From: Gemmatimonas sp.
GTDB lineage: Bacteria; Gemmatimonadota; Gemmatimonadetes; Gemmatimonadales; Gemmatimonadaceae
Direction: 5' to 3'
Length of the DNA stretch: 64,000 nt
NCBI GenBank assembly: GCA_025361705.1
Contig: JANYJW010000021.1
Coordinates: 62,001-126,000, forward strand
Positions 1 to 64,000 of the stretch are shown here, piece by piece. The notes beneath the pieces are model-generated. The model worked only from the letters and a program-made list of their open reading frames with translations, did not search any database and was not told the origin of the DNA. How positions within the stretch are numbered: the first letter of the stretch is position 1; each line of letters opens with the position of its first letter. Both the position numbers and the translations under genes were made by a program.

Positions 1-1284
1 CTCAAGCAGGTGCGTGAGACCGCCGGCCTGCGCGTGCGCCTGCTCGACGGCGAAGAGGAGGCGCGGCTCGCATTCCGCAGTGCGCTGGCGCATTTCGACC
101 TTGGGCGCGGCCGCGCCATCGTGATGGACATCGGCGGCGGGTCGCTGGAACTCGCGCTCGCCGCCGAGGGCATCGTCGAGCGCTATGTCTCGCTGCCGTT
201 CGGCGCCGTCCGTCTCACCGAGGAGTTCCTGCGCGACCGGCCGGCCGCGAAGGGCGTCAAGAAGCTGCGCAAGTCCATTCGCGACGACGTCCGGCGCACC
301 ATTCCGGTGCGCGACTGGCGGGGTGCGGAGGTCATCGGTTCGGGCGGGACGTTCACGAACCTCGCGGGCATGGTGCTGGCGCGGCAGGGCATTCGCGTCG
401 CGCACAGCGTGCACGGCACGCGCATGCCGTGGCACGAGATTGAGCACCTGCTCGAGACACTGCAGGAACTGACCCCGACGGAACGCCTCGCCGTACCCGG
501 GCTCAACGCCGCGCGCGCCGACATCATCGTCGCCGGCCTCGCGGTCGCCGCCGAGGTCTGCGAGCGCATCGAACCGCGCGGCTTCGTCGCGTCGACCTAC
601 GGCATTCGCGAGGGCCTCCTGCTCGAAACGGCGCGCATCGCGCCGGTGGTCAGCGATCCGGGCGAGGCGCGAGAGCGGTCGGTCCGTGAGTTCGCCGAGC
701 GCTGCCACTTCGAGGAACCACACGCCCGACAGGTGCAGCGCTTGGCGCTTCAGCTTTTCGATTCCGTGGGCGCGCGCCTCGGCTGCACCGCCGCCGACCG
801 ACCGGTGCTCAGCGACGCGGCGCTGCTGCACGACGTGGGCTACCACATCAATTACCAGAAGCACCACAAGCACTCGTTCCACCTCATCCAGCACGCCGAC
901 TTTCTGGGCATGACGCCGGACGAGCAGACCGTCGTGGCGCACGTCGCGCGGTATCATCGCGGCTCGGCTCCCGACCGCGTGAAGCACGGCGAGTACGGCG
1001 CGCTGGAACGCACCACCAGGGCGCGCATCCAACGTCTCGCCGGCATCCTGCGTGTGGCCGACGGGTTTGATCGCGGGCACGCGGCGGCCGTCGAACGCAT
1101 TCGCGTGCGCTGGATGCGCCGCGCACTGCGCATCACGGCGCATCCCAGCGCCACCGCGCCGTCGATGCGTCTCGAGCTATGGGGCGCCAGCCGCAAGAAG
1201 GCACTGCTGGAGGAAGTGGCGGGCGCGCCGGTGGAAATCGTGGCGCCTGATGGGTCGGTGGTCGAGGACGGCGACGGCGCGTAA
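1..1284 (+). CDS. ppx: Exopolyphosphatase/GppA phosphatase with C-terminal HD domain (5' end outside window)
   Basis: This protein hydrolyses polyphosphate or pppGpp in the cytoplasm. The reading frame is open from base 1, and the first three codons (L-K-Q) precede a GTG at 10, so the start lies upstream and about 100 residues are missing. The visible part has the actin-like ATPase phosphate-binding loop MDIGGGSLELALA and a second glycine loop VIGSGGTF, both typical of the Ppx/GppA family. The C-terminal third carries an HD domain with LLHDVGYHINYQKHHKHS, as in long Ppx enzymes. It is followed by a converging PAP2 gene and lies near ppk1 and pit, which fits polyphosphate turnover. Family assignment is firm; the choice between polyphosphate and pppGpp as substrate cannot be read from the sequence. 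Confidence 0.93.
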   Translation, partial: LKQVRETAGLRVRLLDGEEEARLAFRSALAHFDLGRGRAIVMDIGGGSLELALAAEGIVERYVSLPFGAVRLTEEFLRDRPAAKGVKKLRKSIRDDVRRTIPVRDWRGAEVIGSGGTFTNLAGMVLARQGIRVAHSVHGTRMPWHEIEHLLETLQELTPTERLAVPGLNAARADIIVAGLAVAAEVCERIEPRGFVASTYGIREGLLLETARIAPVVSDPGEARERSVREFAERCHFEEPHARQVQRLALQLFDSVGARLGCTAADRPVLSDAALLHDVGYHINYQKHHKHSFHLIQHADFLGMTPDEQTVVAHVARYHRGSAPDRVKHGEYGALERTTRARIQRLAGILRVADGFDRGHAAAVERIRVRWMRRALRITAHPSATAPSMRLELWGASRKKALLEEVAGAPVEIVAPDGSVVEDGDGA

Positions 1285-1300
1285 TCGGCCGTCCAGCGCA

Positions 1301-1834
1301 TCAGTACCGAATGACGCTCGCGATGCTCAGCACGGTCAGCAGGGCGATGGCCTGCCCGGCCAGCATGTCGCCGGGGTAGTGAACGCCGAGGCGCACGCGC
1401 GACAGACCGATGATCGCCGCCAACGCAATGAGCGGCACGGCGAACGCCGGCATCGCCATGGCATAGGACGCTGCCACGGCCATTGCCGCGCTCGAATGGC
1501 CCGAGGGAAACGAGAACTCATCGGGCACGCGGGCCAGCGACCGCCCGTCCAGCGCCGACGCGGGGCGCTCGCGCACTGCGCGGCGCTTGACCAGTTGCAC
1601 GACGAGGTGCGACACCAGCAGGGAGCCCGCGGCGAGCACCGCGCCGTGCCGCACCAGGCCGCGCCCCACGGCGAACGGCACCAGCACGCAGGCGATGGTG
1701 CTCGTCGCGCCGCCCAAGTGCGTCACGCCTAGCCACGCGCGCCACCGCAGGGAGCGGGACGCGGGGTTCAGGGCAAGGCGGCTGAACAGCGCGCGGTCGT
1801 GCGTGTCGAGCCGCACCAGAAACCAGTCTCTCAT
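1301..1834 (-). CDS. PAP2-family membrane phosphatase
   Basis: This is a 177-residue integral membrane phosphatase of the type-2 phosphatidic acid phosphatase family. Such proteins dephosphorylate undecaprenyl pyrophosphate or phosphatidyl lipids at the outer face of the inner membrane. The three catalytic motifs are complete: K83-x6-R90-P91, P110-S-G-H113 and S145-R146-x5-H152-x3-D156. Several hydrophobic helices surround them. The start chosen is ATG at 1834, because the longer frame (to 1960) runs into the intergenic 9-bp repeat and adds no hydrophobic or conserved sequence. It is divergent from the GT4 gene. The substrate is not known. Confidence 0.88.
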   Translation of the reverse strand: MRDWFLVRLDTHDRALFSRLALNPASRSLRWRAWLGVTHLGGATSTIACVLVPFAVGRGLVRHGAVLAAGSLLVSHLVVQLVKRRAVRERPASALDGRSLARVPDEFSFPSGHSSAAMAVAASYAMAMPAFAVPLIALAAIIGLSRVRLGVHYPGDMLAGQAIALLTVLSIASVIRY

Positions 1835-1881
1835 CGCGCGAAGCATTCGGCTGGTAATGTCGCGGCATGCGGCCAGGTTCG

Positions 1882-1908
1882 CAACGACGGCAACGACGGC
1901 ACCACCAT
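1882..1908. repeat. 9-bp tandem repeat, core CAACGACGG
   Basis: Two exact units CAACGACGG and a third degenerate unit CACCACCAT lie between the divergent PAP2 and GT4 genes. The reverse complement CCGTCGTTG matches, at 8 of 9 bases, the repeat units inside the 3' end of the REC-HD-GYP gene at 45331-45366. Confidence 0.7.
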
Positions 1909-1929
1909 GCACGGCCCGCCACCGTGCGG

Positions 1930-1938
1930 TATCTTTCG
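1930..1938 (+). promoter_or_regulatory. TAnnTTTC box upstream of the GT4 gene
   Basis: TATCTTTCG lies 59 bp before the ATG at 1998. The same box occurs upstream of lon, the PLP-enzyme gene, the ECF sigma gene and dtd. It resembles the Bacteroidota -7 element TAnnTTTG. No clear -33 TTTG element was seen here. Confidence 0.4.
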
Positions 1939-1997
1939 AGGGCCGCGACGACGTCGCCATGCGATGGAGACCGCGACCAGGCCCTCTTCAATCCACC

Positions 1998-3155
1998 ATG
2001 CGCGTCCTGCACTGCACCGATACCTGGCCGCCACAAGTGAACGGCGTGACCGTTGTCACGACGCTCATGGTCGACGGCCTGCTCGAGCGAAACGTCGACG
2101 TCGCCATCGTGACGCCGCGATACCCGGCGCACACCAGGGACGTCGTGGGCATGGTGCGGCCCGACATCGCTCACCTCGAGCTGCCGTCCATGCAGCTGCC
2201 GGTGTACAACGATGTGCGCGTCTGCGCGCCGCTCGCCGGGCGCGTGGAGCGGTTCGTGCGTGACTTCCGCCCCGACCTGGTCCATGTCGACACGGAGTTC
2301 ATCGTCGGGCGGCTCGGCGCACGCGCCGCGCGCCGGCTGGGAATCCCGGTCGTCAGCTCGTTCCACACGAACTTCGCCGACTACACGGCCGCCTACGGCG
2401 CGCCATGGCTCCGCGGCGCGGTCACACGGGACATCCTGCAGTTCCACCGGCGCGCCCGCCATATCTTCACGCCGTCGTCGGTCACGAAGAACTGGCTCAA
2501 TGCGCACGGACTCCAGCACGTGGAGGTCTTCGGTCGCGCCGTCGACACCTCCGTTTTCTCGCCGGCCAGGCGCACCGGCGAGTGGCGCACGCGCCTCGGT
2601 GCCGACCGCGCCGTGACCATCCTGCACGTCGGCCGCCTCGCCGCCGAGAAGAACCTCGATCTCCTGCTCGACGGATTCGCGCTCGCCCGCCAACGGCTCG
2701 GCGCGCGCGTACAGCTCGTCATTGCCGGCGACGGCCCCGTCGCCGCGCAGCTGCGGGCGCGGGCCCCCGAGGGCACGACGTTCATCGGGTTCATCGATCG
2801 TGACCACTCGCTGCCAGGCCTGTACGCCTCGTGCGACGCCTTCCTGAACACGTCGACCACCGAGACGCTCGGCCTCGTCATCCTTGAGGCGATGGCCTCC
2901 GGATTGCCGGTCGCCGCCGTCGTCGAGGGCGGCATCGCCGACCACCTGCGCCACGACGACAACGGCCTCGCCATCGAGACCAACGCCGCCTCCATTGCCG
3001 CCGCCGTCGTGCGGCTCGCCGAGGAGCCCGCGTTGCGCGAACGACTCGGCGCGGCGGGCCGTCGCTGGGCCGAGCACCTGAGCTGGGACCGCGAACTCGA
3101 CCGGCTCGTGGAGCGCTACGCGACGGTCATCGCCGAGGCGCGCAGCGGGCCCTAG
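1998..3155 (+). CDS. GT4-family glycosyltransferase (MgtA/PimB-like)
   Basis: This is a 385-residue GT-B retaining glycosyltransferase that probably transfers a hexose from a nucleotide sugar to a membrane lipid or glycan. The N-terminal lobe starts MRVLHCTDTWPPQVNGV with the usual acceptor glycine loop, and FHTNF (122-126) is typical of the MgtA/SqdX/PimB branch. The donor lobe has GRLAAEKN (212-219) and the EX7E motif with E289 and E297. An in-frame ATG at 1959 would add 13 arginine- and proline-rich residues without homology character, so 1998 is preferred. The stop overlaps the converging ppk1 stop by 4 bp. The sugar and acceptor are not determined. Confidence 0.9.
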   Translation: MRVLHCTDTWPPQVNGVTVVTTLMVDGLLERNVDVAIVTPRYPAHTRDVVGMVRPDIAHLELPSMQLPVYNDVRVCAPLAGRVERFVRDFRPDLVHVDTEFIVGRLGARAARRLGIPVVSSFHTNFADYTAAYGAPWLRGAVTRDILQFHRRARHIFTPSSVTKNWLNAHGLQHVEVFGRAVDTSVFSPARRTGEWRTRLGADRAVTILHVGRLAAEKNLDLLLDGFALARQRLGARVQLVIAGDGPVAAQLRARAPEGTTFIGFIDRDHSLPGLYASCDAFLNTSTTETLGLVILEAMASGLPVAAVVEGGIADHLRHDDNGLAIETNAASIAAAVVRLAEEPALRERLGAAGRRWAEHLSWDRELDRLVERYATVIAEARSGP

Positions 3156-5260
3156 ACGACGCCGCCCTCTGGTGCCGCACGCGCGATGGTCGGCACACGC
3201 GACATCCCCCACGAGTCCCGCAGCAGCACGTTGTGCGACGCACGCTCGGCCTCGCCGGTCGGTCGCCGCTGCACCCATGTCCCGTCGGCGTGCAGGTCCC
3301 ACGCCTGCCGGTCGTCGGCGAGAAGGACGTCGAGCACCGCATCCACGCGGGCGTGCAGCGCACGGTCGAGAATGGGGACCATGGCCTCCACCCGCCGGTC
3401 GAGGTTGCGCGGCATCCAGTCGGCCGACCCCAGGTAGTACTCCCGGTCGCCGCCGTTCTCGAACCGCCACAGGCGCGAGTGCTCGAGAAAGCGCCCGACG
3501 ACACTCACCACGCGGATGTGTTCCGACTCACCAAACACCCCCGGGCGCAGGCAGCAGATGCCGCGCACCAGCAGGTCCATCTGAACGCCGGCGCCCGACG
3601 CCGCACTCAGCGCTCCAATTACCTGCCCGTCGACGAGCGCGTTCATCTTGGCCACGATACGCGCCGGCCGGCCGGCGCGCGCATGGTCCGCCTCGCGGGC
3701 GATGAGCGCGAGGAGCTTGGCGCGCAGCGTCACCGGCGCCACGAGCAGCGCGCGGTAGTCGCGCTGCCGCGAGAAGCCCGTGAGCAGGTTGAAGAGCTCC
3801 GACACGTCGGCCCCCACGGCCTCGTGACACGTCAGCAGTCCGAAGTCGGTGTAGGTGCGCGCCGTCTTGGAGTTGTAGTTCCCCGTGCCGATGTGCACGT
3901 AGCGCCGAATGCCGTCGGGCTCGCGCCGCACGACCAGCGCCAGCTTGGCGTGCGTCTTCATGCCGGGCAGGCCGTAGGCCACGTGCACGCCGAACGATTC
4001 GAGCGTGCGCGCCCAGGTGATGTTGTTCGATTCGTCGAAGCGGGCCTGCAGTTCCACGAGCACCGCCACCTGCTTGCCGGCCTGTGCCGCCTCCGTGAGC
4101 GCGCGCACCACCGCGGTGTCGCCCGACGTCCGGTACAACGTCATCTTGATGGCCAGCACGTGCTCATCGCGCGCCGCCTCGTCCAGAAAGCGCTCGATGG
4201 TCGCCGGGAACGAATCGAACGGATGGTGCACCAGGACGTCACGTTCACGCAGCACGTCAAAGATCGACCGCCCGTCGCGCAGTTCCGCCGGCGTCACCGG
4301 CACGAACGGCGGGTCGCGCAACTCCGGCAGGTCCAGCGCTGCCAGCGCCATCAGGTCGCCGAGATCCAGCAGGCGCCCGGGCTCGTGCACTTCGCGCTCC
4401 GTCAACGGCGCCATTTCGGGGTCTTCGGTCTCGCGCAACTCGCCAAGCAACAGGGCGCGCAGCGGCGCCGGCATCGCGCGCTGCACCTCCAGCCGCACCA
4501 CCTCGCCGAAGCGCCGCTGGAACACCTGCTCCTCGATCATCGCCAGCAGGTCCTCGGGCTCCTCCGTCGGCGCGATCTCGAGGTCCGAGAAACGCGTGAT
4601 GCGAAAGACGTGGTGGCCGATGATCTCCATCCCCGGAAAGAGCCGCCCGAGGTGCGCGCCGATGAGTTCCTCCAACGGCAGGTACTGCAGTGCGCGCACC
4701 GGCACCCAGCGCGGCAGCGACTTGGGGACCTTCAGGCGCGCGAAGTGCTCGCTCCCCGACTCGGGCTCGCGCAGCTCCACCGCGAGCGAGAGCGACAGGT
4801 TGGAGATGTACGGAAACGGATGCCCGGGATCGACGGCCAGCGGCGTGAGCACCGGAAAGACCTGCGCGTCAAAGAAGGCGTCCACGGCGAGCCGTTCGTT
4901 GGCGTCGAGGTCGCCAATGCGCAGCAGTCGCACCCCGTGCTCGGCCAGCTCCGGCAGCACCTCTTCCTCGAGGATGCGCGACTGCTCGGCCAGCATCTCG
5001 CGCACCGTCTCGTCGATGCGGTCAAGCAGCTGGGCGGGCGACACCCCGTCTGGCCCCGTGCGGCCGAGACCGGCAGCCACCTGCCGGCGCACGCCCGCCA
5101 CGCGCACCATGTAGAACTCGTCGAGGTTGGTGCTGAAGATCGAAAGGAACTTCACGCGCTCCAGCAGCGGCGTGCGCGTGTCCGCCGCCTCGTGCAGCAC
5201 CCGTGCATTGAACGCGAGCCACGACAACTCGCGGTTCAGTGTCCCGATCACCAAGGACAC
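3152..5260 (-). CDS. ppk1: Polyphosphate kinase 1
   Basis: Ppk1 makes inorganic polyphosphate from ATP at the inner membrane. The 702-residue length is normal. The N-terminal domain begins with NRELSWLAFNARVL and FLSIFSTNLDEFYMVRV, both diagnostic. The two catalytic histidines are visible: H437 in KTHAKL (autophosphorylated His of the family) and H594 in FLEHSRLW. ATP-binding segments KMTLYRTSGD and YVHIGTGNYN are intact. It lies 10 bp downstream of pit, which is itself coupled to a DUF47 gene, so phosphate import and polyphosphate synthesis look like one transcription unit in the order DUF47-pit-ppk1. Confidence 0.97.
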   Translation of the reverse strand: MSLVIGTLNRELSWLAFNARVLHEAADTRTPLLERVKFLSIFSTNLDEFYMVRVAGVRRQVAAGLGRTGPDGVSPAQLLDRIDETVREMLAEQSRILEEEVLPELAEHGVRLLRIGDLDANERLAVDAFFDAQVFPVLTPLAVDPGHPFPYISNLSLSLAVELREPESGSEHFARLKVPKSLPRWVPVRALQYLPLEELIGAHLGRLFPGMEIIGHHVFRITRFSDLEIAPTEEPEDLLAMIEEQVFQRRFGEVVRLEVQRAMPAPLRALLLGELRETEDPEMAPLTEREVHEPGRLLDLGDLMALAALDLPELRDPPFVPVTPAELRDGRSIFDVLRERDVLVHHPFDSFPATIERFLDEAARDEHVLAIKMTLYRTSGDTAVVRALTEAAQAGKQVAVLVELQARFDESNNITWARTLESFGVHVAYGLPGMKTHAKLALVVRREPDGIRRYVHIGTGNYNSKTARTYTDFGLLTCHEAVGADVSELFNLLTGFSRQRDYRALLVAPVTLRAKLLALIAREADHARAGRPARIVAKMNALVDGQVIGALSAASGAGVQMDLLVRGICCLRPGVFGESEHIRVVSVVGRFLEHSRLWRFENGGDREYYLGSADWMPRNLDRRVEAMVPILDRALHARVDAVLDVLLADDRQAWDLHADGTWVQRRPTGEAERASHNVLLRDSWGMSRVPTIARAAPEGGVV

Positions 5261-5270
5261 GGCGCGCCTC

Positions 5271-6305
5271 CTACCGGGTGAACGGCAGCATGCAGGCGTA
5301 CGCCACAGCGGCCACCGCGGCCGCAGCCGGAATGGTCACGATCCACGCCCAGACGATGCGCCCGGCCAGCCCCCACCGCACCGCCGACAGCCGACTGGTG
5401 GCACCGACGCCGACAATCGAGCCCGTGATGGTGTGCGTGGTCGACACCGGAATGCCGAACTTCGACGCCGTCATGATCACGATCGCGCCAGCAGTCTCGG
5501 CACAAAAGCCGCCCACGGGGCGCAGCCGTGTGATGCGCGAGCCCATGGTGTGCACGATGCGCCACCCGCCAAAGAGCGTGCCGAGCGAGATGGCCGAGTA
5601 GGCACAGAGCTCCACCCAGTACGGAATCCGCTTGGTGTCTTCGAGATAGAACCAGTGCAGCCACCCCGTCTGCCCAATGAAGTACTGCTTGGACGCCACG
5701 AGCAGGCCGACGATGATGCCCATGGTCTTCTGCGCATCATTGCTGCCGTGCGCAAACGAGAGCATCGCCGAGCTCACCAGCTGCCCCCGCCGGAAGATCT
5801 TGTCCACCCGGTTGGGCGTTGCCCGCTGGAAGAGGTTGAGCACGATCACCATGAGGATGAACGCCACGATCATGCCGAACAGCGGCGACAGCGCGATCGC
5901 CGAGAGCGTCTCGATCCACTTCGTGCCCCACGCCAGCGCGGGCAGGCCACCCTTGGCCACCGCAGCGCCGGCGAAGCCGCCGATGAGCGCGTGCGACGAA
6001 CTCGAGGGGATGCCGTACCACCACGTGAAGAGGTTCCAGATGATCGCACCAACGAGGCCCGCGCAGATGACCCACGGGTCGACGAAGCTCTGCACCACGA
6101 AGCCGTTGCTCACCGCCTTGGCCACGGCGGTGCTGCCGAAGAACGCGGCCGCAAAATTGAACGTCGCCGCCCAGAGCACGGCGGCAAAGGGACTCAGCAC
6201 GCGGGTGCCGACGATGGTGGCGATCGAGTTCGCCGAATCGTGGAAGCCGTTGATGAAGTCGAAGATGAACGCGATGCCGACGATCGCGAGTACGAACGCG
6301 ATCAC
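5271..6305 (-). CDS. pit: Low-affinity inorganic phosphate transporter, Pit family
   Basis: This 344-residue inner-membrane permease imports inorganic phosphate (as metal-phosphate) with cations. It has about ten hydrophobic segments and the two inverted family signatures: INGFHDSANSIAT near the N-terminus and SFAHGSNDAQKTMGII in the second half. The start is taken as GTG at 6305, two bases after the upstream DUF47 stop; the longer frame to 6359 would begin inside the DUF47 gene and add charged residues before the first helix. Pit next to a DUF47 PhoU-like protein is a common pair. ppk1 follows 10 bp later. Confidence 0.93.
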   Translation of the reverse strand: MIAFVLAIVGIAFIFDFINGFHDSANSIATIVGTRVLSPFAAVLWAATFNFAAAFFGSTAVAKAVSNGFVVQSFVDPWVICAGLVGAIIWNLFTWWYGIPSSSSHALIGGFAGAAVAKGGLPALAWGTKWIETLSAIALSPLFGMIVAFILMVIVLNLFQRATPNRVDKIFRRGQLVSSAMLSFAHGSNDAQKTMGIIVGLLVASKQYFIGQTGWLHWFYLEDTKRIPYWVELCAYSAISLGTLFGGWRIVHTMGSRITRLRPVGGFCAETAGAIVIMTASKFGIPVSTTHTITGSIVGVGATSRLSAVRWGLAGRIVWAWIVTIPAAAAVAAVAYACMLPFTR

Positions 6306-6307
6306 GG

Positions 6308-6922
6308 TCAGCCGTTCTTGAGCGAGATGCTCTCGAGCACGTTCATGACGTCCTCGCACTCATCCAGTGCATGCTCGAGGTTGTCGTACAACTCCTTCCA
6401 CTTGAGCACCTCCAGGGCGTCCGCCCCCGGCTGGCGGAAGAGCGCGCCGACCGCGTCGGAGTAGATGGCATCGCCCTCCTCCTCAATCACCTTGATGTCG
6501 CGTGCCGCCACGGCGATGGCCTTGGGGTCGCGCACCTGCTTTACCGCCAGCGCAATCCGATCGGCCGCCTTGAGGATCAGCGCCGAGAGCGCCTTGGCCG
6601 GCTCCTTGCGGTCGGTGACGTTGAACATCAGCGCACGCCGTGCCGTGCCGTCGATCAGGTCGACCACCGTGTCGAGCGATGTCGCCAGCAGGTGAATGTC
6701 CTCGCGGTCGAGCGGCGTCACGAAACTGCGGTCGATGCGGTTCATCACCTCGTGGGTGATCTCGTCCGCCTCGCGCTCGATCAGCTTGATCTGCGTCGCG
6801 TAGAAATCCATGCGGTTCGGCTCGTTGAACAACTGGTCGAGCACCGCCGCTGACTTGGCGATCTTGGTGCCGATCGCGTCGAACAACTCAAAGAAGCCTT
6901 CGTCCTTGGGGATCAGCCGCAC
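6308..6922 (-). CDS. DUF47/PhoU-like regulator of phosphate transport
   Basis: This 204-residue all-helical protein belongs to the DUF47 group of PhoU relatives, which partner with Pit transporters. Acidic metal-cluster motifs of the family are present: EREADEITHEV, TPLDREDIHLL and EEEGDAIY. The start is GTG at 6922 because a GGAG Shine-Dalgarno lies about 9 bases upstream and the protein then begins VRLIPKDEGFFELFD, the usual DUF47 N-terminus; the longer frame to 7021 adds a Pro/Gly/Cys-rich stretch with no family character. It is the first gene of the DUF47-pit-ppk1 unit. Confidence 0.9.
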   Translation of the reverse strand: MRLIPKDEGFFELFDAIGTKIAKSAAVLDQLFNEPNRMDFYATQIKLIEREADEITHEVMNRIDRSFVTPLDREDIHLLATSLDTVVDLIDGTARRALMFNVTDRKEPAKALSALILKAADRIALAVKQVRDPKAIAVAARDIKVIEEEGDAIYSDAVGALFRQPGADALEVLKWKELYDNLEHALDECEDVMNVLESISLKNG

Positions 6923-7147
6923 TGGCGCCGCTCCAACGGAATGGTGTCCTGGGAAGTCACGCCGGCAGCCGCCGGGCGTGCATGCCGGGGATGTCGTACC
7001 GCGAGCACCATCCCCAGCCACGAAAGCTACGCCACCACAGCGAGTTGCGCCAAAGCCACCGGCCGTTGCCCGCCGATGTAGCGAAACCGTTACAGTCCGG
7101 CAACGGTCGTTGGCAACGACGTCGGCAACGCCCGGCCGATCGCGCCG

Positions 7148-7927
7148 TCACGCCAGCGCGTCGAACTCATTGTGGGACAGCAGGATATCCCGCCGGCGCT
7201 GGAGCAACACCGGATTCTCGAACAGCCGGATCAGGGCAACCCCTGCCACGAACCCGCCAATGTGCGCCCAGACCGCCACCCCGCCCGCCATCTCGGGACT
7301 GGGCGACAGCAACTCGGGAATGCCGCTGAGCAGCTGCAATGCAAACCAGTACAGCAGCACGAGCCACGCGGGAATCGGGATGACCTTCAGGAAAACCACG
7401 AACCAGAAGAGCATCCGCACGCGCACCCTGGGGAAGAGCACGAGGTACGCCCCCATCACACCCGAAATCGCGCCCGACGCTCCGACCGTCGGAATCGGCG
7501 AGCGCGGATCGACGAGCACATGCGTTGCCGCCGCCACGAGGCCGCAGACGAGGTAAAATGCGAGAAAGCGCCGGCGTCCCATCACGTCTTCGATGTTGTT
7601 CCCGAAGACCCACAGGAACAGCGCATTGCCGATGATGTGCATCCACCCGCCGTGCAGGAACATCGACAGCAGCGGCGTGAGCACGTTGATGCGCTGGTTG
7701 TCGATGACGCACGCGAGATCCGGCCCGATCGGAACGCCCGACCCGAGTGGGGCCAGCCGGGTGAGTTCGCCGGGCACCATGCCCAGGTTGCAGACGCTCG
7801 CCGCCAGCAGCCGCTCGTCGAACCCGGCGCCCTGCACGAGTACCCACACCGCAAACATCGTGACGATCAGGAAGATCGTCGCGATGGGCACGCGGGCGGT
7901 GGGGTTGTCGTCAGAGATCGGGATCAT
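7148..7927 (-). CDS. Rhomboid-family intramembrane serine protease
   Basis: This 259-residue inner-membrane protein is a rhomboid protease that cuts transmembrane substrates. The catalytic dyad is visible: S151 in GASG (149-152) and H222 in AHIGGFVAG. Oxyanion-hole residues are in FLHGGWMHIIGNALFLW (H97 and N101). Six or seven hydrophobic helices are predicted by eye, with an unusually long soluble segment between the first helix and the HGGW motif. The start ATG at 7927 is followed by a short polar stretch and helix 1. Upstream is a 7-bp repeat array. No substrate can be named. Confidence 0.93.
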   Translation of the reverse strand: MIPISDDNPTARVPIATIFLIVTMFAVWVLVQGAGFDERLLAASVCNLGMVPGELTRLAPLGSGVPIGPDLACVIDNQRINVLTPLLSMFLHGGWMHIIGNALFLWVFGNNIEDVMGRRRFLAFYLVCGLVAAATHVLVDPRSPIPTVGASGAISGVMGAYLVLFPRVRVRMLFWFVVFLKVIPIPAWLVLLYWFALQLLSGIPELLSPSPEMAGGVAVWAHIGGFVAGVALIRLFENPVLLQRRRDILLSHNEFDALA

Positions 7928-7942
7928 TCGCGGGGGGCGGGG

Positions 7943-7991
7943 GGATGGCGGATGGCGGATGGCGGACTACGGACAGCGGACTACGGACGAG
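7943..7991. repeat. 7-bp-period array between rhomboid gene and dnaK
   Basis: Seven consecutive heptamers follow the pattern GGAYNNS: GGATGGC three times, then GGACTAC, GGACAGC, GGACTAC and GGACGAG. The period of exactly 7 continues although the units diverge. It starts 16 bases from the rhomboid start codon. Confidence 0.85.
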
Positions 7992-8110
7992 ATTCTACTT
8001 GGTGTTCGGCTTCAGGGTTAGACGTTCTTCTACTGCCGTATGGTTTCAGGAATCCTGCCGTTTCTGCCATTCGCCTCCACGCAAGTCGTTGTCCTGCCAT
8101 TAGTAACGCA

Positions 8111-8137
8111 CGAATTGCCTGAATTTCTGTCAATTCG
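8111..8137. promoter_or_regulatory. Inverted repeat in dnaK promoter region (operator candidate)
   Basis: CGAATTG (8111-8117) and CAATTCG (8131-8137) form a perfect 7-bp inverted repeat with a 13-bp spacer. The overall span is 27 bp, the same as a CIRCE operator, but the half-site sequence is different. It lies 10 bp upstream of the candidate -35 box. Confidence 0.4.
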
Positions 8138-8146
8138 GCAGGGCTT

Positions 8147-8174
8147 TTGTGGCCCCACCCTTGCCTGATAGTAT
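8147..8174 (+). promoter_or_regulatory. Possible dnaK promoter
   Basis: TTGTGG (8147-8152) and TAGTAT (8169-8174) are spaced 16 bp apart. Transcription would start near 8181, giving a leader of about 85 bases before the ATG at 8267. The match is moderate. Confidence 0.3.
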
Positions 8175-8266
8175 GGCCTAGTCCGGCGAAACCGGCGCCC
8201 CCGACTTGACGTCGGGACACTTCGCGGCGCGGCCGCCGTGCGAACATCCTACCAAACGAGGACCAG

Positions 8267-10198
<1,932 letters not shown>

Positions 10199-10210
10199 TC
10201 AGGGCTGATT

Positions 10211-10315
10211 GATGGCAGATGGCAGATGGCAGATGGCAGATGGCAGATGGCAGAAGGCGGATGGCGGATGGCGGATGGCGGATGGCGGAAGGCAGAAGGC
10301 AGACGTCAGATGGCG
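10211..10315. repeat. 7-bp-period array, forward arm, downstream of dnaK
   Basis: Fifteen heptamers run without interruption: GATGGCA six times, GAAGGCG, GATGGCG four times, GAAGGCA twice, GACGTCA and GATGGCG. It begins 12 bases after the dnaK stop. Confidence 0.92.
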
Positions 10316-10345
10316 GATCGGTGACGACATCGCCGCGAGGGATAT

Positions 10346-10390
10346 CAGCCATCCGCCATCAGCCATCCGCCATCCGCCATCAGCCATCTG
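10346..10390. repeat. 7-bp-period array, reverse-complement arm, upstream of htrA
   Basis: Six heptamers of CMGCCAT type (CAGCCAT and CCGCCAT) are the reverse complement of the array at 10211-10315. The two arms are separated by 30 bases. A transcript through the gap could fold into a stem of roughly 40 bp, so it may act as a dnaK terminator or RNA-stability element. Confidence 0.85.
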
Positions 10391-10471
10391 CTCTCCCCTC
10401 CCCCCCCCCGGGAACCTTCAAGCACGTCCCTGTGTCTTACCCAGCGAACCTTTTCACCGCATAGTTCCCCC

Positions 10472-12022
<1,551 letters not shown>

Positions 12023-12035
12023 TCCGCCAACTGCT

Positions 12036-12067
12036 ATCAGACATCTGACATCAGATGGCAGATGATT
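12036..12067. repeat. Short 7-bp-period element and hairpin after htrA
   Basis: Heptamers AGACATC, TGACATC, AGATGGC and AGATGAT follow the htrA stop. CATCTG (12042-12047) and CAGATG (12052-12057) form a 6-bp stem with an ACAT loop. There is no T-tract, so a terminator role is unproven. Confidence 0.5.
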
Positions 12068-12104
12068 GAGGGCGTCGGTCCTGACGGGCTGGCGCCCTTT
12101 GCCT

Positions 12105-12134
12105 TTGACGGGGGCTGGCCGCGGGGCATACTAT
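12105..12134 (+). promoter_or_regulatory. Promoter of tRNA-Leu
   Basis: TTGACG (12105-12110) and TACTAT (12129-12134) are spaced 18 bp apart, a good housekeeping-sigma promoter. Initiation about 7 bases after the -10 box would fall next to the tRNA 5' end at 12143. Confidence 0.65.
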
Positions 12135-12142
12135 GCACGGAC

Positions 12143-12224
12143 GCGGGAGTGGCGAAACTGGCAGACGCGCCAGACTTAGGATCTGGTGGGGTGACCCTTG
12201 CGGGTTCGAGTCCCGCCTCTCGCA
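12143..12224 (+). tRNA. tRNA-Leu (anticodon TAG)
   Basis: The sequence folds into a class II tRNA. The acceptor stem GCGGGAG pairs with CTCTCGC (12217-12223, one G-T pair) and is followed by discriminator A. The anticodon arm CCAGA-CTTAGGA-TCTGG places TAG at the anticodon. A long variable arm and the T-arm GCGGG-TTCGAGT-CCCGC are present. It reads CUN leucine codons. CCA is not encoded. Confidence 0.95.
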
Positions 12225-12229
12225 CTGAT

Positions 12230-12310
12230 GATTCGGGATTTGGACTCAGGATTTCGATTGCTGGATTTCGATGGCGGAATGCGAGTGGCGATGGTTGGTC
12301 GATCAGGCTG
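12230..12310. repeat. Degenerate 7-bp-period array, forward arm, between tRNA-Leu and tig
   Basis: Heptamers GGATTTG, GACTCAG, GATTTCG, ATTGCTG, GATTTCG, ATGGCGG and relatives follow a 7-bp register with heavy divergence. The GGATTTCGAT word recurs at 14-bp spacing. Confidence 0.6.
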
Positions 12311-12361
12311 GTAACGCGTTGGTGTGGTTAGTCTTGGCGCCGACGCACGGCCCTTGCAGCC

Positions 12362-12426
12362 TCTATCGCCCATCGATGTCCGGCATCGTGATCCGAGTTC
12401 CAATTCCTGAGTCCATATCCTATATT
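12362..12426. repeat. Degenerate 7-bp-period array, reverse-complement arm, upstream of tig
   Basis: On the minus strand this reads GGATATG, GACTCAG, GAATTGG, AACTCGG, ATCACGA, TGCCGGA, CATCGAT. It shares GACTCAGGA with the forward arm at 12230-12310, so the gap again has an inverted pair of heptamer arrays. Confidence 0.55.
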
Positions 12427-12429
12427 TTC
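12421..12429 (+). promoter_or_regulatory. TAnnTTTC-like box upstream of tig
   Basis: TATATTTTC lies 86 bp before the tig ATG. If it is a -7 element, the tig transcript starts just before the hairpin at 12442-12470. Confidence 0.35.
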
Positions 12430-12441
12430 TCTCTATAGTTG

Positions 12442-12470
12442 CCCCCGCCGCCCATACCGGGCGGCGGGGG
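12442..12470 (+). terminator. Strong GC hairpin before tig (terminator or leader hairpin)
   Basis: CCCCCGCCGCCC (12442-12453) and GGGCGGCGGGGG (12459-12470) form a perfect 12-bp stem with an ATACC loop. It is followed by ATTCTTCCCT rather than a clean T-run. It could end the tRNA-side transcription or sit in the 5' leader of tig. Confidence 0.5.
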
Positions 12471-12515
12471 ATTCTTCCCTGTTCGCTTTTTATCGCCGGG
12501 CTCCGGCTGCACGCA

Positions 12516-13760
12516 ATGGACATCGAAATCACCAACACGAAGACTGAGGGCGCCGAGCGCCGCATCCAGGTCGCCATTCCCGGCGCCACCGTCAAGGACG
12601 CCAAGAAGCGCGCGGCGCACCGCGTGGCCAAGCAGGTGCGCATGCCGGGCTTCCGCGTGGGCAAGGCGCCGGCGGCAATGGTCGAAAAGAAGTATGCCGA
12701 CGTCATCCAGCAGGAGGCACTCGAGGCCGTGATGCGCGAGGCGTACGATGCGGTCATCGCCAAGGAGCAGATGAAGCTCGTGACGCAGCCGCACGCGCAC
12801 GACGTGAAGTTCGGCGAGGACGAGTCGCTCACCTTCGAGCTGCACTGCGAGGTGCAGCCCGAGATCACGCTCGCCAACGTCGAGGGCTTCAAGGTCAAGC
12901 GTCCGGCATCGGCGGTCACCACCGAGCAGGTCAAGGACCAGATTGAGCAGCTCCGCGACCAGCGCGCCACGTGGACGCCGGTGGAGGAGAAGCCGGCCGA
13001 GGGTGACATGGTGGTGGTGATGCTGGCGATGGCCGACGAGGGCGGCGTGCTCCCCGAGGGCAAGGAATACCGCGTGGTGCTTGGCGCGGGCCAGGCGATT
13101 CCGGCCATCGAGGAAGTGCTGATGGAGCTGACGCCGGGCGGGACGGTGGAGCGCGGGGTGCGGTGGCCCGACGACTTCCCGGACGAGGCGCAGCGCGGCA
13201 AGACCAAGACGGTGCGCGCCGAACTGAAGGAAGTGAAGCGCAAGGAAGTGCCGGCGCTCGACGACGCGTGGGCCCGTGAGATGGGCGACTTCGACTCGCT
13301 CGACGCGCTCACGACGGCCGTCCGCGGCGACCTCGAGGCCAACGCCGTGCGCGAGGCCGATGCCACCGTGCGCCAGCTGCTTCTCGACGAAATCATCGGC
13401 ACCAACAGCTTTGACGTGCCGCCATCGTGGGTGTCGCACCTGGTGGAGTCGTACTCCAAGGCGTACAGCGTGCCCGCCGAGGAGATGGAGCGTTTCACCA
13501 CCGAGTTCCGGGCCACGGCCGAGCGTCAGGTGCGCCGCGACCTGATCATCGAAACGCTGGCTGAGCGCGAAGGACTCACGGCGGGCGAGGCCGATGTCGA
13601 TACTCGGATTCAGGAGATGGCCGAGAAGCGCGGCGTGAATCCGGGACAGGTGTATGCGCAGTTGCAGAAGGCGGGGCGGCTGCGCGAGATCGAGCGGGGC
13701 ATCACGGAAGACCGCGTCTTCACGTGGCTGCTCGCCCGCAACACGGTAGAGCAGGCGTAG
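12516..13760 (+). CDS. tig: Trigger factor (ribosome-bound chaperone, peptidyl-prolyl isomerase)
   Basis: Trigger factor sits at the ribosomal exit tunnel and shields nascent chains. The 414-residue protein has the ribosome-docking loop GFRVGKAPAAM (residues 45-55). The PPIase domain lies near 150-240 (EGDMVVVMLAMADEGGVL), and a helical substrate-binding C-terminus follows. It lies upstream of clpP and clpX in the usual tig-clpP-clpX order. The start ATG follows the leader hairpin. The gene is slightly short compared with E. coli Tig (432 residues) but complete. Confidence 0.96.
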   Translation: MDIEITNTKTEGAERRIQVAIPGATVKDAKKRAAHRVAKQVRMPGFRVGKAPAAMVEKKYADVIQQEALEAVMREAYDAVIAKEQMKLVTQPHAHDVKFGEDESLTFELHCEVQPEITLANVEGFKVKRPASAVTTEQVKDQIEQLRDQRATWTPVEEKPAEGDMVVVMLAMADEGGVLPEGKEYRVVLGAGQAIPAIEEVLMELTPGGTVERGVRWPDDFPDEAQRGKTKTVRAELKEVKRKEVPALDDAWAREMGDFDSLDALTTAVRGDLEANAVREADATVRQLLLDEIIGTNSFDVPPSWVSHLVESYSKAYSVPAEEMERFTTEFRATAERQVRRDLIIETLAEREGLTAGEADVDTRIQEMAEKRGVNPGQVYAQLQKAGRLREIERGITEDRVFTWLLARNTVEQA

Positions 13761-13841
13761 TCGCAGCAGCAGGAAGCACCTGGGCCCCCCGGCCGCAACG
13801 CGACACCACAGGCAGTCTCCACAGCACAGGACGAGAACCGA

Positions 13842-14498
13842 ATGCCGATTATTCCCAACCCGTACGTCATCGAACGGTCGAGCCGCGGCGAGCGCAGCTA
13901 CGACGTCTATTCGCGCCTGCTGATGGACCGCATCATTTTCCTCGGCACGCCGATCAACGACGACGTGGCGAACATGGTGATTGCGCAGCTTCTGTTCCTC
14001 GAGGCGGACAACCCGGGACGCGACATCCACCTGTACCTCAACTCGCCGGGCGGCAGCGTGTCCGCCGGGCTGGCGATGTACGACACCATGCAGTGGCTCA
14101 AGTCGCCGGTGAACACCATCTGCATGGGCATGGCGGCCTCGATGGGCTGCTTCATGCTGGCCGGCGGTCGCAAGGGCAAGCGCTCGGCGCTGCCGCATGC
14201 GCGCATCATGATGCACCAGCCATCGGGCGGGTCGTCGGGCACGGCGGCGGACATCGAGATCCAGGCCAAGGAGATCCTCTACCTGCGCGCCCAGATGAAC
14301 GCCCTGATGTCGAAGCACACCGGGCGTCCGGTGGAACAGATTGAGCGGGACTTCGACCGCGACTTCTACATGTCGGCCGAAGAAGCGAAGGCCTACGGCA
14401 TCATCGACCATGTGGTGACGCCGCGGGAGCAGGATGCCGAGGTCATCGCCGCGGTGGCGTCGGTGGCGTCGGTGTCGTCGGTGTCGTCGACGAAGTAG
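13842..14498 (+). CDS. clpP: ATP-dependent Clp protease proteolytic subunit
   Basis: ClpP forms the tetradecameric chamber that degrades proteins fed in by ClpX. The 218-residue product has the full catalytic triad: S100 (GMAASMG), H125 (MMHQPSGG) and D174 (FDRDFYM). The start [21 protein letters not shown] is the standard N-terminus and probably needs little or no processing. The last residues ([14 protein letters not shown]) are an unusual Ser/Val tail encoded by four 9-bp repeats at 14454-14489; related repeats occur elsewhere in the window. It is 81 bp after tig and 148 bp before clpX. Confidence 0.97.
14454..14489. repeat. 9-bp tandem repeat inside the 3' end of clpP
   Basis: Four units: GTGGCGTCG twice, then GTGTCGTCG twice. 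They encode the [12 protein letters not shown] tail of ClpP. The same two-plus-two arrangement of related 9-mers occurs at 45331-45366. Confidence 0.85.
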
Positions 14499-14646
14499 GT
14501 TGGGGCACGGTGGGGCACGGGCGAGGTTGCCCGGGCAGCACCGCCCAGGGTGTGCTTGGCCCCGGCGGTTGCCGGGTGTTACTCCATGGATGGTGGTGCG
14601 TCGAAGGGGGGTCCCCCTCGGTACGCACCGCCACGGCTGAGGCCCG

Positions 14647-15615
14647 ATGAACTCGATGTCCCACGATCGCCACCTGCGCTGCTCGTTCTGCGGAAAGTCC
14701 AAGGACGCCGTCCGGAAGTTCATTTCGGGTCCGTCCGTGTACATCTGCAACGAGTGCATTGCGCTGTGCAACGAAATCCTCGCCGAGGATGAAGAGCGCG
14801 AGGTTGGCGAGGCGGTGACGAGGGTCCCGGCGCCCCAGGAAATCAAGGACGTCCTCGACCAGTACGTGATTGGGCAGGAGCACGCCAAGAAGGCGCTCGC
14901 CGTGGCGGTGTACAACCACTACAAGCGCATCAACAGCGTCAAGCGCGACGGCGACGTGGAGCTGGACAAGTCCAACATCCTGCTCATCGGCCCGACGGGG
15001 GTGGGCAAGACGCTGCTCGCCCAGACGCTGGCCCGCATCCTCGACGTGCCGTTCACCATTGCCGACGCCACCACGCTGACCGAAGCGGGCTATGTGGGCG
15101 AGGACGTGGAGAACATTCTGGTGCGGCTGCTGCAGGCGGGCGACTTCAACGTCGCCGAGTGCGAGCGCGGCATCGTGTACATCGACGAACTCGACAAGAT
15201 CGCGCGCAAGAGCGAGAACCCGAGCATCACGCGCGACGTGTCGGGCGAGGGCGTGCAGCAGGCGCTGCTGAAGATCCTCGAGGGGACGGTGGCCAGCGTG
15301 CCGCCGCAGGGCGGCCGCAAGCACCCACAGCAGGAATACATCCAGATCAACACCAAGGACATCCTGTTCGTCTGCGGCGGCGCCTTTGACGGGCTCGAGA
15401 AGATCATTGAAGCGCGCATGGGCAAGCGGCAGATCGGCTTCAGCGCCGAGGACCAGTTGGCGGCCAAGGGCGGCGCGTCGACGCACATCTTCCAGCACGT
15501 GGAGCCCGACGATCTGCTGCGCTTCGGGCTTATCCCCGAACTCGTGGGCCGCCTGCCGGTGTCGGTGCCGCTGGAGTCGCTCGACGAGGTGGCGCTGGTG
15601 CGGATCCTCAAGTAA
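14647..15615 (+). CDS. clpX: ClpX unfoldase, N-terminal three quarters, ending at a premature TAA
   Basis: ClpX unfolds substrates for ClpP. This frame encodes 322 residues. The zinc-binding domain comes first ([12 protein letters not shown] and [10 protein letters not shown], four Cys). Walker A is [13 protein letters not shown], the pore-loop region includes [10 protein letters not shown], and Walker B is [11 protein letters not shown]. The reading stops at TAA (15613-15615) within VALVRILK, exactly where normal ClpX continues with an acidic residue and PKNA. The C-terminal small AAA+ domain needed for hexamer function is in the same frame downstream. The start ATG at 14647 has GAGG 5 bases upstream; ATG at 14656 is an alternative. 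See the matching entry and finding. Confidence 0.93.
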
Positions 15616-15900
15616 CCCAAGAACGCCATCACCAAGCAGTTCGCCAAGCTGTTTGAACTCGAGGACGTGACGCTGACGTTCGACGAGGGGTCGCTGAAGG
15701 CGATTGCCAAGAAGGCGCTCGACCGCGGCACCGGGGCGCGCGGGCTGCGCGCCATCGTCGAGGAGCTGCTGCTCGACACGATGTTCGACCTGCCGGGCCG
15801 CGACGACGTGGTGGGCGTGACCGTGACCGAGGCGACGGTGACCAACAAGCAGCCGCCCTTGCTGGACCTGTCGGCGAAGCGGCAGAAGAAGGAAGCGTAG
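15616..15900 (+). pseudogene. clpX: ClpX C-terminal small domain, cut off by an in-frame stop
   Basis: Directly after the TAA, in the same frame, come [18 protein letters not shown], the sensor-2 region [20 protein letters not shown] and the tail ending AKRQKKEA. This matches the normal ClpX C-terminus with no gap, insertion or frameshift. A single change from GAA to TAA would explain the break. Without readthrough, or a new start such as ATG at 15781 or GTG at 15667, this part is not translated. The coding sequence shows no decay, so the stop is either very recent, an assembly or sequencing error, or suppressed. Confidence 0.85.
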
Positions 15901-15946
15901 GGGCGGACGGGGGACGGACGAGGAGAGACGGGAGGCTTCAGGAAGC

Positions 15947-15978
15947 GCAGGGCGGGGGCCTCCCCCGCCCTGCTTTTT
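15947..15978 (+). terminator. Rho-independent terminator after clpX
   Basis: GCAGGGCGGGGG (15947-15958) and CCCCCGCCCTGC (15962-15973) form a perfect 12-bp stem with a CCT loop, followed by five T residues. It lies 47 bp after the clpX stop. Confidence 0.92.
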
Positions 15979-15983
15979 GTCGC

Positions 15984-16036
15984 CGATCGCCGTCCGAATT
16001 CGTGATCCCGGATCGCAATCCGCATTCCATATCCTG
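15984..16036. repeat. Degenerate 7-bp-period array between clpX and lon
   Basis: On the minus strand it reads GGATATG, GAATGCG, GATTGCG, ATCCGGG, ATCACGA, ATTCGGA, CGGCGAT. These heptamers are shared with the arrays near tig and ubiX. Only one arm is present, next to the clpX terminator. Confidence 0.55.
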
Positions 16037-16045
16037 TATCTTTAG
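16037..16045 (+). promoter_or_regulatory. TAnnTTTC-like box immediately before lon
   Basis: TATCTTTAG ends 3 bp before the lon ATG at 16049, and there is no Shine-Dalgarno in that space. If it is a -7/-10 element, the lon transcript begins at or next to its start codon. Confidence 0.45.
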
Positions 16046-16048
16046 CGC

Positions 16049-18481
16049 ATGACTCAACGCTTCATCCGCGACACCGACGTCATCGAGACTGCCGACCGCC
16101 TGCCGGTGCTACCGCTGCGCGACGTGGTGCTCTTTCCGCACGTCGCGATGCCGCTGCTGGTGGGACGCGCCGGATCGCTGGCCGCGCTGGAGGCCGCCGA
16201 GGCGGCCGACAAGATGGTGCTGCTGCTGACGCAGCGCGACAGCACCGTGCAGGACCCGGGCGCCTCCGATTTGTATCGCACCGGCACGCTGGCGCGCGTG
16301 CTGCAGTTTACGCGGCTGCCCAATGGTGCCGCTCGGGTGCTGGTGGAGGGACTCGCACGGGCGCAGGTCGTGAAGTTCGCGACGGGCTCGCGACGTCTGC
16401 TACGCGCGATCATTCGGCCGCATCCGTTTGCCATCGCCCCTGGTGACGGCGTGGATGCCGAGTCACGCAAGGCGCTCGCGCTGTTCGAGGAGTACGTCAC
16501 GCAGCACCGCCGCCTGCCGGCAGAGGTGACCGCGCTCGTGCAGGGGGCGTCGAGCCTCGAACGGCAGGGGTGCGGCATCGCCGCGCACCTCGCGGTGCGC
16601 CACGAGACGCGGCAGTCGCTGCTCGAAGCGCCGCGCATGGCCGACCTGTTCCGCGCGCTCAGCGAGCTCACCGTGGGCGAGACCGAACTGCTGCGCCTCG
16701 AGCGGAAGATCGAGGACGACGTGCGCGGATCGCTGTACCAGAACCAGCGCGAGTTCTATCTGCAGGAACAGTTGCGTGCGATCCACCGCGAGCTGGGCGA
16801 CGAGGAAACGGACGACCTCGCCGACCTCGAGGCGCAGCTGAGCGCGCGGCAGCTGCCGGAGCAGGCGCGCAGGCGCGCCGATCGCGAGCTGCGCCGCCTG
16901 CGCCGCATGTCGCCGATGTCGCCTGAGGCGTCGGTGGCGCGCAACTATGTGGAGTGGATCGCCGCGCTTCCGTGGAGCGAGCGCACCGACGACGTGCTGG
17001 ATGTGGTGCGCGCCCGCGCCATTCTCGACGAGGACCATTACGGCCTCGACGAAGTGAAGGAGCGCATTGTCGACTACATCGCCGTGCTGTCGCTCGTGGG
17101 CAAGCTCGAGGGGCCGCTGCTCTGCCTCGTCGGTCCGCCGGGCGTGGGCAAGACGTCGCTGGGACGCAGCGTGGCGCGCGCGCTGGGGCGCAAGTTCGTG
17201 CGCATGTCATTGGGCGGCGTGCGCGACGAGGCCGAAATCCGTGGCCATCGCCGCACGTACATTGGCGCGCTCCCCGGCCGCATCCTGCAGGCGATGCGCC
17301 GCGCGGAGAGCGTGAACCCGGTGATCCTGCTCGACGAAGTCGACAAGCTGGGCAACGATTGGCGGGGGGACCCGTCGGCCGCGCTGCTCGAGGTGCTGGA
17401 CCCCGAACAGAACCGCGCGTTCAACGACCACTTCCTCGAGGTCGACTACGACCTGTCGCAGGTGCTCTTCCTGACGACGGCCAACTCGCTGGGCGGCATT
17501 CCCGACCCGCTGCGCGACCGCATGGAGATCATCCGGCTGCCAGGCTATCTGGATCAGGAGAAGTTCGCCATCGCGCAGCGGCACCTCATTCCGCGCCAGT
17601 TCACGCAGCACGGCATCGCCCCGTCATCGGTGACGTGGGCGCCCGACGCGCTGCCCGCCGTGCTGCGGCAGTACACACGCGAGGCGGGCGTGCGTGAACT
17701 CGAGCGGCGGCTCGCGCGCGTGGCGCGCAAGGTGGCGCGCCGCCGCGCCGAACATCCGGCCGAGCCGCACCCGCACGACACCATCACCGCCGCCGACCTG
17801 CGTCCGATGCTCGGCGTGGCGCCGTACGACCCCGACGACGTGTCGCTCGACGACCGCGTGGGCGTGGCGCAGGGGCTCGCCTACACGCAGGTGGGCGGCG
17901 AGCTGCTGGAGATCGAGGTGAGCGTGGTGCCAGGCAAGGGCCGCGTGCAGCTCACCGGCACGCTGGGCGACGTGATGAAGGAGTCGGCGAACGCGGCCAT
18001 CAGCTACATACGATCGCGCGCCGACCTGCTGGGCGTGCCGGCCGACTTTGCGAAGACGCGCGACGTGCACGTGCACCTGCCCGCCGGCGCGACGCCCAAG
18101 GACGGGCCGTCGGCCGGCATCGCACTCGCGGCGGCCATCGTGAGCGCGCTCACCGGCACACCGGTGCGCGGCGATGTGGCGATGACGGGCGAGATCACCC
18201 TGCGCGGCCGCGTGCTGCCCATCGGTGGACTCAAGGAGAAGGCAGTGGCGGCCCATCGGCATCACGTGGAGCATGTCATCGTGCCGGCCGCCAATATTCG
18301 CGACCTCGAGGAATTGCCGGCCGAGGTGCGCGCCGCCGTGAAATTCCACCCGGTGAAGACGATGGACGAGGTGCTCGCGCTGGCCCTGCGGGCCCTGCCC
18401 GTGGCAGCACCGCGCACGCGGCGCAACGCGGGTGCCGATGCACGGGGCGACGCCGCGGTCGCGCCGGGCGTGGCGCACTGA
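16049..18481 (+). CDS. lon: ATP-dependent protease Lon
   Basis: Lon degrades misfolded and regulatory proteins in the cytoplasm. The 810-residue protein has the N-terminal LON substrate domain ([19 protein letters not shown]), an AAA+ module with Walker [12 protein letters not shown] (about 361-371) and Walker [14 protein letters not shown], and the C-terminal protease domain. The Ser-Lys dyad is S688 (DGPSAGIAL) and K731 (GGLKEKAV). Its stop overlaps the engB start by one base (TGATG). The start codon is only 3 bp from a TAnnTTT box, suggesting a leaderless message. It is the third ATP-dependent protease gene in the cluster. Confidence 0.97.
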
Positions 18482-19182
18482 TGAAGAACCACGAGCACGG
18501 CGAACGCGCACAGAAGAAGACTCCGGATGCTGCTGAGGCGGCCGCGGGCGCGGTGACCAAGGATCCGCTGGTCATCCGCCACCTCGACTTTCTGGGGGGC
18601 ATGGTGGAGGCCGCGGGCTGGCGGCCGCCGGCAGGCATGCCGGAAGTGGCGTTCAGCGGACGCTCCAATGTCGGCAAGTCGTCGCTGCTCAACATGCTGG
18701 TGCGCCGCAAGGCGTTTGCGCGCGTCAGCAAGACACCGGGGCGCACGCGCGAGATCAATTTCTTCAGCGTCAACAAGTCGTTTGTGCTGGTCGACCTGCC
18801 GGGCTACGGTTTCGCGCGCGTGTCCAAGGAGCGGAAGGGCGAGTGGGGGCGGCTCATCGAGAGTTACCTGCGCAACAACCCTGACCTGCGCGGCGTGGTG
18901 CAGCTGCTCGACGCGCGGCACGATCCCACCGCCGAGGACCGCGGCATGTTCGCGTTGCTCGGCGACATCGGGCTGCCCACGCTGGTGGTGGTCACCAAGA
19001 TCGACAAACTGTCGTCGCGCGAACGCGCGCCGCGGATGGCGGCTCTTGCGAGGGCGTCTGGGGTAGATGAGGATCAGATGATCGCGTGCAGCGCCGAGAC
19101 GGGCGAGGGACGCGACGATCTCGCGGCATCGCTGGTGGCGCTGCTCGCGGCTCCCTTGGACGCGTCTCCGGACGACGAGTGA
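18481..19182 (+). CDS. engB: Ribosome biogenesis GTP-binding protein EngB/YsxC
   Basis: EngB is a small essential GTPase needed for large-subunit assembly. The 233-residue protein has all G motifs: G1 GRSNVGKS (60-67), G2 TPGRT (85-89), G3 DLPGYG (105-110), G4 VTKIDKL and G5 SAETGEG. The N-terminal 25 residues are a charged, Ala-rich extension not found in shorter homologues. The ATG overlaps the lon stop by one base. lon-engB adjacency is common in bacteria. Confidence 0.95.
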   Translation: MKNHEHGERAQKKTPDAAEAAAGAVTKDPLVIRHLDFLGGMVEAAGWRPPAGMPEVAFSGRSNVGKSSLLNMLVRRKAFARVSKTPGRTREINFFSVNKSFVLVDLPGYGFARVSKERKGEWGRLIESYLRNNPDLRGVVQLLDARHDPTAEDRGMFALLGDIGLPTLVVVTKIDKLSSRERAPRMAALARASGVDEDQMIACSAETGEGRDDLAASLVALLAAPLDASPDDE

Positions 19183-19184
19183 CC

Positions 19185-19799
19185 ATGCGCCATGCCTGGC
19201 TGAATTCCGTGCTGTTGCTCGCGCTTGCCGCGCCGGTGGCGCGCGCCCAGCAGGCGGCCGCGCCCGGCGACACGGCCGCGCTGCCGGCGGGGTTCGGGTC
19301 GCTGCGCCAGGATGACATCGCGGTACGCGTGCAGTTCAACGCACTGCAGGTGCGCGTGCTCCCGCTCGACGAGAGCGTCATCCGCACCCTGTCGCCCGAC
19401 TCATACCGCGCGCTGCACGAACTGGGCCTCAGCAAGAAGGCGCAGGTGGACGGTCTCCTGCGGCGCACGGGGATGCCGGGCGCCAGCCTCTGGTACGTGC
19501 AGTTCTTCAACCAGGAACAGGGCGAGGCCCGGTTCAGCCCGCTCGAGCTGGTCATCACGTCGGCGGGGCGCGACTTTCGCGCGCTCGAGGTCTTTGCGCT
19601 CACGCCCGGATTTGGCGAGCAGCGACTGCGGCAGCGCGAAGTGCAGGCGGCGCTCTACGTGTTCGACCCGGCGGTCGACGTGAACCAGCCGCTGGAGGTC
19701 GCCTTCGAGACCCAGCGCAGCATGGCATGGGAATCGCTGCTCAAGCGCGTCGAGCAGGAGCGTGCGCGGATTCGCAGCCGGACGGCGGCGAAACCGTAG
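19185..19799 (+). CDS. Secreted protein of unknown function
   Basis: This 204-residue protein has a clear signal peptide (RHAWLNSVLLLALAAPVARA, with cleavage likely after ARA-Q). The mature part is soluble and mixed alpha/beta in appearance, with FGSLRQDDIAVRVQFNALQ, SLWYVQFFNQEQGE and a C-terminal charged helix rich in Arg. No catalytic motif or family was recognised. The start ATG is 2 bases after the engB stop, so it is co-transcribed with lon-engB. It could be a periplasmic or surface-associated protein. Confidence 0.75.
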   Translation: MRHAWLNSVLLLALAAPVARAQQAAAPGDTAALPAGFGSLRQDDIAVRVQFNALQVRVLPLDESVIRTLSPDSYRALHELGLSKKAQVDGLLRRTGMPGASLWYVQFFNQEQGEARFSPLELVITSAGRDFRALEVFALTPGFGEQRLRQREVQAALYVFDPAVDVNQPLEVAFETQRSMAWESLLKRVEQERARIRSRTAAKP

Positions 19800-19800
19800 G

Positions 19801-20300
19801 TCAGATCCGCAGCACATCCTCCGCCTTGCCCGCATTCCCGCCCTTGAACAGCACGGCGATGTGGTCCAGCGATTCGCGTTCGCGCGGCCAGTGATAGCGT
19901 CGGCGGGCGGCGGTGCGGCTCAGCCATTCGTGCGCGTCGTGCTCGTCGCCCAGCGTGACGTCGCCGGCCGCGACGACCGCGACAAAGGCGACGGCGAGTT
20001 CCACCGTGCCGGTGGAGACCATGTAGAACGGATTGATGGCGAGCGAGTAGAGCCGTTCGATGGCGAGCCCTGTCTCCTCGTGCACCTCGCGGCGCGCAGC
20101 CTCGGGCGGCGATTCGCCGCGCTCGACGCGACCATGCACGGCCTCCCACGTTCCCGGGCATCGCGTGCCGGAGGCACGACGCAGGGCCAGGTGCCGCCAT
20201 GCGCGTGGCCGTGCGCGCACCACAAAGACATCCACCACGCCCGCGCGGACCACGGTGTCGCCCGCACCGGTGTCACGTCCGCCCGACCGGCGGCGCGGCA

Positions 20301-20301
<1 letters not shown>
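19801..20301 (-). CDS. Nudix hydrolase
   Basis: This 166-residue enzyme hydrolyses a nucleoside diphosphate linked to another moiety. The full Nudix box GX5EX7REVXEEXGL is present as GRVERGESPPEAARREVHEE followed by TGL. The protein begins with a basic stretch MPRRRSGGRDTG; an internal start further down is possible. It converges on the secreted-protein gene with 1 bp between the stops. On its upstream side it adjoins the stop of the secretion ATPase gene. Substrate specificity cannot be inferred. Confidence 0.88.
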
Positions 20302-22634
<2,333 letters not shown>

Positions 22635-22737
22635 AAATTCCGAGTCAGAGTGCCGATTTTCACCAGTGGAAAGCTAACGCGCCGCGCACCGGGACGGCTA
22701 TGCCCGGGTCGGGCCCCGGCGCGAGGCGCTCCACCGC

Positions 22738-24810
22738 CTAGAGAATGGGCCACAGGGGGCGCGCCAGGTCGACGCTGAAGATCCACCGCCCATCGCGAAT
22801 GCCCCGGGCCACGTCGATGCGCAGCTGGTCGAACACGGCCAGCGTTCCAAGGCCCACCGCCCCGTGCCACCCCTGCCCGGGAGCGCCGCGCGTGTCGGCC
22901 CACAGGAGCATGCCGAATGGCGCGAGCGTGAGGGTGCTCGGCACCGTCCCGAACCTGCCAAGGCGGATCGGGACGAACGGGATGACGCGCTGCCATTCGA
23001 CCCGCTGCGACAGCACCGTGCGACCGGCAAACTGGTGGTAGGCGAAGCCCGGGCCGGTCACTGGGCCACCGATCCGGACGAGCCGCTGGGTGGGCGGATC
23101 CCAGCCACCCACCACCGCGCCGGCAAGCGTCTGCGCGACCAGGGTACCGTGCGGCCATTTTCGCGCGGCGTCGAGCGCCACAGTGGCGCGCCCAAGCCAG
23201 CCGGCTGTCCCCGCGCGCGCGCCGGCGTCGACGCGGTCACGCTCCACGAACATCGCGGCGCGCACGCCGATGGTCGCCGCGCCAGCCGCCAACGCGACGC
23301 GGCGCAGCGTAGCGCCCACGCGCCACGCCTGCAGCGCCTCGACGGCGAGCGTTGGCGCAAAGCGGCCCGTGGCCGGCGTGGCGTGTACGGCCACGGCCCC
23401 TTCGAGCCGCCGTTCGAGAGCCAACTCCCAGCGCCAGCCATCGGCCGTCGCGCGCCCGGCTGCGAGTGCGAGCACGCGCGCCCGGTACGGATCGGTGTAA
23501 TCGACGCCGAACTCCTGCGCGGCCAGCGAGTTTCGCACGCCGCTCACCTCAGGCTCGTCCCCGGCATCGGCGTGGTCGTCGAGCGCGCGCAGCGACACGT
23601 TGGCGCCATCCGCGCGCTGCCAGCCGAGCGCCAACGCACCCGACGCACGGCGATTGGCCGTGCCATAGCGCGCGCGCATTGTCGCACTCACACCACTGCC
23701 CAGCGTGCGCCGCAATCCGCCACCGAACGCGAGCCCTTCGACGCGGTTGACGCGCACGAGGTCGCTGACTGAACGGGCAGTCGGATTGGTGGCACGCACG
23801 CGGGCGAGCGCCTCGGCCCGCACGAGCGCGCGCGCCGCTTCCTGCACGGCGCGCACATCGTCGTCGGTGGACAGTCGCACATCGGCCGGAAGGCCGTCGA
23901 GGATGCGCCCAGTGAACGGGTAGGCGCGCTGCTCGGCCGGCGGCGCCTGCATGACCTCGGGGCCGGCGAAGAAGGTCGGGAGGAGCGCGGCGTTGGTGCG
24001 CACGCAGCAGATCTCCCACCGTCCGCGGATGATGCCGCGCGTGGGGAAGTCCATCCACGAACCCGAGCGTCGGATCTCGATTTCCTGACGGTACGGCAGC
24101 CAGAAGCGGCCGTCGACGAGCGCGTTCTCGAGCACCACCGAGACATCCTCGAGGTACGCATCGCGGAGGGCAGCGCGCGTGAACGAGAAGGCCATGCGCA
24201 CCACGGTCGCGGTGGCGCGATCGATGTACACCGCACCCACCGCCCTCGGCTGCCGGTCGTCGCGCGGTCGCACGCGCACGGTCACCACGTCGATGGCGCG
24301 GTCGCTCGTGCGCATGGTCAGCGAGTCGCCAATGCTGAAGTCGTACGCCACGCGCCCACCGGCCGACAGCGGGTGCGGGACGTCGCGCACCTCGTCGCCG
24401 TCGCCCAGCCGGATGACCGACGGAAAATTGTTCTGGATGATGGCGAGATGGTCGCGATGGTACTCGATGTCGGTGGGCAACAGGAGCGTGTCGCGGCGGC
24501 CGACGATCCGCTGCTTGCTCTGATCCGGCGCACGCCAATAGACTTCGACGGCGAGCTCGTCGGTCTTCATCACCTTGGGCGGATCGGGAAATCCGTCGCC
24601 CACCTGCGCGAGAAAGGTGAGGTAGCCGTGGGCGCGGGCGGTGTAGTCGGTGAGCCCCGTGTCGGCGAGCTGGGCCGTGCGCCGGGCGATGGCACGGTCG
24701 ATGAGCCGCAGGGTGGCCGCATCGTTCCACGTCGCCGTGTCCGCCCGTTGCTGGGCGGCGAGGACGAGGGGGAAGGCGCACCACACGAGTGCCGCACGGA
24801 CCGGACGCAT
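22738..24810 (-). CDS. Predicted outer-membrane beta-barrel protein
   Basis: This 690-residue exported protein has a signal peptide (RAALVWCAFPLVLAAQQ). The N-terminal half carries carboxypeptidase-like and lipid-binding-style strands (YWRAPDQSKQRIVGRRDTLL, then LPYRQEIEIRRSGSWMDFP). The C-terminal half is a run of alternating amphipathic strands rich in Arg, Ala and aromatic residues, and it ends in FSVDLARPLWPIL, a terminal strand expected of a BamA/DUF5686-like barrel. The exact family is not certain. It is divergent from trpE with only 38 bp between start codons and a 17-bp palindrome between them. Confidence 0.75.
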   Translation of the reverse strand: MRPVRAALVWCAFPLVLAAQQRADTATWNDAATLRLIDRAIARRTAQLADTGLTDYTARAHGYLTFLAQVGDGFPDPPKVMKTDELAVEVYWRAPDQSKQRIVGRRDTLLLPTDIEYHRDHLAIIQNNFPSVIRLGDGDEVRDVPHPLSAGGRVAYDFSIGDSLTMRTSDRAIDVVTVRVRPRDDRQPRAVGAVYIDRATATVVRMAFSFTRAALRDAYLEDVSVVLENALVDGRFWLPYRQEIEIRRSGSWMDFPTRGIIRGRWEICCVRTNAALLPTFFAGPEVMQAPPAEQRAYPFTGRILDGLPADVRLSTDDDVRAVQEAARALVRAEALARVRATNPTARSVSDLVRVNRVEGLAFGGGLRRTLGSGVSATMRARYGTANRRASGALALGWQRADGANVSLRALDDHADAGDEPEVSGVRNSLAAQEFGVDYTDPYRARVLALAAGRATADGWRWELALERRLEGAVAVHATPATGRFAPTLAVEALQAWRVGATLRRVALAAGAATIGVRAAMFVERDRVDAGARAGTAGWLGRATVALDAARKWPHGTLVAQTLAGAVVGGWDPPTQRLVRIGGPVTGPGFAYHQFAGRTVLSQRVEWQRVIPFVPIRLGRFGTVPSTLTLAPFGMLLWADTRGAPGQGWHGAVGLGTLAVFDQLRIDVARGIRDGRWIFSVDLARPLWPIL

Positions 24811-24818
24811 GCCTCAAA

Positions 24819-24835
24819 CTTCGCGGGACGCGAAG
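24819..24835. promoter_or_regulatory. Palindrome in the 38-bp gap between the OM protein gene and trpE
   Basis: CTTCGCG (24819-24825) and CGCGAAG (24829-24835) are perfect inverted repeats with a GGA spacer. The gap is too short for two normal promoters with leaders, so the palindrome either binds a regulator or reflects back-to-back promoter elements. Confidence 0.45.
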
Positions 24836-24848
24836 GAACTGACAACAG

Positions 24849-26363
24849 ATGCCACACAGCTTCCAGACATTTGATGCACGCGCCCGCACGGGCGGCCTGG
24901 TGCCGGTGTGGCGCGACGTGCTCCTCGACGCCGACACCCCGGTGGCGGCGTTCCACCGGCTGCGCCGCGGTCCCTTTGCGTTTCTGCTCGAATCGGCGCC
25001 TGCCGGCGGCGAAACGTGGGCGCGCTACACGTTCATGGGCAGCGCGCCGCGCGCCGCGTGGCGCCTGCGCGATGGCACGGTGGAGGACTGGACCGAGACC
25101 AAGGGCTGGCACGGCGCGCGCACGCCCGACGACCCGATGGCCGACCTGCGCACGATCATCGCCGGCATGCAGGCGGTCGATGCGCCCGACGTCGGCGCGT
25201 TCTGGAGCGGCGCGGTGGGGTACTTCGCGTACGACGTGGTGCGCCACTTCGAGCGCCTGCCGGCGCCGCCGCCACGGGGCGTGGCCGCCCCCGACGCCAT
25301 CGTGATGTTTCCGCATACGGTGGTGATCATCGACAACCTGCGCTCGCAGGCACGCGTCGTGTGTGGCGTACAGGTGGCGCCGGGCGCCGACGGCGCCGCT
25401 CGGCGAAGCGCGTATGACGCGGGGCTGGCCGATGTGGAACACACCATTCGCCAACTGCGCGCCGGGCCGTCGCTGGGCGCGCTCGACCTCGACTTGCAGG
25501 CGCCGCCCGCCACGGGCCGGTCGTCGATGTCGCGCGAGGCGTTCATGGCCGGCGTGGCGCGCATCAAGGAGCACATCCTCGCTGGCGACGTCTTTCAGGC
25601 GCTGCTGGCTCGGCGCATCGCGGTGCCGCACGACTTCGAGGGGACCGACCTCTATCGCGCCATCCGCGCGCTCAACCCCTCGCCGTACATGTACCACCTG
25701 CTGCTCGACGGCGTTGAGCTTGTGGGCAGCTCGCCCGAGCTGCTGGTGCGGATGGCCGGCGGCCGCGTGGTGGTGCGCCCCATCGCGGGCACACGCAAGC
25801 GCGCCGGGACGCCCGAGGAGGACGACCGGCTCGCCGCCGAACTGCTCGCCGACGAGAAGGAACGCGCCGAGCATGTGATGCTGGTCGACCTCGGCCGCAA
25901 CGATGTCGGGCGCGTGTCGGAGTACGGCAGCGTGCAGGTGACCGATCTCATGACGGTGGAGCGCTACTCGCATGTGCTGCACATTGTGAGTCAGGTGGAG
26001 GGCACACTGCCACCCCACACGTCGGCGCTCGACGTCCTGCGCGCCACCTTCCCCGCCGGGACGATGACGGGAGCGCCCAAGGTGCGTGCCATGCAGATCA
26101 TCGACGCGCTCGAGCCGGAGCGCCGGGGGCCATATGCCGGCGCCGTGGGGTACATCGCGGCCGACGACCGCCGGATGGACCTCGCCATCACCATCCGCAC
26201 CTGTGTCATTGCCGGCGGCGAGGCGAACGTGCAGGCCGGGGGTGGCATCGTGGCCGATTCGGACCCCGAAATGGAATGGGAGGAGACCGAGAACAAGGCG
26301 CGCGCCATGCTCACGGCCATCGGCCGGGTGCGGGGCGCGAGAACGCCGCGGACGGACCGCTAG
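24849..26363 (+). CDS. trpE: Anthranilate synthase component I
   Basis: TrpE converts chorismate to anthranilate with ammonia from TrpG, the first step of tryptophan synthesis. The 504-residue protein has the feedback-inhibition motif LLES (46-49), which separates TrpE from PabB. Chorismate-site motifs include GDVFQALLARR, PIAGTRKRAGTPEED, DEKERAEHVMLVDLGRND and GTMTGAPKVRAMQIID. The C-terminal AGGGIVADSDPEMEWEET is standard. trpG and other trp genes are not adjacent. It is followed 34 bp later by the FHA-cyclase gene on the same strand. Confidence 0.94.
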   Translation: MPHSFQTFDARARTGGLVPVWRDVLLDADTPVAAFHRLRRGPFAFLLESAPAGGETWARYTFMGSAPRAAWRLRDGTVEDWTETKGWHGARTPDDPMADLRTIIAGMQAVDAPDVGAFWSGAVGYFAYDVVRHFERLPAPPPRGVAAPDAIVMFPHTVVIIDNLRSQARVVCGVQVAPGADGAARRSAYDAGLADVEHTIRQLRAGPSLGALDLDLQAPPATGRSSMSREAFMAGVARIKEHILAGDVFQALLARRIAVPHDFEGTDLYRAIRALNPSPYMYHLLLDGVELVGSSPELLVRMAGGRVVVRPIAGTRKRAGTPEEDDRLAAELLADEKERAEHVMLVDLGRNDVGRVSEYGSVQVTDLMTVERYSHVLHIVSQVEGTLPPHTSALDVLRATFPAGTMTGAPKVRAMQIIDALEPERRGPYAGAVGYIAADDRRMDLAITIRTCVIAGGEANVQAGGGIVADSDPEMEWEETENKARAMLTAIGRVRGARTPRTDR

Positions 26364-26397
26364 GCGTGGCCCTCGTGACGCACCATATTTTCAGGAT

Positions 26398-27966
26398 ATG
26401 AAGTACCGACTCATCGGCTCCGACAGCACGTACCGCTTTGACCTCGCGTCCCCGGGGACGTTGGTCTGCGGCCGTGCGGTCACCAGCGACGTCGCCATCA
26501 TCGACCCCACGGTGTCGCGGCACCACGCGGACCTCGTGGTCGGTGAGGGCGGCGTGACCGTGCGCGATGTGGGATCGAGCAATGGGACGTTCGTGAACGG
26601 GGTCAAGATCGACCATGCGTTCGTGTCCCCGGGTGACGCGATCACCTTTGGCAAGGTGGCATTTCGGCTGGAGACATTTGTCGAAGCGCCCCTGTTGCCG
26701 GATTCGGCCGCGCCCGCGGTGCCCGGCGGCACGATCGTGCGGCAGGTGCCGCGGACGCCCGCCGCCGGATTCGAGGAAAGCGGCAAGCTGCAAGCAGCGA
26801 TGGCCGCAACCGACCCCGCCGAGAAGGACCGCCAGAAGCTCGCGATCTTGCTCGAAGTGTCGAAGGGACTGACCAAGGCCGCCGACACCGACACCCTGTT
26901 GTCCAAGGTCGCCGACTACGTCTTCCAGATCCTCGAGGCCGACCGCTGCGCGATTCTCCTGCGCGAAGGAGAACACATGGTGCAAAAGGTGGCGCGCGAC
27001 AAACGCAGCGCCACGGTGGCCTACCAGGTGCCGCAGTCGATCGTGGGCATGGTGGTGGGCGAAAAGGTGGCCGTGCTGTCGGACAATGCGGGCGAGGACA
27101 CGCGCTTTGGCGGGCAGTCGATCCTCATGCAGCAGGTGCGCAGCGCCCTCTGCGCCCCGCTGATTGGCAGCGAGGATCGCGTGCTCGGCGTGCTGTACGT
27201 CGACACGTTCAGCCTCGCCAAGCGATTTGGCGAGGGCGATCTCGATTTCCTCATCGCCTTTGCCGGCATCGTGGCCGTCGCGCTCGAGAACGCGAACTTT
27301 GCCGAACGCATCCGGCGCGAGGCACTGACGCGCAGCAACTTCGAGCGGTTCTTCACGCCGCAGCTCGCCGCGCGCATTGCCAACTCCGAGGAGGCCATCC
27401 GGCTCGGCGGCGAAAAGCGCCACGTGGCGGTGCTGTTCAGCGACATCCGCGGCTTCACCGCGCTGTCGGAGACGATGAATCCGGACGCGATGGCCAAGCA
27501 CCTCACGGAGTACTTCACCGAAATGGTGGACTGCGTGTTCCGCCACGGCGGCACGCTGGACAAGTTCATTGGCGACGCGGTGATGGCGCAGTGGGGCGCG
27601 CCCATCTGCGAGGCCGATGATGCCGACCGCGCGATGTCGGCAGCGCTCGACATGATGACGGAGCTCGACACGCTCAATGCGCGCTGGCGCGCCGAAGCCC
27701 GACCCGAGCTGCAGATCGGCATCGGCATCAACTACGGCGAGGCCTTTGCCGGCAACATCGGCAGCGAACGGCGCCTCGAGTACACGGTGATCGGTGATGT
27801 CGTGAACGTGGCCAGCCGGCTTTGCTCCAAGGCGCAGGGCGGCGAGATCATCATTTCCGACGAGCTCCGCAGTGTGCTGGCCAACCCGCCGGCCCTCGAC
27901 GCGCTCGAGCCGCTGGTTCTCAAGAACAAGAGCCAGCCCGTGCCGGCATTCCGCGTCCGGCGGTGA
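26398..27966 (+). CDS. FHA-GAF-class III adenylate cyclase
   Basis: This 522-residue cytoplasmic protein should make cAMP under control of two sensory domains. The FHA domain (about 1-95) has GRAVTSDVAIIDPTVSRHHA and SSNGTFVNG, so it can bind a phosphothreonine partner. A GAF domain covers about 150-300. The cyclase domain (about 340-495) keeps metal ligands D349 (FSDIRGFT) and D393 (IGDAV), the purine-selecting pair K389 and D467, and the transition-state N470 and R474 (VNVASRL), all consistent with ATP as substrate. The start follows an ATATTTTC box by 5 bp. Its stop overlaps the next gene by 4 bp (GTGA), coupling it to lipopolysaccharide-core genes. Confidence 0.93.
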   Translation: MKYRLIGSDSTYRFDLASPGTLVCGRAVTSDVAIIDPTVSRHHADLVVGEGGVTVRDVGSSNGTFVNGVKIDHAFVSPGDAITFGKVAFRLETFVEAPLLPDSAAPAVPGGTIVRQVPRTPAAGFEESGKLQAAMAATDPAEKDRQKLAILLEVSKGLTKAADTDTLLSKVADYVFQILEADRCAILLREGEHMVQKVARDKRSATVAYQVPQSIVGMVVGEKVAVLSDNAGEDTRFGGQSILMQQVRSALCAPLIGSEDRVLGVLYVDTFSLAKRFGEGDLDFLIAFAGIVAVALENANFAERIRREALTRSNFERFFTPQLAARIANSEEAIRLGGEKRHVAVLFSDIRGFTALSETMNPDAMAKHLTEYFTEMVDCVFRHGGTLDKFIGDAVMAQWGAPICEADDADRAMSAALDMMTELDTLNARWRAEARPELQIGIGINYGEAFAGNIGSERRLEYTVIGDVVNVASRLCSKAQGGEIIISDELRSVLANPPALDALEPLVLKNKSQPVPAFRVRR

Positions 27967-28736
27967 GCCGACCGACGCTGCCTGCGGGATATGTCCGGAG
28001 CGCGCATGGCGGCGCGCAGCTGGTGGCGCGTGACTGGGCGTGCGGAGCGCTGGCGGGCGCGCTGACTGCGCACGGATCGCTGCACGCTTGGGCCGCGGCC
28101 CAGGAGCCGCGCATGGTACTGCGCGGACGCGGCATCGCATGGTCCACCGCGTTGCCCGCGGGCGCTGGCACGCAGAGCAGCACGCCCGTGGTGGTGCGCC
28201 ACTCGCGCCACGGCGGGATGTTCGCCGGGCTCACCGGGGATGTGTTTCCGATGCCGACGCGCGCGCCGCGCGAACTGGCCACCGCCGTGCGCTTGGCGGC
28301 GGGCGGCGTGCCCACGCCCGAAGTGATTGCGTACGCCGTGCATCCCGTCGCCGGCATCCTCGCCCGAAGCGACGTGATGACCCGTCTGCTCCCCGAGGGA
28401 CGTGACTTCCCCGAGGCGTGGCGCGCCGACGACTCGGCGGCGGCGCGCGCGGCGCTCATCGACGCGGTGGCGGTGCTGCTGCGCGCCCTCTCGTCGACCG
28501 ATGCGCAGCACCCCGACCTCAACCTCAAGAATGTGTATATCGCCGGAGTCGGCGCTGCCGCCACCGCGTACGTGCTCGACGTCGACCGCGTGTCGTTTGC
28601 GCCGGACGCGCAGGTGGCGGCGCGCAACTTCGCCCGCTTTGCGCGCTCGGCGCGCAAGTGGAACGAGGTGCATGGCCTCGGCGTCGGCGACGACGCGCTG
28701 CTGCGGCTGGCGACGGCCGCCTGGGTGGACGGGTGA
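27963..28736 (+). CDS. Kdo kinase/WaaP-family lipopolysaccharide kinase-like protein
   Basis: This 257-residue protein looks like 3-deoxy-D-manno-octulosonic acid kinase, which phosphorylates the inner core of lipopolysaccharide. The kinase-like catalytic loop HPDLNLKNVYI and the following metal-binding AYVLDVDRVSF are intact, and an upstream TPVVVRHSRHGG matches the VR(x)YRRGG nucleotide-site region. The start is GTG at 27963, overlapping the cyclase stop (GTGA). The next gene, a GT9 heptosyltransferase, overlaps its stop in the same way. The context supports outer-membrane glycolipid synthesis, but the precise acceptor is inferred. Confidence 0.82.
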   Translation: MSRPTLPAGYVRSAHGGAQLVARDWACGALAGALTAHGSLHAWAAAQEPRMVLRGRGIAWSTALPAGAGTQSSTPVVVRHSRHGGMFAGLTGDVFPMPTRAPRELATAVRLAAGGVPTPEVIAYAVHPVAGILARSDVMTRLLPEGRDFPEAWRADDSAAARAALIDAVAVLLRALSSTDAQHPDLNLKNVYIAGVGAAATAYVLDVDRVSFAPDAQVAARNFARFARSARKWNEVHGLGVGDDALLRLATAAWVDG

Positions 28737-29785
28737 CGCGCCCCCCCATCGGGCCGCTCGACCGCGTCTGCATCGTGATGATGAGCGCGGTGGGCGACGT
28801 GGTGCACGTGCTGCCGGTCATCCACGCCATCAAGCGACAGTATCCTGACGCGCACATCACCTGGGTGCTGCAGCCCGGCCCCGCGGCGCTGGTGCGCGGC
28901 CATCCGATGGTCGACGACATCGTGCTGTTCGACCGCGGCAAGGGGGTGGCCGGCTTTCTCGAGACGCGGGCCCAGCTGCACACACGCCGGTTCGACGTGG
29001 TGCTCAACCTGCAGGTCTACTTCAAGGCCGGCGTCATCACCGCGTTCACGCATGCCCCCGTGAAGCTCGGCTTCGACCTCGCCCGCGCCCGCGACTTCAA
29101 CTGGCTGTTTACCAGCGACCGCGTGCACGCGCGCGCCATGCAGCATGTGCAGGACCAGTACTTCGAGTTCACCGAATGGCTGGGCATCCCGCACGAGCCG
29201 GTGACGTGGGAGCTGGGTCCGTGGAACGACGCCGAGCGCGCCTGGCAACGCGAGTTCCGGGCACGGTTCGACCGCCCCATCGCGCCCATCGTCGTCGCGA
29301 CGAGCAAGGGGCAAAAGGACTGGCTCCCCGAACGGTGGGCACAGGTGTGTGATGCGCTGGCCGGCGACTTCGGGCTGCAGCCGGTGCTCGTGGGCGGCCG
29401 GTCGCCACGCGAACTGCAGGCGGAGCGCGTCATTCTCGAGCGCGCGCACCGCAAGCCGGCGAGCGCGCTCGGGCAAGGCGGGCTCCGCGGGCTCGTCGGC
29501 ATCTTCGACGCCGCCGCGCTTGTGCTCTCGCCCGACACCGGGCCACTGCATATCAGCGTGGCACTCGACCGGCCGGTGGTGTCGCTCATCGGCTACTCCA
29601 ATCCCAAGCGCGTGGGACCGTACCGCAAGTTCCACGATCTCATGATCGACGCGTACGGCGAGCCGGGCGAGGCGTATCCGGTGTCCATGGAGAACCGTCG
29701 CGATCGCATGCCGCGCATCACGGTGCGCGACGTGCTCGATCGGGTGCAGCGCTGGAAGGACGCGTACCCGAGCGCTGGCCGCTGA
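28733..29785 (+). CDS. GT9-family heptosyltransferase
   Basis: This 350-residue GT-B enzyme adds an ADP-heptose unit to the lipopolysaccharide inner core in the cytoplasm. The N-lobe begins RVCIVMMSAVGDVVHVLPVI, the usual GT9 glycine loop, and HAIKRQYPDAHITWV follows. The C-lobe has the donor motif LVLSPDTGPLHISVALDRPV, typical of WaaC/WaaF/WaaQ. The start is GTG at 28733 overlapping the Kdo-kinase stop. WaaC and WaaF roles cannot be separated from sequence alone. A convergent hairpin follows the stop. Confidence 0.9.
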   Translation: MTRPPIGPLDRVCIVMMSAVGDVVHVLPVIHAIKRQYPDAHITWVLQPGPAALVRGHPMVDDIVLFDRGKGVAGFLETRAQLHTRRFDVVLNLQVYFKAGVITAFTHAPVKLGFDLARARDFNWLFTSDRVHARAMQHVQDQYFEFTEWLGIPHEPVTWELGPWNDAERAWQREFRARFDRPIAPIVVATSKGQKDWLPERWAQVCDALAGDFGLQPVLVGGRSPRELQAERVILERAHRKPASALGQGGLRGLVGIFDAAALVLSPDTGPLHISVALDRPVVSLIGYSNPKRVGPYRKFHDLMIDAYGEPGEAYPVSMENRRDRMPRITVRDVLDRVQRWKDAYPSAGR

Positions 29786-29790
29786 CCCGA

Positions 29791-29811
29791 CGGCGCCGCC
29801 GAGCGGCGCCG
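29791..29811. terminator. Hairpin between convergent GT9 and cupredoxin genes
   Basis: CGGCGCCGC (29791-29799) and GCGGCGCCG (29803-29811) form a 9-bp stem with a CGA loop, symmetric for both strands. No T-tract is present on either side. Confidence 0.45.
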
Positions 29812-29829
29812 CGGGATGGCGCGGCCGTG

Positions 29830-30276
29830 CTACTTCGCGACGACCTTGAGGTGGCCGCGCATGCCGAGTGCGGCGTGGGGATCGCACTGGAAGTAGTACG
29901 TGCCCGGCGCAAAGCTCACGGCGATGTCATGCGTCTGCGCGGGGAGCTGCAGCAGGCCGCTGACGGGCGGCAGGCCCGTCTTCCCGGAGTTCGAATCGGC
30001 GAGGAAGTTCACGTTGTGCACGCCGAGCGTGAGCTTGAAGCGCAGCACGTCGCCGGGATTGGCTTCGGGGTCATTGGGCGTGAAGTAGTTGCCCTTGTCG
30101 TCCGAGGTCATCGTGATCTCCACCACCTTGCCGCCAGCGGCCGGTTCGATGGGACCGTTGACCACGGCCGTGGCGGACGGCATGGGCATGCCGGCCATCG
30201 GGTCGGCTTTCTTGTCGCCGCCACACGCGGCCGCGAGGAGAAGGGCACTGATGGCGAGTACGTCCAGTTGGCGCAT
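29830..30276 (-). CDS. Cupredoxin (plastocyanin-like) lipoprotein, last gene of the nos cluster
   Basis: This 148-residue exported protein has a lipoprotein-like signal (ALLLAAAC, C18) and a Met/Pro-rich linker, then a cupredoxin fold. The type-1 copper ligands are all visible: H87 (GVHNVNF), C131 and H134 (FQCDPHAALG) and M139. It lies 30 bp downstream of nosY on the same strand. A membrane-tethered blue copper protein here could pass electrons to NosZ, or carry copper for its assembly; neither is proven. It is not one of the standard nos genes. Confidence 0.88.
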   Translation of the reverse strand: MRQLDVLAISALLLAAACGGDKKADPMAGMPMPSATAVVNGPIEPAAGGKVVEITMTSDDKGNYFTPNDPEANPGDVLRFKLTLGVHNVNFLADSNSGKTGLPPVSGLLQLPAQTHDIAVSFAPGTYYFQCDPHAALGMRGHLKVVAK

Positions 30277-30306
30277 GACAACTCCCTGGGGTCGTGAAGG
30301 GGACTG

Positions 30307-31095
30307 CTAGAAATCGCGGCGAAGAAAACGGCGGCCCGCAAGGGCCAGCGGAACGACACACCAGACGACGAGCGTGGCGCCGGCCACGCCGGTGCCCAAC
30401 GCGGTGCCAAACGTGTGTTGGAACAGGGCCCCGGTGTAGCCCATCAGCGCCGAGACGTCGAGCTGCGTGAGCACCAGTACGCGCGCCACGTCCACCGGGT
30501 TGGCCAGCATGAGCGCAAGCAGCGGACGCTCCAGCGGGTAGTCGCCAAACGCCGCCGTCGCGCCGAGGACCAGCCCGTCGTAGATCACCGTCGACGCGAG
30601 CCAGACGCCAAGCGCGATGCCAACACCCTTCAACCGATCGTCGGTGCGCAGGGCGATCCACGTGGCGATGGCGGCGAAGGCGAGCGACAGCCCCACGCCG
30701 GCCGCGAGGAGCGCAGCAACGCCGCCCAGCGTGGCGCCATCGTGCGCGTGCACCACAAACGGAACGCCGGCACCCACCACGAACGCGCCGGCCAGTGGCA
30801 GCGCGAGTCCCAGATAGAGACCCGCAAACAGTTGGCGGCGCGGCACCGGCTGCGCGAGCAGCAGCTCGACGAACTCGCGCGACGCGTACACGTGAATGGT
30901 GCCGAAGACGAGCGCGACGAGAGGCAGCACGAGCAGCACGAGGTTCAGCAGGCTCAACAGCACCTGCGGTCCGGTGCCGCCAAACCAGAAGAGCCCCTCG
31001 GCGATGCCGAGGAAGCAGAGCGCGTACGCCACGATCCAGCGGTTGCGTGAGAGGTCGCGCAGCCCCGCCAGCAGCACGAGGGAGACGATGTTCAT
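30307..31095 (-). CDS. nosY: NosY, ABC transporter permease for N2O reductase maturation
   Basis: NosY forms the membrane part of the NosFY ABC transporter that works with NosD to deliver a sulfur species for the CuZ cluster. The 262-residue protein has six hydrophobic segments and begins MNIVSLVLLAGLRDLSRNRW, a typical NosY N-terminus. YASREFVELLLAQPVPRRQLF is the conserved cytoplasmic loop that meets the ATPase. Its ATG overlaps the nosF stop by 4 bp. Confidence 0.92.
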   Translation of the reverse strand: MNIVSLVLLAGLRDLSRNRWIVAYALCFLGIAEGLFWFGGTGPQVLLSLLNLVLLVLPLVALVFGTIHVYASREFVELLLAQPVPRRQLFAGLYLGLALPLAGAFVVGAGVPFVVHAHDGATLGGVAALLAAGVGLSLAFAAIATWIALRTDDRLKGVGIALGVWLASTVIYDGLVLGATAAFGDYPLERPLLALMLANPVDVARVLVLTQLDVSALMGYTGALFQHTFGTALGTGVAGATLVVWCVVPLALAGRRFLRRDF

Positions 31096-31877
31096 GCGGC
31101 CCCCTCAGGTTCTGGCGCGCGCCATGGCGGCATCTGGATGGCCGCGCTGACCGTCGAGGCGCTGCGGTGGCTGGCGCGCTCGCTGCGCATGAGCCCCGCG
31201 ATGGCGTCCTCAAGTGAGCGCTCTCCCGTCCGGCGCAACAGGTCGGCCACCGGCCCCGCAAAGCGCATCCGGCCGTCGCAGAGAAAGGCAACGTCGTCAG
31301 CCAACGACTCAAGTTCCGCCAGGATATGCGACGTCACCAGCACCGAGCGCCCTTCGTGGCGCACGGCGCGGATCTTGTCCTTGAGCACCTTGGCTGCCAG
31401 CGGATCGAGCCCTGCCGTTGGTTCGTCGAGGATGAGCACCGCAGGCCGGAAGAGGAACGCAATGACCGCATTCACCTTCTGCCTCGTCCCTCCCGACAGC
31501 GTGCCGACGAACTTGTCCGAGATCTCGTCCATCGCGAACGCGCGGCCGAGGTCGTCGTCCGTGGCTTCGCCCGGACGCAGGCGCCGCACGAGGTCGAGCA
31601 CGTCGCCCACGCGCAGGTTGGACGGAAAATGCGCGGCCTGCGGCATGTAGCCGATCGCCTTGCGGTACGCACCCGCCTCGTCGGCCACGCGGCCGTCAAC
31701 GTGCAGGGTGCCGTGGTCGGCGCGTGTGAGGCCGAGCACGATCTTGATGAGCGTCGTCTTGCCGGAGCCATTGGGTCCGACGAGCGCCGTGACGGCGCCC
31801 GGGCGCAGCGCCAGCGAGACGTCCTGCAGCACGTCGAGCACGCCGAAGCGCTTGCGAATGGTGTCGAGCGTGATCAT
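31092..31877 (-). CDS. nosF: NosF, ABC transporter ATPase for N2O reductase maturation
   Basis: NosF powers the NosFY transporter. The 261-residue ATPase has Walker A GPNGSGKTTLIK, the signature region TLSGGTRQKVN and Walker B AVLILDEPTAGLD. The start is ATG at 31877 (MITLDTIRKRFG), overlapping the nosD stop by 4 bp; the frame continues upstream but only as nosD shadow. The C-terminal extension after residue 215 is basic and contains SASTVSAAIQM, longer than the bare ATPase domain. Confidence 0.94.
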   Translation of the reverse strand: MITLDTIRKRFGVLDVLQDVSLALRPGAVTALVGPNGSGKTTLIKIVLGLTRADHGTLHVDGRVADEAGAYRKAIGYMPQAAHFPSNLRVGDVLDLVRRLRPGEATDDDLGRAFAMDEISDKFVGTLSGGTRQKVNAVIAFLFRPAVLILDEPTAGLDPLAAKVLKDKIRAVRHEGRSVLVTSHILAELESLADDVAFLCDGRMRFAGPVADLLRRTGERSLEDAIAGLMRSERASHRSASTVSAAIQMPPWRAPEPEGAA

Positions 31878-33118
31878 CGGGGGGGACGCATGAGAGGATG
31901 ATGGTCGACCAGCGTCTCTGGCGTGAGTACGGGCAGCACGCGCTCGGCGGCATCGAGCACCGCAACAAGCGGGCTGCGCAACAGCAGCAGCGCCGCCGGG
32001 TGCTGCTCCACGACCAGGGCAAACAGGCGCACCGGGTGGAACGCCGTGTCTCCCACCCCATCCTTGTTCAGGTCGTAGCCCGCGTATGCGTCCCACCAGT
32101 TCCCATCGAAGGTCGAGTTGGCGCTGCGCGAGTTGGTGGTGACATCAAAGGCGTTGCCCGAAAACCGGTTGCCCGTAAAGCGGTTCTCGTCGGCGTCGGC
32201 CAGCACCTTGGCCGCCCAGCCGTTTTGCGTGAAGGTATTGCCCCGCACCTCGAGCCGTGACGACCCCTCGACGAAGAGCCCGGTGGAGTTGCGATCGAAC
32301 GTGTTGCTGCTGATCTCGCCGCCGCTGATGTCCTTGAGCAGGAGGCCGTACGCGGCGCTCCCCCACGACCGCTCGAAGCGGTTGCCGCTGATGACCACGC
32401 CGCGGCTGTACATCACCGCCACACCTGAGGTGTTTTCGCGGAAGGTGTTGTGCACGTAGCTGCACGAGTCACTGAACATGAAGTGCAGGCCATACCGCTG
32501 GCTCCGCTCGCTCACGTTGTCGCGCGTGACGCCATGCTGGGAGAACTCGAAGTAGATGCCGTCGCGGTGGCCGCGGATGTGGTTGCGCTCGATGCGGGCA
32601 CCCGGCGAGTACCACAAGTGGATGCCGTTGCCGCTCGTCGTCTGGCGCTCGCCGTGCGCCTCGATGTCGTTGTCGCGCACCACGCAGTCCGCGGAGCGTT
32701 GCAGGTAGATGCCCCAGAGATTGTCGCGCAGCCGGTTGTGCTCGATGACACAGTTGCGCACGTCTTTGGCGCGAATACCGGCGCGGTCCTCGAGGTTCGA
32801 GACCCCGGTGTTGGTGGCCACCAGCCCGCGCACGGTGACATCATCGGCCGCGATCACCAGCACCTCGCGCGCCCCCTGACCATCGAGCACCGGCCACCCC
32901 TCGCCCTGCACCGTCACGCGCGGCGTGCGCACCACGAGCGTCGCTTCGCGGTAGGTGCCCGCGCGCACCAGCACGCGATCGCCGGGCTGCGCGGCGGCCA
33001 GTGCGGCGGTGATCGTCGCAAAGTGGCCGCCCGGGCCGACGGTAAGGTCGGCCGCGGGCTTCGGCGCGACCACCATGAGGCTGAGCAGCATCGGGCCCAG
33101 CGCGACCGGCAGCGTCAC
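31874..33118 (-). CDS. nosD: NosD, periplasmic copper-site assembly protein
   Basis: NosD is a periplasmic right-handed beta-helix protein needed to build the CuZ cluster of NosZ. The 414-residue product has a signal segment (PVALGPMLLSLMVVAPKP), then FATITAALAAAQPGDRVLV and many 22-25 residue beta-helix rungs (for example CVIEHNRLRDNLWGIYLQRS). The C-terminal WWDAYAGYDLNKDGVGD calcium-type loop is characteristic of NosD. The start is GTG at 33118, which overlaps the nosL stop (GTGA); an upstream ATG at 33160 lies inside nosL. Confidence 0.94.
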   Translation of the reverse strand: MTLPVALGPMLLSLMVVAPKPAADLTVGPGGHFATITAALAAAQPGDRVLVRAGTYREATLVVRTPRVTVQGEGWPVLDGQGAREVLVIAADDVTVRGLVATNTGVSNLEDRAGIRAKDVRNCVIEHNRLRDNLWGIYLQRSADCVVRDNDIEAHGERQTTSGNGIHLWYSPGARIERNHIRGHRDGIYFEFSQHGVTRDNVSERSQRYGLHFMFSDSCSYVHNTFRENTSGVAVMYSRGVVISGNRFERSWGSAAYGLLLKDISGGEISSNTFDRNSTGLFVEGSSRLEVRGNTFTQNGWAAKVLADADENRFTGNRFSGNAFDVTTNSRSANSTFDGNWWDAYAGYDLNKDGVGDTAFHPVRLFALVVEQHPAALLLLRSPLVAVLDAAERVLPVLTPETLVDHHPLMRPPR

Positions 33119-33573
33119 GGCGTCGCCGCGCGCACGGAGTCGGCCAGCAGTTGCTGCCACGTCATCACGCGCCCACCCAGCATCGTGCGCTGCTCCTCAG
33201 CGCGTGCCGTGTCTGCAAAGCCGGCAATGGCCTGTCCCATCGGGCTCTTGAGCACCGCGCCCTTGAGGAATCCGGCCGATGCCGCCGGCACGAACGCCCC
33301 CGGATGCTGGAGGTCGATCACGTAGAGTGTGCCGCGATCATTCGTCGGCGTCGCGCGCGCCCACCCGACCATGCACTCGACGGAGTCGAACTTGCGCACG
33401 CGCCCGGTGGGGAGCATCGCCTCCCCACCAAAGCGCGCGTCGGAGATGGTCATGCGGCAGAATCCGCACTGGTCCTCGTTGAGCACGATTGGCTCCGGCT
33501 GGCTCGGACGGCATGCCGCGAGCAGGAGGAGCGCGAGGAGGGCAAGGCGACGCGGGGGGACGGGTCGGCGCAT
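33115..33573 (-). CDS. nosL: NosL, copper-binding lipoprotein
   Basis: NosL is an outer-membrane or periplasmic copper chaperone for NosZ. The 152-residue protein has a good lipobox (LLLLAAC, C21). The Cu(I)-binding CGFCRM motif (C36, C39, M41) and KFDSVECMVGW are the family hallmarks, and the rest matches the NosL fold (LYVIDLQHPGAFVPA). The start ATG is at 33573. It lies between the membrane protein NosB and nosD. Confidence 0.94.
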   Translation of the reverse strand: MRRPVPPRRLALLALLLLAACRPSQPEPIVLNEDQCGFCRMTISDARFGGEAMLPTGRVRKFDSVECMVGWARATPTNDRGTLYVIDLQHPGAFVPAASAGFLKGAVLKSPMGQAIAGFADTARAEEQRTMLGGRVMTWQQLLADSVRAATP

Positions 33574-33604
33574 GGAAGTCGCGGAAGACGGACGAAGGGA
33601 CGCG

Positions 33605-34204
33605 CTACGCGGCGACCGACGGCGCAGGCCACGCGCGCCGCGTGGATTGCCAGATGGCAACGCCGACGAGCACGGTGGCGAGAACGAGCAGCCATCCTCC
33701 GGACGCAGGCCAGGAGGTGGCCGTGAAGTTCAGCAGCTGCTTGGACCCCAGGAGCGGCGGCTGGTAGGTCATGCCGGGAATCTTGATGATCGCGGTCTCG
33801 GTATCGAGATCGTGACCGTACTCGTAGCCCCACTTCCAGTAGTCGTAGAGCCCAGCGCCGAGCACCGTGGCAAGTCCGAGCGTCCATGCATAAAGCACGC
33901 GGCGGCGGCCAAGGGCGGCAACGAGCAATGCCGTGCCGACCATCGCCCCGAGGATCATCGACATGTAGCGCAGCTCGGGAATCGCATCTGGTTCGATGCG
34001 CTTCATCCCGATGTAGTGATTCAATCCGTTGATGCTGTTGAGGTCCTGCTCCTTGACGCCGATCACCGATCGCACGGTGATGAGCATCCCCAACCCCTCC
34101 GGGTACTGCGGCGCGATCAGGTCCACGCGCCAGAGCGGCAACACGAAGCCGGCGCTCATGAGCAGCGCGGCGACGGCAACGAGCAGGCGGGCAGACTTGG
34201 GCAT
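33605..34204 (-). CDS. nosB: Integral membrane protein of the nos cluster (NosB-like)
   Basis: This 199-residue protein has five hydrophobic segments and long periplasmic loops (APQYPEGLGMLITVRSVIG and YDYWKWGYEYGHDLDTETA). A membrane protein of this size directly after nosZ is the pattern of clade II nos clusters, where it is called NosB; its role is not established. The ATG at 34204 is chosen because the longer frame crosses a heptamer repeat array. The symbol rests on position and topology. Confidence 0.72.
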   Translation of the reverse strand: MPKSARLLVAVAALLMSAGFVLPLWRVDLIAPQYPEGLGMLITVRSVIGVKEQDLNSINGLNHYIGMKRIEPDAIPELRYMSMILGAMVGTALLVAALGRRRVLYAWTLGLATVLGAGLYDYWKWGYEYGHDLDTETAIIKIPGMTYQPPLLGSKQLLNFTATSWPASGGWLLVLATVLVGVAIWQSTRRAWPAPSVAA

Positions 34205-34212
34205 GGAGAGGA

Positions 34213-34261
34213 GACGAGAGACGGAAGACGGAAGACGAGCGACGAGCGACAAGCGACGAGC
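34213..34261. repeat. 7-bp-period array between nosZ and nosB
   Basis: Seven units: GACGAGA, GACGGAA twice, GACGAGC twice, GACAAGC and GACGAGC. It sits inside the nos operon, 9 bases from the nosB start. Confidence 0.85.
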
Positions 34262-34335
34262 GACCTGCCCGAATGGGGCGGGTGCAGCCAGGAGGCCGGC
34301 GACGGGACCGCCGCACCCCCGGGCTGGTCCTGCGC

Positions 34336-36351
34336 TTACTGCTTCTGCGTGGGACCCGCCTGCGCCTTCTTCGGCGCGGCCTGCGGGCCCTTGGATGTCG
34401 AGCCGCTCAGCGCCACGCCACTGCCAGGCGCCGAGACCCGCACATATCCCTGCATTTCCTGGTGCAGCGCCGAGCAGAAGTCCGTGCAGTACATCGGGAA
34501 GACCCCTGCCTTGCGGGGCACCCACGACAGCGTGCGCGTTTCGCCCGGCATGATCAGCAGCTCGCCGTTCGTGTTGCCCATGATCGCGAAGCCGTGCGGG
34601 ACGTCCCAGTCCTGCTCGAGGTTGGTGATGTGGAACAGCACCGTGTCGCCCACCTGCACGCCCTCGATGTTGTCGGGGTTGAAGTGCGAGCGGATGGCCG
34701 TCATGCGGACGTGGACCTTCTTCCCATCGCGGCTGATGCCCGTCTCCTTCTCCGACCGCACCATGTTGGGCGCCTTGCTCTCGGCCAGCTTGAAGAACTT
34801 CACCTGGCGGTCCTTGATCTTCGACGCGAGGATCGCCTGCGCATAGTGCGGCTCGCCCTCGGTGGGGAAGTCGAGCAGCAGTTTCATCTTGTCGCCCGAG
34901 ATGTCATAGAGCTGCGCGCTCTGCGCGAGCTCGGGGCCCGTGGGCAGGTAGCGGTCCTTGGTGATCTTGTTCAGCGCCACCAGGTACTTCGGATTCGGCT
35001 TCATCGTGCCGCCGCCCGGAATCATCAGGTGGCCCACCGAGTAGTACGTCGGCACGCGATCGACCACTTCCCAGGTCCCCAGCTTCCACTTCACGACTTC
35101 GGACGAAATGAAGAACGACGTGTAGGCGTAGCCCTTGCCGTCGAACTCGGTGTGCAGGGGGCCGAGGCCCGGGTTCTTCACTTCGCCAGCGAGGGTGGCT
35201 TCGTACTTCAGCACCGGGATGCCGTCGATCTCGCCCTCGAACGCCTTGGCGGCGATGGCCTTGATCATCCTCGGGAACGAGTGCACCGGGATCACCGACG
35301 CCAGCTTCCCGCCGGCCACGATGAATTCGCCGGTCGGGTCGACGTCGGCGCCGTGCGGCGACTTGGGCGTCGGCATGAAGTAGACGGCGCCCGGACAGGC
35401 CTTCGCCTCGAACTGCGGCACCGAGGTGATGGTCTCGCTCGTCGCCTGGCGCGTGAACGCGTCGGTGTAGTTGTGCTGGTACGACGCCGGGACGCTGTGC
35501 GTCACGCCGCTCTTGGCGCACGCCTCGATGGCCTTCCAGTTCACGGCGGCCACGAAGTCCTTGTCGTTCTGCGAGGCGTTGACCTCGAGCAGCGAGTTGG
35601 CCTGCTCGGTGTTGTACATCGTGAAGAAGAACCAGCCCTCGCTCATCCCCTTGCCGGCGCGCGCCAGGTCATAGTTGAACCCCGGCATGATCATCTGGAA
35701 ATCGACCTTCATCTTTCCCGGCTGGTCGGCGCGGATGAAGGAGATCTGCCCCTTGAAGCGCTTCTTGAAGTCGCTGATCGGCACATCGGCGTTGGGCACC
35801 GGCACGCTGAAGCGCGTTGCCGACACGACGTACTCGCTGTTGGACGTCATGAACGGCGAGCCGTGGTTGCCGCCGGCGTTCGGGATCTCGAGGATCTCCT
35901 CGGTCTCGAAGCGGGTGAGGTCGATGCGCGCGATGCGCGGCGTGTTGTTGGCGTTGATGAACAGCCAGCGCCCGTCATCCTCGCCGTTGGTCTGCGAGAG
36001 GGCCGGATGGTGCGTGTCGTCCCACGGAATGAAGCCGTAGGAGGTGTTCAGCATCGGCTTGGTCTCTTCGCTGTAGCCGTAGCCGTTCTCGGGATACTGC
36101 GAGAAGACCGGGATCGTCTTCAACCGGCGCCCCGATGGCAGGCCGTAGACGCCGATCTGTCCATTGAAGCCGCCCGACATGAAGGCGTAGAACTCGTCAT
36201 ACTGCCCGGGGGCGACGTACACCCGCTGCGCGGCGTCGGCACTCAGCAGTCCGCCATTCGCGGGCTTCTTCGCGCAGGCGAAGGCGAGCAGCGCAACTGT
36301 TGCAATCGCGCCGACGCTGGCGAGGTGGCGGAACTTGGGGAGAGAGGCCAT
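34336..36351 (-). CDS. nosZ: Nitrous-oxide reductase NosZ, Sec-dependent (clade II type)
   Basis: NosZ reduces N2O to N2 in the periplasm. The 671-residue protein has a beta-propeller that carries the CuZ histidines (visible in DDTHHPALS, GGNHGSPFM, KSPHGADVDPTGE and YSVGHLMIPGGG). The C-terminal cupredoxin holds the CuA site: CTDFCSALHQEM with two Cys, His and Met, plus WDVPHGFAIMG. There is no twin-arginine signal; the N-terminus is a plain Sec-type peptide (VGAIATVALLAFACAKK) with a possible but imperfect lipobox at C26. ATG 36351 is preferred over GTG 36354 because GAGGG lies 7 bases upstream. It leads the nosZ-B-L-D-F-Y-cupredoxin operon. Confidence 0.96.
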   Translation of the reverse strand: MASLPKFRHLASVGAIATVALLAFACAKKPANGGLLSADAAQRVYVAPGQYDEFYAFMSGGFNGQIGVYGLPSGRRLKTIPVFSQYPENGYGYSEETKPMLNTSYGFIPWDDTHHPALSQTNGEDDGRWLFINANNTPRIARIDLTRFETEEILEIPNAGGNHGSPFMTSNSEYVVSATRFSVPVPNADVPISDFKKRFKGQISFIRADQPGKMKVDFQMIMPGFNYDLARAGKGMSEGWFFFTMYNTEQANSLLEVNASQNDKDFVAAVNWKAIEACAKSGVTHSVPASYQHNYTDAFTRQATSETITSVPQFEAKACPGAVYFMPTPKSPHGADVDPTGEFIVAGGKLASVIPVHSFPRMIKAIAAKAFEGEIDGIPVLKYEATLAGEVKNPGLGPLHTEFDGKGYAYTSFFISSEVVKWKLGTWEVVDRVPTYYSVGHLMIPGGGTMKPNPKYLVALNKITKDRYLPTGPELAQSAQLYDISGDKMKLLLDFPTEGEPHYAQAILASKIKDRQVKFFKLAESKAPNMVRSEKETGISRDGKKVHVRMTAIRSHFNPDNIEGVQVGDTVLFHITNLEQDWDVPHGFAIMGNTNGELLIMPGETRTLSWVPRKAGVFPMYCTDFCSALHQEMQGYVRVSAPGSGVALSGSTSKGPQAAPKKAQAGPTQKQ

Positions 36352-36422
36352 CACGGAACCCTCGAGGGACGTGGAGAGGTGGGGGTGCAGCGGCGGGCAA
36401 GGGACTACGGCATACTGAATGT

Positions 36423-36437
36423 AGTATCTAGAATACT
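36423..36437. promoter_or_regulatory. Inverted repeat upstream of nosZ
   Basis: AGTAT and ATACT flank CTAGA. The dyad lies 71 bp upstream of the nosZ start and is embedded in an AT-rich promoter-like stretch. Confidence 0.4.
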
Positions 36438-36445
36438 GTTTTATA

Positions 36446-36468
36446 AAGTGGTATATTGGATGCCACTT
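36446..36468. promoter_or_regulatory. Candidate NsrR operator between nosZ and nsrR
   Basis: AAGTGGTAT (36446-36454) and ATGCCACTT (36460-36468) are inverted repeats matching at 8 of 9 positions. The total span is 23 bp, the size of the 11-1-11 NsrR site. The half-site resembles the AAG-x-x-G-Y-AT part of known NsrR sites. Its location lets it control both divergent genes. Confidence 0.55.
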
Positions 36469-36495
36469 GCAAAGTCAGGAGGAAGCCTGAAATCC

Positions 36496-36525
36496 TGTCA
36501 GGTATATCCTTGTGATTTGTCAGGT
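36496..36525. repeat. Direct repeats TGTCAGGT in the nsrR leader
   Basis: TGTCAGGT occurs at 36496-36503 and 36518-36525, spaced 22 bp start to start (two helical turns). A related GTCAGGAG lies at 36474. They could be activator half-sites. Confidence 0.35.
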
Positions 36526-36602
36526 GAAAGGCTGATCCATGCGCGGCGCACAATCCGGTATCCTTCCGGCGTCTTTTCCCACCCACGCGAGGCCGCACCG
36601 AC

Positions 36603-37034
36603 GTGCATCTCACCCGCTTCACCGACAACGCGCTGCGTTGCCTCACCTATCTCGCCCTCCATCCGGGAGAGCGCGAAACGGTGGGCGCCATCGCGCGACG
36701 CATGGCCCTCTCCGAGGACCATCTCGTCAAGGTCGTGCAGCGGCTGGCACGCCTGGGTTACGTCGAGACGCTGCGGGGACGCGGCGGCGGCGTGCGCCTG
36801 ATCCAGGAGCCGGCGGCCATCAACATCGGCGCGGTGGTGCGCCAGACCGAGGAGAACTTCCGCCTGGTCGAGTGCTTCGACGCGGAGGCCAACCACTGCC
36901 CGATCGCCCCGTCGTGCGTGCTCGCCCCCGCCCTCGGCGAGGCCCTCGAGGCGTTCCTCGATGTGCTCGACCGCTACACCCTCGAGGACTTCACCAAGTC
37001 CCCCAAGAAGCTCGTCAAGCTGCTCATCGCCTGA
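36603..37034 (+). CDS. nsrR: NsrR-like Rrf2-family NO-sensing regulator
   Basis: This 143-residue DNA-binding protein should carry an iron-sulfur cluster that reacts with nitric oxide. It begins MHLTRFTDNALRCLTYLAL and has the winged helix with ALSEDHLVKVVQRLARLGYV, very close to NsrR. The cluster cysteines are C91, C99 and C105; the 7 and 5 residue spacings match NsrR. The C-terminal FLDVLDRYTLEDF is also NsrR-like. The start is GTG or ATG-like context at 36603 (GTG). It is divergent from nosZ, so it probably controls the nos operon and itself. Cluster type and effector are inferred. Confidence 0.88.
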   Translation: MHLTRFTDNALRCLTYLALHPGERETVGAIARRMALSEDHLVKVVQRLARLGYVETLRGRGGGVRLIQEPAAINIGAVVRQTEENFRLVECFDAEANHCPIAPSCVLAPALGEALEAFLDVLDRYTLEDFTKSPKKLVKLLIA

Positions 37035-37059
37035 GCCAGCGGCACTGGGCATTTGAGCG

Positions 37060-37079
37060 GGCGCGCCACACGGCGCGCC
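37060..37079. terminator. Hairpin between convergent nsrR and maf
   Basis: GGCGCGCC at 37060-37067 and again at 37072-37079 is self-complementary and forms an 8-bp stem with an ACAC loop. There is no T-tract. Confidence 0.45.
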
Positions 37080-37088
37080 TGTCGCGTA

Positions 37089-37691
37089 TCAAGGGGCCGC
37101 GAGCCCCGCGTCGTACTTGTACCGCACGCCCACCGCTGCCAGCAGGCTGACGAGCCGGCGCAGGCCCAGCCCCATCACGCTGAAGTAGTCGCCGTCCACC
37201 CGCTCGACGATGGTCGCGCCGTACCCCTGGATGCCGTACGCGCCGGCCTTGTCCATCGGCTCGCCGGTGGCGATGTACGCGGCGATCTCCGCGTCGCAGA
37301 GCGGGCGCATCCAGACGCGCACCGCCTCCACCGCACTCTCGGTGCGCGCATCGCGGGCAACGGCCACCGCCGTGTACACGGTGTGTTCCCGCCCCACGAG
37401 GCGCTTGAGCATTGCCATCGCGTGCGCGGCGTCGCGCGGCTTGCCCAGGATGTCGCCGTCCACCACCACAATCGTGTCGGCGGCGATCACCACCGCATGC
37501 GGATGCGCGTCGGCCAGCGCGTGCGCCTTGGCGCGCGCCAGCCGCTCGGCGTGCGGTGCCGGCGCCTCATGGGGCATCACCGACTCGTCAATGTCGGCCG
37601 GCATCACCTCGTGCGCGATGCCCACGAGCGCCAGCAGCTCGCGGCGGCGCGGCGACGCCGAGGCGAGGATCACGCGTGGCGGTGCGTTCAT
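37089..37691 (-). CDS. maf: Maf-family nucleotide pyrophosphatase
   Basis: Maf enzymes hydrolyse non-canonical or modified nucleoside triphosphates, preventing their use in nucleic acids. The 200-residue protein has the N-terminal [10 protein letters not shown] motif, the catalytic [11 protein letters not shown] and GKPRDAAHA, and [20 protein letters not shown]. The start ATG 37691 overlaps the dtd stop by 4 bp (ATGA), so dtd-maf is an operon. Which base it prefers is unknown. Confidence 0.93.
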
Positions 37692-38125
37692 TTCTCGAGC
37701 CACAGCGTCACCGGCCCGTCGTTGACGAGTTCCACGCGCATCATCGCGCCGAACTCGCCGGTTGCCACGTGCAGTCCGCGTTCGCGCAACATGGCCACGA
37801 AGCGTTCGTAGAGCGGGATGGCGTGCTCGGGCCGCGCGGCGTCGACGAAGCTCGGGCGACGCCCCTTCTGTGCATCGCCGTAGAGCGTGAACTGGCTGAC
37901 GACCAGCACCGCGCCGCCGACCTCTTCGAGCCCGAGGTTCATCTTGTCGTCGGTGTCGGCAAAGAGGCGCAGGCCGGCCACCTTGTCGGCCATCCACGCC
38001 ACCTGCACCTCGGTGTCGGCGTGCGTGAAGCCAACGAGGAGCGCGAAGCCCCGGCCGATTTCGCCGGTCACCCGGTCGCCCACACGCACTTCGGCGCGCG
38101 ATACGCGCTGCAGCAGCACTCGCAT
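37688..38125 (-). CDS. dtd: D-aminoacyl-tRNA deacylase
   Basis: Dtd removes D-amino acids (and glycine from tRNA-Ala) from mischarged tRNAs. The 145-residue protein starts [15 protein letters not shown] and has the family motifs SQFTLYGD (77-84), RRPSFVDAA and NDGPVT with the Gly-cisPro at 137-138. The ATG at 38125 is preceded by TAGGTTTCG only 4 bases away, with no Shine-Dalgarno, suggesting a leaderless message. It is translationally coupled to maf. Confidence 0.95.
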
Positions 38126-38129
38126 GGCG

Positions 38130-38138
38130 CGAAACCTA
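38130..38138 (-). promoter_or_regulatory. TAnnTTTC box before dtd
   Basis: On the minus strand TAGGTTTCG ends 4 bp before the dtd ATG. The divergent gene at 38201 has the related TATGATTG 5 bp before its ATG. Confidence 0.4.
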
Positions 38139-38200
38139 GCGCGCGGCGGCGCGGCCGCCACGGCTGGATGCCACTGGCGCCGTGCCGTATGATTGGCCCC

Positions 38201-38836
38201 ATGACACACGAGAACCGCCTCCTGCGCGTGGCGCACAGCGGCATGATGCAGGCCGGTGGCGGCGCGGTGCTTGGCGCGTTCTTCGGCATCCTGCTGCGCG
38301 TGGCCGGCATGATCCATCGCGGCCCGCTCTGGCTGTCCGCGCTCGGGGGCGCGGTGGGGGGGTGGGCGATCTTCCGGACCATCACGCGCACCATCTTTGG
38401 GGGCGGTACCGAGCTGGCCAAGGCGCTGGTCTTCCCCGATGCCGAGGGGACGTACGCGCCGCAGTATTCGCACATCCAGGCGCTGGAAGTGCAGGAGCGG
38501 TACGTCGAGGCGCTGGCGGCATGGTTGGCGTTGGCTGGGGAGCGCCCCGACAATCCATCGCCGCTGCTGCGCGCCGCCGACCTGCAGTTGCGGCACCTGA
38601 ACGACGCGCCCGGCGCGCTCGCGCTGTACGAGCGTGTGCGCCGCATGCCGGGCATTCGCGAGGAGCACGTGCGCTACGCGTCGCAGAAGATCATCGACGC
38701 CCATCTGGCGCCGGGCGGCGATGAAGGGCGGGCGCTGGTGGAGCTGCGCCGCTTTGTGACGCAGTTCCCCGAGGGACGCGAGGCGGATGGCGCGCGCGCG
38801 GCGATTGCGCGCCTCAAGCGCCCTACTCCACGGTGA
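38201..38836 (+). CDS. Membrane protein with TPR-like C-terminus, unknown function
   Basis: This 211-residue protein has one or two hydrophobic helices near the N-terminus ([20 protein letters not shown] and [19 protein letters not shown]). A soluble helical part follows, with repeats that look like tetratricopeptide units ([18 protein letters not shown], then [17 protein letters not shown]). No catalytic motif is visible. Its last 14 bp overlap the converging glmS gene. It is divergent from dtd. A role in membrane-associated protein interaction is a guess. Confidence 0.72.
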
Positions 38837-40649
38837 CGCTCTTCGCCAGGTTGCGCGGCTGATCCACGTTGGCCCCGCGCTGCACGGCGATGTAGTACGC
38901 CAGCAATTGCAGCGGAACGGACGCGAGGATGGGCGTGAGCAGATCCACCGTCTCCGGAATGCGGAACTCGTAGTCCACCAGCCCCTGCAGCGCCGGCTCG
39001 TCGCGCGACGTGATGGCAATGATGTTGCCCTTGCGCGCCTTCACCTCCTGCACGTTCGACACGACCTTGTCGAAGACGGCGTCGTGCGGCGCCACGAACA
39101 CCACCGGCATCATCTCGTCGATGAGCGCAATGGGGCCGTGCTTCATCTCGGCCGCGGGATAGCCCTCGGCGTGGATGTACGAGATTTCCTTGAGCTTCAG
39201 CGCGCCCTCGAGCGCGACCGGGAAGTTCACGCCGCGCCCGAGGTACAGGAAGTTGGGCGCGCGCTTGAACTCGGCGGCAATGTGCTCCACCTGCTCGGCG
39301 CGGTCGAGCACCTGCTGGATCTGCGCCGGCAGCGCGGCGAGGGCCTGCGCGAACTCCATGCCGCGCGTGACGCTGAGCCCGCGCTTGCGCGCCAGCTTGA
39401 GCGTGAAGAGCGCGAGCGCCACCACCTGGCTGGTGAACGCCTTGGTGGACGCAACGCCGATTTCGGGGCCGGCGTGCAGATAGATGCCGCCATCGTCCTC
39501 GCGGGCGATGGTCGACCCGACCACGTTCACCAGGCCCAGGGTGCGCGCCCCGCGTCGCTTGGCCTCGCGCATCGCCGCCAGCGTGTCGGCGGTCTCGCCC
39601 GACTGCGAGATGACGATGCACAACGTGCGGTCGGTGACGATCGGGTTGCGGTAGCGGAACTCGGAGGCGTACTCCACCTCCACCGGAATGCGGCACAGCT
39701 CCTCGATCATCATCTCGCCGATGAGCGCCGAGTGCCACGACGTGCCGCACGCGGTGATGATGATGTTGTCGATCGCCATCAACTGGTCGTGCGTCAGGTT
39801 GATGCCGCCCAGCTTGCTGGTGCCGTCCTCGACGATCAGGCGGCCACGCATGGTGTTCTCCACCGTCTGCGGCTGTTCGAAGATCTCCTTGAGCATGAAG
39901 TGGGCAAAGCCGCCGCGCTCGATGGCGCCGAGCTCCCAGTCGATCTTGTCCACCTTGCGCGTGAGCGGGAGCGCGTCGATGTCGAGCACACGGTAGCCGT
40001 CGGCCTCGAGCACGGCGACGTCGCCGTCGTCGAGGTACACCACTTGCCGCGTGTGGGCCAGAATGGCCGACGCGTCGGACGCCACGAAGTGCTCGTGCTC
40101 GCCGATGCCGATGAGCAGCGGGCTGCCCTTGCGCGCCACGACGATCTTGCCGGGATCGCGGCTCGAGACGACGGCGAGCCCATAGGTCCCCTCGATCTTG
40201 CGCAGGGCCATGATGACGGCCTCCTCGAGCGAGCCGTCGAACAGTTCCTGCACGAGGTGCGCCACCACCTCGGTGTCGGTGTCGCTGCGGAACACGTACC
40301 CGGTATCCTGCAGCGCGGTGCGCAGCGCGTTGGCGTTCTCGATGATGCCGTTGTGCACCACCGCCACGGTGTCGTCGGCGCTCAGGTGCGGGTGCGCATT
40401 GCGCTCCGTCGGCGGCCCGTGCGTGGCCCACCGCGTGTGGCCGATGCCCACATGCCCTGCCACCGGCGCGGCGGCGAGCGACGCTTCAAGCTTGGCGATC
40501 TTCCCCGCCGCGCGGCGCGTCACGAGCGTCGCGCCGTCGAGTATCGCAATGCCCGCCGAGTCGTAGCCGCGGTATTCCATCCGGCGCAGCCCTTCCATCA
40601 AGAAGGGCGTCGCCGGTTTGCTGCCGATGTAGCCGATGATACCGCACAT
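38823..40649 (-). CDS. glmS: Glutamine-fructose-6-phosphate aminotransferase (isomerizing)
   Basis: GlmS makes glucosamine-6-phosphate for UDP-GlcNAc, and so for peptidoglycan and lipopolysaccharide. The 608-residue protein begins MCGIIGYIG with the N-terminal catalytic Cys. The glutaminase domain has [19 protein letters not shown]. Two SIS domains follow ([19 protein letters not shown] and [19 protein letters not shown]), and it ends NLAKSVTVE as in other GlmS. AGGAGG lies 8 bases before the ATG. It is 22 bp downstream of glmM. No glmS ribozyme-like leader was recognised. Confidence 0.97.
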
Positions 40650-40671
40650 ACTGGGAGCCTCCTGCGGGAAA

Positions 40672-42039
40672 TCAGTGCGCGAGCTGCGCCAGCAGGTCGC
40701 GGGCGCGTTCGACGAGCGCGCGCGCTTCGCCGGCTGTGGCCGCCTCGGCGATGACGCGCACAATGTGTTCGGTGCCCGACGGACGGATGTGCACCCAACG
40801 GCCCGGCCAGCCGAGGCGCAGGCCATCCTGCGTGTCGGCCTCGGCGTCGGGGAAGGCGGCGCGCAGCGCGGCGTAGACCGCGTCGAGCGGCGTGGCCGGC
40901 CGGTCGAGCTTGTCCTTGATGATCGTGTAGCGCGGGTAGCGTGCCACGACCGCCGAGAGCGGCTCACCCGCATCGACCAGCATCTGCAGCAGCAACGCCA
41001 CGCCGAGCGGCGCGTCGCGTCCCAGGTGCAGGTCGGGCAGGATGACGCCGCCATTGCCTTCGCCTCCCACCACCGCGCCGGCCGCGCGCATCGCCATGGC
41101 GACGTTGACCTCTCCCACCGGTGCGCGCAGCACCGTGGCGCCAAGCGCTGTGACCTGATCATCAACGACAAGGCTCGTCGAGAGGTTGGTCACCACGGGG
41201 CCGCGTGCGTGCTTGAGGACGACGCGCGCGGCGAGCGCCAGTGTGTAGTCCTCTCCGATGGCGCGTCCCGTTTCGTCGACGAGCGCGAGGCGATCGACGT
41301 CCGGATCAGTGGCGAACCCGATGTCGGCGCGGGCCGACTTCACGAGCGCGCAGAGCGGACCGAGGTTCTCGGCGATGGGCTCCGGCGGGCGCGGAAAACG
41401 GCCATCGGCCTCGAGCTCAATGGACTCCACCTCGCAGCCCAGCAGGTCGAGCAGGCGCGGAATGACGATGCCCCCCGCGCCTCGGCAGGCGTCGTAGGCC
41501 ACGCGGAACTTGCGCGCGCGGATGGCTGGTACGTCGATCATCGGCAGGGCGAGCACGGCGTCGAGGTGTCGCGCAACGGCATCGCCGTCGAAGCGCGTTA
41601 CACCGAGCTTGTCCCACGTGGCATAGGGCACGTCATCGACGAGTGCGCGCATCTCGGCTCCCGCGGCGGCGCTCAGAAACAGGCCATCGGGCCCGATGAA
41701 CTTGAGCGCGTTCCACTCGATGGGATTGTGACTCGCCGTGATGCCCAGGCCGCCGGCCGCGTGGTGGTGCTCCACGGCCATCTGCAGGGTGGGTGTCGTG
41801 GTGATACCCAGGTCGATGACGTCCGCGCCGACCGCCTCGAGTGCGGAGCGCGCCACCTGATGGAAGAGCGGACCGGTAATGCGGCTGTCGCGCCCCAGCA
41901 CCACCGCACGCGCGGTGCCCCGGGAAATGGCCCACGCACCGAAAGCCGCAGCGTACCGCGCGAACACTTCGGGGTTGAGGCCAAAGCCAACGCGTCCCCG
42001 GATGCCGGAGACGCTGATCATGAGACGTGGATCGGTCAT
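40672..42039 (-). CDS. glmM: Phosphoglucosamine mutase (alpha-D-phosphohexomutase)
   Basis: This enzyme should convert glucosamine-6-phosphate to glucosamine-1-phosphate, the next step after GlmS. The 455-residue protein has the phosphoserine loop GITASHNP with S103, the metal loop TDPDVDR, the sugar-binding GGEGNGGVI and the phosphate-binding RPSGTEHIVRV. Short N-terminal MISVSGIRGRVG is usual for GlmM-like enzymes. It lies directly upstream of glmS in one operon, which favours GlmM over phosphomannomutase. A 7-bp array lies in its upstream region. Confidence 0.88.
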   Translation of the reverse strand: MTDPRLMISVSGIRGRVGFGLNPEVFARYAAAFGAWAISRGTARAVVLGRDSRITGPLFHQVARSALEAVGADVIDLGITTTPTLQMAVEHHHAAGGLGITASHNPIEWNALKFIGPDGLFLSAAAGAEMRALVDDVPYATWDKLGVTRFDGDAVARHLDAVLALPMIDVPAIRARKFRVAYDACRGAGGIVIPRLLDLLGCEVESIELEADGRFPRPPEPIAENLGPLCALVKSARADIGFATDPDVDRLALVDETGRAIGEDYTLALAARVVLKHARGPVVTNLSTSLVVDDQVTALGATVLRAPVGEVNVAMAMRAAGAVVGGEGNGGVILPDLHLGRDAPLGVALLLQMLVDAGEPLSAVVARYPRYTIIKDKLDRPATPLDAVYAALRAAFPDAEADTQDGLRLGWPGRWVHIRPSGTEHIVRVIAEAATAGEARALVERARDLLAQLAH

Positions 42040-42073
42040 GCTGTAAAGCTGGAGTGGGGTGGACTTGGGGGGT

Positions 42074-42136
42074 AGATGGGAGATGGCGGAGGGCGGAGGG
42101 CGGAGGGCGGAGGGCGGATGGCAGAGGGCGGATGCC
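42074..42136. repeat. 7-bp-period array, forward arm, upstream of glmM
   Basis: Nine heptamers: AGATGGG, AGATGGC, GGAGGGC four times, GGATGGC, AGAGGGC, GGATGCC. It lies between the divergent glmM and acyl-adenylate genes. Confidence 0.88.
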
Positions 42137-42213
42137 ATCGGACGGCGGTGGTGGGTTGCGGGTGGAAGTTGGGACGGCGCGCACGCAATTTGCGCTGGCA
42201 ATGATCGGGCACT

Positions 42214-42236
42214 CCGTCCGCCATCCGCCATCCGCC
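42214..42236. repeat. 7-bp-period array, reverse-complement arm
   Basis: CCGTCCG, CCATCCG, CCATCCG are the reverse complement of the units at 42074-42136. The arms are 77 bp apart and again make an inverted pair. Confidence 0.75.
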
Positions 42237-42245
42237 TCTATCCCC

Positions 42246-43451
42246 GTGCCCAGCCCACTCTCCCTGCTCCCCATCGCCCTCGCCGCCGGCAACGGTTGCG
42301 TGGATGGCACGCCGGCAGCAGCGCTCGTTGCGGCGGGCTTCACGCTGCTGCAGCGGTCCGCGCCGCTGGTGCGAGCGCTCGCGGGACGCCGGAGCGCGAT
42401 CCTGCTGCCGCCGTCGCGTGCCGCAATCACGGCGCTGGCGGCGAGCGATGGACGCGGCGCGGTGGTCCTCGACCCGTTCGCGCACGCCCCGGCACTCGGC
42501 GCGCAGCTCCGCGAGGCGGACGTGGGAGCGGTCTTCACGACGCGAGCGACCGCCGCGGTGCTCCCCGTGGGTGAGCGCGTGACGGTGTTGCTCGATGACG
42601 CGCCGCGCAGCGCGACGGTCGTGGTCAGCGGCACCGAGGCGCGCATCGACCTCGGCTCGCATTTTGGCCTCGACCTCGAGGGCGAGCCGGAGGAAGGACG
42701 CGACGAGGAGTGCCTCGTGGCCTTTGGCGCGCGCGGCGGCGCGGCGCACACGCATCGCAGCCTGCTGGCTGGCGCGCGTGGCGCCGTGGATGCGACGTCG
42801 ATGCTGCCGCACGACCACGTACTCGCCGCGTTGCCGCTGACGGAGCTGTGGGCCTTTCTCGTTTCCATGGCGGCACCACTGCTGTCTGGTGCGCGGGTCT
42901 CGACGCTACCGCGGTTCGATGCGCCCACCGCGCTGCGTGCCATCGAGGAACAGGGCATCACGATGCTGGCCGCAACGCCATCGACGTACGAGGCGCTGGC
43001 CGCCGCGCTCGAGCAGCGCGGCACACCGTTAAGCGCACCGCCGTTGCGCGTGTGCCTGTGCGGCGGCGCAATGGCCACCATGCCCTTGCAGGAGCGTTGG
43101 CACGCGCTCACGGGCGTCGAGTTGCGCCAGGCATGGGGATGCGCCGAGGCGCCACTCTGCCTCTTCAACGTGCCGCACCTGCCCAATCGGCGCGGCACGG
43201 CGGGCATTCCCTTCCCTGGCGTACGGCTGTCGGTTCGCGACGCCCTTTCACACCGGCCCGTGCCGCACGGTGCACCTGGCGAGCTCTGGGTGCGCGGCGC
43301 GCAGCTCTTCAGCGGCTACGTGGGTAGTGCGCCGGCCGGACGCTGCGTGATCGACGGTTGGCTGCAGACTGGCACCGTGGCGCAGGAGCGCGACGACGGG
43401 GCCTTTGCGCTGGTTCCACCGGCCAACAGTGTGAAAGCTGGCGTCGTATGA
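42246..43451 (+). CDS. Degenerate AMP-binding (acyl-adenylate) family protein
   Basis: This 401-residue protein resembles the large domain of acyl-CoA synthetases (LPLTELWAFLVSMAAPLLSG, TMLAATPSTYEAL, CGGAMATMPLQERWHALTG, then WGCAEAPLCLFNVP and GTAGIPFPGVRLSV). The phosphate loop is eroded: AFGARGGAAHTHRS stands where YTSGTTGxPKG is expected. The C-terminal small domain with the catalytic Lys is missing, since the frame ends shortly after ELWVRGAQLFSGY. It may be inactive or use a different chemistry. GTG at 42246 is chosen because ATG 42201 would translate through a repeat arm. Its stop overlaps the kinase gene (ATGA). Confidence 0.7.
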   Translation: MPSPLSLLPIALAAGNGCVDGTPAAALVAAGFTLLQRSAPLVRALAGRRSAILLPPSRAAITALAASDGRGAVVLDPFAHAPALGAQLREADVGAVFTTRATAAVLPVGERVTVLLDDAPRSATVVVSGTEARIDLGSHFGLDLEGEPEEGRDEECLVAFGARGGAAHTHRSLLAGARGAVDATSMLPHDHVLAALPLTELWAFLVSMAAPLLSGARVSTLPRFDAPTALRAIEEQGITMLAATPSTYEALAAALEQRGTPLSAPPLRVCLCGGAMATMPLQERWHALTGVELRQAWGCAEAPLCLFNVPHLPNRRGTAGIPFPGVRLSVRDALSHRPVPHGAPGELWVRGAQLFSGYVGSAPAGRCVIDGWLQTGTVAQERDDGAFALVPPANSVKAGVV

Positions 43452-45271
43452 ATTCCATGGACATCCGCACCACCCTTGCCATCCAGGTCGCCATGTACGC
43501 GATCTGCGGCCTGGTGGTGTCCATGCTCTGGTTCCAGAACCATCGGCGATTCGCTGGCCTCTCGCTGTGGATGGCGTCGTTTGCCCTGCAGATCGTCGGC
43601 AACGGGCTGATCGCCCTGCGCGGCCGCATTCCGGATTGGGAGTCGGTGGTGCTGGCGAACGTGCTCGCGGTGGCCGGAGCGCTGCTCCTGAACCTCGGGC
43701 TCGAGCGCTTCGTGCGGCGGCCCGGACGGCAGGCGCACAACGTCGTGCTCCTGGGGCTCTTTGCGGTGGTCCACTGGCACTTCACGTTTGCGCAGCCAAG
43801 CCTGACCGCCCGGTTCGTCAACACGTCCGCGGCGCTCCTGGTCACCAGCCTGCAGGGCATCTGGATCCTGGCGCACCGCGCCGCACCCAGGCTGCAGCGG
43901 GCGGCAGCTCCCACCGTGGCCGTCCTCGCGGCGTTTGGCGTGCTGAGCATCGTGCGCATCGTCGACGCCGCCTATCTGCCGGAGCCCGGCAACGACTACA
44001 TGAACGCGGGCGGCCTCCAGGCCGTGGTCCTCATTCTGTATCAGATGTTGTGGGTGCTGCTCACGTTTTCGCTGGCCATGCTGGTGAACGGCCGCCTGCT
44101 CGACGAGGTCCGCGTCGGCGAGGAGAAGTACGCCAAGGCCTTCCATTCCTCCCCGTATGCCATCCTGCTGACACGCCTGGCGGACGACCGGGTCATCGAG
44201 GTCAACCACGGCTTCGAGGCGCTGTCCGGATACGCCGCCAGCGAGGTCGTGGGCAGGACCACGGAGGAGTTGCTGCTCTGGAACCGGTCGGAGGACCAGA
44301 CGGAGATCGCCAACACCATCAGGACGGGCGACAGCGTGCGCGACCAGGAGTGCACCTTTCGCACCAAGTCTGGTGAAACGCGGATCGGGCTGCTTTCCGT
44401 CGACATCATCGAGCATGACGGCGAGCCGTTGCTGCTGTCGACCGTCAACGACATCACGGTGCGCGCGCAGGCCGCGGCCGAACGGGCCGTCCTCGAGGCC
44501 CAGCTTCAGCACGCGCGCGAGCTGGAGTCCGTGGGTCGCCTGGCGGGCGGCGTGGCGCACGAGTTCAACAACATGATGGGCGTGATCCTCGGCAACACGG
44601 AGTTCGCGTTGCGTCAGGTGGAACCCGCGCTCCCGTTGCACGCCGACCTGCTCGACATCCAGCAGGCGGCCCAGCGCGCCGCCAACATCACGGGGCAGCT
44701 GCTGGCATACTCGCGCCGGCAGGCCGTGCAGCCCATCGCGCTGGACCTGAACGCGGCGGTCTCGGGCCAATTGGCAATGCTGCAGCGGCTGATCGGGCAG
44801 GCCATCGGACTCGTCTGGGTGCCCGGCGCAACGCTGTCGCCCATCACGAAAGACCCGTCGCAGTTGACGACCCTGCTCACCAACCTGTGCCTCAACGCGC
44901 GCGATGCCATCGAGGGCACGGGCACGATCACGCTGCGGACGGCCAACTGCGCCATCGACGCCGCGGCCTGTGACGGACACACGGATGCGGTGCCGGGAGA
45001 CTATGTGCAGCTGACGGTACACGACACGGGGCGCGGGATGGACGCGACGACGCTGGAGCGTGCGTTCGAGCCGTTCTTCACGACCAAGGACTTCGGAGAG
45101 TCCTCCGGGCTGGGACTGGCCTCGGTGTACGGCGCCGTGAAGCAAGCCGGCGGGTTCATCACCGTCGCGAGCGTGCCGGGCCAGGGCACGACGTTCGCGC
45201 TGCATTGGCCGCGACGCACGGCAGAGGACCTCGCGGGCGAGCCCGAGCCTACGGCGGAAGCCCCGCGCTGA
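43448..45271 (+). CDS. Membrane-bound PAS sensor histidine kinase
   Basis: This 607-residue kinase has an N-terminal membrane region of about seven helices (residues 10-220). A PAS domain comes next (YAKAFHSSPYAILLTRLADD to VNDITVRAQ, about 225-345). The HisKA box is GGVAHEFNNMMGVILGN with H371, of the nitrogen-regulator-like type. The ATPase domain has N-box NLCLNARDA, DTGRGMDA and SSGLGLASVYGAVKQAGG. It ends without a receiver domain. It is translationally coupled to the degenerate acyl-adenylate gene. The REC-HD-GYP gene converges on it and is a plausible partner. Confidence 0.92.
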   Translation: MNSMDIRTTLAIQVAMYAICGLVVSMLWFQNHRRFAGLSLWMASFALQIVGNGLIALRGRIPDWESVVLANVLAVAGALLLNLGLERFVRRPGRQAHNVVLLGLFAVVHWHFTFAQPSLTARFVNTSAALLVTSLQGIWILAHRAAPRLQRAAAPTVAVLAAFGVLSIVRIVDAAYLPEPGNDYMNAGGLQAVVLILYQMLWVLLTFSLAMLVNGRLLDEVRVGEEKYAKAFHSSPYAILLTRLADDRVIEVNHGFEALSGYAASEVVGRTTEELLLWNRSEDQTEIANTIRTGDSVRDQECTFRTKSGETRIGLLSVDIIEHDGEPLLLSTVNDITVRAQAAAERAVLEAQLQHARELESVGRLAGGVAHEFNNMMGVILGNTEFALRQVEPALPLHADLLDIQQAAQRAANITGQLLAYSRRQAVQPIALDLNAAVSGQLAMLQRLIGQAIGLVWVPGATLSPITKDPSQLTTLLTNLCLNARDAIEGTGTITLRTANCAIDAAACDGHTDAVPGDYVQLTVHDTGRGMDATTLERAFEPFFTTKDFGESSGLGLASVYGAVKQAGGFITVASVPGQGTTFALHWPRRTAEDLAGEPEPTAEAPR

Positions 45272-45298
45272 CACCGATGCCGGCGCCAGTCCGCACCG

Positions 45299-46462
45299 TC
45301 AGGGGACCGCAGCCGCCATGCGCGGCGCCACCGTCGTCGCCGTCGTCGCTGTGGTCGCTGTGGTCGGTGCATGCGGCCAGCCATCGCCGAGGTCGCCGTC
45401 CATGGTGCGATTCATCTTCGCCCAATCGACGCCACCCAGCTCGATCACGTTGAGGAACGCATCCACCACGCCCTCGTCCCACTGCGTGCCGCGGTGCGTG
45501 CGGAGTTCCTTCACCGCCGTCTCGAGCGGCAGCCAGAAGCCGGGGCGGTAGGGCCGGCGGCTCGTCATCGCGTCAAAGGAGTCGGCCACCGCCGTGATGC
45601 GCGCCTCGAGCGGTATGTGCACGCCAGCCAGCCGGTCGGGACCGCCGCGGCCGTCGATGCGCTCGTGGTGCCAGCGCACGATGTTGAGTGCCTTCGGCGT
45701 GTCGTTGAGCAGCGGCGCAAGAATGCGCCAGCCCACCATGGTGTGCGTCATGATGTGCTCGTACTCGTCGTCGGTCAGCCGGCCGGGCTTGTTGAGCACC
45801 GACTCGCGCACGCCGATCTTGCCGATGTCGTGCACATGCCCGCCCAGCGCCACCTGCCAAATGTCGTCAGCGGCCAGGCCGAGCTCACGGGCGATGAGCG
45901 ACGCGTAGTACGACACGCGGCCCGAGTGGCCGCGGGTATACCGGTCCTTGGCTTCGAGCGCGTCGGCCAGCGACTGGATGCTCGTGAAGAAGAGCGACTC
46001 GAGGCGGCGCTGCTGCTCGCTGACGCGCCGTTCCAGAGTGTCCTTGTAGTCTCGCGCCTCCAGCAGGAGCTTGCGCTTTTCGAGCGCCTGGCGGAGCCGC
46101 TGCCGCACTTCCTCGAGATGGCACGGCTTGGGCAGGTAGTCCATCGCGCCATCGGCGAGGCAGGTCACGGCAGTGTCGACTTCGTCGACGGCCGAGATCA
46201 TCACCATGGCGATGTCGGGATAGCGCTGACGCACCGCCTTGAGCAGCTGCACGCCGTCCATCAGCGGCATCCGCAGGTCCGACAGCACGAGCGAGACGGT
46301 GTTCTCGGCCAGGACCTCGAGCGCCTCGACGCCGTTGGACGCCTCGTGGCAGATGTAGCCGTCCTTTTCGAGCACGCGCACCAACGCCTGCCGCAGGCGC
46401 GGTTCGTCGTCGACGACGAGGCAGGTGGCGCGCTCCATGGAGCGCCGCGGCACGTCGATCAC
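45299..46462 (-). CDS. REC-HD-GYP response regulator with degenerate GYP motif
   Basis: This 387-residue response regulator couples a receiver domain (about 12-125, D62 in LSDLRMP, K112) to an HD-GYP c-di-GMP phosphodiesterase domain (about 160-345). HD is H211-D212 in GHVHDIGKIG, and HHERIDGRGG is present, but the GYP triad reads GGP (residues 273-275). The C-terminus is a Thr/Ala tail (TTATTATTATTVAP) made of 9-bp repeats. The start is GTG at 46462, supported by AGGAGG 4 bases upstream; ATG 46438 lacks a ribosome site. It converges on the PAS kinase gene. Confidence 0.9.
   Translation of the reverse strand: MIDVPRRSMERATCLVVDDEPRLRQALVRVLEKDGYICHEASNGVEALEVLAENTVSLVLSDLRMPLMDGVQLLKAVRQRYPDIAMVMISAVDEVDTAVTCLADGAMDYLPKPCHLEEVRQRLRQALEKRKLLLEARDYKDTLERRVSEQQRRLESLFFTSIQSLADALEAKDRYTRGHSGRVSYYASLIARELGLAADDIWQVALGGHVHDIGKIGVRESVLNKPGRLTDDEYEHIMTHTMVGWRILAPLLNDTPKALNIVRWHHERIDGRGGPDRLAGVHIPLEARITAVADSFDAMTSRRPYRPGFWLPLETAVKELRTHRGTQWDEGVVDAFLNVIELGGVDWAKMNRTMDGDLGDGWPHAPTTATTATTATTVAPRMAAAVP
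45331..45366. repeat. 9-bp tandem repeat inside the 3' end of the REC-HD-GYP gene
   Basis: On the plus strand there are four units: CCGTCGTCG twice, then CTGTGGTCG twice. They encode the Thr/Ala tail on the minus strand. CCGTCGTCG is closely related to GTGTCGTCG of clpP and to the reverse complement of the units at 1882-1899. Confidence 0.85.
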
Positions 46463-46511
46463 GCGGCCTCCTCGTGGACGCCGGGCTCTCGTTCGCGCCG
46501 CACCCCGCGGC

Positions 46512-46520
46512 TATCTTTCC
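46512..46520 (+). promoter_or_regulatory. TAnnTTTC box upstream of the PLP-enzyme gene
   Basis: TATCTTTCC lies 28 bp before the ATG at 46549, leaving room for a short leader with the GGGAG ribosome site. The flanking CGCGGCTAYCTTTCC is shared with the ECF sigma gene box at 59148. Confidence 0.45.
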
Positions 46521-46548
46521 CGGCATCCTCTTCGCTCTGGGAGCCGGC

Positions 46549-47718
46549 ATGACGCGGGTGTTTGACGAAGACTTCAGCGCACGATTCGCGACGCGCACCA
46601 TTCACGCGGGCCAACGCCCCGATCCCACGACCGGCGCCATCATGCCGCCGATCTACCAGACCTCCACCTACGTGCAGGACGCGCTCGGCGAGCACAAGGG
46701 CTACGAGTACGCGCGGGGCAAGAACCCCACGCGCGAGGCCCTCGAACGCAACGTCGCCACCCTCGAGGGCGGCCGCCACGGCTTCGCCTTCTCCAGCGGC
46801 ATGGGCTGCCTGGACAGCATCATGAAGCTGTTCAAGTCGGGCGACCATATCGTCTGCGGCGAGAACGTATACGGCGGTACGTTCCGGCTGTTCGACCGGA
46901 TTCTGCGTCATTTCGGACTCGCCTTTACGTTCGTGGACACGCGCGATCCCCAGCTGATCGAAGACGCCATCACCGCTTCGACGGTTGCACTGCTCGTCGA
47001 AACGCCGACCAATCCGATGATGAGGATCACGGATCTCGCTGCCGCGGGCGACATCGCCAAACGCCGCGGGATCCTGCTCATCGTCGACAACACCTTTGCC
47101 ACTCCGGCCCACCAGCGCCCACTCGAATTCGGCGCGCATGTGGTCTATCACTCAAGCACCAAGTACCTGAATGGCCATAGTGATATGGTCGGCGGCATCG
47201 CCGTCGTTCTTGAGGATTCGCTGGCTGAGAAGCTCCAGTTCATCGCCAATGCGGCCGGGGCGGTGCCGGGGCCGATGGATGCGTGGTTGACACTGCGCGG
47301 AACCAAGACACTGGCCCTCCGCATGAAGGCGCACGATGCCAACGGCATGGCCGTCTCCGCCTGGCTCGCGAACCGCTGGGGGGCAGAACGCGTGGTCTTT
47401 CCCGGACTGCCCACACATCCGCAGCACGAACTCGCCAAGAAGCAGATGTCGGGCTTTGGCGGGATGATCAGCGTCGAGATGGGCAGCCGGGAGAAGGCCG
47501 CGAAGGTACTCGGCCGCACACACGTCTATGCGCTCGCCGAGTCGCTGGGCGGCGTCGAGAGTCTCATCAGCCACCCCGCGTCGATGACGCACGCGTCGGT
47601 ACCGGTGGACAAGCGCGACGCGATGGGCATTACCGACGGCCTCATCCGCCTCTCGACGGGCGTGGAAGATGCCGAAGACCTGATTGCCGACCTCGAGCAG
47701 GCGTTCGCCGGGCTCTAG
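46549..47718 (+). CDS. Trans-sulfuration PLP enzyme (cystathionine gamma-synthase/lyase family)
   Basis: This 389-residue PLP enzyme belongs to the Cys/Met metabolism family and acts in cystathionine or homocysteine chemistry in the cytoplasm. The PLP lysine is K205 in HSSTKYLNGHSD, and D180 (IVDNTFATP) holds the cofactor ring. MPPIYQTSTYVQ, GYEYARGKNPTREALE and SLGGVESLISHPASMTH are typical. Synthase and lyase cannot be separated by sequence here. The start follows GGGAG by 5 bases. It is divergent from the HD-GYP regulator and followed by the M48 peptidase gene. Confidence 0.9.
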   Translation: MTRVFDEDFSARFATRTIHAGQRPDPTTGAIMPPIYQTSTYVQDALGEHKGYEYARGKNPTREALERNVATLEGGRHGFAFSSGMGCLDSIMKLFKSGDHIVCGENVYGGTFRLFDRILRHFGLAFTFVDTRDPQLIEDAITASTVALLVETPTNPMMRITDLAAAGDIAKRRGILLIVDNTFATPAHQRPLEFGAHVVYHSSTKYLNGHSDMVGGIAVVLEDSLAEKLQFIANAAGAVPGPMDAWLTLRGTKTLALRMKAHDANGMAVSAWLANRWGAERVVFPGLPTHPQHELAKKQMSGFGGMISVEMGSREKAAKVLGRTHVYALAESLGGVESLISHPASMTHASVPVDKRDAMGITDGLIRLSTGVEDAEDLIADLEQAFAGL

Positions 47719-47797
47719 GGCGCTCCAGCGACGACACTTCGCGCGGCGGGGGCCCGTAGGGCATGCATTGGTCCCCGTCGCACTTCGAGGAGAGCAC

Positions 47798-48781
47798 ATG
47801 GCTACCCGCATCACCCTGACCGACATCGCCCCGGCATCCTGGGAGCATCCCGCCGACCGGGCCGCACTCAACGCCCTGCGCGCCATCCCGGGCTTCGACC
47901 ACGTGGTCCGCAAGATCGCCGCGTTCTTTGGAGAGCGCGGCCTGCGGCAGCTCTTCCTGGCCAACGCCGTGCGCGTGGGCCCCAGGCAGCGCCCCGAACT
48001 CGACGCGCTGCTCACGGAAATTCTCGAGACGATGGACTGGACGGAGCGCCCGCAGCTGTACGTCACGCAGGCGCCGATGGTCAATGCCGCGGCCCTGGGC
48101 TTCGACAAGCCGTTCATCGTCATCAACTCCGGAACACTGGAACACCTCGAACGCGAGGAGCAGAAGGTGCTCATCGCCCACGAGGTGGGGCACATCATCA
48201 GCGGGCACGTGCTCTACCGCACCGTCGCCACCATCCTGATGACGTTCGGCATCGGCGCGCTCCCGTTCCTCGCCGCCGCAGTCATCTTCCCGTTCCAGAT
48301 GGCCTTCCTCGAGTGGTACCGGAAGAGCGAACTGTCGTCGGACCGCGCCTCGCTGCTCGCCGTGCAGGACCGGCGTGCGGTGATGATGACCTTCCTCAAG
48401 GTCGCCGGCGGCCCGGCGCACGGGCACACCATCGACCTCGAGGCCTTCATGGAGCAGGCCACCGAGTACGAGACGCAGGGCGACGCGTGGGACAAGGTGC
48501 TGCAGGTGCTCAACACGGTGTTCCGCGAGCATCCGTTCAACACCGTGCGCGCCGGCGAACTGCAGCGCTACATCGATGCCGGGCGCTACGACAAGGTGAT
48601 GGCCGGCGAGTATGACCGCCGCAGCGACGCGCGTCCGTCGGCGGAAGAGGTCGGCCGCGACTTTTCCGAGGCGGGCGCCTACTACGGCGACCAGGCGAAG
48701 CAGGCGGCGGCCAAGGCCGGCGAGATGCTGGGGCGCGCCAAGGATGCCTTCACCGACGCGTTCAAGACCGGCGCGCGATGA
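47798..48781 (+). CDS. M48-family metallopeptidase
   Basis: This 327-residue protein is a zinc peptidase of the M48 (HtpX/Ste24-like) family. The metal site is HEVGH (128-132), with the third ligand probably in SELSSDRASLLAV. A hydrophobic segment (YRTVATILMTFGIGALPFLAAAVIF) lies between them, so it is probably inserted in the inner membrane. A charged Ala-rich tail follows. GAGGAG lies 6 bases before the ATG. The stop overlaps purD (ATGA). Physiological substrate is unknown. Confidence 0.9.
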   Translation: MATRITLTDIAPASWEHPADRAALNALRAIPGFDHVVRKIAAFFGERGLRQLFLANAVRVGPRQRPELDALLTEILETMDWTERPQLYVTQAPMVNAAALGFDKPFIVINSGTLEHLEREEQKVLIAHEVGHIISGHVLYRTVATILMTFGIGALPFLAAAVIFPFQMAFLEWYRKSELSSDRASLLAVQDRRAVMMTFLKVAGGPAHGHTIDLEAFMEQATEYETQGDAWDKVLQVLNTVFREHPFNTVRAGELQRYIDAGRYDKVMAGEYDRRSDARPSAEEVGRDFSEAGAYYGDQAKQAAAKAGEMLGRAKDAFTDAFKTGAR

Positions 48782-50064
48782 AGGTGCTGGTTGTCGGCGG
48801 CGGCGGCCGCGAGCACGCGCTGGCGTGGAAGCTCCTGCAGGATGATCCGCGCCTCGAACTCGTGGCCGCCCCCGGCAACCCGGGGATGGCCACCCTCGGT
48901 CGCTGCGAGCCCGTCTCCGTCACCGACATCGACGGCCTGTGCGCCCTCGCCCAGCGTGAACGCGCCGACTTGGTGGTCGTAGGGCCCGAGGCGCCGCTCG
49001 AACTCGGGCTCGTCGACCGATTGCGCGCGCTGGGCATCGCGGCATTCGGGCCGACCGCCGCAGCCGCTGAAATCGAAACCTCCAAGCGCTTCGCCAAGGA
49101 ACTGATGCTCGCCGCCGGCGTGCCGACGGCGATGGCGCGCACCTTTACCGATGCGACCGCGGCCAAGGCCGAGGTGCGGCGGCTCGGCGCGCCGGTGGTG
49201 GTGAAGGCGTCGGGCATCGCGGCGGGCAAAGGCGTGATTGTCGCGGCGACCATCAACGAAGCGGAGGCCGCGGTCGACGCGATGCTCGTCGACAATGCCT
49301 TTGGCGCGGCGGGCGCCGAGGTGCTGGTGGAAGAGTTCATGACCGGCGAGGAGCTGTCGGTCTTTGCGCTCACCGACGGCACGCACGTGCTCCCGATGAT
49401 TGCCGCGCAGGATCACAAGCGCATCGGCGAAGGCGATACCGGACCCAACACCGGCGGAATGGGCGCGTACGCGCCCGTCTCGATTGCGCCGCCCGCGTTG
49501 ATTGCAGAGTTCGTCGCGACGGTCTTCGAGCCGACGCTGCGCGCCATGCGCGAGGCCGGACGGCCGTTCACCGGCCTGCTCTATGCGGGCCTCATGCTTA
49601 CGCCGCACGGTCCCCGAGTGGTGGAATTCAACTGCCGCTTTGGCGATCCCGAGACCGAGGCCATCCTGCCGTTGCTCCACTCGTCACTGCTCGAGCCGAT
49701 GCTCGCCATTGCGCGCGGCGACTCGCTGGCGGGCGCGGCCCCGCTGCGGTGGAAGCCGCTGGCGGCAGTCACGACGGTGGTTGCGGCGGCGGGATATCCG
49801 GGCACCGTGACCAATGGCGACGCCATCACGCTGCCCGGCGAGCAGCTGAACGTGACCGTCTTCCACGCCGGCACGCGGTGCGACGCCGACAGGACGCTGC
49901 GCACGGCCGGTGGGCGGGTCCTGGCCATTACCGCGCTCGCGCCGACGCTCGCGCAGGCGCAAAAGGACAGCGCGCGCGCCGCGGCCAAGGTGCAGTTTGC
50001 CGGGCGGCAGTTCCGTCGCGACATCGGCTGGCGCGAACTCGCCCGCGGTGCCGGAACTTCCTGA
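48778..50064 (+). CDS. purD: Phosphoribosylamine-glycine ligase
   Basis: PurD catalyses the second step of purine synthesis: phosphoribosylamine plus glycine plus ATP to GAR. The 428-residue protein begins MKVLVVGGGGREHALAWKL. ATP-grasp motifs include VVVKASGIAAGKGVIVA and GEELSVFALTDG, then DHKRIGEGDTGPNTGGMGAY and VVEFNCRFGDPETEAIL. The ATG overlaps the M48 stop, and its 3' end overlaps the mutM-like start by 17 bp. No other pur gene is in the window. Confidence 0.97.
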   Translation: MKVLVVGGGGREHALAWKLLQDDPRLELVAAPGNPGMATLGRCEPVSVTDIDGLCALAQRERADLVVVGPEAPLELGLVDRLRALGIAAFGPTAAAAEIETSKRFAKELMLAAGVPTAMARTFTDATAAKAEVRRLGAPVVVKASGIAAGKGVIVAATINEAEAAVDAMLVDNAFGAAGAEVLVEEFMTGEELSVFALTDGTHVLPMIAAQDHKRIGEGDTGPNTGGMGAYAPVSIAPPALIAEFVATVFEPTLRAMREAGRPFTGLLYAGLMLTPHGPRVVEFNCRFGDPETEAILPLLHSSLLEPMLAIARGDSLAGAAPLRWKPLAAVTTVVAAAGYPGTVTNGDAITLPGEQLNVTVFHAGTRCDADRTLRTAGGRVLAITALAPTLAQAQKDSARAAAKVQFAGRQFRRDIGWRELARGAGTS

Positions 50065-50866
50065 GACCGAGACGATCGCGCGCGACTTGCACGCGGCGAT
50101 CGTCGGAGCACGCATCGTCGCGGCGCAGGTGCTGCGCCCGGACGTCGTGCGGGGTGTCACCGCGGCCGGGTGTGCGCGCCGCCTGCATCGTCGCACGCTG
50201 CAGCGTGTCTGGCGGCGCGCGAAGAGCGTGGTGCTGTCGTGCGATGACGCACTGCACGCGGTCGTCACGCCCCGGTTCACCGGGGCATTGATCCTCGGCG
50301 CGCCGGACGTCGCGGACGCCTACGCCTGCATTCGCCTGACCTTGGCCGACGACCGCGAGCTGCGGTACACCGATGTGCGCCGGCTCGGCACCTTTGCCGT
50401 GTTCGACTCCGCCGCGTTGCACGCGTGGAGCGATGCGCTGGGCCCCGAGCCGCTTGACCCCGCGTTCACCGCCGAGCGACTTTCGGAGTGTCTTCGGGGC
50501 ACCAAACGCGCGGTGAAAGCGGTTCTCATGGACCAGAAACGGCTGGCAGGAGTGGGCAACATCTACGCCAACGAGTCGCTGTGGCGCGCGGGCATCCGCC
50601 CGGCACGCCGGGCGGCGTCGCTGACGCGGCATGAATGCGCCATGCTGCATCACGAGCTCACTGGCGTGCTGCGCGAGGCCATCGCGGCGCGGGGCACATC
50701 GTTTCGCGACTACCGCGACGCGTTCGGCGCGCGCGGCAGCTATGCCGCGCAGCTTCAGGCGTACGGGCGCGGCGGCCAGCCGTGTACGCGATGCGGCCGC
50801 GTGTTGAAGATCAGTCACGCCATCGACGGACGCGCGACGGTCTGGTGTGCGGGATGTCAGCGATGA
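50048..50866 (+). CDS. mutM: Formamidopyrimidine-DNA glycosylase (Fpg/MutM family)
   Basis: This 272-residue DNA glycosylase/AP lyase excises oxidised purines such as 8-oxoguanine. Starting at GTG 50048 gives PELPETETI, so the catalytic Pro2 and Glu3 are exactly placed; this fixes the start although it overlaps purD by 17 bp. The helix-two-turn-helix DQKRLAGVGNIYANESLW and the C-terminal zinc finger (CTRCGRVLKISH and VWCAGCQ) are complete. It could be a Nei-like paralogue, but KRLAGVGNIYANE favours Fpg. Its stop overlaps the UvrC-like gene. Confidence 0.94.
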   Translation: MPELPETETIARDLHAAIVGARIVAAQVLRPDVVRGVTAAGCARRLHRRTLQRVWRRAKSVVLSCDDALHAVVTPRFTGALILGAPDVADAYACIRLTLADDRELRYTDVRRLGTFAVFDSAALHAWSDALGPEPLDPAFTAERLSECLRGTKRAVKAVLMDQKRLAGVGNIYANESLWRAGIRPARRAASLTRHECAMLHHELTGVLREAIAARGTSFRDYRDAFGARGSYAAQLQAYGRGGQPCTRCGRVLKISHAIDGRATVWCAGCQR

Positions 50867-51996
50867 GCCGGCGCAAGGAGCGGCCGTCGTTTGCGCCCAG
50901 TGCCGCCGTGGCGGTGGCGCGCGCCGCAGAGATGCTCGCCCGCGTCAAGGGCGAGGCGCGCGACGTGCCGGGCGTGTACGAAATGCGGGCCGCCAACGGC
51001 GAGATCATTTACGTGGGCAAGTCCAAGAAGCTGCGCACGCGCTTGCTCAGCTATTTCCGGGCCGTCTACCCCGGCGACAAGGGGGCGCGCATCCTGCGCG
51101 AAGCCGCCGAGTTGCAGTGGGAGTACGTCCCCACCGAGTTCGCGTCGCTGCTGGAGGAACTTGCGCGCATCAAGCGATACCGGCCGCGGCACAACGTGGT
51201 CGGCAAGCGCGACGCGCGGCACTTTGCGTTCATTCGCGTGGCGCGTGGTGCGGCGGAGTCGTTTCGCGTGGCGCGTGGCTCGGGCAACGACGACAACGGC
51301 ACCTACTTTGGCCCGTTTCACGGCGCGATGCAGCTCGAAGAGGCGCTGCGCGAACTCAATGATGCGCTGGGCCTGCGCGACTGCGCGCTCGACACCCCGA
51401 TGCATTTTGCCGATCAGGCCGACCTCTTTGCCGTGCCGCGCACCCCGGGGTGCATCCGGCACGAGATCGGCAAGTGCATGGGTCCCTGCGTCGCTGCCGT
51501 GCGGCGCGACGACTACGCCGCGCGATTCGGCCTCGCGCGCGCTTTTCTCGAGGGGGCCAACGACGTGCCGGTCGCGGCGCTCAAGCGCGCGATGGACGAG
51601 GCCAGCGCGAAACTGGAGTTCGAGCGCGCCGCGGCGCTGCGCGACAAGATCGGGCGACTCGACTCGCTGCGCGCCCAGTTTGCGCGGCTGCGCTTCGCCG
51701 TGGAATCGCTGACGTTCGTCTACACGCCGGTGGCAGTCGAGGGCGATGCGGTGAGCTACGTCATCCGGCGCGGCCGCGTGCGCGCCACGCTGCCCGTGCC
51801 GCGCACCGCCGAGCAGCGTCGGGCCTTTGACGCCAGGGCGACGGCGATCTTTGCCCCGGTGGAACGCACCGACGGCACGGTGCCCGCGCACGAGATTGAC
51901 GAGCTGCTGCTCGTCACCAGCTGGTTTACGCGCTTTCCCAGGGAGCTGGAGCGCACCAGCGGGTTTGCACCGGCGTCCTCATCGCCCCACGCGTAG
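50863..51996 (+). CDS. UvrC-like GIY-YIG nuclease lacking the C-terminal nuclease half
   Basis: This 377-residue protein matches the N-terminal part of UvrC, which makes the 3' incision in nucleotide excision repair. The GIY-YIG domain has GVYEMRAANGEIIYVGKSKK (37-56). Four cysteines (C174, C197, C205, C209; GCIRHEIGKCMGPC) match the UvrC iron-sulfur site. A UVR UvrB-binding segment (LKRAMDEASAKLEFERAAAL, about 240-260) follows. The RNase H-like 5'-incision domain and helix-hairpin-helix are absent. The short nuclease Cho has a similar truncation but lacks the UVR segment. ATG 50863 overlaps the mutM stop (ATGA); ATG 50854 is possible. Confidence 0.88.
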   Translation: MSRRKERPSFAPSAAVAVARAAEMLARVKGEARDVPGVYEMRAANGEIIYVGKSKKLRTRLLSYFRAVYPGDKGARILREAAELQWEYVPTEFASLLEELARIKRYRPRHNVVGKRDARHFAFIRVARGAAESFRVARGSGNDDNGTYFGPFHGAMQLEEALRELNDALGLRDCALDTPMHFADQADLFAVPRTPGCIRHEIGKCMGPCVAAVRRDDYAARFGLARAFLEGANDVPVAALKRAMDEASAKLEFERAAALRDKIGRLDSLRAQFARLRFAVESLTFVYTPVAVEGDAVSYVIRRGRVRATLPVPRTAEQRRAFDARATAIFAPVERTDGTVPAHEIDELLLVTSWFTRFPRELERTSGFAPASSSPHA

Positions 51997-52148
51997 GACG
52001 CGCTCGGCAGCGGCCGCCTGTTTCGCGGCCAGCGTCGGCGCGGGAGTGGGCGCGACGCCGCCCAATTGCACTCGGCCGACGGGCGTAGTCTTTCGGGTGG
52101 ATTGGGCCGCGCGAGGGCGCTGCGCGCTTGCCGGTCCGTACACCACCG

Positions 52149-52180
52149 CAGTGTTGCGACGCATCAGTGTTGCGACGCAT
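52149..52180. repeat. 16-bp tandem direct repeat upstream of the ThDP enzyme genes
   Basis: CAGTGTTGCGACGCAT occurs twice head to tail (52149-52164 and 52165-52180), and a third partial copy CAGTTGCGG follows. It lies about 100 bp before the ATG at 52282. Confidence 0.7.
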
Positions 52181-52185
52181 CAGTT

Positions 52186-52203
52186 GCGGGCACAATGGCC
52201 CGC
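52186..52203. promoter_or_regulatory. Inverted repeat next to the 16-bp direct repeats
   Basis: GCGGGC (52186-52191) and GCCCGC (52198-52203) flank ACAATG. Together with the direct repeats it forms a compact, possibly regulatory, block. The rest of 51997-52281 shows no gene. Confidence 0.4.
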
Positions 52204-52281
52204 AGGGCAAATTGGCTGCGGGATCGGGATCGACATTATGGCTCGGCAGTGCCGGGCAGCCGTGCAACTGGTGATGGTGCG

Positions 52282-52770
52282 ATGTTTTCTGGCGACGAAA
52301 TGGCCGCGTTGTTCACGTCGATGGGCATCACCCACGTGGTCTCGATTCCCGACAGCACGATAGGCGCGTGGCATCCGGCCATCGAAGCGTCGCCCGACCT
52401 GCGCCTCGTCCGGGTCTGCCGCGAAGGGGAAGCCTGGGCGGTTGCCGCCGGCCTCTACCTCGGTGGCGCCACGCCGCTCGTCCTGATCCAGTGCACCGGA
52501 CTGTTTGAGTCGGGCGACTCGCTGCGCAACGTCCTGCACGACTGGAAGCTGCCGATCTTTGCCGTCATCGGGTATCGCAGCTATCTCAACCAGGACACGC
52601 TGCCGGGCGACACGTGCCTCGTCTTCACCGAGCCGGTGCTCGACGCGTGGCGCATCGACTATCGCCTCATCACGACGCCTGCGCAGCGCGAGGAGATCCG
52701 CACGCACTATGTGGCGTGCCGCGACGCCGGCACGCCCGGCGCGGCGCTGATCGCGGAGGGCAAGGCATGA
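52282..52770 (+). CDS. ThDP-dependent enzyme, PYR-domain (alpha) subunit, ComD-like
   Basis: This 162-residue protein is a stand-alone pyrimidine-binding half of a thiamine-diphosphate enzyme. It resembles the alpha subunit of sulfopyruvate or phosphonopyruvate decarboxylase: MGITHVVSIPDSTIGAW, then VCREGEAWAVAAGLYLGG with the Glu that activates the cofactor, and LIQCTGLFESGDSLRN. Its stop overlaps the beta-subunit start (ATGA), giving a matched two-gene enzyme. The 2-oxo acid substrate is not evident. The ATG at 52282 has only a weak ribosome site. Confidence 0.82.
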   Translation: MFSGDEMAALFTSMGITHVVSIPDSTIGAWHPAIEASPDLRLVRVCREGEAWAVAAGLYLGGATPLVLIQCTGLFESGDSLRNVLHDWKLPIFAVIGYRSYLNQDTLPGDTCLVFTEPVLDAWRIDYRLITTPAQREEIRTHYVACRDAGTPGAALIAEGKA

Positions 52771-53384
52771 CCGGATCTGTGGAACGCATGCCGCAGCTCG
52801 AGGCGCTGCGCACACTGCACGCAGCCCGACGCGCGGACGACGTGATTATCACCAGCATGGGTGCCGCCCGCGACTGGATGGTGCTCGGCGCGGGCCCGCT
52901 CGACCTCCCGCTCGTCCCGTCAAGCATGGGCACCGCACCGTCCATCGGACTCGGCATCGCGCTTGCGCAGCCGCAGCGCCGAGTGATCGTGGTCAACGGC
53001 GATGGGGCGATGCTGATGAACCTCGGATCGCTCGTATCGATCACGGCCGCGGGGCCAGCCAACCTGATTTTGATCCTCGCGGACAACGGCGTGTACGAGA
53101 TCACTGGTGCGCAGCCGACCGCAGGATCCGCTCCGGCGCGCGCCGACGGCACCAGCGTCGCCTTCATGGGGATGGCGCGGGCCGCCGGCTTTCGGACGGT
53201 GCACCGCTTCTCCAACGCCGCAGACTGGGCGCGCAGTGTCGGAAGCATCCTCTCGGCGACGGGGCCCACCTTCGTGCTGCTCGATGTCGGCGCGGTGCCC
53301 GGGAGCAAGGGCCCGCGGTCGCCCGGGCCGGCGGGCCCACGCGCGATCGAGCTGCGACGTCACATCACGCAGGATCCAGGGTAG
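52767..53384 (+). CDS. ThDP-dependent enzyme, PP-domain (beta) subunit, ComE-like
   Basis: This 205-residue protein is the diphosphate-binding half that pairs with the upstream gene. The Mg-ThDP motif is NGDGAMLMNLG to LADN (GDG, then N after about 25 residues). SSMGTAPSIGLGIALAQPQRR lies before it, as in ComE and Ppd C-terminal domains. A Pro/Gly-rich C-terminus (VPGSKGPRSPGPAGPR) is unusual. The pair stands alone, with no aminotransferase, mutase or coenzyme M genes nearby, so sulfopyruvate cannot be assumed as substrate. Confidence 0.83.
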   Translation: MTGSVERMPQLEALRTLHAARRADDVIITSMGAARDWMVLGAGPLDLPLVPSSMGTAPSIGLGIALAQPQRRVIVVNGDGAMLMNLGSLVSITAAGPANLILILADNGVYEITGAQPTAGSAPARADGTSVAFMGMARAAGFRTVHRFSNAADWARSVGSILSATGPTFVLLDVGAVPGSKGPRSPGPAGPRAIELRRHITQDPG

Positions 53385-53429
53385 GCACCCCGCGCGACTG
53401 CCCGTCGTTGCAGCGGCAGCAGCGGCTGG

Positions 53430-53903
53430 TCAGTCGGGCAGTTCCACCAACACGGCCTCGACGCGACCATCGGCGATCGTCAATCGCGCCACACTCGGGT
53501 GCAGGTCGAAGCGCGGCGCGCCGGCAGCGCCCGGGTTCACCACCAATACGCCGGCCACGCGCTCGATCTTCTGCACGTGGCTGTGCCCATACACGAGGAC
53601 GTCGAAACCCGGGTACGCCGCCATGAGCCGCGCTGCACTGGGACGCCCCACCTCGTGCCCGTGCGACACGTGGATGCGCACGCCGTCCACCTCCACCACG
53701 CGCTCCTGCGCGAGCCCCGGCGTCCACGGAGCGTCGCAGTTGCCGAAGACGGCCTGCACCGGCGCAATGACCGCCAGCTCGTCGAGGATCGTGTCGCTGC
53801 AGACATCGCCGGCGTGCAGGATCATCGCCACGCCGGCCAGCGCCTCGTGCACCCCGGCCCGCAGCATACCGTGCGTGTCTGAGATGAGACCGATTTCGAT
53901 CAT
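53430..53903 (-). CDS. YfcE/MJ0936-family metallophosphoesterase
   Basis: This 157-residue enzyme is a calcineurin-like phosphodiesterase. Metal ligands are in IGLISDTHG, ILHAGDVCSD, VFGNCDAPW, HVSHGHE and VYGHSHVQK, in the normal order. Members hydrolyse phosphodiesters, and the natural substrate is seldom known. The ATG 53903 overlaps the MFS gene stop by 4 bp (ATGA). It converges on the ThDP beta-subunit gene. Confidence 0.9.
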   Translation of the reverse strand: MIEIGLISDTHGMLRAGVHEALAGVAMILHAGDVCSDTILDELAVIAPVQAVFGNCDAPWTPGLAQERVVEVDGVRIHVSHGHEVGRPSAARLMAAYPGFDVLVYGHSHVQKIERVAGVLVVNPGAAGAPRFDLHPSVARLTIADGRVEAVLVELPD

Positions 53904-55075
53904 GCGAGCACCCGCCGCGAAATTCCACGGAAGACGGCGAGCGCCACGGTCACCGTGATGATCTCGGCCCCGAGCATGCCCGTCATTCCCCACGCGTCGT
54001 GCGCCCAGCCCGCGCCCTTGACCAGCCCCAGCGAGCCCAGCGTGTTGAACGCGATGAACAGGCTCACCTTGGTGGATGCCGCCCCGCCCTTGGCGAGCGC
54101 AAGCGCCATGCCGGTAAGCGCCGCCGTGCATGCGCCGAGCGTCAACGTGTAGCTCGCGGTGAGCACGGCGAACGCCCACGGCTCACGCGGCGACACGAGC
54201 AGGAGCAGCGCGAAGACCCCCTGCGCGGCGCACGCCCAGAAGTAGGCGCGCCGCGGCGGCAGGCGGTCCTCGAACCATCCGCCGGCGAGTGTGCCGATGG
54301 TGATGGCACTGCCGGCCACGAGGCCCAACACAAGCGACACCATGTCCGGTCCCGCGTTCCACTCGCGCGCGACCGCCGAGAAGAGGAACTGCGCATTGCC
54401 AGTGCCGATGGGGAGAAACGCGAGCAGCAGGGCGAGCCGTCCGTCGATCTTCGACACCATGGTCCGCAGTTCGCGCCAGACGTCGCGCGCACGATCGCCG
54501 ATGCGGCCCTCGCCAACGCGCGGGGGTTCACGCAGGGTGAGCAGCGGCAGGTTGCAGGCGAGCACCACGGCAGCGAGCACGGCACCCGCCATCCACGGCG
54601 CCGCCAGATGGCGCACGAGGTACAGCGCCGCGCCGCCGCCAAGCGTCTGCCCCACCATGTTGCCCGTCTGGTAGAAGCCGGCCGCGCGCCCCAGCAGCGC
54701 AGGGTCGCAGTTGTGCAGCAGCAGTCCCTGCAGGGCAAAGGCGATGAACGTCGCCGACAGCGCCCCGGCCAGCACAATTCCAGTCAACAGCGGCAGGGTG
54801 CGCGCACTCATCGGGACGACGCACATCGCGAAGAAGGCCAGCGCGCAGCAGGCGTTGGCCAGCACGTACCAGCGCTTGCGCGAGAGCGTGAGGTCGCCGA
54901 CCGGCGCCCAGAGGAACTTGAATGCCGCCGGCGCAAAGGCGGTGCCGACAATGGTTGCCACCGCGCTCACCGGCAGGCCCGCGCGCGTGGCGAGCCAGCC
55001 GAGCATGACGGCGGGGACGCCGATCATCAAGCCATAGGGGAAATAGAGGATGCCGAAGAGGGCGGGATGGGTCAC
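53900..55075 (-). CDS. MFS transporter (AmpG-like)
   Basis: This 391-residue inner-membrane protein has about 12 hydrophobic helices. FPYGLMIGVPAVMLGWLATR and FKFLWAPVGDLTLSRKRWY resemble the PAT/AmpG branch, which moves muropeptides or acetyl-CoA. The central loop (REPPRVGEGRIGDRARDVW) separates the two halves. The start is GTG at 55075. Its stop overlaps the phosphoesterase gene. Substrate is unassigned. Confidence 0.83.
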   Translation of the reverse strand: MTHPALFGILYFPYGLMIGVPAVMLGWLATRAGLPVSAVATIVGTAFAPAAFKFLWAPVGDLTLSRKRWYVLANACCALAFFAMCVVPMSARTLPLLTGIVLAGALSATFIAFALQGLLLHNCDPALLGRAAGFYQTGNMVGQTLGGGAALYLVRHLAAPWMAGAVLAAVVLACNLPLLTLREPPRVGEGRIGDRARDVWRELRTMVSKIDGRLALLLAFLPIGTGNAQFLFSAVAREWNAGPDMVSLVLGLVAGSAITIGTLAGGWFEDRLPPRRAYFWACAAQGVFALLLLVSPREPWAFAVLTASYTLTLGACTAALTGMALALAKGGAASTKVSLFIAFNTLGSLGLVKGAGWAHDAWGMTGMLGAEIITVTVALAVFRGISRRVLA

Positions 55076-55080
55076 GACGA

Positions 55081-55143
55081 CGATTCAGGATAAGGAATCC
55101 GGATTGCGATTGAGGGCCGCAAATCAGGATTGCGATGGTCGAT
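55081..55143. repeat. Degenerate 7-bp-period array between MFS and ubiX genes
   Basis: GATTCAG, GATAAGG, AATCCGG, ATTGCGA and related words follow a 7-bp register. GGATTGCGAT occurs twice. It shares words with the arrays near tig and lon. Confidence 0.5.
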
Positions 55144-55244
55144 AACCGCGCGCACGAATCGGACGAAGATGCCCACCGCAAACACAAAGGGCCAGCATCC
55201 GCCGGCCCCTGCTGCGCTCGCGATCCCCCGGCTCTCGCCGCCCG

Positions 55245-55850
55245 TCACCCGTCTCGCGCCTCGCCCCACCGCGGCGCCAACCCGTTCTCCACGCCAAGAT
55301 GATCGAGCACGCGTGCCACCACAAAGTCCACCAGCTCCTCGATGCGCGTCGGCGCGTGGTAGAAGCCCGGACTCGCCGGCATCACCACGGCGCCGGCCTG
55401 CGTCACACGCAGCATGTTCTCGAGGTGGATGCTCGACAGCGGCGTCTCGCGCGTCACGAGCACCAGCGTGCGCCGTTCCTTGAGCGTCACGTCGGCCGCG
55501 CGCTCCACGAGCGACCGGCTGGTGCCCGCCGCGATCGCCGCCAGCGTCCCCATCGAACAGGGACACACCACCATCGCACTCGCCCGATGCGACCCACTCG
55601 CCGGTCCGGCGCCGCGGTCGGCGTCGTCATACACCGTCACGCAGCGATCCCACGCCGCGGTGCCAACATGGACGCGCAGCTCCTCCACCGAGCCGAGCGA
55701 CGTCTCCGTCTGGAGAAGCCGCAGGCCGTGGCCGCTCACGATCAGCGACACCGTTCGCTCGGCCTGCACCAGCGCCTGGAGCAGCCGCACGCCATACGGC
55801 GCACCCGACGCACCGGTGACGGCCATGATGATGGGGCGCTGCTCGGTCAC
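55245..55850 (-). CDS. ubiX: UbiX-family flavin prenyltransferase
   Basis: UbiX makes prenylated FMN, the cofactor required by UbiD decarboxylases. The 201-residue protein starts with IIMAVTGASGAPYGVRLLQAL (FMN site). CPCSMGTLAAIAAGTSRSLVE, RETPLSSIHLENML and PASPGFYHAPTRIEELVDF are the family signatures. GTG at 55850 overlaps the ubiA stop (GTGA). As last gene of the ubiE-ubiD-ubiA-ubiX operon it supplies the cofactor for the UbiD protein. In futalosine-pathway nomenclature it may correspond to MqnM. Confidence 0.93.
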   Translation of the reverse strand: MTEQRPIIMAVTGASGAPYGVRLLQALVQAERTVSLIVSGHGLRLLQTETSLGSVEELRVHVGTAAWDRCVTVYDDADRGAGPASGSHRASAMVVCPCSMGTLAAIAAGTSRSLVERAADVTLKERRTLVLVTRETPLSSIHLENMLRVTQAGAVVMPASPGFYHAPTRIEELVDFVVARVLDHLGVENGLAPRWGEARDG

Positions 55851-56761
55851 AGGAACACCCGCTCGGCGAGCACAAAGAGGAAGAAGGTCACGCTCAGGAT
55901 GCCATTCACGCGAAAGAACGCCGCATCCAGTTTCGACTGGTCATCGGCCGACACCAGCGAGTGTTCCCACGCGAGGATGCCGGCCGCGACCACCACGCCG
56001 GCAAGGTAGAGTGCGCCCGAGCGCGACGCCACACCGGCGGCCGCGAGTGCGAGGACGGCAAGCACATGCAACGTGCGCGACACGGCGAGCGCCTGCGCCG
56101 TACCCATCGCGGCCGGCACCGAATGCAACGCGTGCGCCCGATCGAACTCGATGTCGGGCAGCGCGTACAGGATGTCAAAACCACCCACCCAGCTCATCAC
56201 CGCCACGGCAAGCGCCGGCAGCAGCCACCACGGATCGCTCCACGCGCCGGTGACGGCGAGGTAGCCTCCGGCTGGTGCGATGCCAAGGCCCAACCCGAGC
56301 ACCAGGTGCGCCCACCGGGTGAAACGCTTGGTGAGGCTATAGAACAGCACCCACGCCAGCGCCACGGGCGACAGCCACAGGCAGAGCGGGTTGATCCGCC
56401 ACGCGGCGAAGATGAAGACGGCCGACGCCACGACGACGCTCGCCGTCGCCTCGGACACGCGCATGGCGCCGCTCGGGATCTCGCGCATGGCCGTGCGCGG
56501 GTTGAGCGCGTCGTAGCGGCGGTCCGCAATCCGGTTGAAGCCCATGGCGGCAAAGCGCGCCGCGGTAAACGCGAGCACCACCCAGAGCACCGTCGCGGCC
56601 GTCACCGGCGCCAGCCGACTGGCCAGCACCACGCCCACGAGCGCAAACGGCAGCGCAAAGACGGTGTGCGGCAGTTTCACGAAGTTGGCGTAGCGCACCA
56701 GCCGCGACGTCCCGCCGTAGGTCTGCCCCTCGCGCACCGTGGCGCCGCCGGGCGAGGTCAC
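55847..56761 (-). CDS. ubiA: UbiA-family prenyltransferase (probably menaquinone pathway)
   Basis: This 304-residue inner-membrane enzyme prenylates an aromatic acid. The two Asp-rich Mg sites are NRIADRRYD and DIEFDRAHALHS, and about eight or nine hydrophobic helices surround them. LVRYANFVKLPHTVFALPFAL is the usual N-terminus. The start is GTG at 56761 overlapping the ubiD stop. With UbiD, UbiX and UbiE neighbours it most likely acts on 1,4-dihydroxy-6-naphthoate in the futalosine route (MqnP-like). That substrate is inferred from context. Confidence 0.92.
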   Translation of the reverse strand: MTSPGGATVREGQTYGGTSRLVRYANFVKLPHTVFALPFALVGVVLASRLAPVTAATVLWVVLAFTAARFAAMGFNRIADRRYDALNPRTAMREIPSGAMRVSEATASVVVASAVFIFAAWRINPLCLWLSPVALAWVLFYSLTKRFTRWAHLVLGLGLGIAPAGGYLAVTGAWSDPWWLLPALAVAVMSWVGGFDILYALPDIEFDRAHALHSVPAAMGTAQALAVSRTLHVLAVLALAAAGVASRSGALYLAGVVVAAGILAWEHSLVSADDQSKLDAAFFRVNGILSVTFFLFVLAERVFL

Positions 56762-58236
56762 GCGCCCAGCCCAAGCCGCGCCCACACCGCGTCCATCTTG
56801 GCCTTGGTGGCATCGTCCATCGTGATCACCGTGGGCCACGACCGCGCGAAGCCCTCCTCGGGCATCTTCTTCGTGGCGTCGAGGCCCATCTTGGAACCGT
56901 ACGTGAATGCGCGGCTGGCATGATCGAGCACATCCACCGGCCCCATCGTGAAGCGCACGTCGCGCTCGGGGTCGATGTTGTTGAGCGCCACCCACCACGC
57001 CTCCTGCGGGTTGCGCACGTTCACCCAGTCGTCGACGACGACGAGCACCTTGGCCAACGACATCAGCCCCGCGCCCCAGAGCGCGTTCATCACCTTGTAC
57101 GCTTGTCCCGGATAGCTCTTCTTGATCGAAACGAAGACGAGGTTGTGGAAGCCGCCTTCGGCGGGCATGTGGTAATCCACGATCTCGGGCGTCGTCAGCT
57201 TGAGCAGCGGAAGGAAGATGCGCTCGGTGGCGTGGCCGAGGTAGAAATCTTCCATCGGCGGACGTCCGACGATGGTGGCGACGTACGTCATGTCACGCCG
57301 CATCGTCACCGCAGTCACATGCACCTTTGGATAGAGATCGGCCTCGGAGTAGTAGCCCGTGTGATCGCCGAACGGCCCCTCGGTCACGAGTGGCTCGGAC
57401 GGATCGATGTACCCTTCGATGACCAGTTCCGCGTCCCACGGCACCTCGAGGTCGCATGACACCGCCTTCACCAGCCGCACCGGTTCGCGTCGCAGGAAAC
57501 CCGCAAAGATGAACTCGTCGACATTCGGCGGCAGCGGCGCGCTGGCCGCGTACATCGACGCCGGGTCGGCGCCGATGACGATGCACACCGGCATCCGCTC
57601 GCCGCGCTCGGCCATCTCGCGCCAGTGCGCCGCCCCGGTCTTGTGGCGCTGCCAGTGCATCGCCACCGAGCGCTTGTCGAGCTGTTGCACGCGATACATC
57701 CCCACGTTGCGGATGCCGCGCGTCGGGTCCTTGCTGACAACCGCCGTCATCGTGAAGAACGGTCCGCCGTCGTCCGGCCATGTGGTGAGCACCGGAATCT
57801 TGTCGAGGTCGATCTCGTCGCCCTGCCAGACAACTTCCTGACTGGGCGGAGCGCCGTGCTTCACCCGCGGCGGAAATTTGGACAGCTCAAACAGGCGCGG
57901 CAGCAGCGAGAGCTTGCCCAGCAGCCCTTCGGGAACCTTGAGGTCCATCAGCTGCGTGATGCGCGCGCCGTGCTCGTCGAGCTGCGCGACGCCCAGCGAC
58001 AAGGCCATGCGCTTGTGCGATCCGAACAGGTTGAGCGCCACCGGAAACGCCGACACGGTGCCGTCGCGCAGGACGGGGCGCTCAAACACCAGCGCCGGCC
58101 CGCCCCCCGGAAGCTTCATCGCCCGGTCGGCGATCTCGCACATCTCGAGGTGCACCGACACCGGCTCGGCAACGCGCACGAGCTCGCCGATGCCGTCGAT
58201 GGCCTGAATGAAGTCGGATACTGAGTCGATTGCCAT
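56758..58236 (-). CDS. ubiD: UbiD-family decarboxylase
   Basis: This 492-residue enzyme uses prenylated FMN to remove the carboxyl group after prenylation. Family motifs include RNVGMYRVQQLDKRSVAMHW, TEGPFGDHTGYY, VIEGYI and GRPPMEDFYLGHATERIF. Length and domain order are those of UbiD. The ATG is at 58236; the frame upstream is repeat-free but not conserved. It is 11 bp after the methyltransferase gene and overlaps ubiA. In a futalosine-pathway organism this would be the MqnL-type enzyme. Confidence 0.93.
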   Translation of the reverse strand: MAIDSVSDFIQAIDGIGELVRVAEPVSVHLEMCEIADRAMKLPGGGPALVFERPVLRDGTVSAFPVALNLFGSHKRMALSLGVAQLDEHGARITQLMDLKVPEGLLGKLSLLPRLFELSKFPPRVKHGAPPSQEVVWQGDEIDLDKIPVLTTWPDDGGPFFTMTAVVSKDPTRGIRNVGMYRVQQLDKRSVAMHWQRHKTGAAHWREMAERGERMPVCIVIGADPASMYAASAPLPPNVDEFIFAGFLRREPVRLVKAVSCDLEVPWDAELVIEGYIDPSEPLVTEGPFGDHTGYYSEADLYPKVHVTAVTMRRDMTYVATIVGRPPMEDFYLGHATERIFLPLLKLTTPEIVDYHMPAEGGFHNLVFVSIKKSYPGQAYKVMNALWGAGLMSLAKVLVVVDDWVNVRNPQEAWWVALNNIDPERDVRFTMGPVDVLDHASRAFTYGSKMGLDATKKMPEEGFARSWPTVITMDDATKAKMDAVWARLGLGA

Positions 58237-58247
58237 GGCTCCGCCGT

Positions 58248-59012
58248 CTACCGTCTGCTGTCTGCCGTCTTGGTTCCCACATGCACCGCCGCGATCCCGA
58301 AAGACAGTGCACCCCACCGCACGTCGTCGTATCCCGCGCTCCGCATCCGCTCGGCGAGCACCGATCCCTCGGGGAAATTCCGCACCGAATCCGGAAGATA
58401 CGAGTACGCCGTCTTGTGCCCACTGACCAACCCGCCGATGCGTGGCAGGACATGGTGGAAATAGGCGTGGTAGAGCGCCCGCATCAGCCCGGCGGTCGGC
58501 GTCGAGAACTCGAGGATGACAAACCGCGCCCCTGGAGCCAGCGCCCGATGGACCTCCCGCAGGCAGGCATCGAGATCGGCCACATTCCGAATACCGAAGG
58601 CCACAATCGCCCCTGCCAATGTGTTGCCCGCCATCGGCAGCACGAGTGCATCGGCAACCACCGGGCTCACCCGCCGGCCCGTGAGTTTCGCACGTCCCGC
58701 CCGCAACATCGGCTCCGCAAAATCGGCGCCCACCACCTGTCCGGTGAAGCCGGGCCGATCACACAGCGTGGCGGCGACATCGAGTGTGCCAGCGCAGAGA
58801 TCGAGGTACGTCCCCGCCGGCATTCGCTCCCAATTCAGGCGCGAAAGCGCGAAACGCCGCCACATGCGGTCCACGCCCATACTGAGGACGCGGTTGAGCA
58901 GGTCGTAGCGCGGCGCAATGTCGGAGAACATGCGCTGCACATAGGCGCGCTTGACCGCGTCGCCGGCCGCCGCGGCGCTCGCCTCACGCGCCTCGAAGTC
59001 GGTCGCTGGCAT
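58248..59012 (-). CDS. ubiE: UbiE/MenG quinone C-methyltransferase
   Basis: This 254-residue SAM methyltransferase carries out the last step of menaquinone synthesis (demethylmenaquinone to menaquinone). FSDIAPRYDLLNRVLSMGVD is the diagnostic N-terminal motif; the SAM loop is LDLCAGTLDVAATL, and FGIRNVADLDACLREVHR and YSYLPDSVRNFPEG follow. The ATG at 59012 (GTG at 59015 is adjacent) is preceded by GACCTTTCG 6 bases away and lacks a Shine-Dalgarno. It leads a tight operon with ubiD, ubiA and ubiX. It is divergent from the ECF sigma gene. Confidence 0.94.
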   Translation of the reverse strand: MPATDFEAREASAAAAGDAVKRAYVQRMFSDIAPRYDLLNRVLSMGVDRMWRRFALSRLNWERMPAGTYLDLCAGTLDVAATLCDRPGFTGQVVGADFAEPMLRAGRAKLTGRRVSPVVADALVLPMAGNTLAGAIVAFGIRNVADLDACLREVHRALAPGARFVILEFSTPTAGLMRALYHAYFHHVLPRIGGLVSGHKTAYSYLPDSVRNFPEGSVLAERMRSAGYDDVRWGALSFGIAAVHVGTKTADSRR

Positions 59013-59147
59013 CACGCTCGAAAGGTCGCCGGGGCGGCGCGCGCGAGCAAGCGTTCGGGCCGCCAGGCGGACGCCGGCACCATGCCTGTCGGCAACGCGA
59101 CCAGCAACGCGACCGGCCTCCTGCTGGTCGCTCGCATGCGCCGCGGC

Positions 59148-59156
59148 TACCTTTCC
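59148..59156 (+). promoter_or_regulatory. TAnnTTTC box before the ECF sigma gene
   Basis: TACCTTTCC ends 10 bp before the ATG at 59167. The surrounding CGCGGCTAYCTTTCC is shared with the site at 46512. Confidence 0.45.
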
Positions 59157-59166
59157 GCCGCTCCGC

Positions 59167-59769
59167 ATGGCTCCCGCCCTCGACCTCCCCAACCTTCCCG
59201 ACGCCGACGTCGCCCGCCTTGCCCAACAAGGGCGTGAGGCGGCGTTCCGCGAGCTCGTGCGCCGCTACGAACGGCCGGTCTTTTCGCTCGTCTTCCGCAT
59301 GGTGCGCGACAGCGCCACCGCCGAGGACCTGGCCCAGGACACGTTCATCAAGGTCCTGAACCACATCGACAAATACCGCCCCGAGTTCAAGTTCTCCAGC
59401 TGGCTGTTCAAGATCGCCAACAACGTCGCCATCGATCACCTGCGGCGGCGCCAGCTCGACACCATCTCGATGGACGGCTCCCCCAACGCCGCCACCGCCT
59501 CGGACGTCGAGGCGACGTCGTTCGACATCGCCGACCGCTCCGAATCGGCGCTTGACCAGATGGAAGCCAAGGAACTGGGCTCCGCCATCGAGCGCGCCAT
59601 CGGGGCGCTGCGTCCCGAATACCGCTCCTGCATCATGCTGCGCCACGTCGAGGGACGGTCGTACGAGGAAATTGCCGCCACCCTCGACCTCCCCCTGGGC
59701 ACGGTCAAGACCTACATCCACCGCGCCCGGCACCAGCTGCGCGAAGCGCTCGATCACCTCCGGGAGTGA
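59167..59769 (+). CDS. ECF-family RNA polymerase sigma factor (RpoE-like)
   Basis: This 200-residue sigma factor directs RNA polymerase to a stress regulon. Region 2 has AFRELVRRYERPVFSLVFRM, AEDLAQDTFIKVLNHIDKY and FSSWLFKIANNVAIDHLRRR. Region 4 has LRPEYRSCIMLRHVEGRSY, then EEIAATLDLPLGTVKTYIHR. The linker is Ser/Asp-rich. The next gene encodes a zinc-finger anti-sigma factor, which is the classical regulatory partner. Its start is within 10 bp of a TAnnTTTC box. Confidence 0.94.
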   Translation: MAPALDLPNLPDADVARLAQQGREAAFRELVRRYERPVFSLVFRMVRDSATAEDLAQDTFIKVLNHIDKYRPEFKFSSWLFKIANNVAIDHLRRRQLDTISMDGSPNAATASDVEATSFDIADRSESALDQMEAKELGSAIERAIGALRPEYRSCIMLRHVEGRSYEEIAATLDLPLGTVKTYIHRARHQLREALDHLRE

Positions 59770-59843
59770 CGGGGCCCCACCGCCCCGATCTCCCGCTTGA
59801 AACCCATTCTCAGTTCGCCCCGTAAGGCACGCCAGGAGGACCA

Positions 59844-60434
59844 GTGCAACACCGCCACCTGCTATCCAACGAAATCGACCTGCTGCTCGACGGCGAAGCC
59901 GGATTCGGCGTCGCACCGTTGCGCGCGCATGTCGACGACTGCGCCGAGTGCCTCGCGCGCCTCGACGAGGCGCAGGGAGTGGCCGACGCGTTGGAGCGCC
60001 TCCCGCACTTTGCACCGCACGCAGGCTTTGCAGACCGCGTGCTATCGCAGGTGCAGATTGTCGAACCGTGGCACGTGGCCGCGCTCGCCACGGCGCGCCG
60101 GGTGGTGCCGGAATCGCGTCCGCTGCGCGTGCTTGCCGTAGCCGGCGCCGGCGTGGCGTCGGTGACGATCTCGGCCAGCGCCGCGTGGATCGCCCTGAGC
60201 ACCGACCTCACGATGGGCTCGGCGACGGTCCTCACCGGCCGCCTGCGCGACGTCATAATGGACGCCGCAACGCAGGGCCTCGAGCTCCTCCTGGGCTCTG
60301 CGGCGGCCGATGCCGTGCGTGCCAATGGCACGATGGCCGTGACCGCCGCGGGCGTCGCGTTGCTGGCCTCGGTTGGCGTTGCCGCGTTCGGATTCCGGTC
60401 CCTCGCGTCCGCCTCCCGCCAACGCGGGAGCTGA
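59844..60434 (+). CDS. Zinc-finger (ZAS-type) membrane anti-sigma factor
   Basis: This 196-residue protein should bind and hold the upstream sigma factor at the inner membrane. The ZAS motif HX3CX2C is present as H29-x3-C33-x2-C36 (HVDDCAEC). Two hydrophobic segments follow (about 94-118 and 160-183), so it probably crosses the membrane twice. The start is GTG at 59844 with AGGAGG 5 bases upstream. The third gene follows 3 bp after its stop. Confidence 0.88.
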   Translation: MQHRHLLSNEIDLLLDGEAGFGVAPLRAHVDDCAECLARLDEAQGVADALERLPHFAPHAGFADRVLSQVQIVEPWHVAALATARRVVPESRPLRVLAVAGAGVASVTISASAAWIALSTDLTMGSATVLTGRLRDVIMDAATQGLELLLGSAAADAVRANGTMAVTAAGVALLASVGVAAFGFRSLASASRQRGS

Positions 60435-60437
60435 CCC

Positions 60438-61577
60438 ATGCGTCGTTCCCTGACGGCTGCCGCTGCGGTCATTCTCGCGCTCGGTGGCGCGGACGGTGCG
60501 CACGCCCAGAGCCCCGCGACGGCTGCCTCTGCGACGCCGCCTGCCGCAGCGCCCTCCGCGGCGGCCCGTGACTCGTTTACGCAGGCCCTCGACCGCGAGC
60601 GCGCCACCCCTGCCGGCCGCACGTTGCCTGCAGCCGACCGCTTTGCGTGGGGTGACCTGACGATCCCCGCTGGCGCATCGGCCGATGGGCCGGTGGCGGC
60701 GGCGCATGGCACCGTCAACGTGCGCGGCCTGGTGAATGGCGACGTCTTCGCGTTTGGCGGCGACGTCGTGGTGCATGCTGGCGGCGAGGTGACTGGCGCC
60801 GCGCGCGCGGTGCGCGGCAAGGTGATCATCGATGGCGGACGCGTGGGCGGCGAACTGCGCGCCTCGGCGCCGGCCGGCGCGGCAGCATCGTCCACCCCGC
60901 CGCTCACCGGCGCAGCCGCCGTGCAGCATGCGCTGAAGATCACCGCCGGCTGGTTGGTCGTGATTCTGCTGGTCGGCCTGGGCGTGATCGTCTTTTCTGG
61001 CGCGCAACTCGAGGCCGTAGCCGAAGGACTCGAGCAGCGGTTCACGACGGCGCTCGTGCTCGGCATCGCGGGTCAGGTGGCCATGCTTCCCCTGCTCGCC
61101 ATGCTCTGCCTCGCGTTGGCGCTCACGCTCGTGGGCATCCTCCTCATTCCGTTCGCGATTGTGGCGTATGTCCTCGGCGCGGCCGGACTCGTGACGCTTG
61201 GTGCGCTTGCCGCGACCACCGTGGCCGGCCATGCCATTGTGCGTGAAGGCGCCAACGTGCGCGTGCGCGCCGTGCAATCGTTGGTCATCGGCACCGTGCT
61301 GCTGGTGCTGCCGTGGATCGCGGCGGCGTTGCTCGCAAACAGTAGGTGGGGCGAGATGGCGGCGCGCCTGGTTGCCGTGGCACTGACGTGGGTGGCAGCG
61401 AGCGCGGGACTTGGCGCGGCACTGATGGCTCGGGGCGGCGTGCGCCGCGTGCACGTGCATCTGGCGTCGGCCGAGGTGTCGCACGCGGCATGGCAGACGC
61501 CAACGCCGATTGGCGGGATCGTGGCCGCGCGCCGGCCGGCAGAGACGCCGTCGTCGCCGACGGGCAGTCCGCGCTGA
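60438..61577 (+). CDS. Exported membrane protein with bactofilin-like repeats
   Basis: This 379-residue protein has a signal peptide (SLTAAAAVILALGGADGAHAQ). A Pro/Ala linker leads to a short repeat region resembling polymer-forming bactofilin strands (GTVNVRGLVNGDVFAFGGDV, then EVTGAARAVRGKVIIDGG, about 90-140). Five or six transmembrane helices follow (about 160-345). The last gene of the sigma/anti-sigma operon, it may be an envelope target or co-regulator. Function is unknown; a similar two-part layout occurs in uncharacterised membrane proteins. Confidence 0.75.
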   Translation: MRRSLTAAAAVILALGGADGAHAQSPATAASATPPAAAPSAAARDSFTQALDRERATPAGRTLPAADRFAWGDLTIPAGASADGPVAAAHGTVNVRGLVNGDVFAFGGDVVVHAGGEVTGAARAVRGKVIIDGGRVGGELRASAPAGAAASSTPPLTGAAAVQHALKITAGWLVVILLVGLGVIVFSGAQLEAVAEGLEQRFTTALVLGIAGQVAMLPLLAMLCLALALTLVGILLIPFAIVAYVLGAAGLVTLGALAATTVAGHAIVREGANVRVRAVQSLVIGTVLLVLPWIAAALLANSRWGEMAARLVAVALTWVAASAGLGAALMARGGVRRVHVHLASAEVSHAAWQTPTPIGGIVAARRPAETPSSPTGSPR

Positions 61578-61583
61578 CGGCTG

Positions 61584-62342
61584 CTACGCTGCGCCGCCGT
61601 CGCGGCGCAGCGTCACCGGCGCACCGCGGCCAATGCCCAGCGTGCGCGACGCATTGCCACCGCGCACTGCCACTTCAATGAGCCCGTGCGACCCGACGAG
61701 CGCGAGCAGTGCGCCTTCGATGACGTCACCGTAGACGCGAGAAATGCGCAGGAGCGTGCCGGCGAGCTCCACCGTCCCCTCGCCGCGCCCCGTCAGGTTG
61801 GTGATGAGGTTGCCGAATCGGTCGACAGCCAGCACCTGCCCGTCCTGCCCTCCGTCGGCGCGCCGTTGCGCTTCGGGCGTGCGGCGCAGGGCCACATCGC
61901 TGCACGACGTCCCCAGCATCTCCAGCGAGTCGCCGCACAGCAGACGCACTGCAGCCGGCGCAAAGACATCGCGGCCGTGGAACGTGGGAGCGGCGCCCTG
62001 CGGAATCTCAATCGACACGGCGCGCGCGCCCGGCACGAGCATGGCCGGCGACAACACGCCGTTGTCGGGGCCCACGGCAAACCGGCCATCGCTCTCGATG
62101 GCCAGCGCCTTGCGCGACGTGCCGACCTCGGGATCGACGACGACCACGTGCACAGTCCCTGCAGGAAAGCGGCGCCAGTAGCGGGCAAACGCCAGGCGCG
62201 CGAATTCAACGTCCTGCGCCGGGACGTCGTGCGACACATCCACGAGCTGCGCCGTTGGCGCACCCGAGAGCAGCACGCCCTTCATCTCGGCGACGTAGCC
62301 GTCGGCAGTGCCGAAGTCGGTGAGGAGGGTGACGAGGGACAT
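61584..62342 (-). CDS. SAM hydrolase/SAM-dependent halogenase-fold protein (DUF62)
   Basis: This 252-residue protein belongs to the SAM hydroxide adenosyltransferase (duf62) family, which hydrolyses S-adenosylmethionine to adenosine and methionine. LTDFGTADGYVAEMKGVL and VDPEVGTSRKALAIE carry the active-site residues. GPDNGVLSPAM, TFHGRDVFAPAA and DRFGNLITNL complete the signature. Its stop lies 6 bp from the converging membrane-protein stop. There is no halogenase-type insertion evident. Cellular role is uncertain. Confidence 0.9.
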   Translation of the reverse strand: MSLVTLLTDFGTADGYVAEMKGVLLSGAPTAQLVDVSHDVPAQDVEFARLAFARYWRRFPAGTVHVVVVDPEVGTSRKALAIESDGRFAVGPDNGVLSPAMLVPGARAVSIEIPQGAAPTFHGRDVFAPAAVRLLCGDSLEMLGTSCSDVALRRTPEAQRRADGGQDGQVLAVDRFGNLITNLTGRGEGTVELAGTLLRISRVYGDVIEGALLALVGSHGLIEVAVRGGNASRTLGIGRGAPVTLRRDGGAA

Positions 62343-62398
62343 CGTTCGAGATCCGGTGGGGGGCGAGTACCGAGAACGACAATGGACGCTGTGGGCGG

Positions 62399-62426
62399 TA
62401 CGCTTTACGCTCTACGCTGTACGCCG
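62399..62426. repeat. 7-bp-period array between the SAM hydrolase and mrp
   Basis: TACGCTT, TACGCTC, TACGCTG, TACGCCG: four units with exact 7-bp spacing. The core differs from the GGATGGC arrays, but the period is the same. Confidence 0.75.
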
Positions 62427-62469
62427 TCCGATTGTTTGCACGGACAGCGCAGGGCGTTCAGCCTGCAGC

Positions 62470-63570
62470 TCACGGCTTCTGTTGCAGTTTACCCGCAATC
62501 TCGACGAGCTTGGTTGCCGCGCTGCACGCCGGGTCTGCCATCACGATCGGGCGTCCGCTGTCGCCACCTTCGCCCACCGGCGGGTACAGCGGCACTTGGC
62601 CAAGCAGCGGAACACCCAGCTCAGTGGCCAGTCGCTGACCACCGCCGGAACCGAAGATGGCCATCGGCTTGCCCGTCTCGGGCGACTCGAACCAGCTCAT
62701 GTTCTCGACGATGCCAAGCACCGGCACGCCCACGCGCTCGAACATCTTGGCGCCGCGCAGTGCATCGCCCACCGACACTTCCTGCGGCGTGGTGACGATC
62801 ACCGCGCCCTCGATCTTGGCCGCCTGCACCAGCGACAACTGCGCGTCGCCCGTGCCAGGCGGCATGTCGACGAAGAGAAAATCGAGCTGACCCCAGTCGA
62901 CGTCGCGCAGGAACTGCGTGATGATCTTCATCACGATGGGGCCACGCCAGATGGCGGGCTGGTCACGCTCGATGAGGAAGCCGAGCGAGATGACCTTCAC
63001 GCCGTGCGCCTCGAGCGGGACGATCTTCTCGTTCTCCACCTTGGGAGGCTCGTTGACACCCAGCATCAGCGGCAGGTTGGGCCCGTAGATGTCGGCGTCG
63101 AGCAGGCCCACGCGCTTGCCCTGCATGGCGAGCGCCACGGCGAGGTTCACGGTGACGGTGGACTTGCCAACGCCGCCCTTGCCCGACGACACCGCGATGA
63201 TGCGGCCGAGGTTGGGATAGGACTCGGGTTCCGGCGCCTTGGGCGTGCTTGGCGCGCCCGGCTGGCTCATCACCGGCAACGAGCGCGGTGGCTTGGCCGC
63301 CGGCGCGTCAGCGGTGACGGTCACCTGCAGGGCATCGCGCACATCCACGTGCACGCCGGTGACACCTTCGACTTTCTCGATTGCCTGCCGCACGGTGCGT
63401 GCAAGCGTGGCATCGTCGGCCGACGCGAGGCGCAGCTCGAGGCGCACCCTGCCGTCGAGCGTGACGGCGATGTTGGTCGCCTGTTCGCTGCTCACCAGGT
63501 CTTCGCCGGTGCGCGGGTTCGTGATCTGCTGCAGCGCGGCACTGACACGCGCGGTGAGGTTGGCGCTCAT
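62470..63570 (-). CDS. mrp: Mrp/NBP35-type P-loop ATPase
   Basis: This 366-residue protein belongs to the Mrp/ApbC family of iron-sulfur carrier ATPases. An N-terminal MIP18/DUF59-like domain (1-80) comes first. The deviant Walker A is SSGKGGVGKSTVTVNLA, followed by VGLLDADIYGPNLP and FLFVDMPPGTGDAQLSL. The usual C-terminal CxxC that holds the cluster is missing: ENMSWFESPETGKPMAIFGS has ESPE where CxxC is expected. ATG 63570 gives the standard short N-terminus. The next gene upstream is nrnA-like. Confidence 0.93.
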   Translation of the reverse strand: MSANLTARVSAALQQITNPRTGEDLVSSEQATNIAVTLDGRVRLELRLASADDATLARTVRQAIEKVEGVTGVHVDVRDALQVTVTADAPAAKPPRSLPVMSQPGAPSTPKAPEPESYPNLGRIIAVSSGKGGVGKSTVTVNLAVALAMQGKRVGLLDADIYGPNLPLMLGVNEPPKVENEKIVPLEAHGVKVISLGFLIERDQPAIWRGPIVMKIITQFLRDVDWGQLDFLFVDMPPGTGDAQLSLVQAAKIEGAVIVTTPQEVSVGDALRGAKMFERVGVPVLGIVENMSWFESPETGKPMAIFGSGGGQRLATELGVPLLGQVPLYPPVGEGGDSGRPIVMADPACSAATKLVEIAGKLQQKP

Positions 63571-63691
63571 GGGAGTGGTGGGACCGGGGGGAGCCGTTCT
63601 GGAACTTGGAATTAGGGCGTGGGGGAGGGCTGATGGTAGGTATTCAAGACGAGGGGCGCGGGACCGGCGGCGACCACTCGACGGCGAGCCG

Positions 63692-64000
63692 TCAGGGTCG
63701 GAGGCCCATGAACGCCCGCGCCTCGGCAAGCACGCGCGCCTTGACCTCCTCCAGCGTGCCGGCAATCAGCGCCCCGGATGCCCGGGCGTGCCCGCCACCG
63801 CCGAACCGGCGCGCGAGTGCGTTGGAATCCACCTCGCCGACGCTGCGAAACGAGACCTTGACCTTGGCATGGCCAAGATCACGAAAGAGGAGTGCCAGCC
63901 GCGTGCCCTCGATCGAGCGCGGATACTCGGCCACCCCGTCGAGGTCCTCGGCGGTCACGTTATGGCGTTCGAGCAGGCCGTTGTGCACATCGACCCAGGA
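63692..64000 (-). CDS. DHH/DHHA1 phosphoesterase, C-terminal end (NrnA-like; 5' end outside window)
   Basis: The frame is open to the window edge, so the protein starts beyond 64000. The visible 100 or so residues are the DHHA1 domain, with the substrate loop RFGGGGHARASGALIAG. That matches the oligoribonuclease NrnA, which degrades short RNAs and pAp. The catalytic DHH half is not in the window. KVKVSFRSVGEVDSNALAR is typical of the NrnA C-terminal domain. Confidence 0.85.
   Translation of the reverse strand, partial: SWVDVHNGLLERHNVTAEDLDGVAEYPRSIEGTRLALLFRDLGHAKVKVSFRSVGEVDSNALARRFGGGGHARASGALIAGTLEEVKARVLAEARAFMGLRP

Follow-up and report, generated by a model that had tools for sequence, protein, structure and literature searches.

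Short tandem arrays at gene edges in a Gemmatimonas genome: slots and polarity are kept while units and periods change between relatives

Background

Among described repeat systems, the closest layout is found in Xanthomonas and Nostoc, whose G-rich heptamer arrays have the units GGGAATC and GGGGAYT, respectively (Rehm et al. 2015, PMC4692102). According to the available part of that paper, the Xanthomonas arrays have a period of 7, are about 90% intergenic, are oriented with the 5' end of their G-rich strand closest to an ORF and often lie 0-50 bp from stops (coding strand) or starts (non-coding strand). Convergent inverted pairs occur (70 cases in Xcc), the gene context is kept in a relative while length and sequence vary, and a role of G-quadruplexes was considered (PMC4692102). 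TAACTGA direct repeats of Beggiatoaceae, Cyanobacteria and Bacteroidetes likewise form heptamer arrays in gaps; the accessible text describes many just 5' of start codons, a patchy spread and no functional gene pattern (PMC4679880). A full-text search of the literature on Gemmatimonadota repeats gave nothing relevant, and the available text of PMC12699852 contains neither 'gemmatimonad' nor 'heptanucleotide'.

Results

A preliminary description of the window (the whole stretch of 64,000 nucleotides that was analysed) had claimed a strict 7-bp step at 12 stretches. For each of them, the maximal lag-7 segment score of the stretch plus 10 bp on either side was compared with 1000 dinucleotide shuffles. 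Eight are lag-7 arrays beyond chance: the score was reached by no shuffle at 7943, 10211, 10346, 34213, 42074, 42214 and 62399, and by 1/1000 at 12036. The claim failed at 12230, 12362, 15984 and 55081, where 187, 324, 46 and 305 of the 1000 shuffles reached the score. With slightly trimmed coordinates, the mean match at these four loci was raised at lag 7 (reached by 25, 0, 0 and 15 of 2000 shuffles, respectively) and at lag 13 (0, 1, 10 and 0 of 2000), and the lag-26 match was at most 0.71. We read them as 13-bp repeats with alternating 6+7 steps, and a strict 7-bp period throughout is ruled out by these loci as well as by the relatives.

The features are collected in Table 1. All arrays had been placed in gaps between genes, which holds for the six window arrays of the genome scan (wholly inside gaps according to our own gene caller), whereas Tandem Repeats Finder (TRF) at the low score of 30 gives period-7 rows at 19901, 25042, 51235 and 58243 that are in, or largely in, called genes. 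The reported diversity of units is partly apparent: GGATGGC, GATGGCA, CAGCCAT and GGAGGGC represent a single unit in different registers, on different strands or with slight variation, whereas GACGAGC and TACGCTN are minority units. Polarity and inverted pairing (10211 with 10344, 42071 with 42214, 12226 with 12362) were absent from the preliminary description. The dnaK gene was identified by Pfam HSP70, and the gap holding the array at 15984 is that between clpX and lon, because the small ORF 15667-15900 forms the terminal part of clpX. An Rfam search found one tRNA and no other match.

Table 1. Array features of the window with their statistical evidence and gene context
Positions	Strand	Feature	Evidence	Context
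7930..7988	+	7-bp array, GGATGGC to GGACTAC variants	lag-7 score 27; 0/1000 shuffles; TRF	2 bp from start of minus-strand gene 7148-7927; reads into gap
10211..10318	+	7-bp array, 15.4 units GATGGCA/G; left arm of inverted pair	TRF, genome scan, shuffle test	12 bp past dnaK stop; purine-rich strand is coding strand
10344..10388	-	7-bp array on other strand, ATGGCTG/ATGGCGG; right arm of dnaK-htrA inverted pair	TRF, genome scan	predicted fold of dnaK-htrA gap -130.6 kcal/mol, z -4.2
12036..12070	+	weak 7-bp array after htrA stop	score 9.5; 1/1000 shuffles	matching gap holds 7- or 11-bp arrays in relatives
12226..12300	+	degenerate 13-bp (6+7) array; left arm of inverted pair	lag-13 match 0.51, 0/2000 shuffles	adjoins 3' end of tRNA-Leu gene (12143-12225)
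12362..12426	-	degenerate 13-bp (6+7) array; right arm of tRNA-tig pair	lag-13 0.50, 1/2000; lag-7 0.50, 0/2000	predicted fold of 12225-12430 (tRNA-tig gap) z -6.3
15984..16040	-	13-bp (6+7) array	lag-7 0.56, 0/2000; lag-13 0.48, 10/2000; lag-26 0.71	stops 8 bp short of lon start; minus strand purine-rich; words in common with other gaps of the genome
34211..34264	+	7-bp array, GACGAGC/GACGGAA	genome scan; 0/1000 shuffles	6 bp from start of minus-strand gene 33605-34204
42071..42132	+	7-bp array, GGAGGGC/GGATGGC; left arm of inverted pair	TRF, genome scan, 0/1000 shuffles	divergent gap; left gene 49 bp away
42214..42240	-	short 7-bp array, TCCGCCA (GGATGGC on minus strand); right arm	score 13.5; 0/1000 shuffles	adjoins start of gene 42246-43451
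55076..55143	+	13-bp array, GATTCAGGATAAG-type	lag-13 match 0.52, 0/2000 shuffles	abuts start of minus-strand gene 53900-55075
62399..62430	- (strand from G over C)	short outlier 7-bp array, TACGCTN	score 15; 0/1000 shuffles	gap flanked by two minus-strand genes, 56 and 39 bp away

The genome scan covered 81 stretches with 1,419,002 bases (1.42 of 2.97 Mb); 80 of these were added from the same genome, 20 picked on contigs with GATGGCA matches and 60 being first pieces of contigs, and genes came from our own gene caller with unverified start codons. In intergenic DNA the lag-7 match was 0.337, compared with about 0.30 at adjacent lags, and the signal recurred at lags 14, 21 and 28; in coding DNA the lag-7 match was 0.271. 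Period 7 is the commonest period of this genome. As in Xanthomonas, the tandem period-7 arrays are mostly intergenic (63 intergenic and 5 coding at a score of at least 14); at the same score the intergenic/coding counts were 3/11 for lag 6, 0/1 for lag 8, 4/24 for lag 9, 1/0 for lag 10, 4/1 for lag 11, 12/28 for lag 12 and 5/0 for lag 13. The comparison with shuffled intergenic DNA that had been proposed came out clearly, 672 gaps containing 62 period-7 arrays and each of 20 shuffled sets none. The statement that units are too varied for simple copying is not supported, given the GAYGGNR family, which accounts for 49 of the 68 array units (exact GATGGC in 34), and the uneven use of exact units across genomes. 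Canonical G-quadruplex patterns (four G3 tracts) were present in only 4/59 strong 7-bp arrays, which rules them out as a general feature, and the unit TAACTGA was found in none of the 68 arrays.

Of the 63 intergenic arrays, 60 were assignable to bounded gaps of at least 40 bp, and 51 of these begin at a gene edge and run into the gap with their G-rich strand; exceptions amount to 9/60 arrays and, at the sensitive threshold (score 10), 31/180 arms. The median distance to the gene was 3 bp on the stop side (n=32) and 13 bp on the start side (n=28). At this threshold 125 segments were found at lag 7, 32 at lag 11, 20 at lag 10 and 5 at lag 8, and since lags 9 and 12, which have no family, also yield 15 and 18, chance accounts for some of the weaker arms. 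Of the gaps that carry arms on both strands, 30/31 are convergent. The units of the two arms are identical or one mismatch apart in 24 of the 31 pairs and unmatched in seven, and the mean arm-to-arm distance within a gap was 1.68 versus 3.38 with right arms permuted within the genome (0/2000 permutations as low). Only one arm was detectable in 111/144 array gaps. A strand skew predating the arrays was considered as the origin of polarity. In this genus and in tig loci of other genera, leaders are C-rich even without arrays (hardly so in G014, another genus), so start-side polarity may follow composition; on the stop side, gaps without arrays show little skew (-0.05 to 0.09, up to 0.13 in longer gaps). 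Single copies of the unit also pointed inward (38 versus 10 outward), yet a reversed control word gave 15 versus 5 and this polarity is therefore not specific.

Relatives L031-L039 were treated as congeners, an assumption based on 83-87% trigger-factor identity; each species is represented by one genome, so that comparisons are between species. Five congeners were sampled over 78-200 kb, with the sample of G002 almost array-free. Intergenic arrays at 80 tig loci numbered 34, 4, 6 and 14 at lags 7, 8, 10 and 11, respectively. Near relatives have other units, also of periods 8, 10 and 11, in orthologous gaps: the dnaK-htrA gap contains GATGGCA in the window, GATGGGA in L031, GATGGTA in L034, an 8-bp unit in L035 and GACGGTG in L039, and no array was detected in this gap in L032 and L036. 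Thus, the 7-nt step is not the invariant, and the constant period and 7-nt-specific step assumed earlier are not supported as such; slot, polarity and arm matching are the invariants. One convergent junction is 1 bp long in the window and, judged by eye, 14 bp long in L036; in L039 it reaches 107 bp and holds two arms. The arrays are not absent from all relatives, as a generic pattern search detected them there, with a built-in control that is poor because some congeners really use reversed variants as units (the control reaches the level of the pattern in G004 and G005).

In 119 comparisons of orthologous gaps, both were occupied in 18, one in 13 and 15, and neither in 73 (odds ratio 6.7), the p-value being overstated because some window gaps were reused and weak two-unit hits and some comparisons with G014 were included. 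The use of exact units varied by genome, with a chi-square of 112 against a permutation maximum of 52 in 5000 (70 arrays, 9 genomes, 4 units chosen by the analyst), and an 11-bp word was restricted to one genus. The distance between 7-bp units did not differ within and between genomes (1.905 versus 1.972; 140/500 permutations as large). Since this test was null and the window's genome is itself diverse, 'own words' of a genome hold as a tendency in exact-unit use and not as a rule. Differing words of relatives in the same gaps make the arrays look continually rewritten, not like fixed regulatory sites.

Discussion

The arrays are best explained as dispersed short tandem arrays with fast turnover that are kept alike within a genome. 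We lean, at somewhat less than an even chance, towards tandem duplication combined with template-switch or ectopic copying, which homogenises the arrays of each genome and is tolerated at gene edges; the homogenising step is what we infer. Replication slippage or unequal exchange would lengthen an arm. Neighbouring units are alike, as in microsatellites with local duplication: adjacent units differed at 470 positions versus 704 (sd 18) with permuted order (68 arrays of at least 6 units; periods 7, 10 and 11), so that of the slippage with a 7-nt step suggested earlier the tandem duplication stands and the step as an invariant does not. Template switching across the quasi-palindrome would copy one arm onto the other, and the arms would therefore stay complementary; available text describes quasipalindrome template switching in E. 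coli (PMC7202029) and hairpins arising by template switching (PMC8794818). Rare ectopic copying among short arrays may spread a unit, so that a genome would lean to its own words, and arrays would survive only where no gene is broken, from a stop or start codon to the gap interior. Some two-armed arrays may be used as transcript-end hairpins, as a by-product and not the reason why most exist.

In line with duplication plus copying, arms are matched even in both two-armed gaps between divergent genes, where transcripts run apart, and six unit words are neither enriched nor depleted in coding DNA of the window's genome (observed/expected 0.90-1.06). This ratio also rules out an enrichment like that of DNA uptake sequences, single copies of which are enriched across a genome, coding DNA included. 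Slippage or template switching alone leaves polarity at stop codons unexplained, and copying between loci is deduced, never directly seen. The null distance test, the arrays and arms off polarity and the seven unmatched pairs also speak against this explanation, and common slot occupancy would fit selection for the slot as well.

Such selection is the core of a possible but rather doubtful alternative, according to which the arrays are RNA elements at transcript ends, the two arms forming a hairpin that tolerates changes of register and serves either to end transcription or to protect the 3' end. The purine-rich strand would be sense after a stop, a pyrimidine-rich leader would precede a start, and tandem units would make the stem robust to indels. 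Polarity set by the gene boundary, similar slot occupancy of orthologous gaps and the scarcity of two-armed gaps between divergent genes (2/27 versus 28/117, p 0.07) agree with this. Gaps with arms on both strands are predicted to fold into long hairpins, and six of seven dnaK-htrA gaps fold at z <=-2.6 though their sequences differ, while the armless one of L036 does not. The RNA structure proposed earlier thus stands for two-armed gaps but not for the majority with a single detectable arm; 62 single-arm co-directional gaps had a median z of -0.73, little above shuffled structure. Furthermore, among six tRNA-tig gaps folded, those of L031 and L032 showed no excess (z -0.1 and -0.4), and long hairpins occur between convergent genes without arrays, also in the other genus (G014, 7 gaps, median z -8.6). 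Terminator hairpins downstream of stop-side arrays were no stronger than in array-free gaps (66 versus 335; p 0.12). A Shine-Dalgarno-like motif was found at 0/28 starts with an array within 8 bp, compared with 197/794 in array-free gaps, but the absence follows from the pyrimidine-rich sequence and is no proof of function.

Unlikely, in our view, is a stronger form of copying, free of RAYT and reverse transcriptase, which would overwrite whole arms at lasting gene-edge slots with the current unit of the genome (7, 8, 10, 11 or 13 bp) and keep the arms complementary. If true, it would produce species dialects via concerted evolution among dispersed sites of about 20-120 bp.

Independent microsatellites, with local 7-nt slippage in each array and no exchange between loci, are improbable. 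Heptamer excess in many bacteria, for which slippage has been proposed according to PMC4692102, the lead of period 7 at the tig loci and the null distance test would suit them; one unit common to many unrelated gaps of a genome, matched arms, uneven exact-unit use between genomes and other periods in the same slots do not. Also improbable is a mobile element, with a trans-acting enzyme placing an arm-centre-arm unit between genes in a REP- or MITE-like manner: gains of two-armed gaps, a polarity built into the element and the genus-restricted 11-bp word would suit it, but with arrays masked no common body appeared in the sampled stretches, where 46 within-genome gap-gap matches comprised 26 to detected arms, 11 with words of the 13-bp family and 9 others without a common centre. 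REP/BIME palindromes with RAYT transposase are extragenic and form inverted pairs close to gene ends, whereas the tandem units here have no palindrome of their own. Pfam searches gave no Y1_Tnp (PF01797) match in the window's genome or in 8/10 congeners (one each in G006 and G010), which rules out RAYT-REP for this genome, and no RVT_1 match in the window's genome (one in G006, 1/10 congeners), which argues against repeats written by reverse transcriptase or telomerase.

One genus with many genomes offers a natural system to study the homogenisation of short dispersed repeats, and to ask whether long hairpins can persist through template switching. Annotators should expect arrays directly after stops and before starts in this lineage, where a leader can do without a Shine-Dalgarno motif.

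Heterocystous cyanobacteria likewise have tandem heptamers at multiple loci, the STRR heptanucleotides; Calothrix heptanucleotides are mentioned in the available text of PMC4692102. Archaeal Borg tandem repeats likewise evolve rapidly, lie partly in gaps and are genome-specific, but as far as described in the accessible text they consist of perfect units (18-21 nt in examples), about half in ORFs, and are extrachromosomal and independently arisen (PMC9879509). TAACTGA repeats differ by one fixed heptamer and by one indirect repeat versus 169 direct-repeat sets in the main genome, and a purine-inward rule is not among the features described in the available text (PMC4679880). With the Xanthomonas and Nostoc arrays, those described here share the G-rich 5' end nearest to the ORF and convergent pairs; they differ in the unit, GAYGGNR instead of GGGNATC or GGGGAYT, in the rarity of canonical G4 patterns, in periods of 7, 8, 10 and 11 in common slots across species with units replaced between relatives, and in the unrelated host phylum. 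This layout in Gemmatimonadota, where most units are non-G4 and several periods share slots, argues for polarity and arm matching, and against quadruplexes and a 7-nt step, as the common cause. Altogether, the arrays resemble the known Xanthomonas heptamer layout, with another unit, another lineage and a different G-quadruplex potential.

Reality of the 7-bp period

Tandem Repeats Finder (minimum score 30) returned 76 rows for the window, with period-7 rows both in gaps and in, or largely in, genes (see table). A strict 7-bp step had been claimed for 12 stretches in the preliminary description; 8 of them beat dinucleotide shuffles, whereas 4 failed. The latter showed raised matching at lags 7, 13, 20 and 26, and we interpret them as repeats with a 13-bp unit in which steps of 6 and 7 bp alternate. 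In the source genome (G000; 2.97 Mb, 71 contigs, 93% complete) the core GGATTGCGAT of these 13-bp repeats was counted 13 times in gap halves reading inward and never reading outward, and three times in the coding sequence examined.

In 1.42 Mb of this genome, matching in intergenic DNA peaked sharply at lag 7 and again at its multiples 14, 21 and 28, a pattern not found in coding DNA, and lags 8 and 10 yielded almost no arrays. The lag-7 signal stands above shuffled intergenic DNA, as 20 shuffled rounds of the gaps gave 0 arrays. Of the lag-7 arrays in the 1.42 Mb, 63 lie between genes and 5 in coding sequence. Units had been described as differing between loci, which remains valid for part of the arrays: GAYGGNR, in any register or strand, fits 49 of the 68 period-7 arrays (46 of the 63 intergenic ones), and the remainder have other units. 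Exact GATGGC is present in 34/68 and 33/63, respectively. Unit words were not enriched in genes.

Genes and period-7 arrays in the window
Feature	Position	Location	Source
dnaK	8267	left part	Pfam
htrA	10472	left part	Pfam
tig	12516	left part	Pfam
lon	16049	left part	Pfam
tRNA-Leu		left part	
period-7 array	7930-7988	intergenic	Tandem Repeats Finder
period-7 array	10211	intergenic	Tandem Repeats Finder
period-7 array	10344	intergenic	Tandem Repeats Finder
period-7 array	12036	intergenic	Tandem Repeats Finder
period-7 array	34211	intergenic	Tandem Repeats Finder
period-7 array	42085	intergenic	Tandem Repeats Finder
period-7 array	42217	intergenic	Tandem Repeats Finder
period-7 array	62399	intergenic	Tandem Repeats Finder
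period-7 row	19901	in/largely in gene	Tandem Repeats Finder, own gene caller
period-7 row	25042	in/largely in gene	Tandem Repeats Finder, own gene caller
period-7 row	51235	in/largely in gene	Tandem Repeats Finder, own gene caller
period-7 row	58243	in/largely in gene	Tandem Repeats Finder, own gene caller

The left part of the window also holds clpP and clpX, assigned from context. An in-frame stop at 15613-15615 (codon 323 of clpX), where the near-relative locus L032 reads through, reflects either an error in the consensus of this MAG or a mutation that arose recently. A ten-C run lies at 10400-10409, shortly past the right-hand arm of the array pair between dnaK and htrA.

Polarity at gene edges and matching of arms

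Sixty arrays could be assigned to bounded gaps, and in 51 of them the G-rich strand had its 5' end nearer the adjacent gene. Over the 60, the median distance was 3 bp from stop codons (n = 32) and 13 bp from starts (n = 28). With a sensitive detector (periods 7, 8, 10 and 11; 834 gaps of 60-900 bp; samples of six genus genomes), arms, i.e. arrays on one strand of a gap, were present in 144 gaps. This polarity was obeyed by 149 of 180 arms; at the sensitive threshold lags 9 and 12 yielded 15 and 18 segments versus 125 at lag 7, so some weaker arms are due to chance. Arms on both strands were observed in 31 gaps and faced each other in 30; at L226:10731-10919 in congener G001, the sole exception, they face outward. 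The units of the two arms agreed with at most one mismatch in 24 gaps and within two in one, and did not agree in 6. When right arms were permuted among two-armed gaps within a genome, the observed match was never reached in 2000 trials.

Where an array lies no more than 8 bp from a start (28 cases), a Shine-Dalgarno-like motif was never found, versus 197 of 794 starts in array-free gaps (six genus genomes; starts from our own caller). A pyrimidine-rich array cannot hold this motif, and its absence thus shows tolerance, not function. C-rich leaders occur at array-free starts, also in other-genus tig loci, and hardly in G014, a genome from another genus of the family.

Distribution in relatives and replacement of units

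Arrays are present in related genomes: a GAYGGNR triple occurred in 11/11 genus genomes (68 to 439 matches each), in 2/8 other family genomes and in 4/12 order genomes (1-4 matches). The reversed control was high in several congeners and equal to the pattern in two, because real units match the reversed pattern. Congener samples carry 10-bp units (GACAGAGTAC, GACAGAGAAC) and an 11-bp unit (GAGAGACAACA) as well. The 11-bp word was detected in 6 of 249 phylum genomes drawn, all from the genus of G000, one of 112 genera; among the eight genus members drawn it had 85-185 matches in G001, G005, G006 and G008, was rare in G002 (4) and G004 (1) and absent from G000 and G003. No intergenic array at periods 4 to 16 was found in a 176-kb sample of G014. 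Among 71 more distant tig loci there were 16 period-7 gap arrays with mostly other units, 11 of which kept the polarity. L101, from a more distant MAG of the Gemmatimonadota, stands out by the length of its period-7 arrays, 139 and 204 bp (5257-5395, 14290-14493), which have other units (consensus GTCCCCA and CCAGTCC).

Nine near-relative tig loci (L031-L039) were treated as congeneric from 83-87% trigger-factor identity, whereas G001-G010 count as congeners by their database genus label. The dnaK-htrA gap holds inverted arms of GATGGCA in the window, GATGGGA in L031, GATGGTA in L034 and GACGGTG in L039, and of an 8-bp unit in L035; no array was detected there in L032 or L036, the gap of L036 being short. 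By eye, the clpX-lon gap contains 11-bp units in L034 and L037, 10-bp units in L039 and 7-bp units in L036, each with a GC-rich palindrome after it, with no clear array on the stop side in the window or L032. A convergent junction of 1 bp in the window and 14 bp in L036 (by eye) is a two-armed gap of 107 bp in L039 and 69 bp in L034.

In 119 orthologous gap comparisons, a set in which some window gaps are reused and which includes a few weak two-unit hits and G014, arrays were present in both gaps in 18, in G000 only in 13, in the relative only in 15 and in neither in 73; occupancy was associated (odds ratio 6.7). Exact units were uneven over genomes (70 arrays, four chosen units; chi-square 112 versus a permutation maximum of 52), whereas a general distance test of units within versus between genomes was null. 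We therefore claim that a genome leans towards units of its own, without being strictly bound to them.

Possible origin of matched arms

Neighbouring units were more alike than chance, which is a mark of local tandem duplication. While units change from one species to another, the arms of one gap stay matched, so the arms change together. Template switching at quasipalindromes, as described for E. coli (PMC7202029), would keep arms matched in this way. From the unit distribution alone we infer that units may also spread between loci. Y1_Tnp and RVT_1 had no match in G000, and no common body between arms was found.

Selection for hairpins would also keep arms matched, and agrees with the foldability of dnaK-htrA gaps in 6/7 cases despite different sequences, of tRNA-tig gaps in 4/6, and with the few two-armed divergent gaps (2/27). 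As the main cause, however, it is opposed by the one-armed gaps, which make up most array gaps; among gaps of 80-320 bp, single-arm co-directional ones show little structure beyond that of shuffled sequence (median z -0.73), and convergent genes have strong hairpins without arrays, also in another genus.

Median fold z of array-free convergent gaps of 80-320 bp was -5.5 in G000 (24), -8.4 in congeners (26) and -8.6 in G014 (7); those of other-genus tig loci fold more weakly (-2.6; 18). The strongly folding ones are possibly bidirectional terminators. Congener G006 has a dispersed stretch of ~121 bp with inverted ends (L260:18341-18771, L260:11869-12625, L257:7298-7550), 87% alike between two gaps and partly present in a third, apparently a small repeat element in its own right.

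Comparison with known arrays

Altogether, these arrays are genuine, occur widely and follow an orderly layout. What is general in this layout is that the purine-rich strand reads inward at gene edges, that arms match and that units can be replaced while the slots last; a strict 7-bp period is less general than these features. Full-text searches of open-access literature for repeats in Gemmatimonadota, with few subscription papers covered, showed no account of arrays like these. TAACTGA arrays, as described in PMC4679880, have only period and position in common with those of G000. The closest described case (PMC4692102) is found in Xanthomonas, with GGGAATC arrays, and in Nostoc, with GGGGAYT arrays; these share period 7, polarity, nearness to stops and conserved gene context, and in Xanthomonas also the convergent pairs seen in the genus of G000. 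The unit differs, however, and quadruplex potential, the motive of that study, is mostly missing here (4/59 arrays). We class the arrays with the already known intergenic heptamer arrays, as a variant of this kind.
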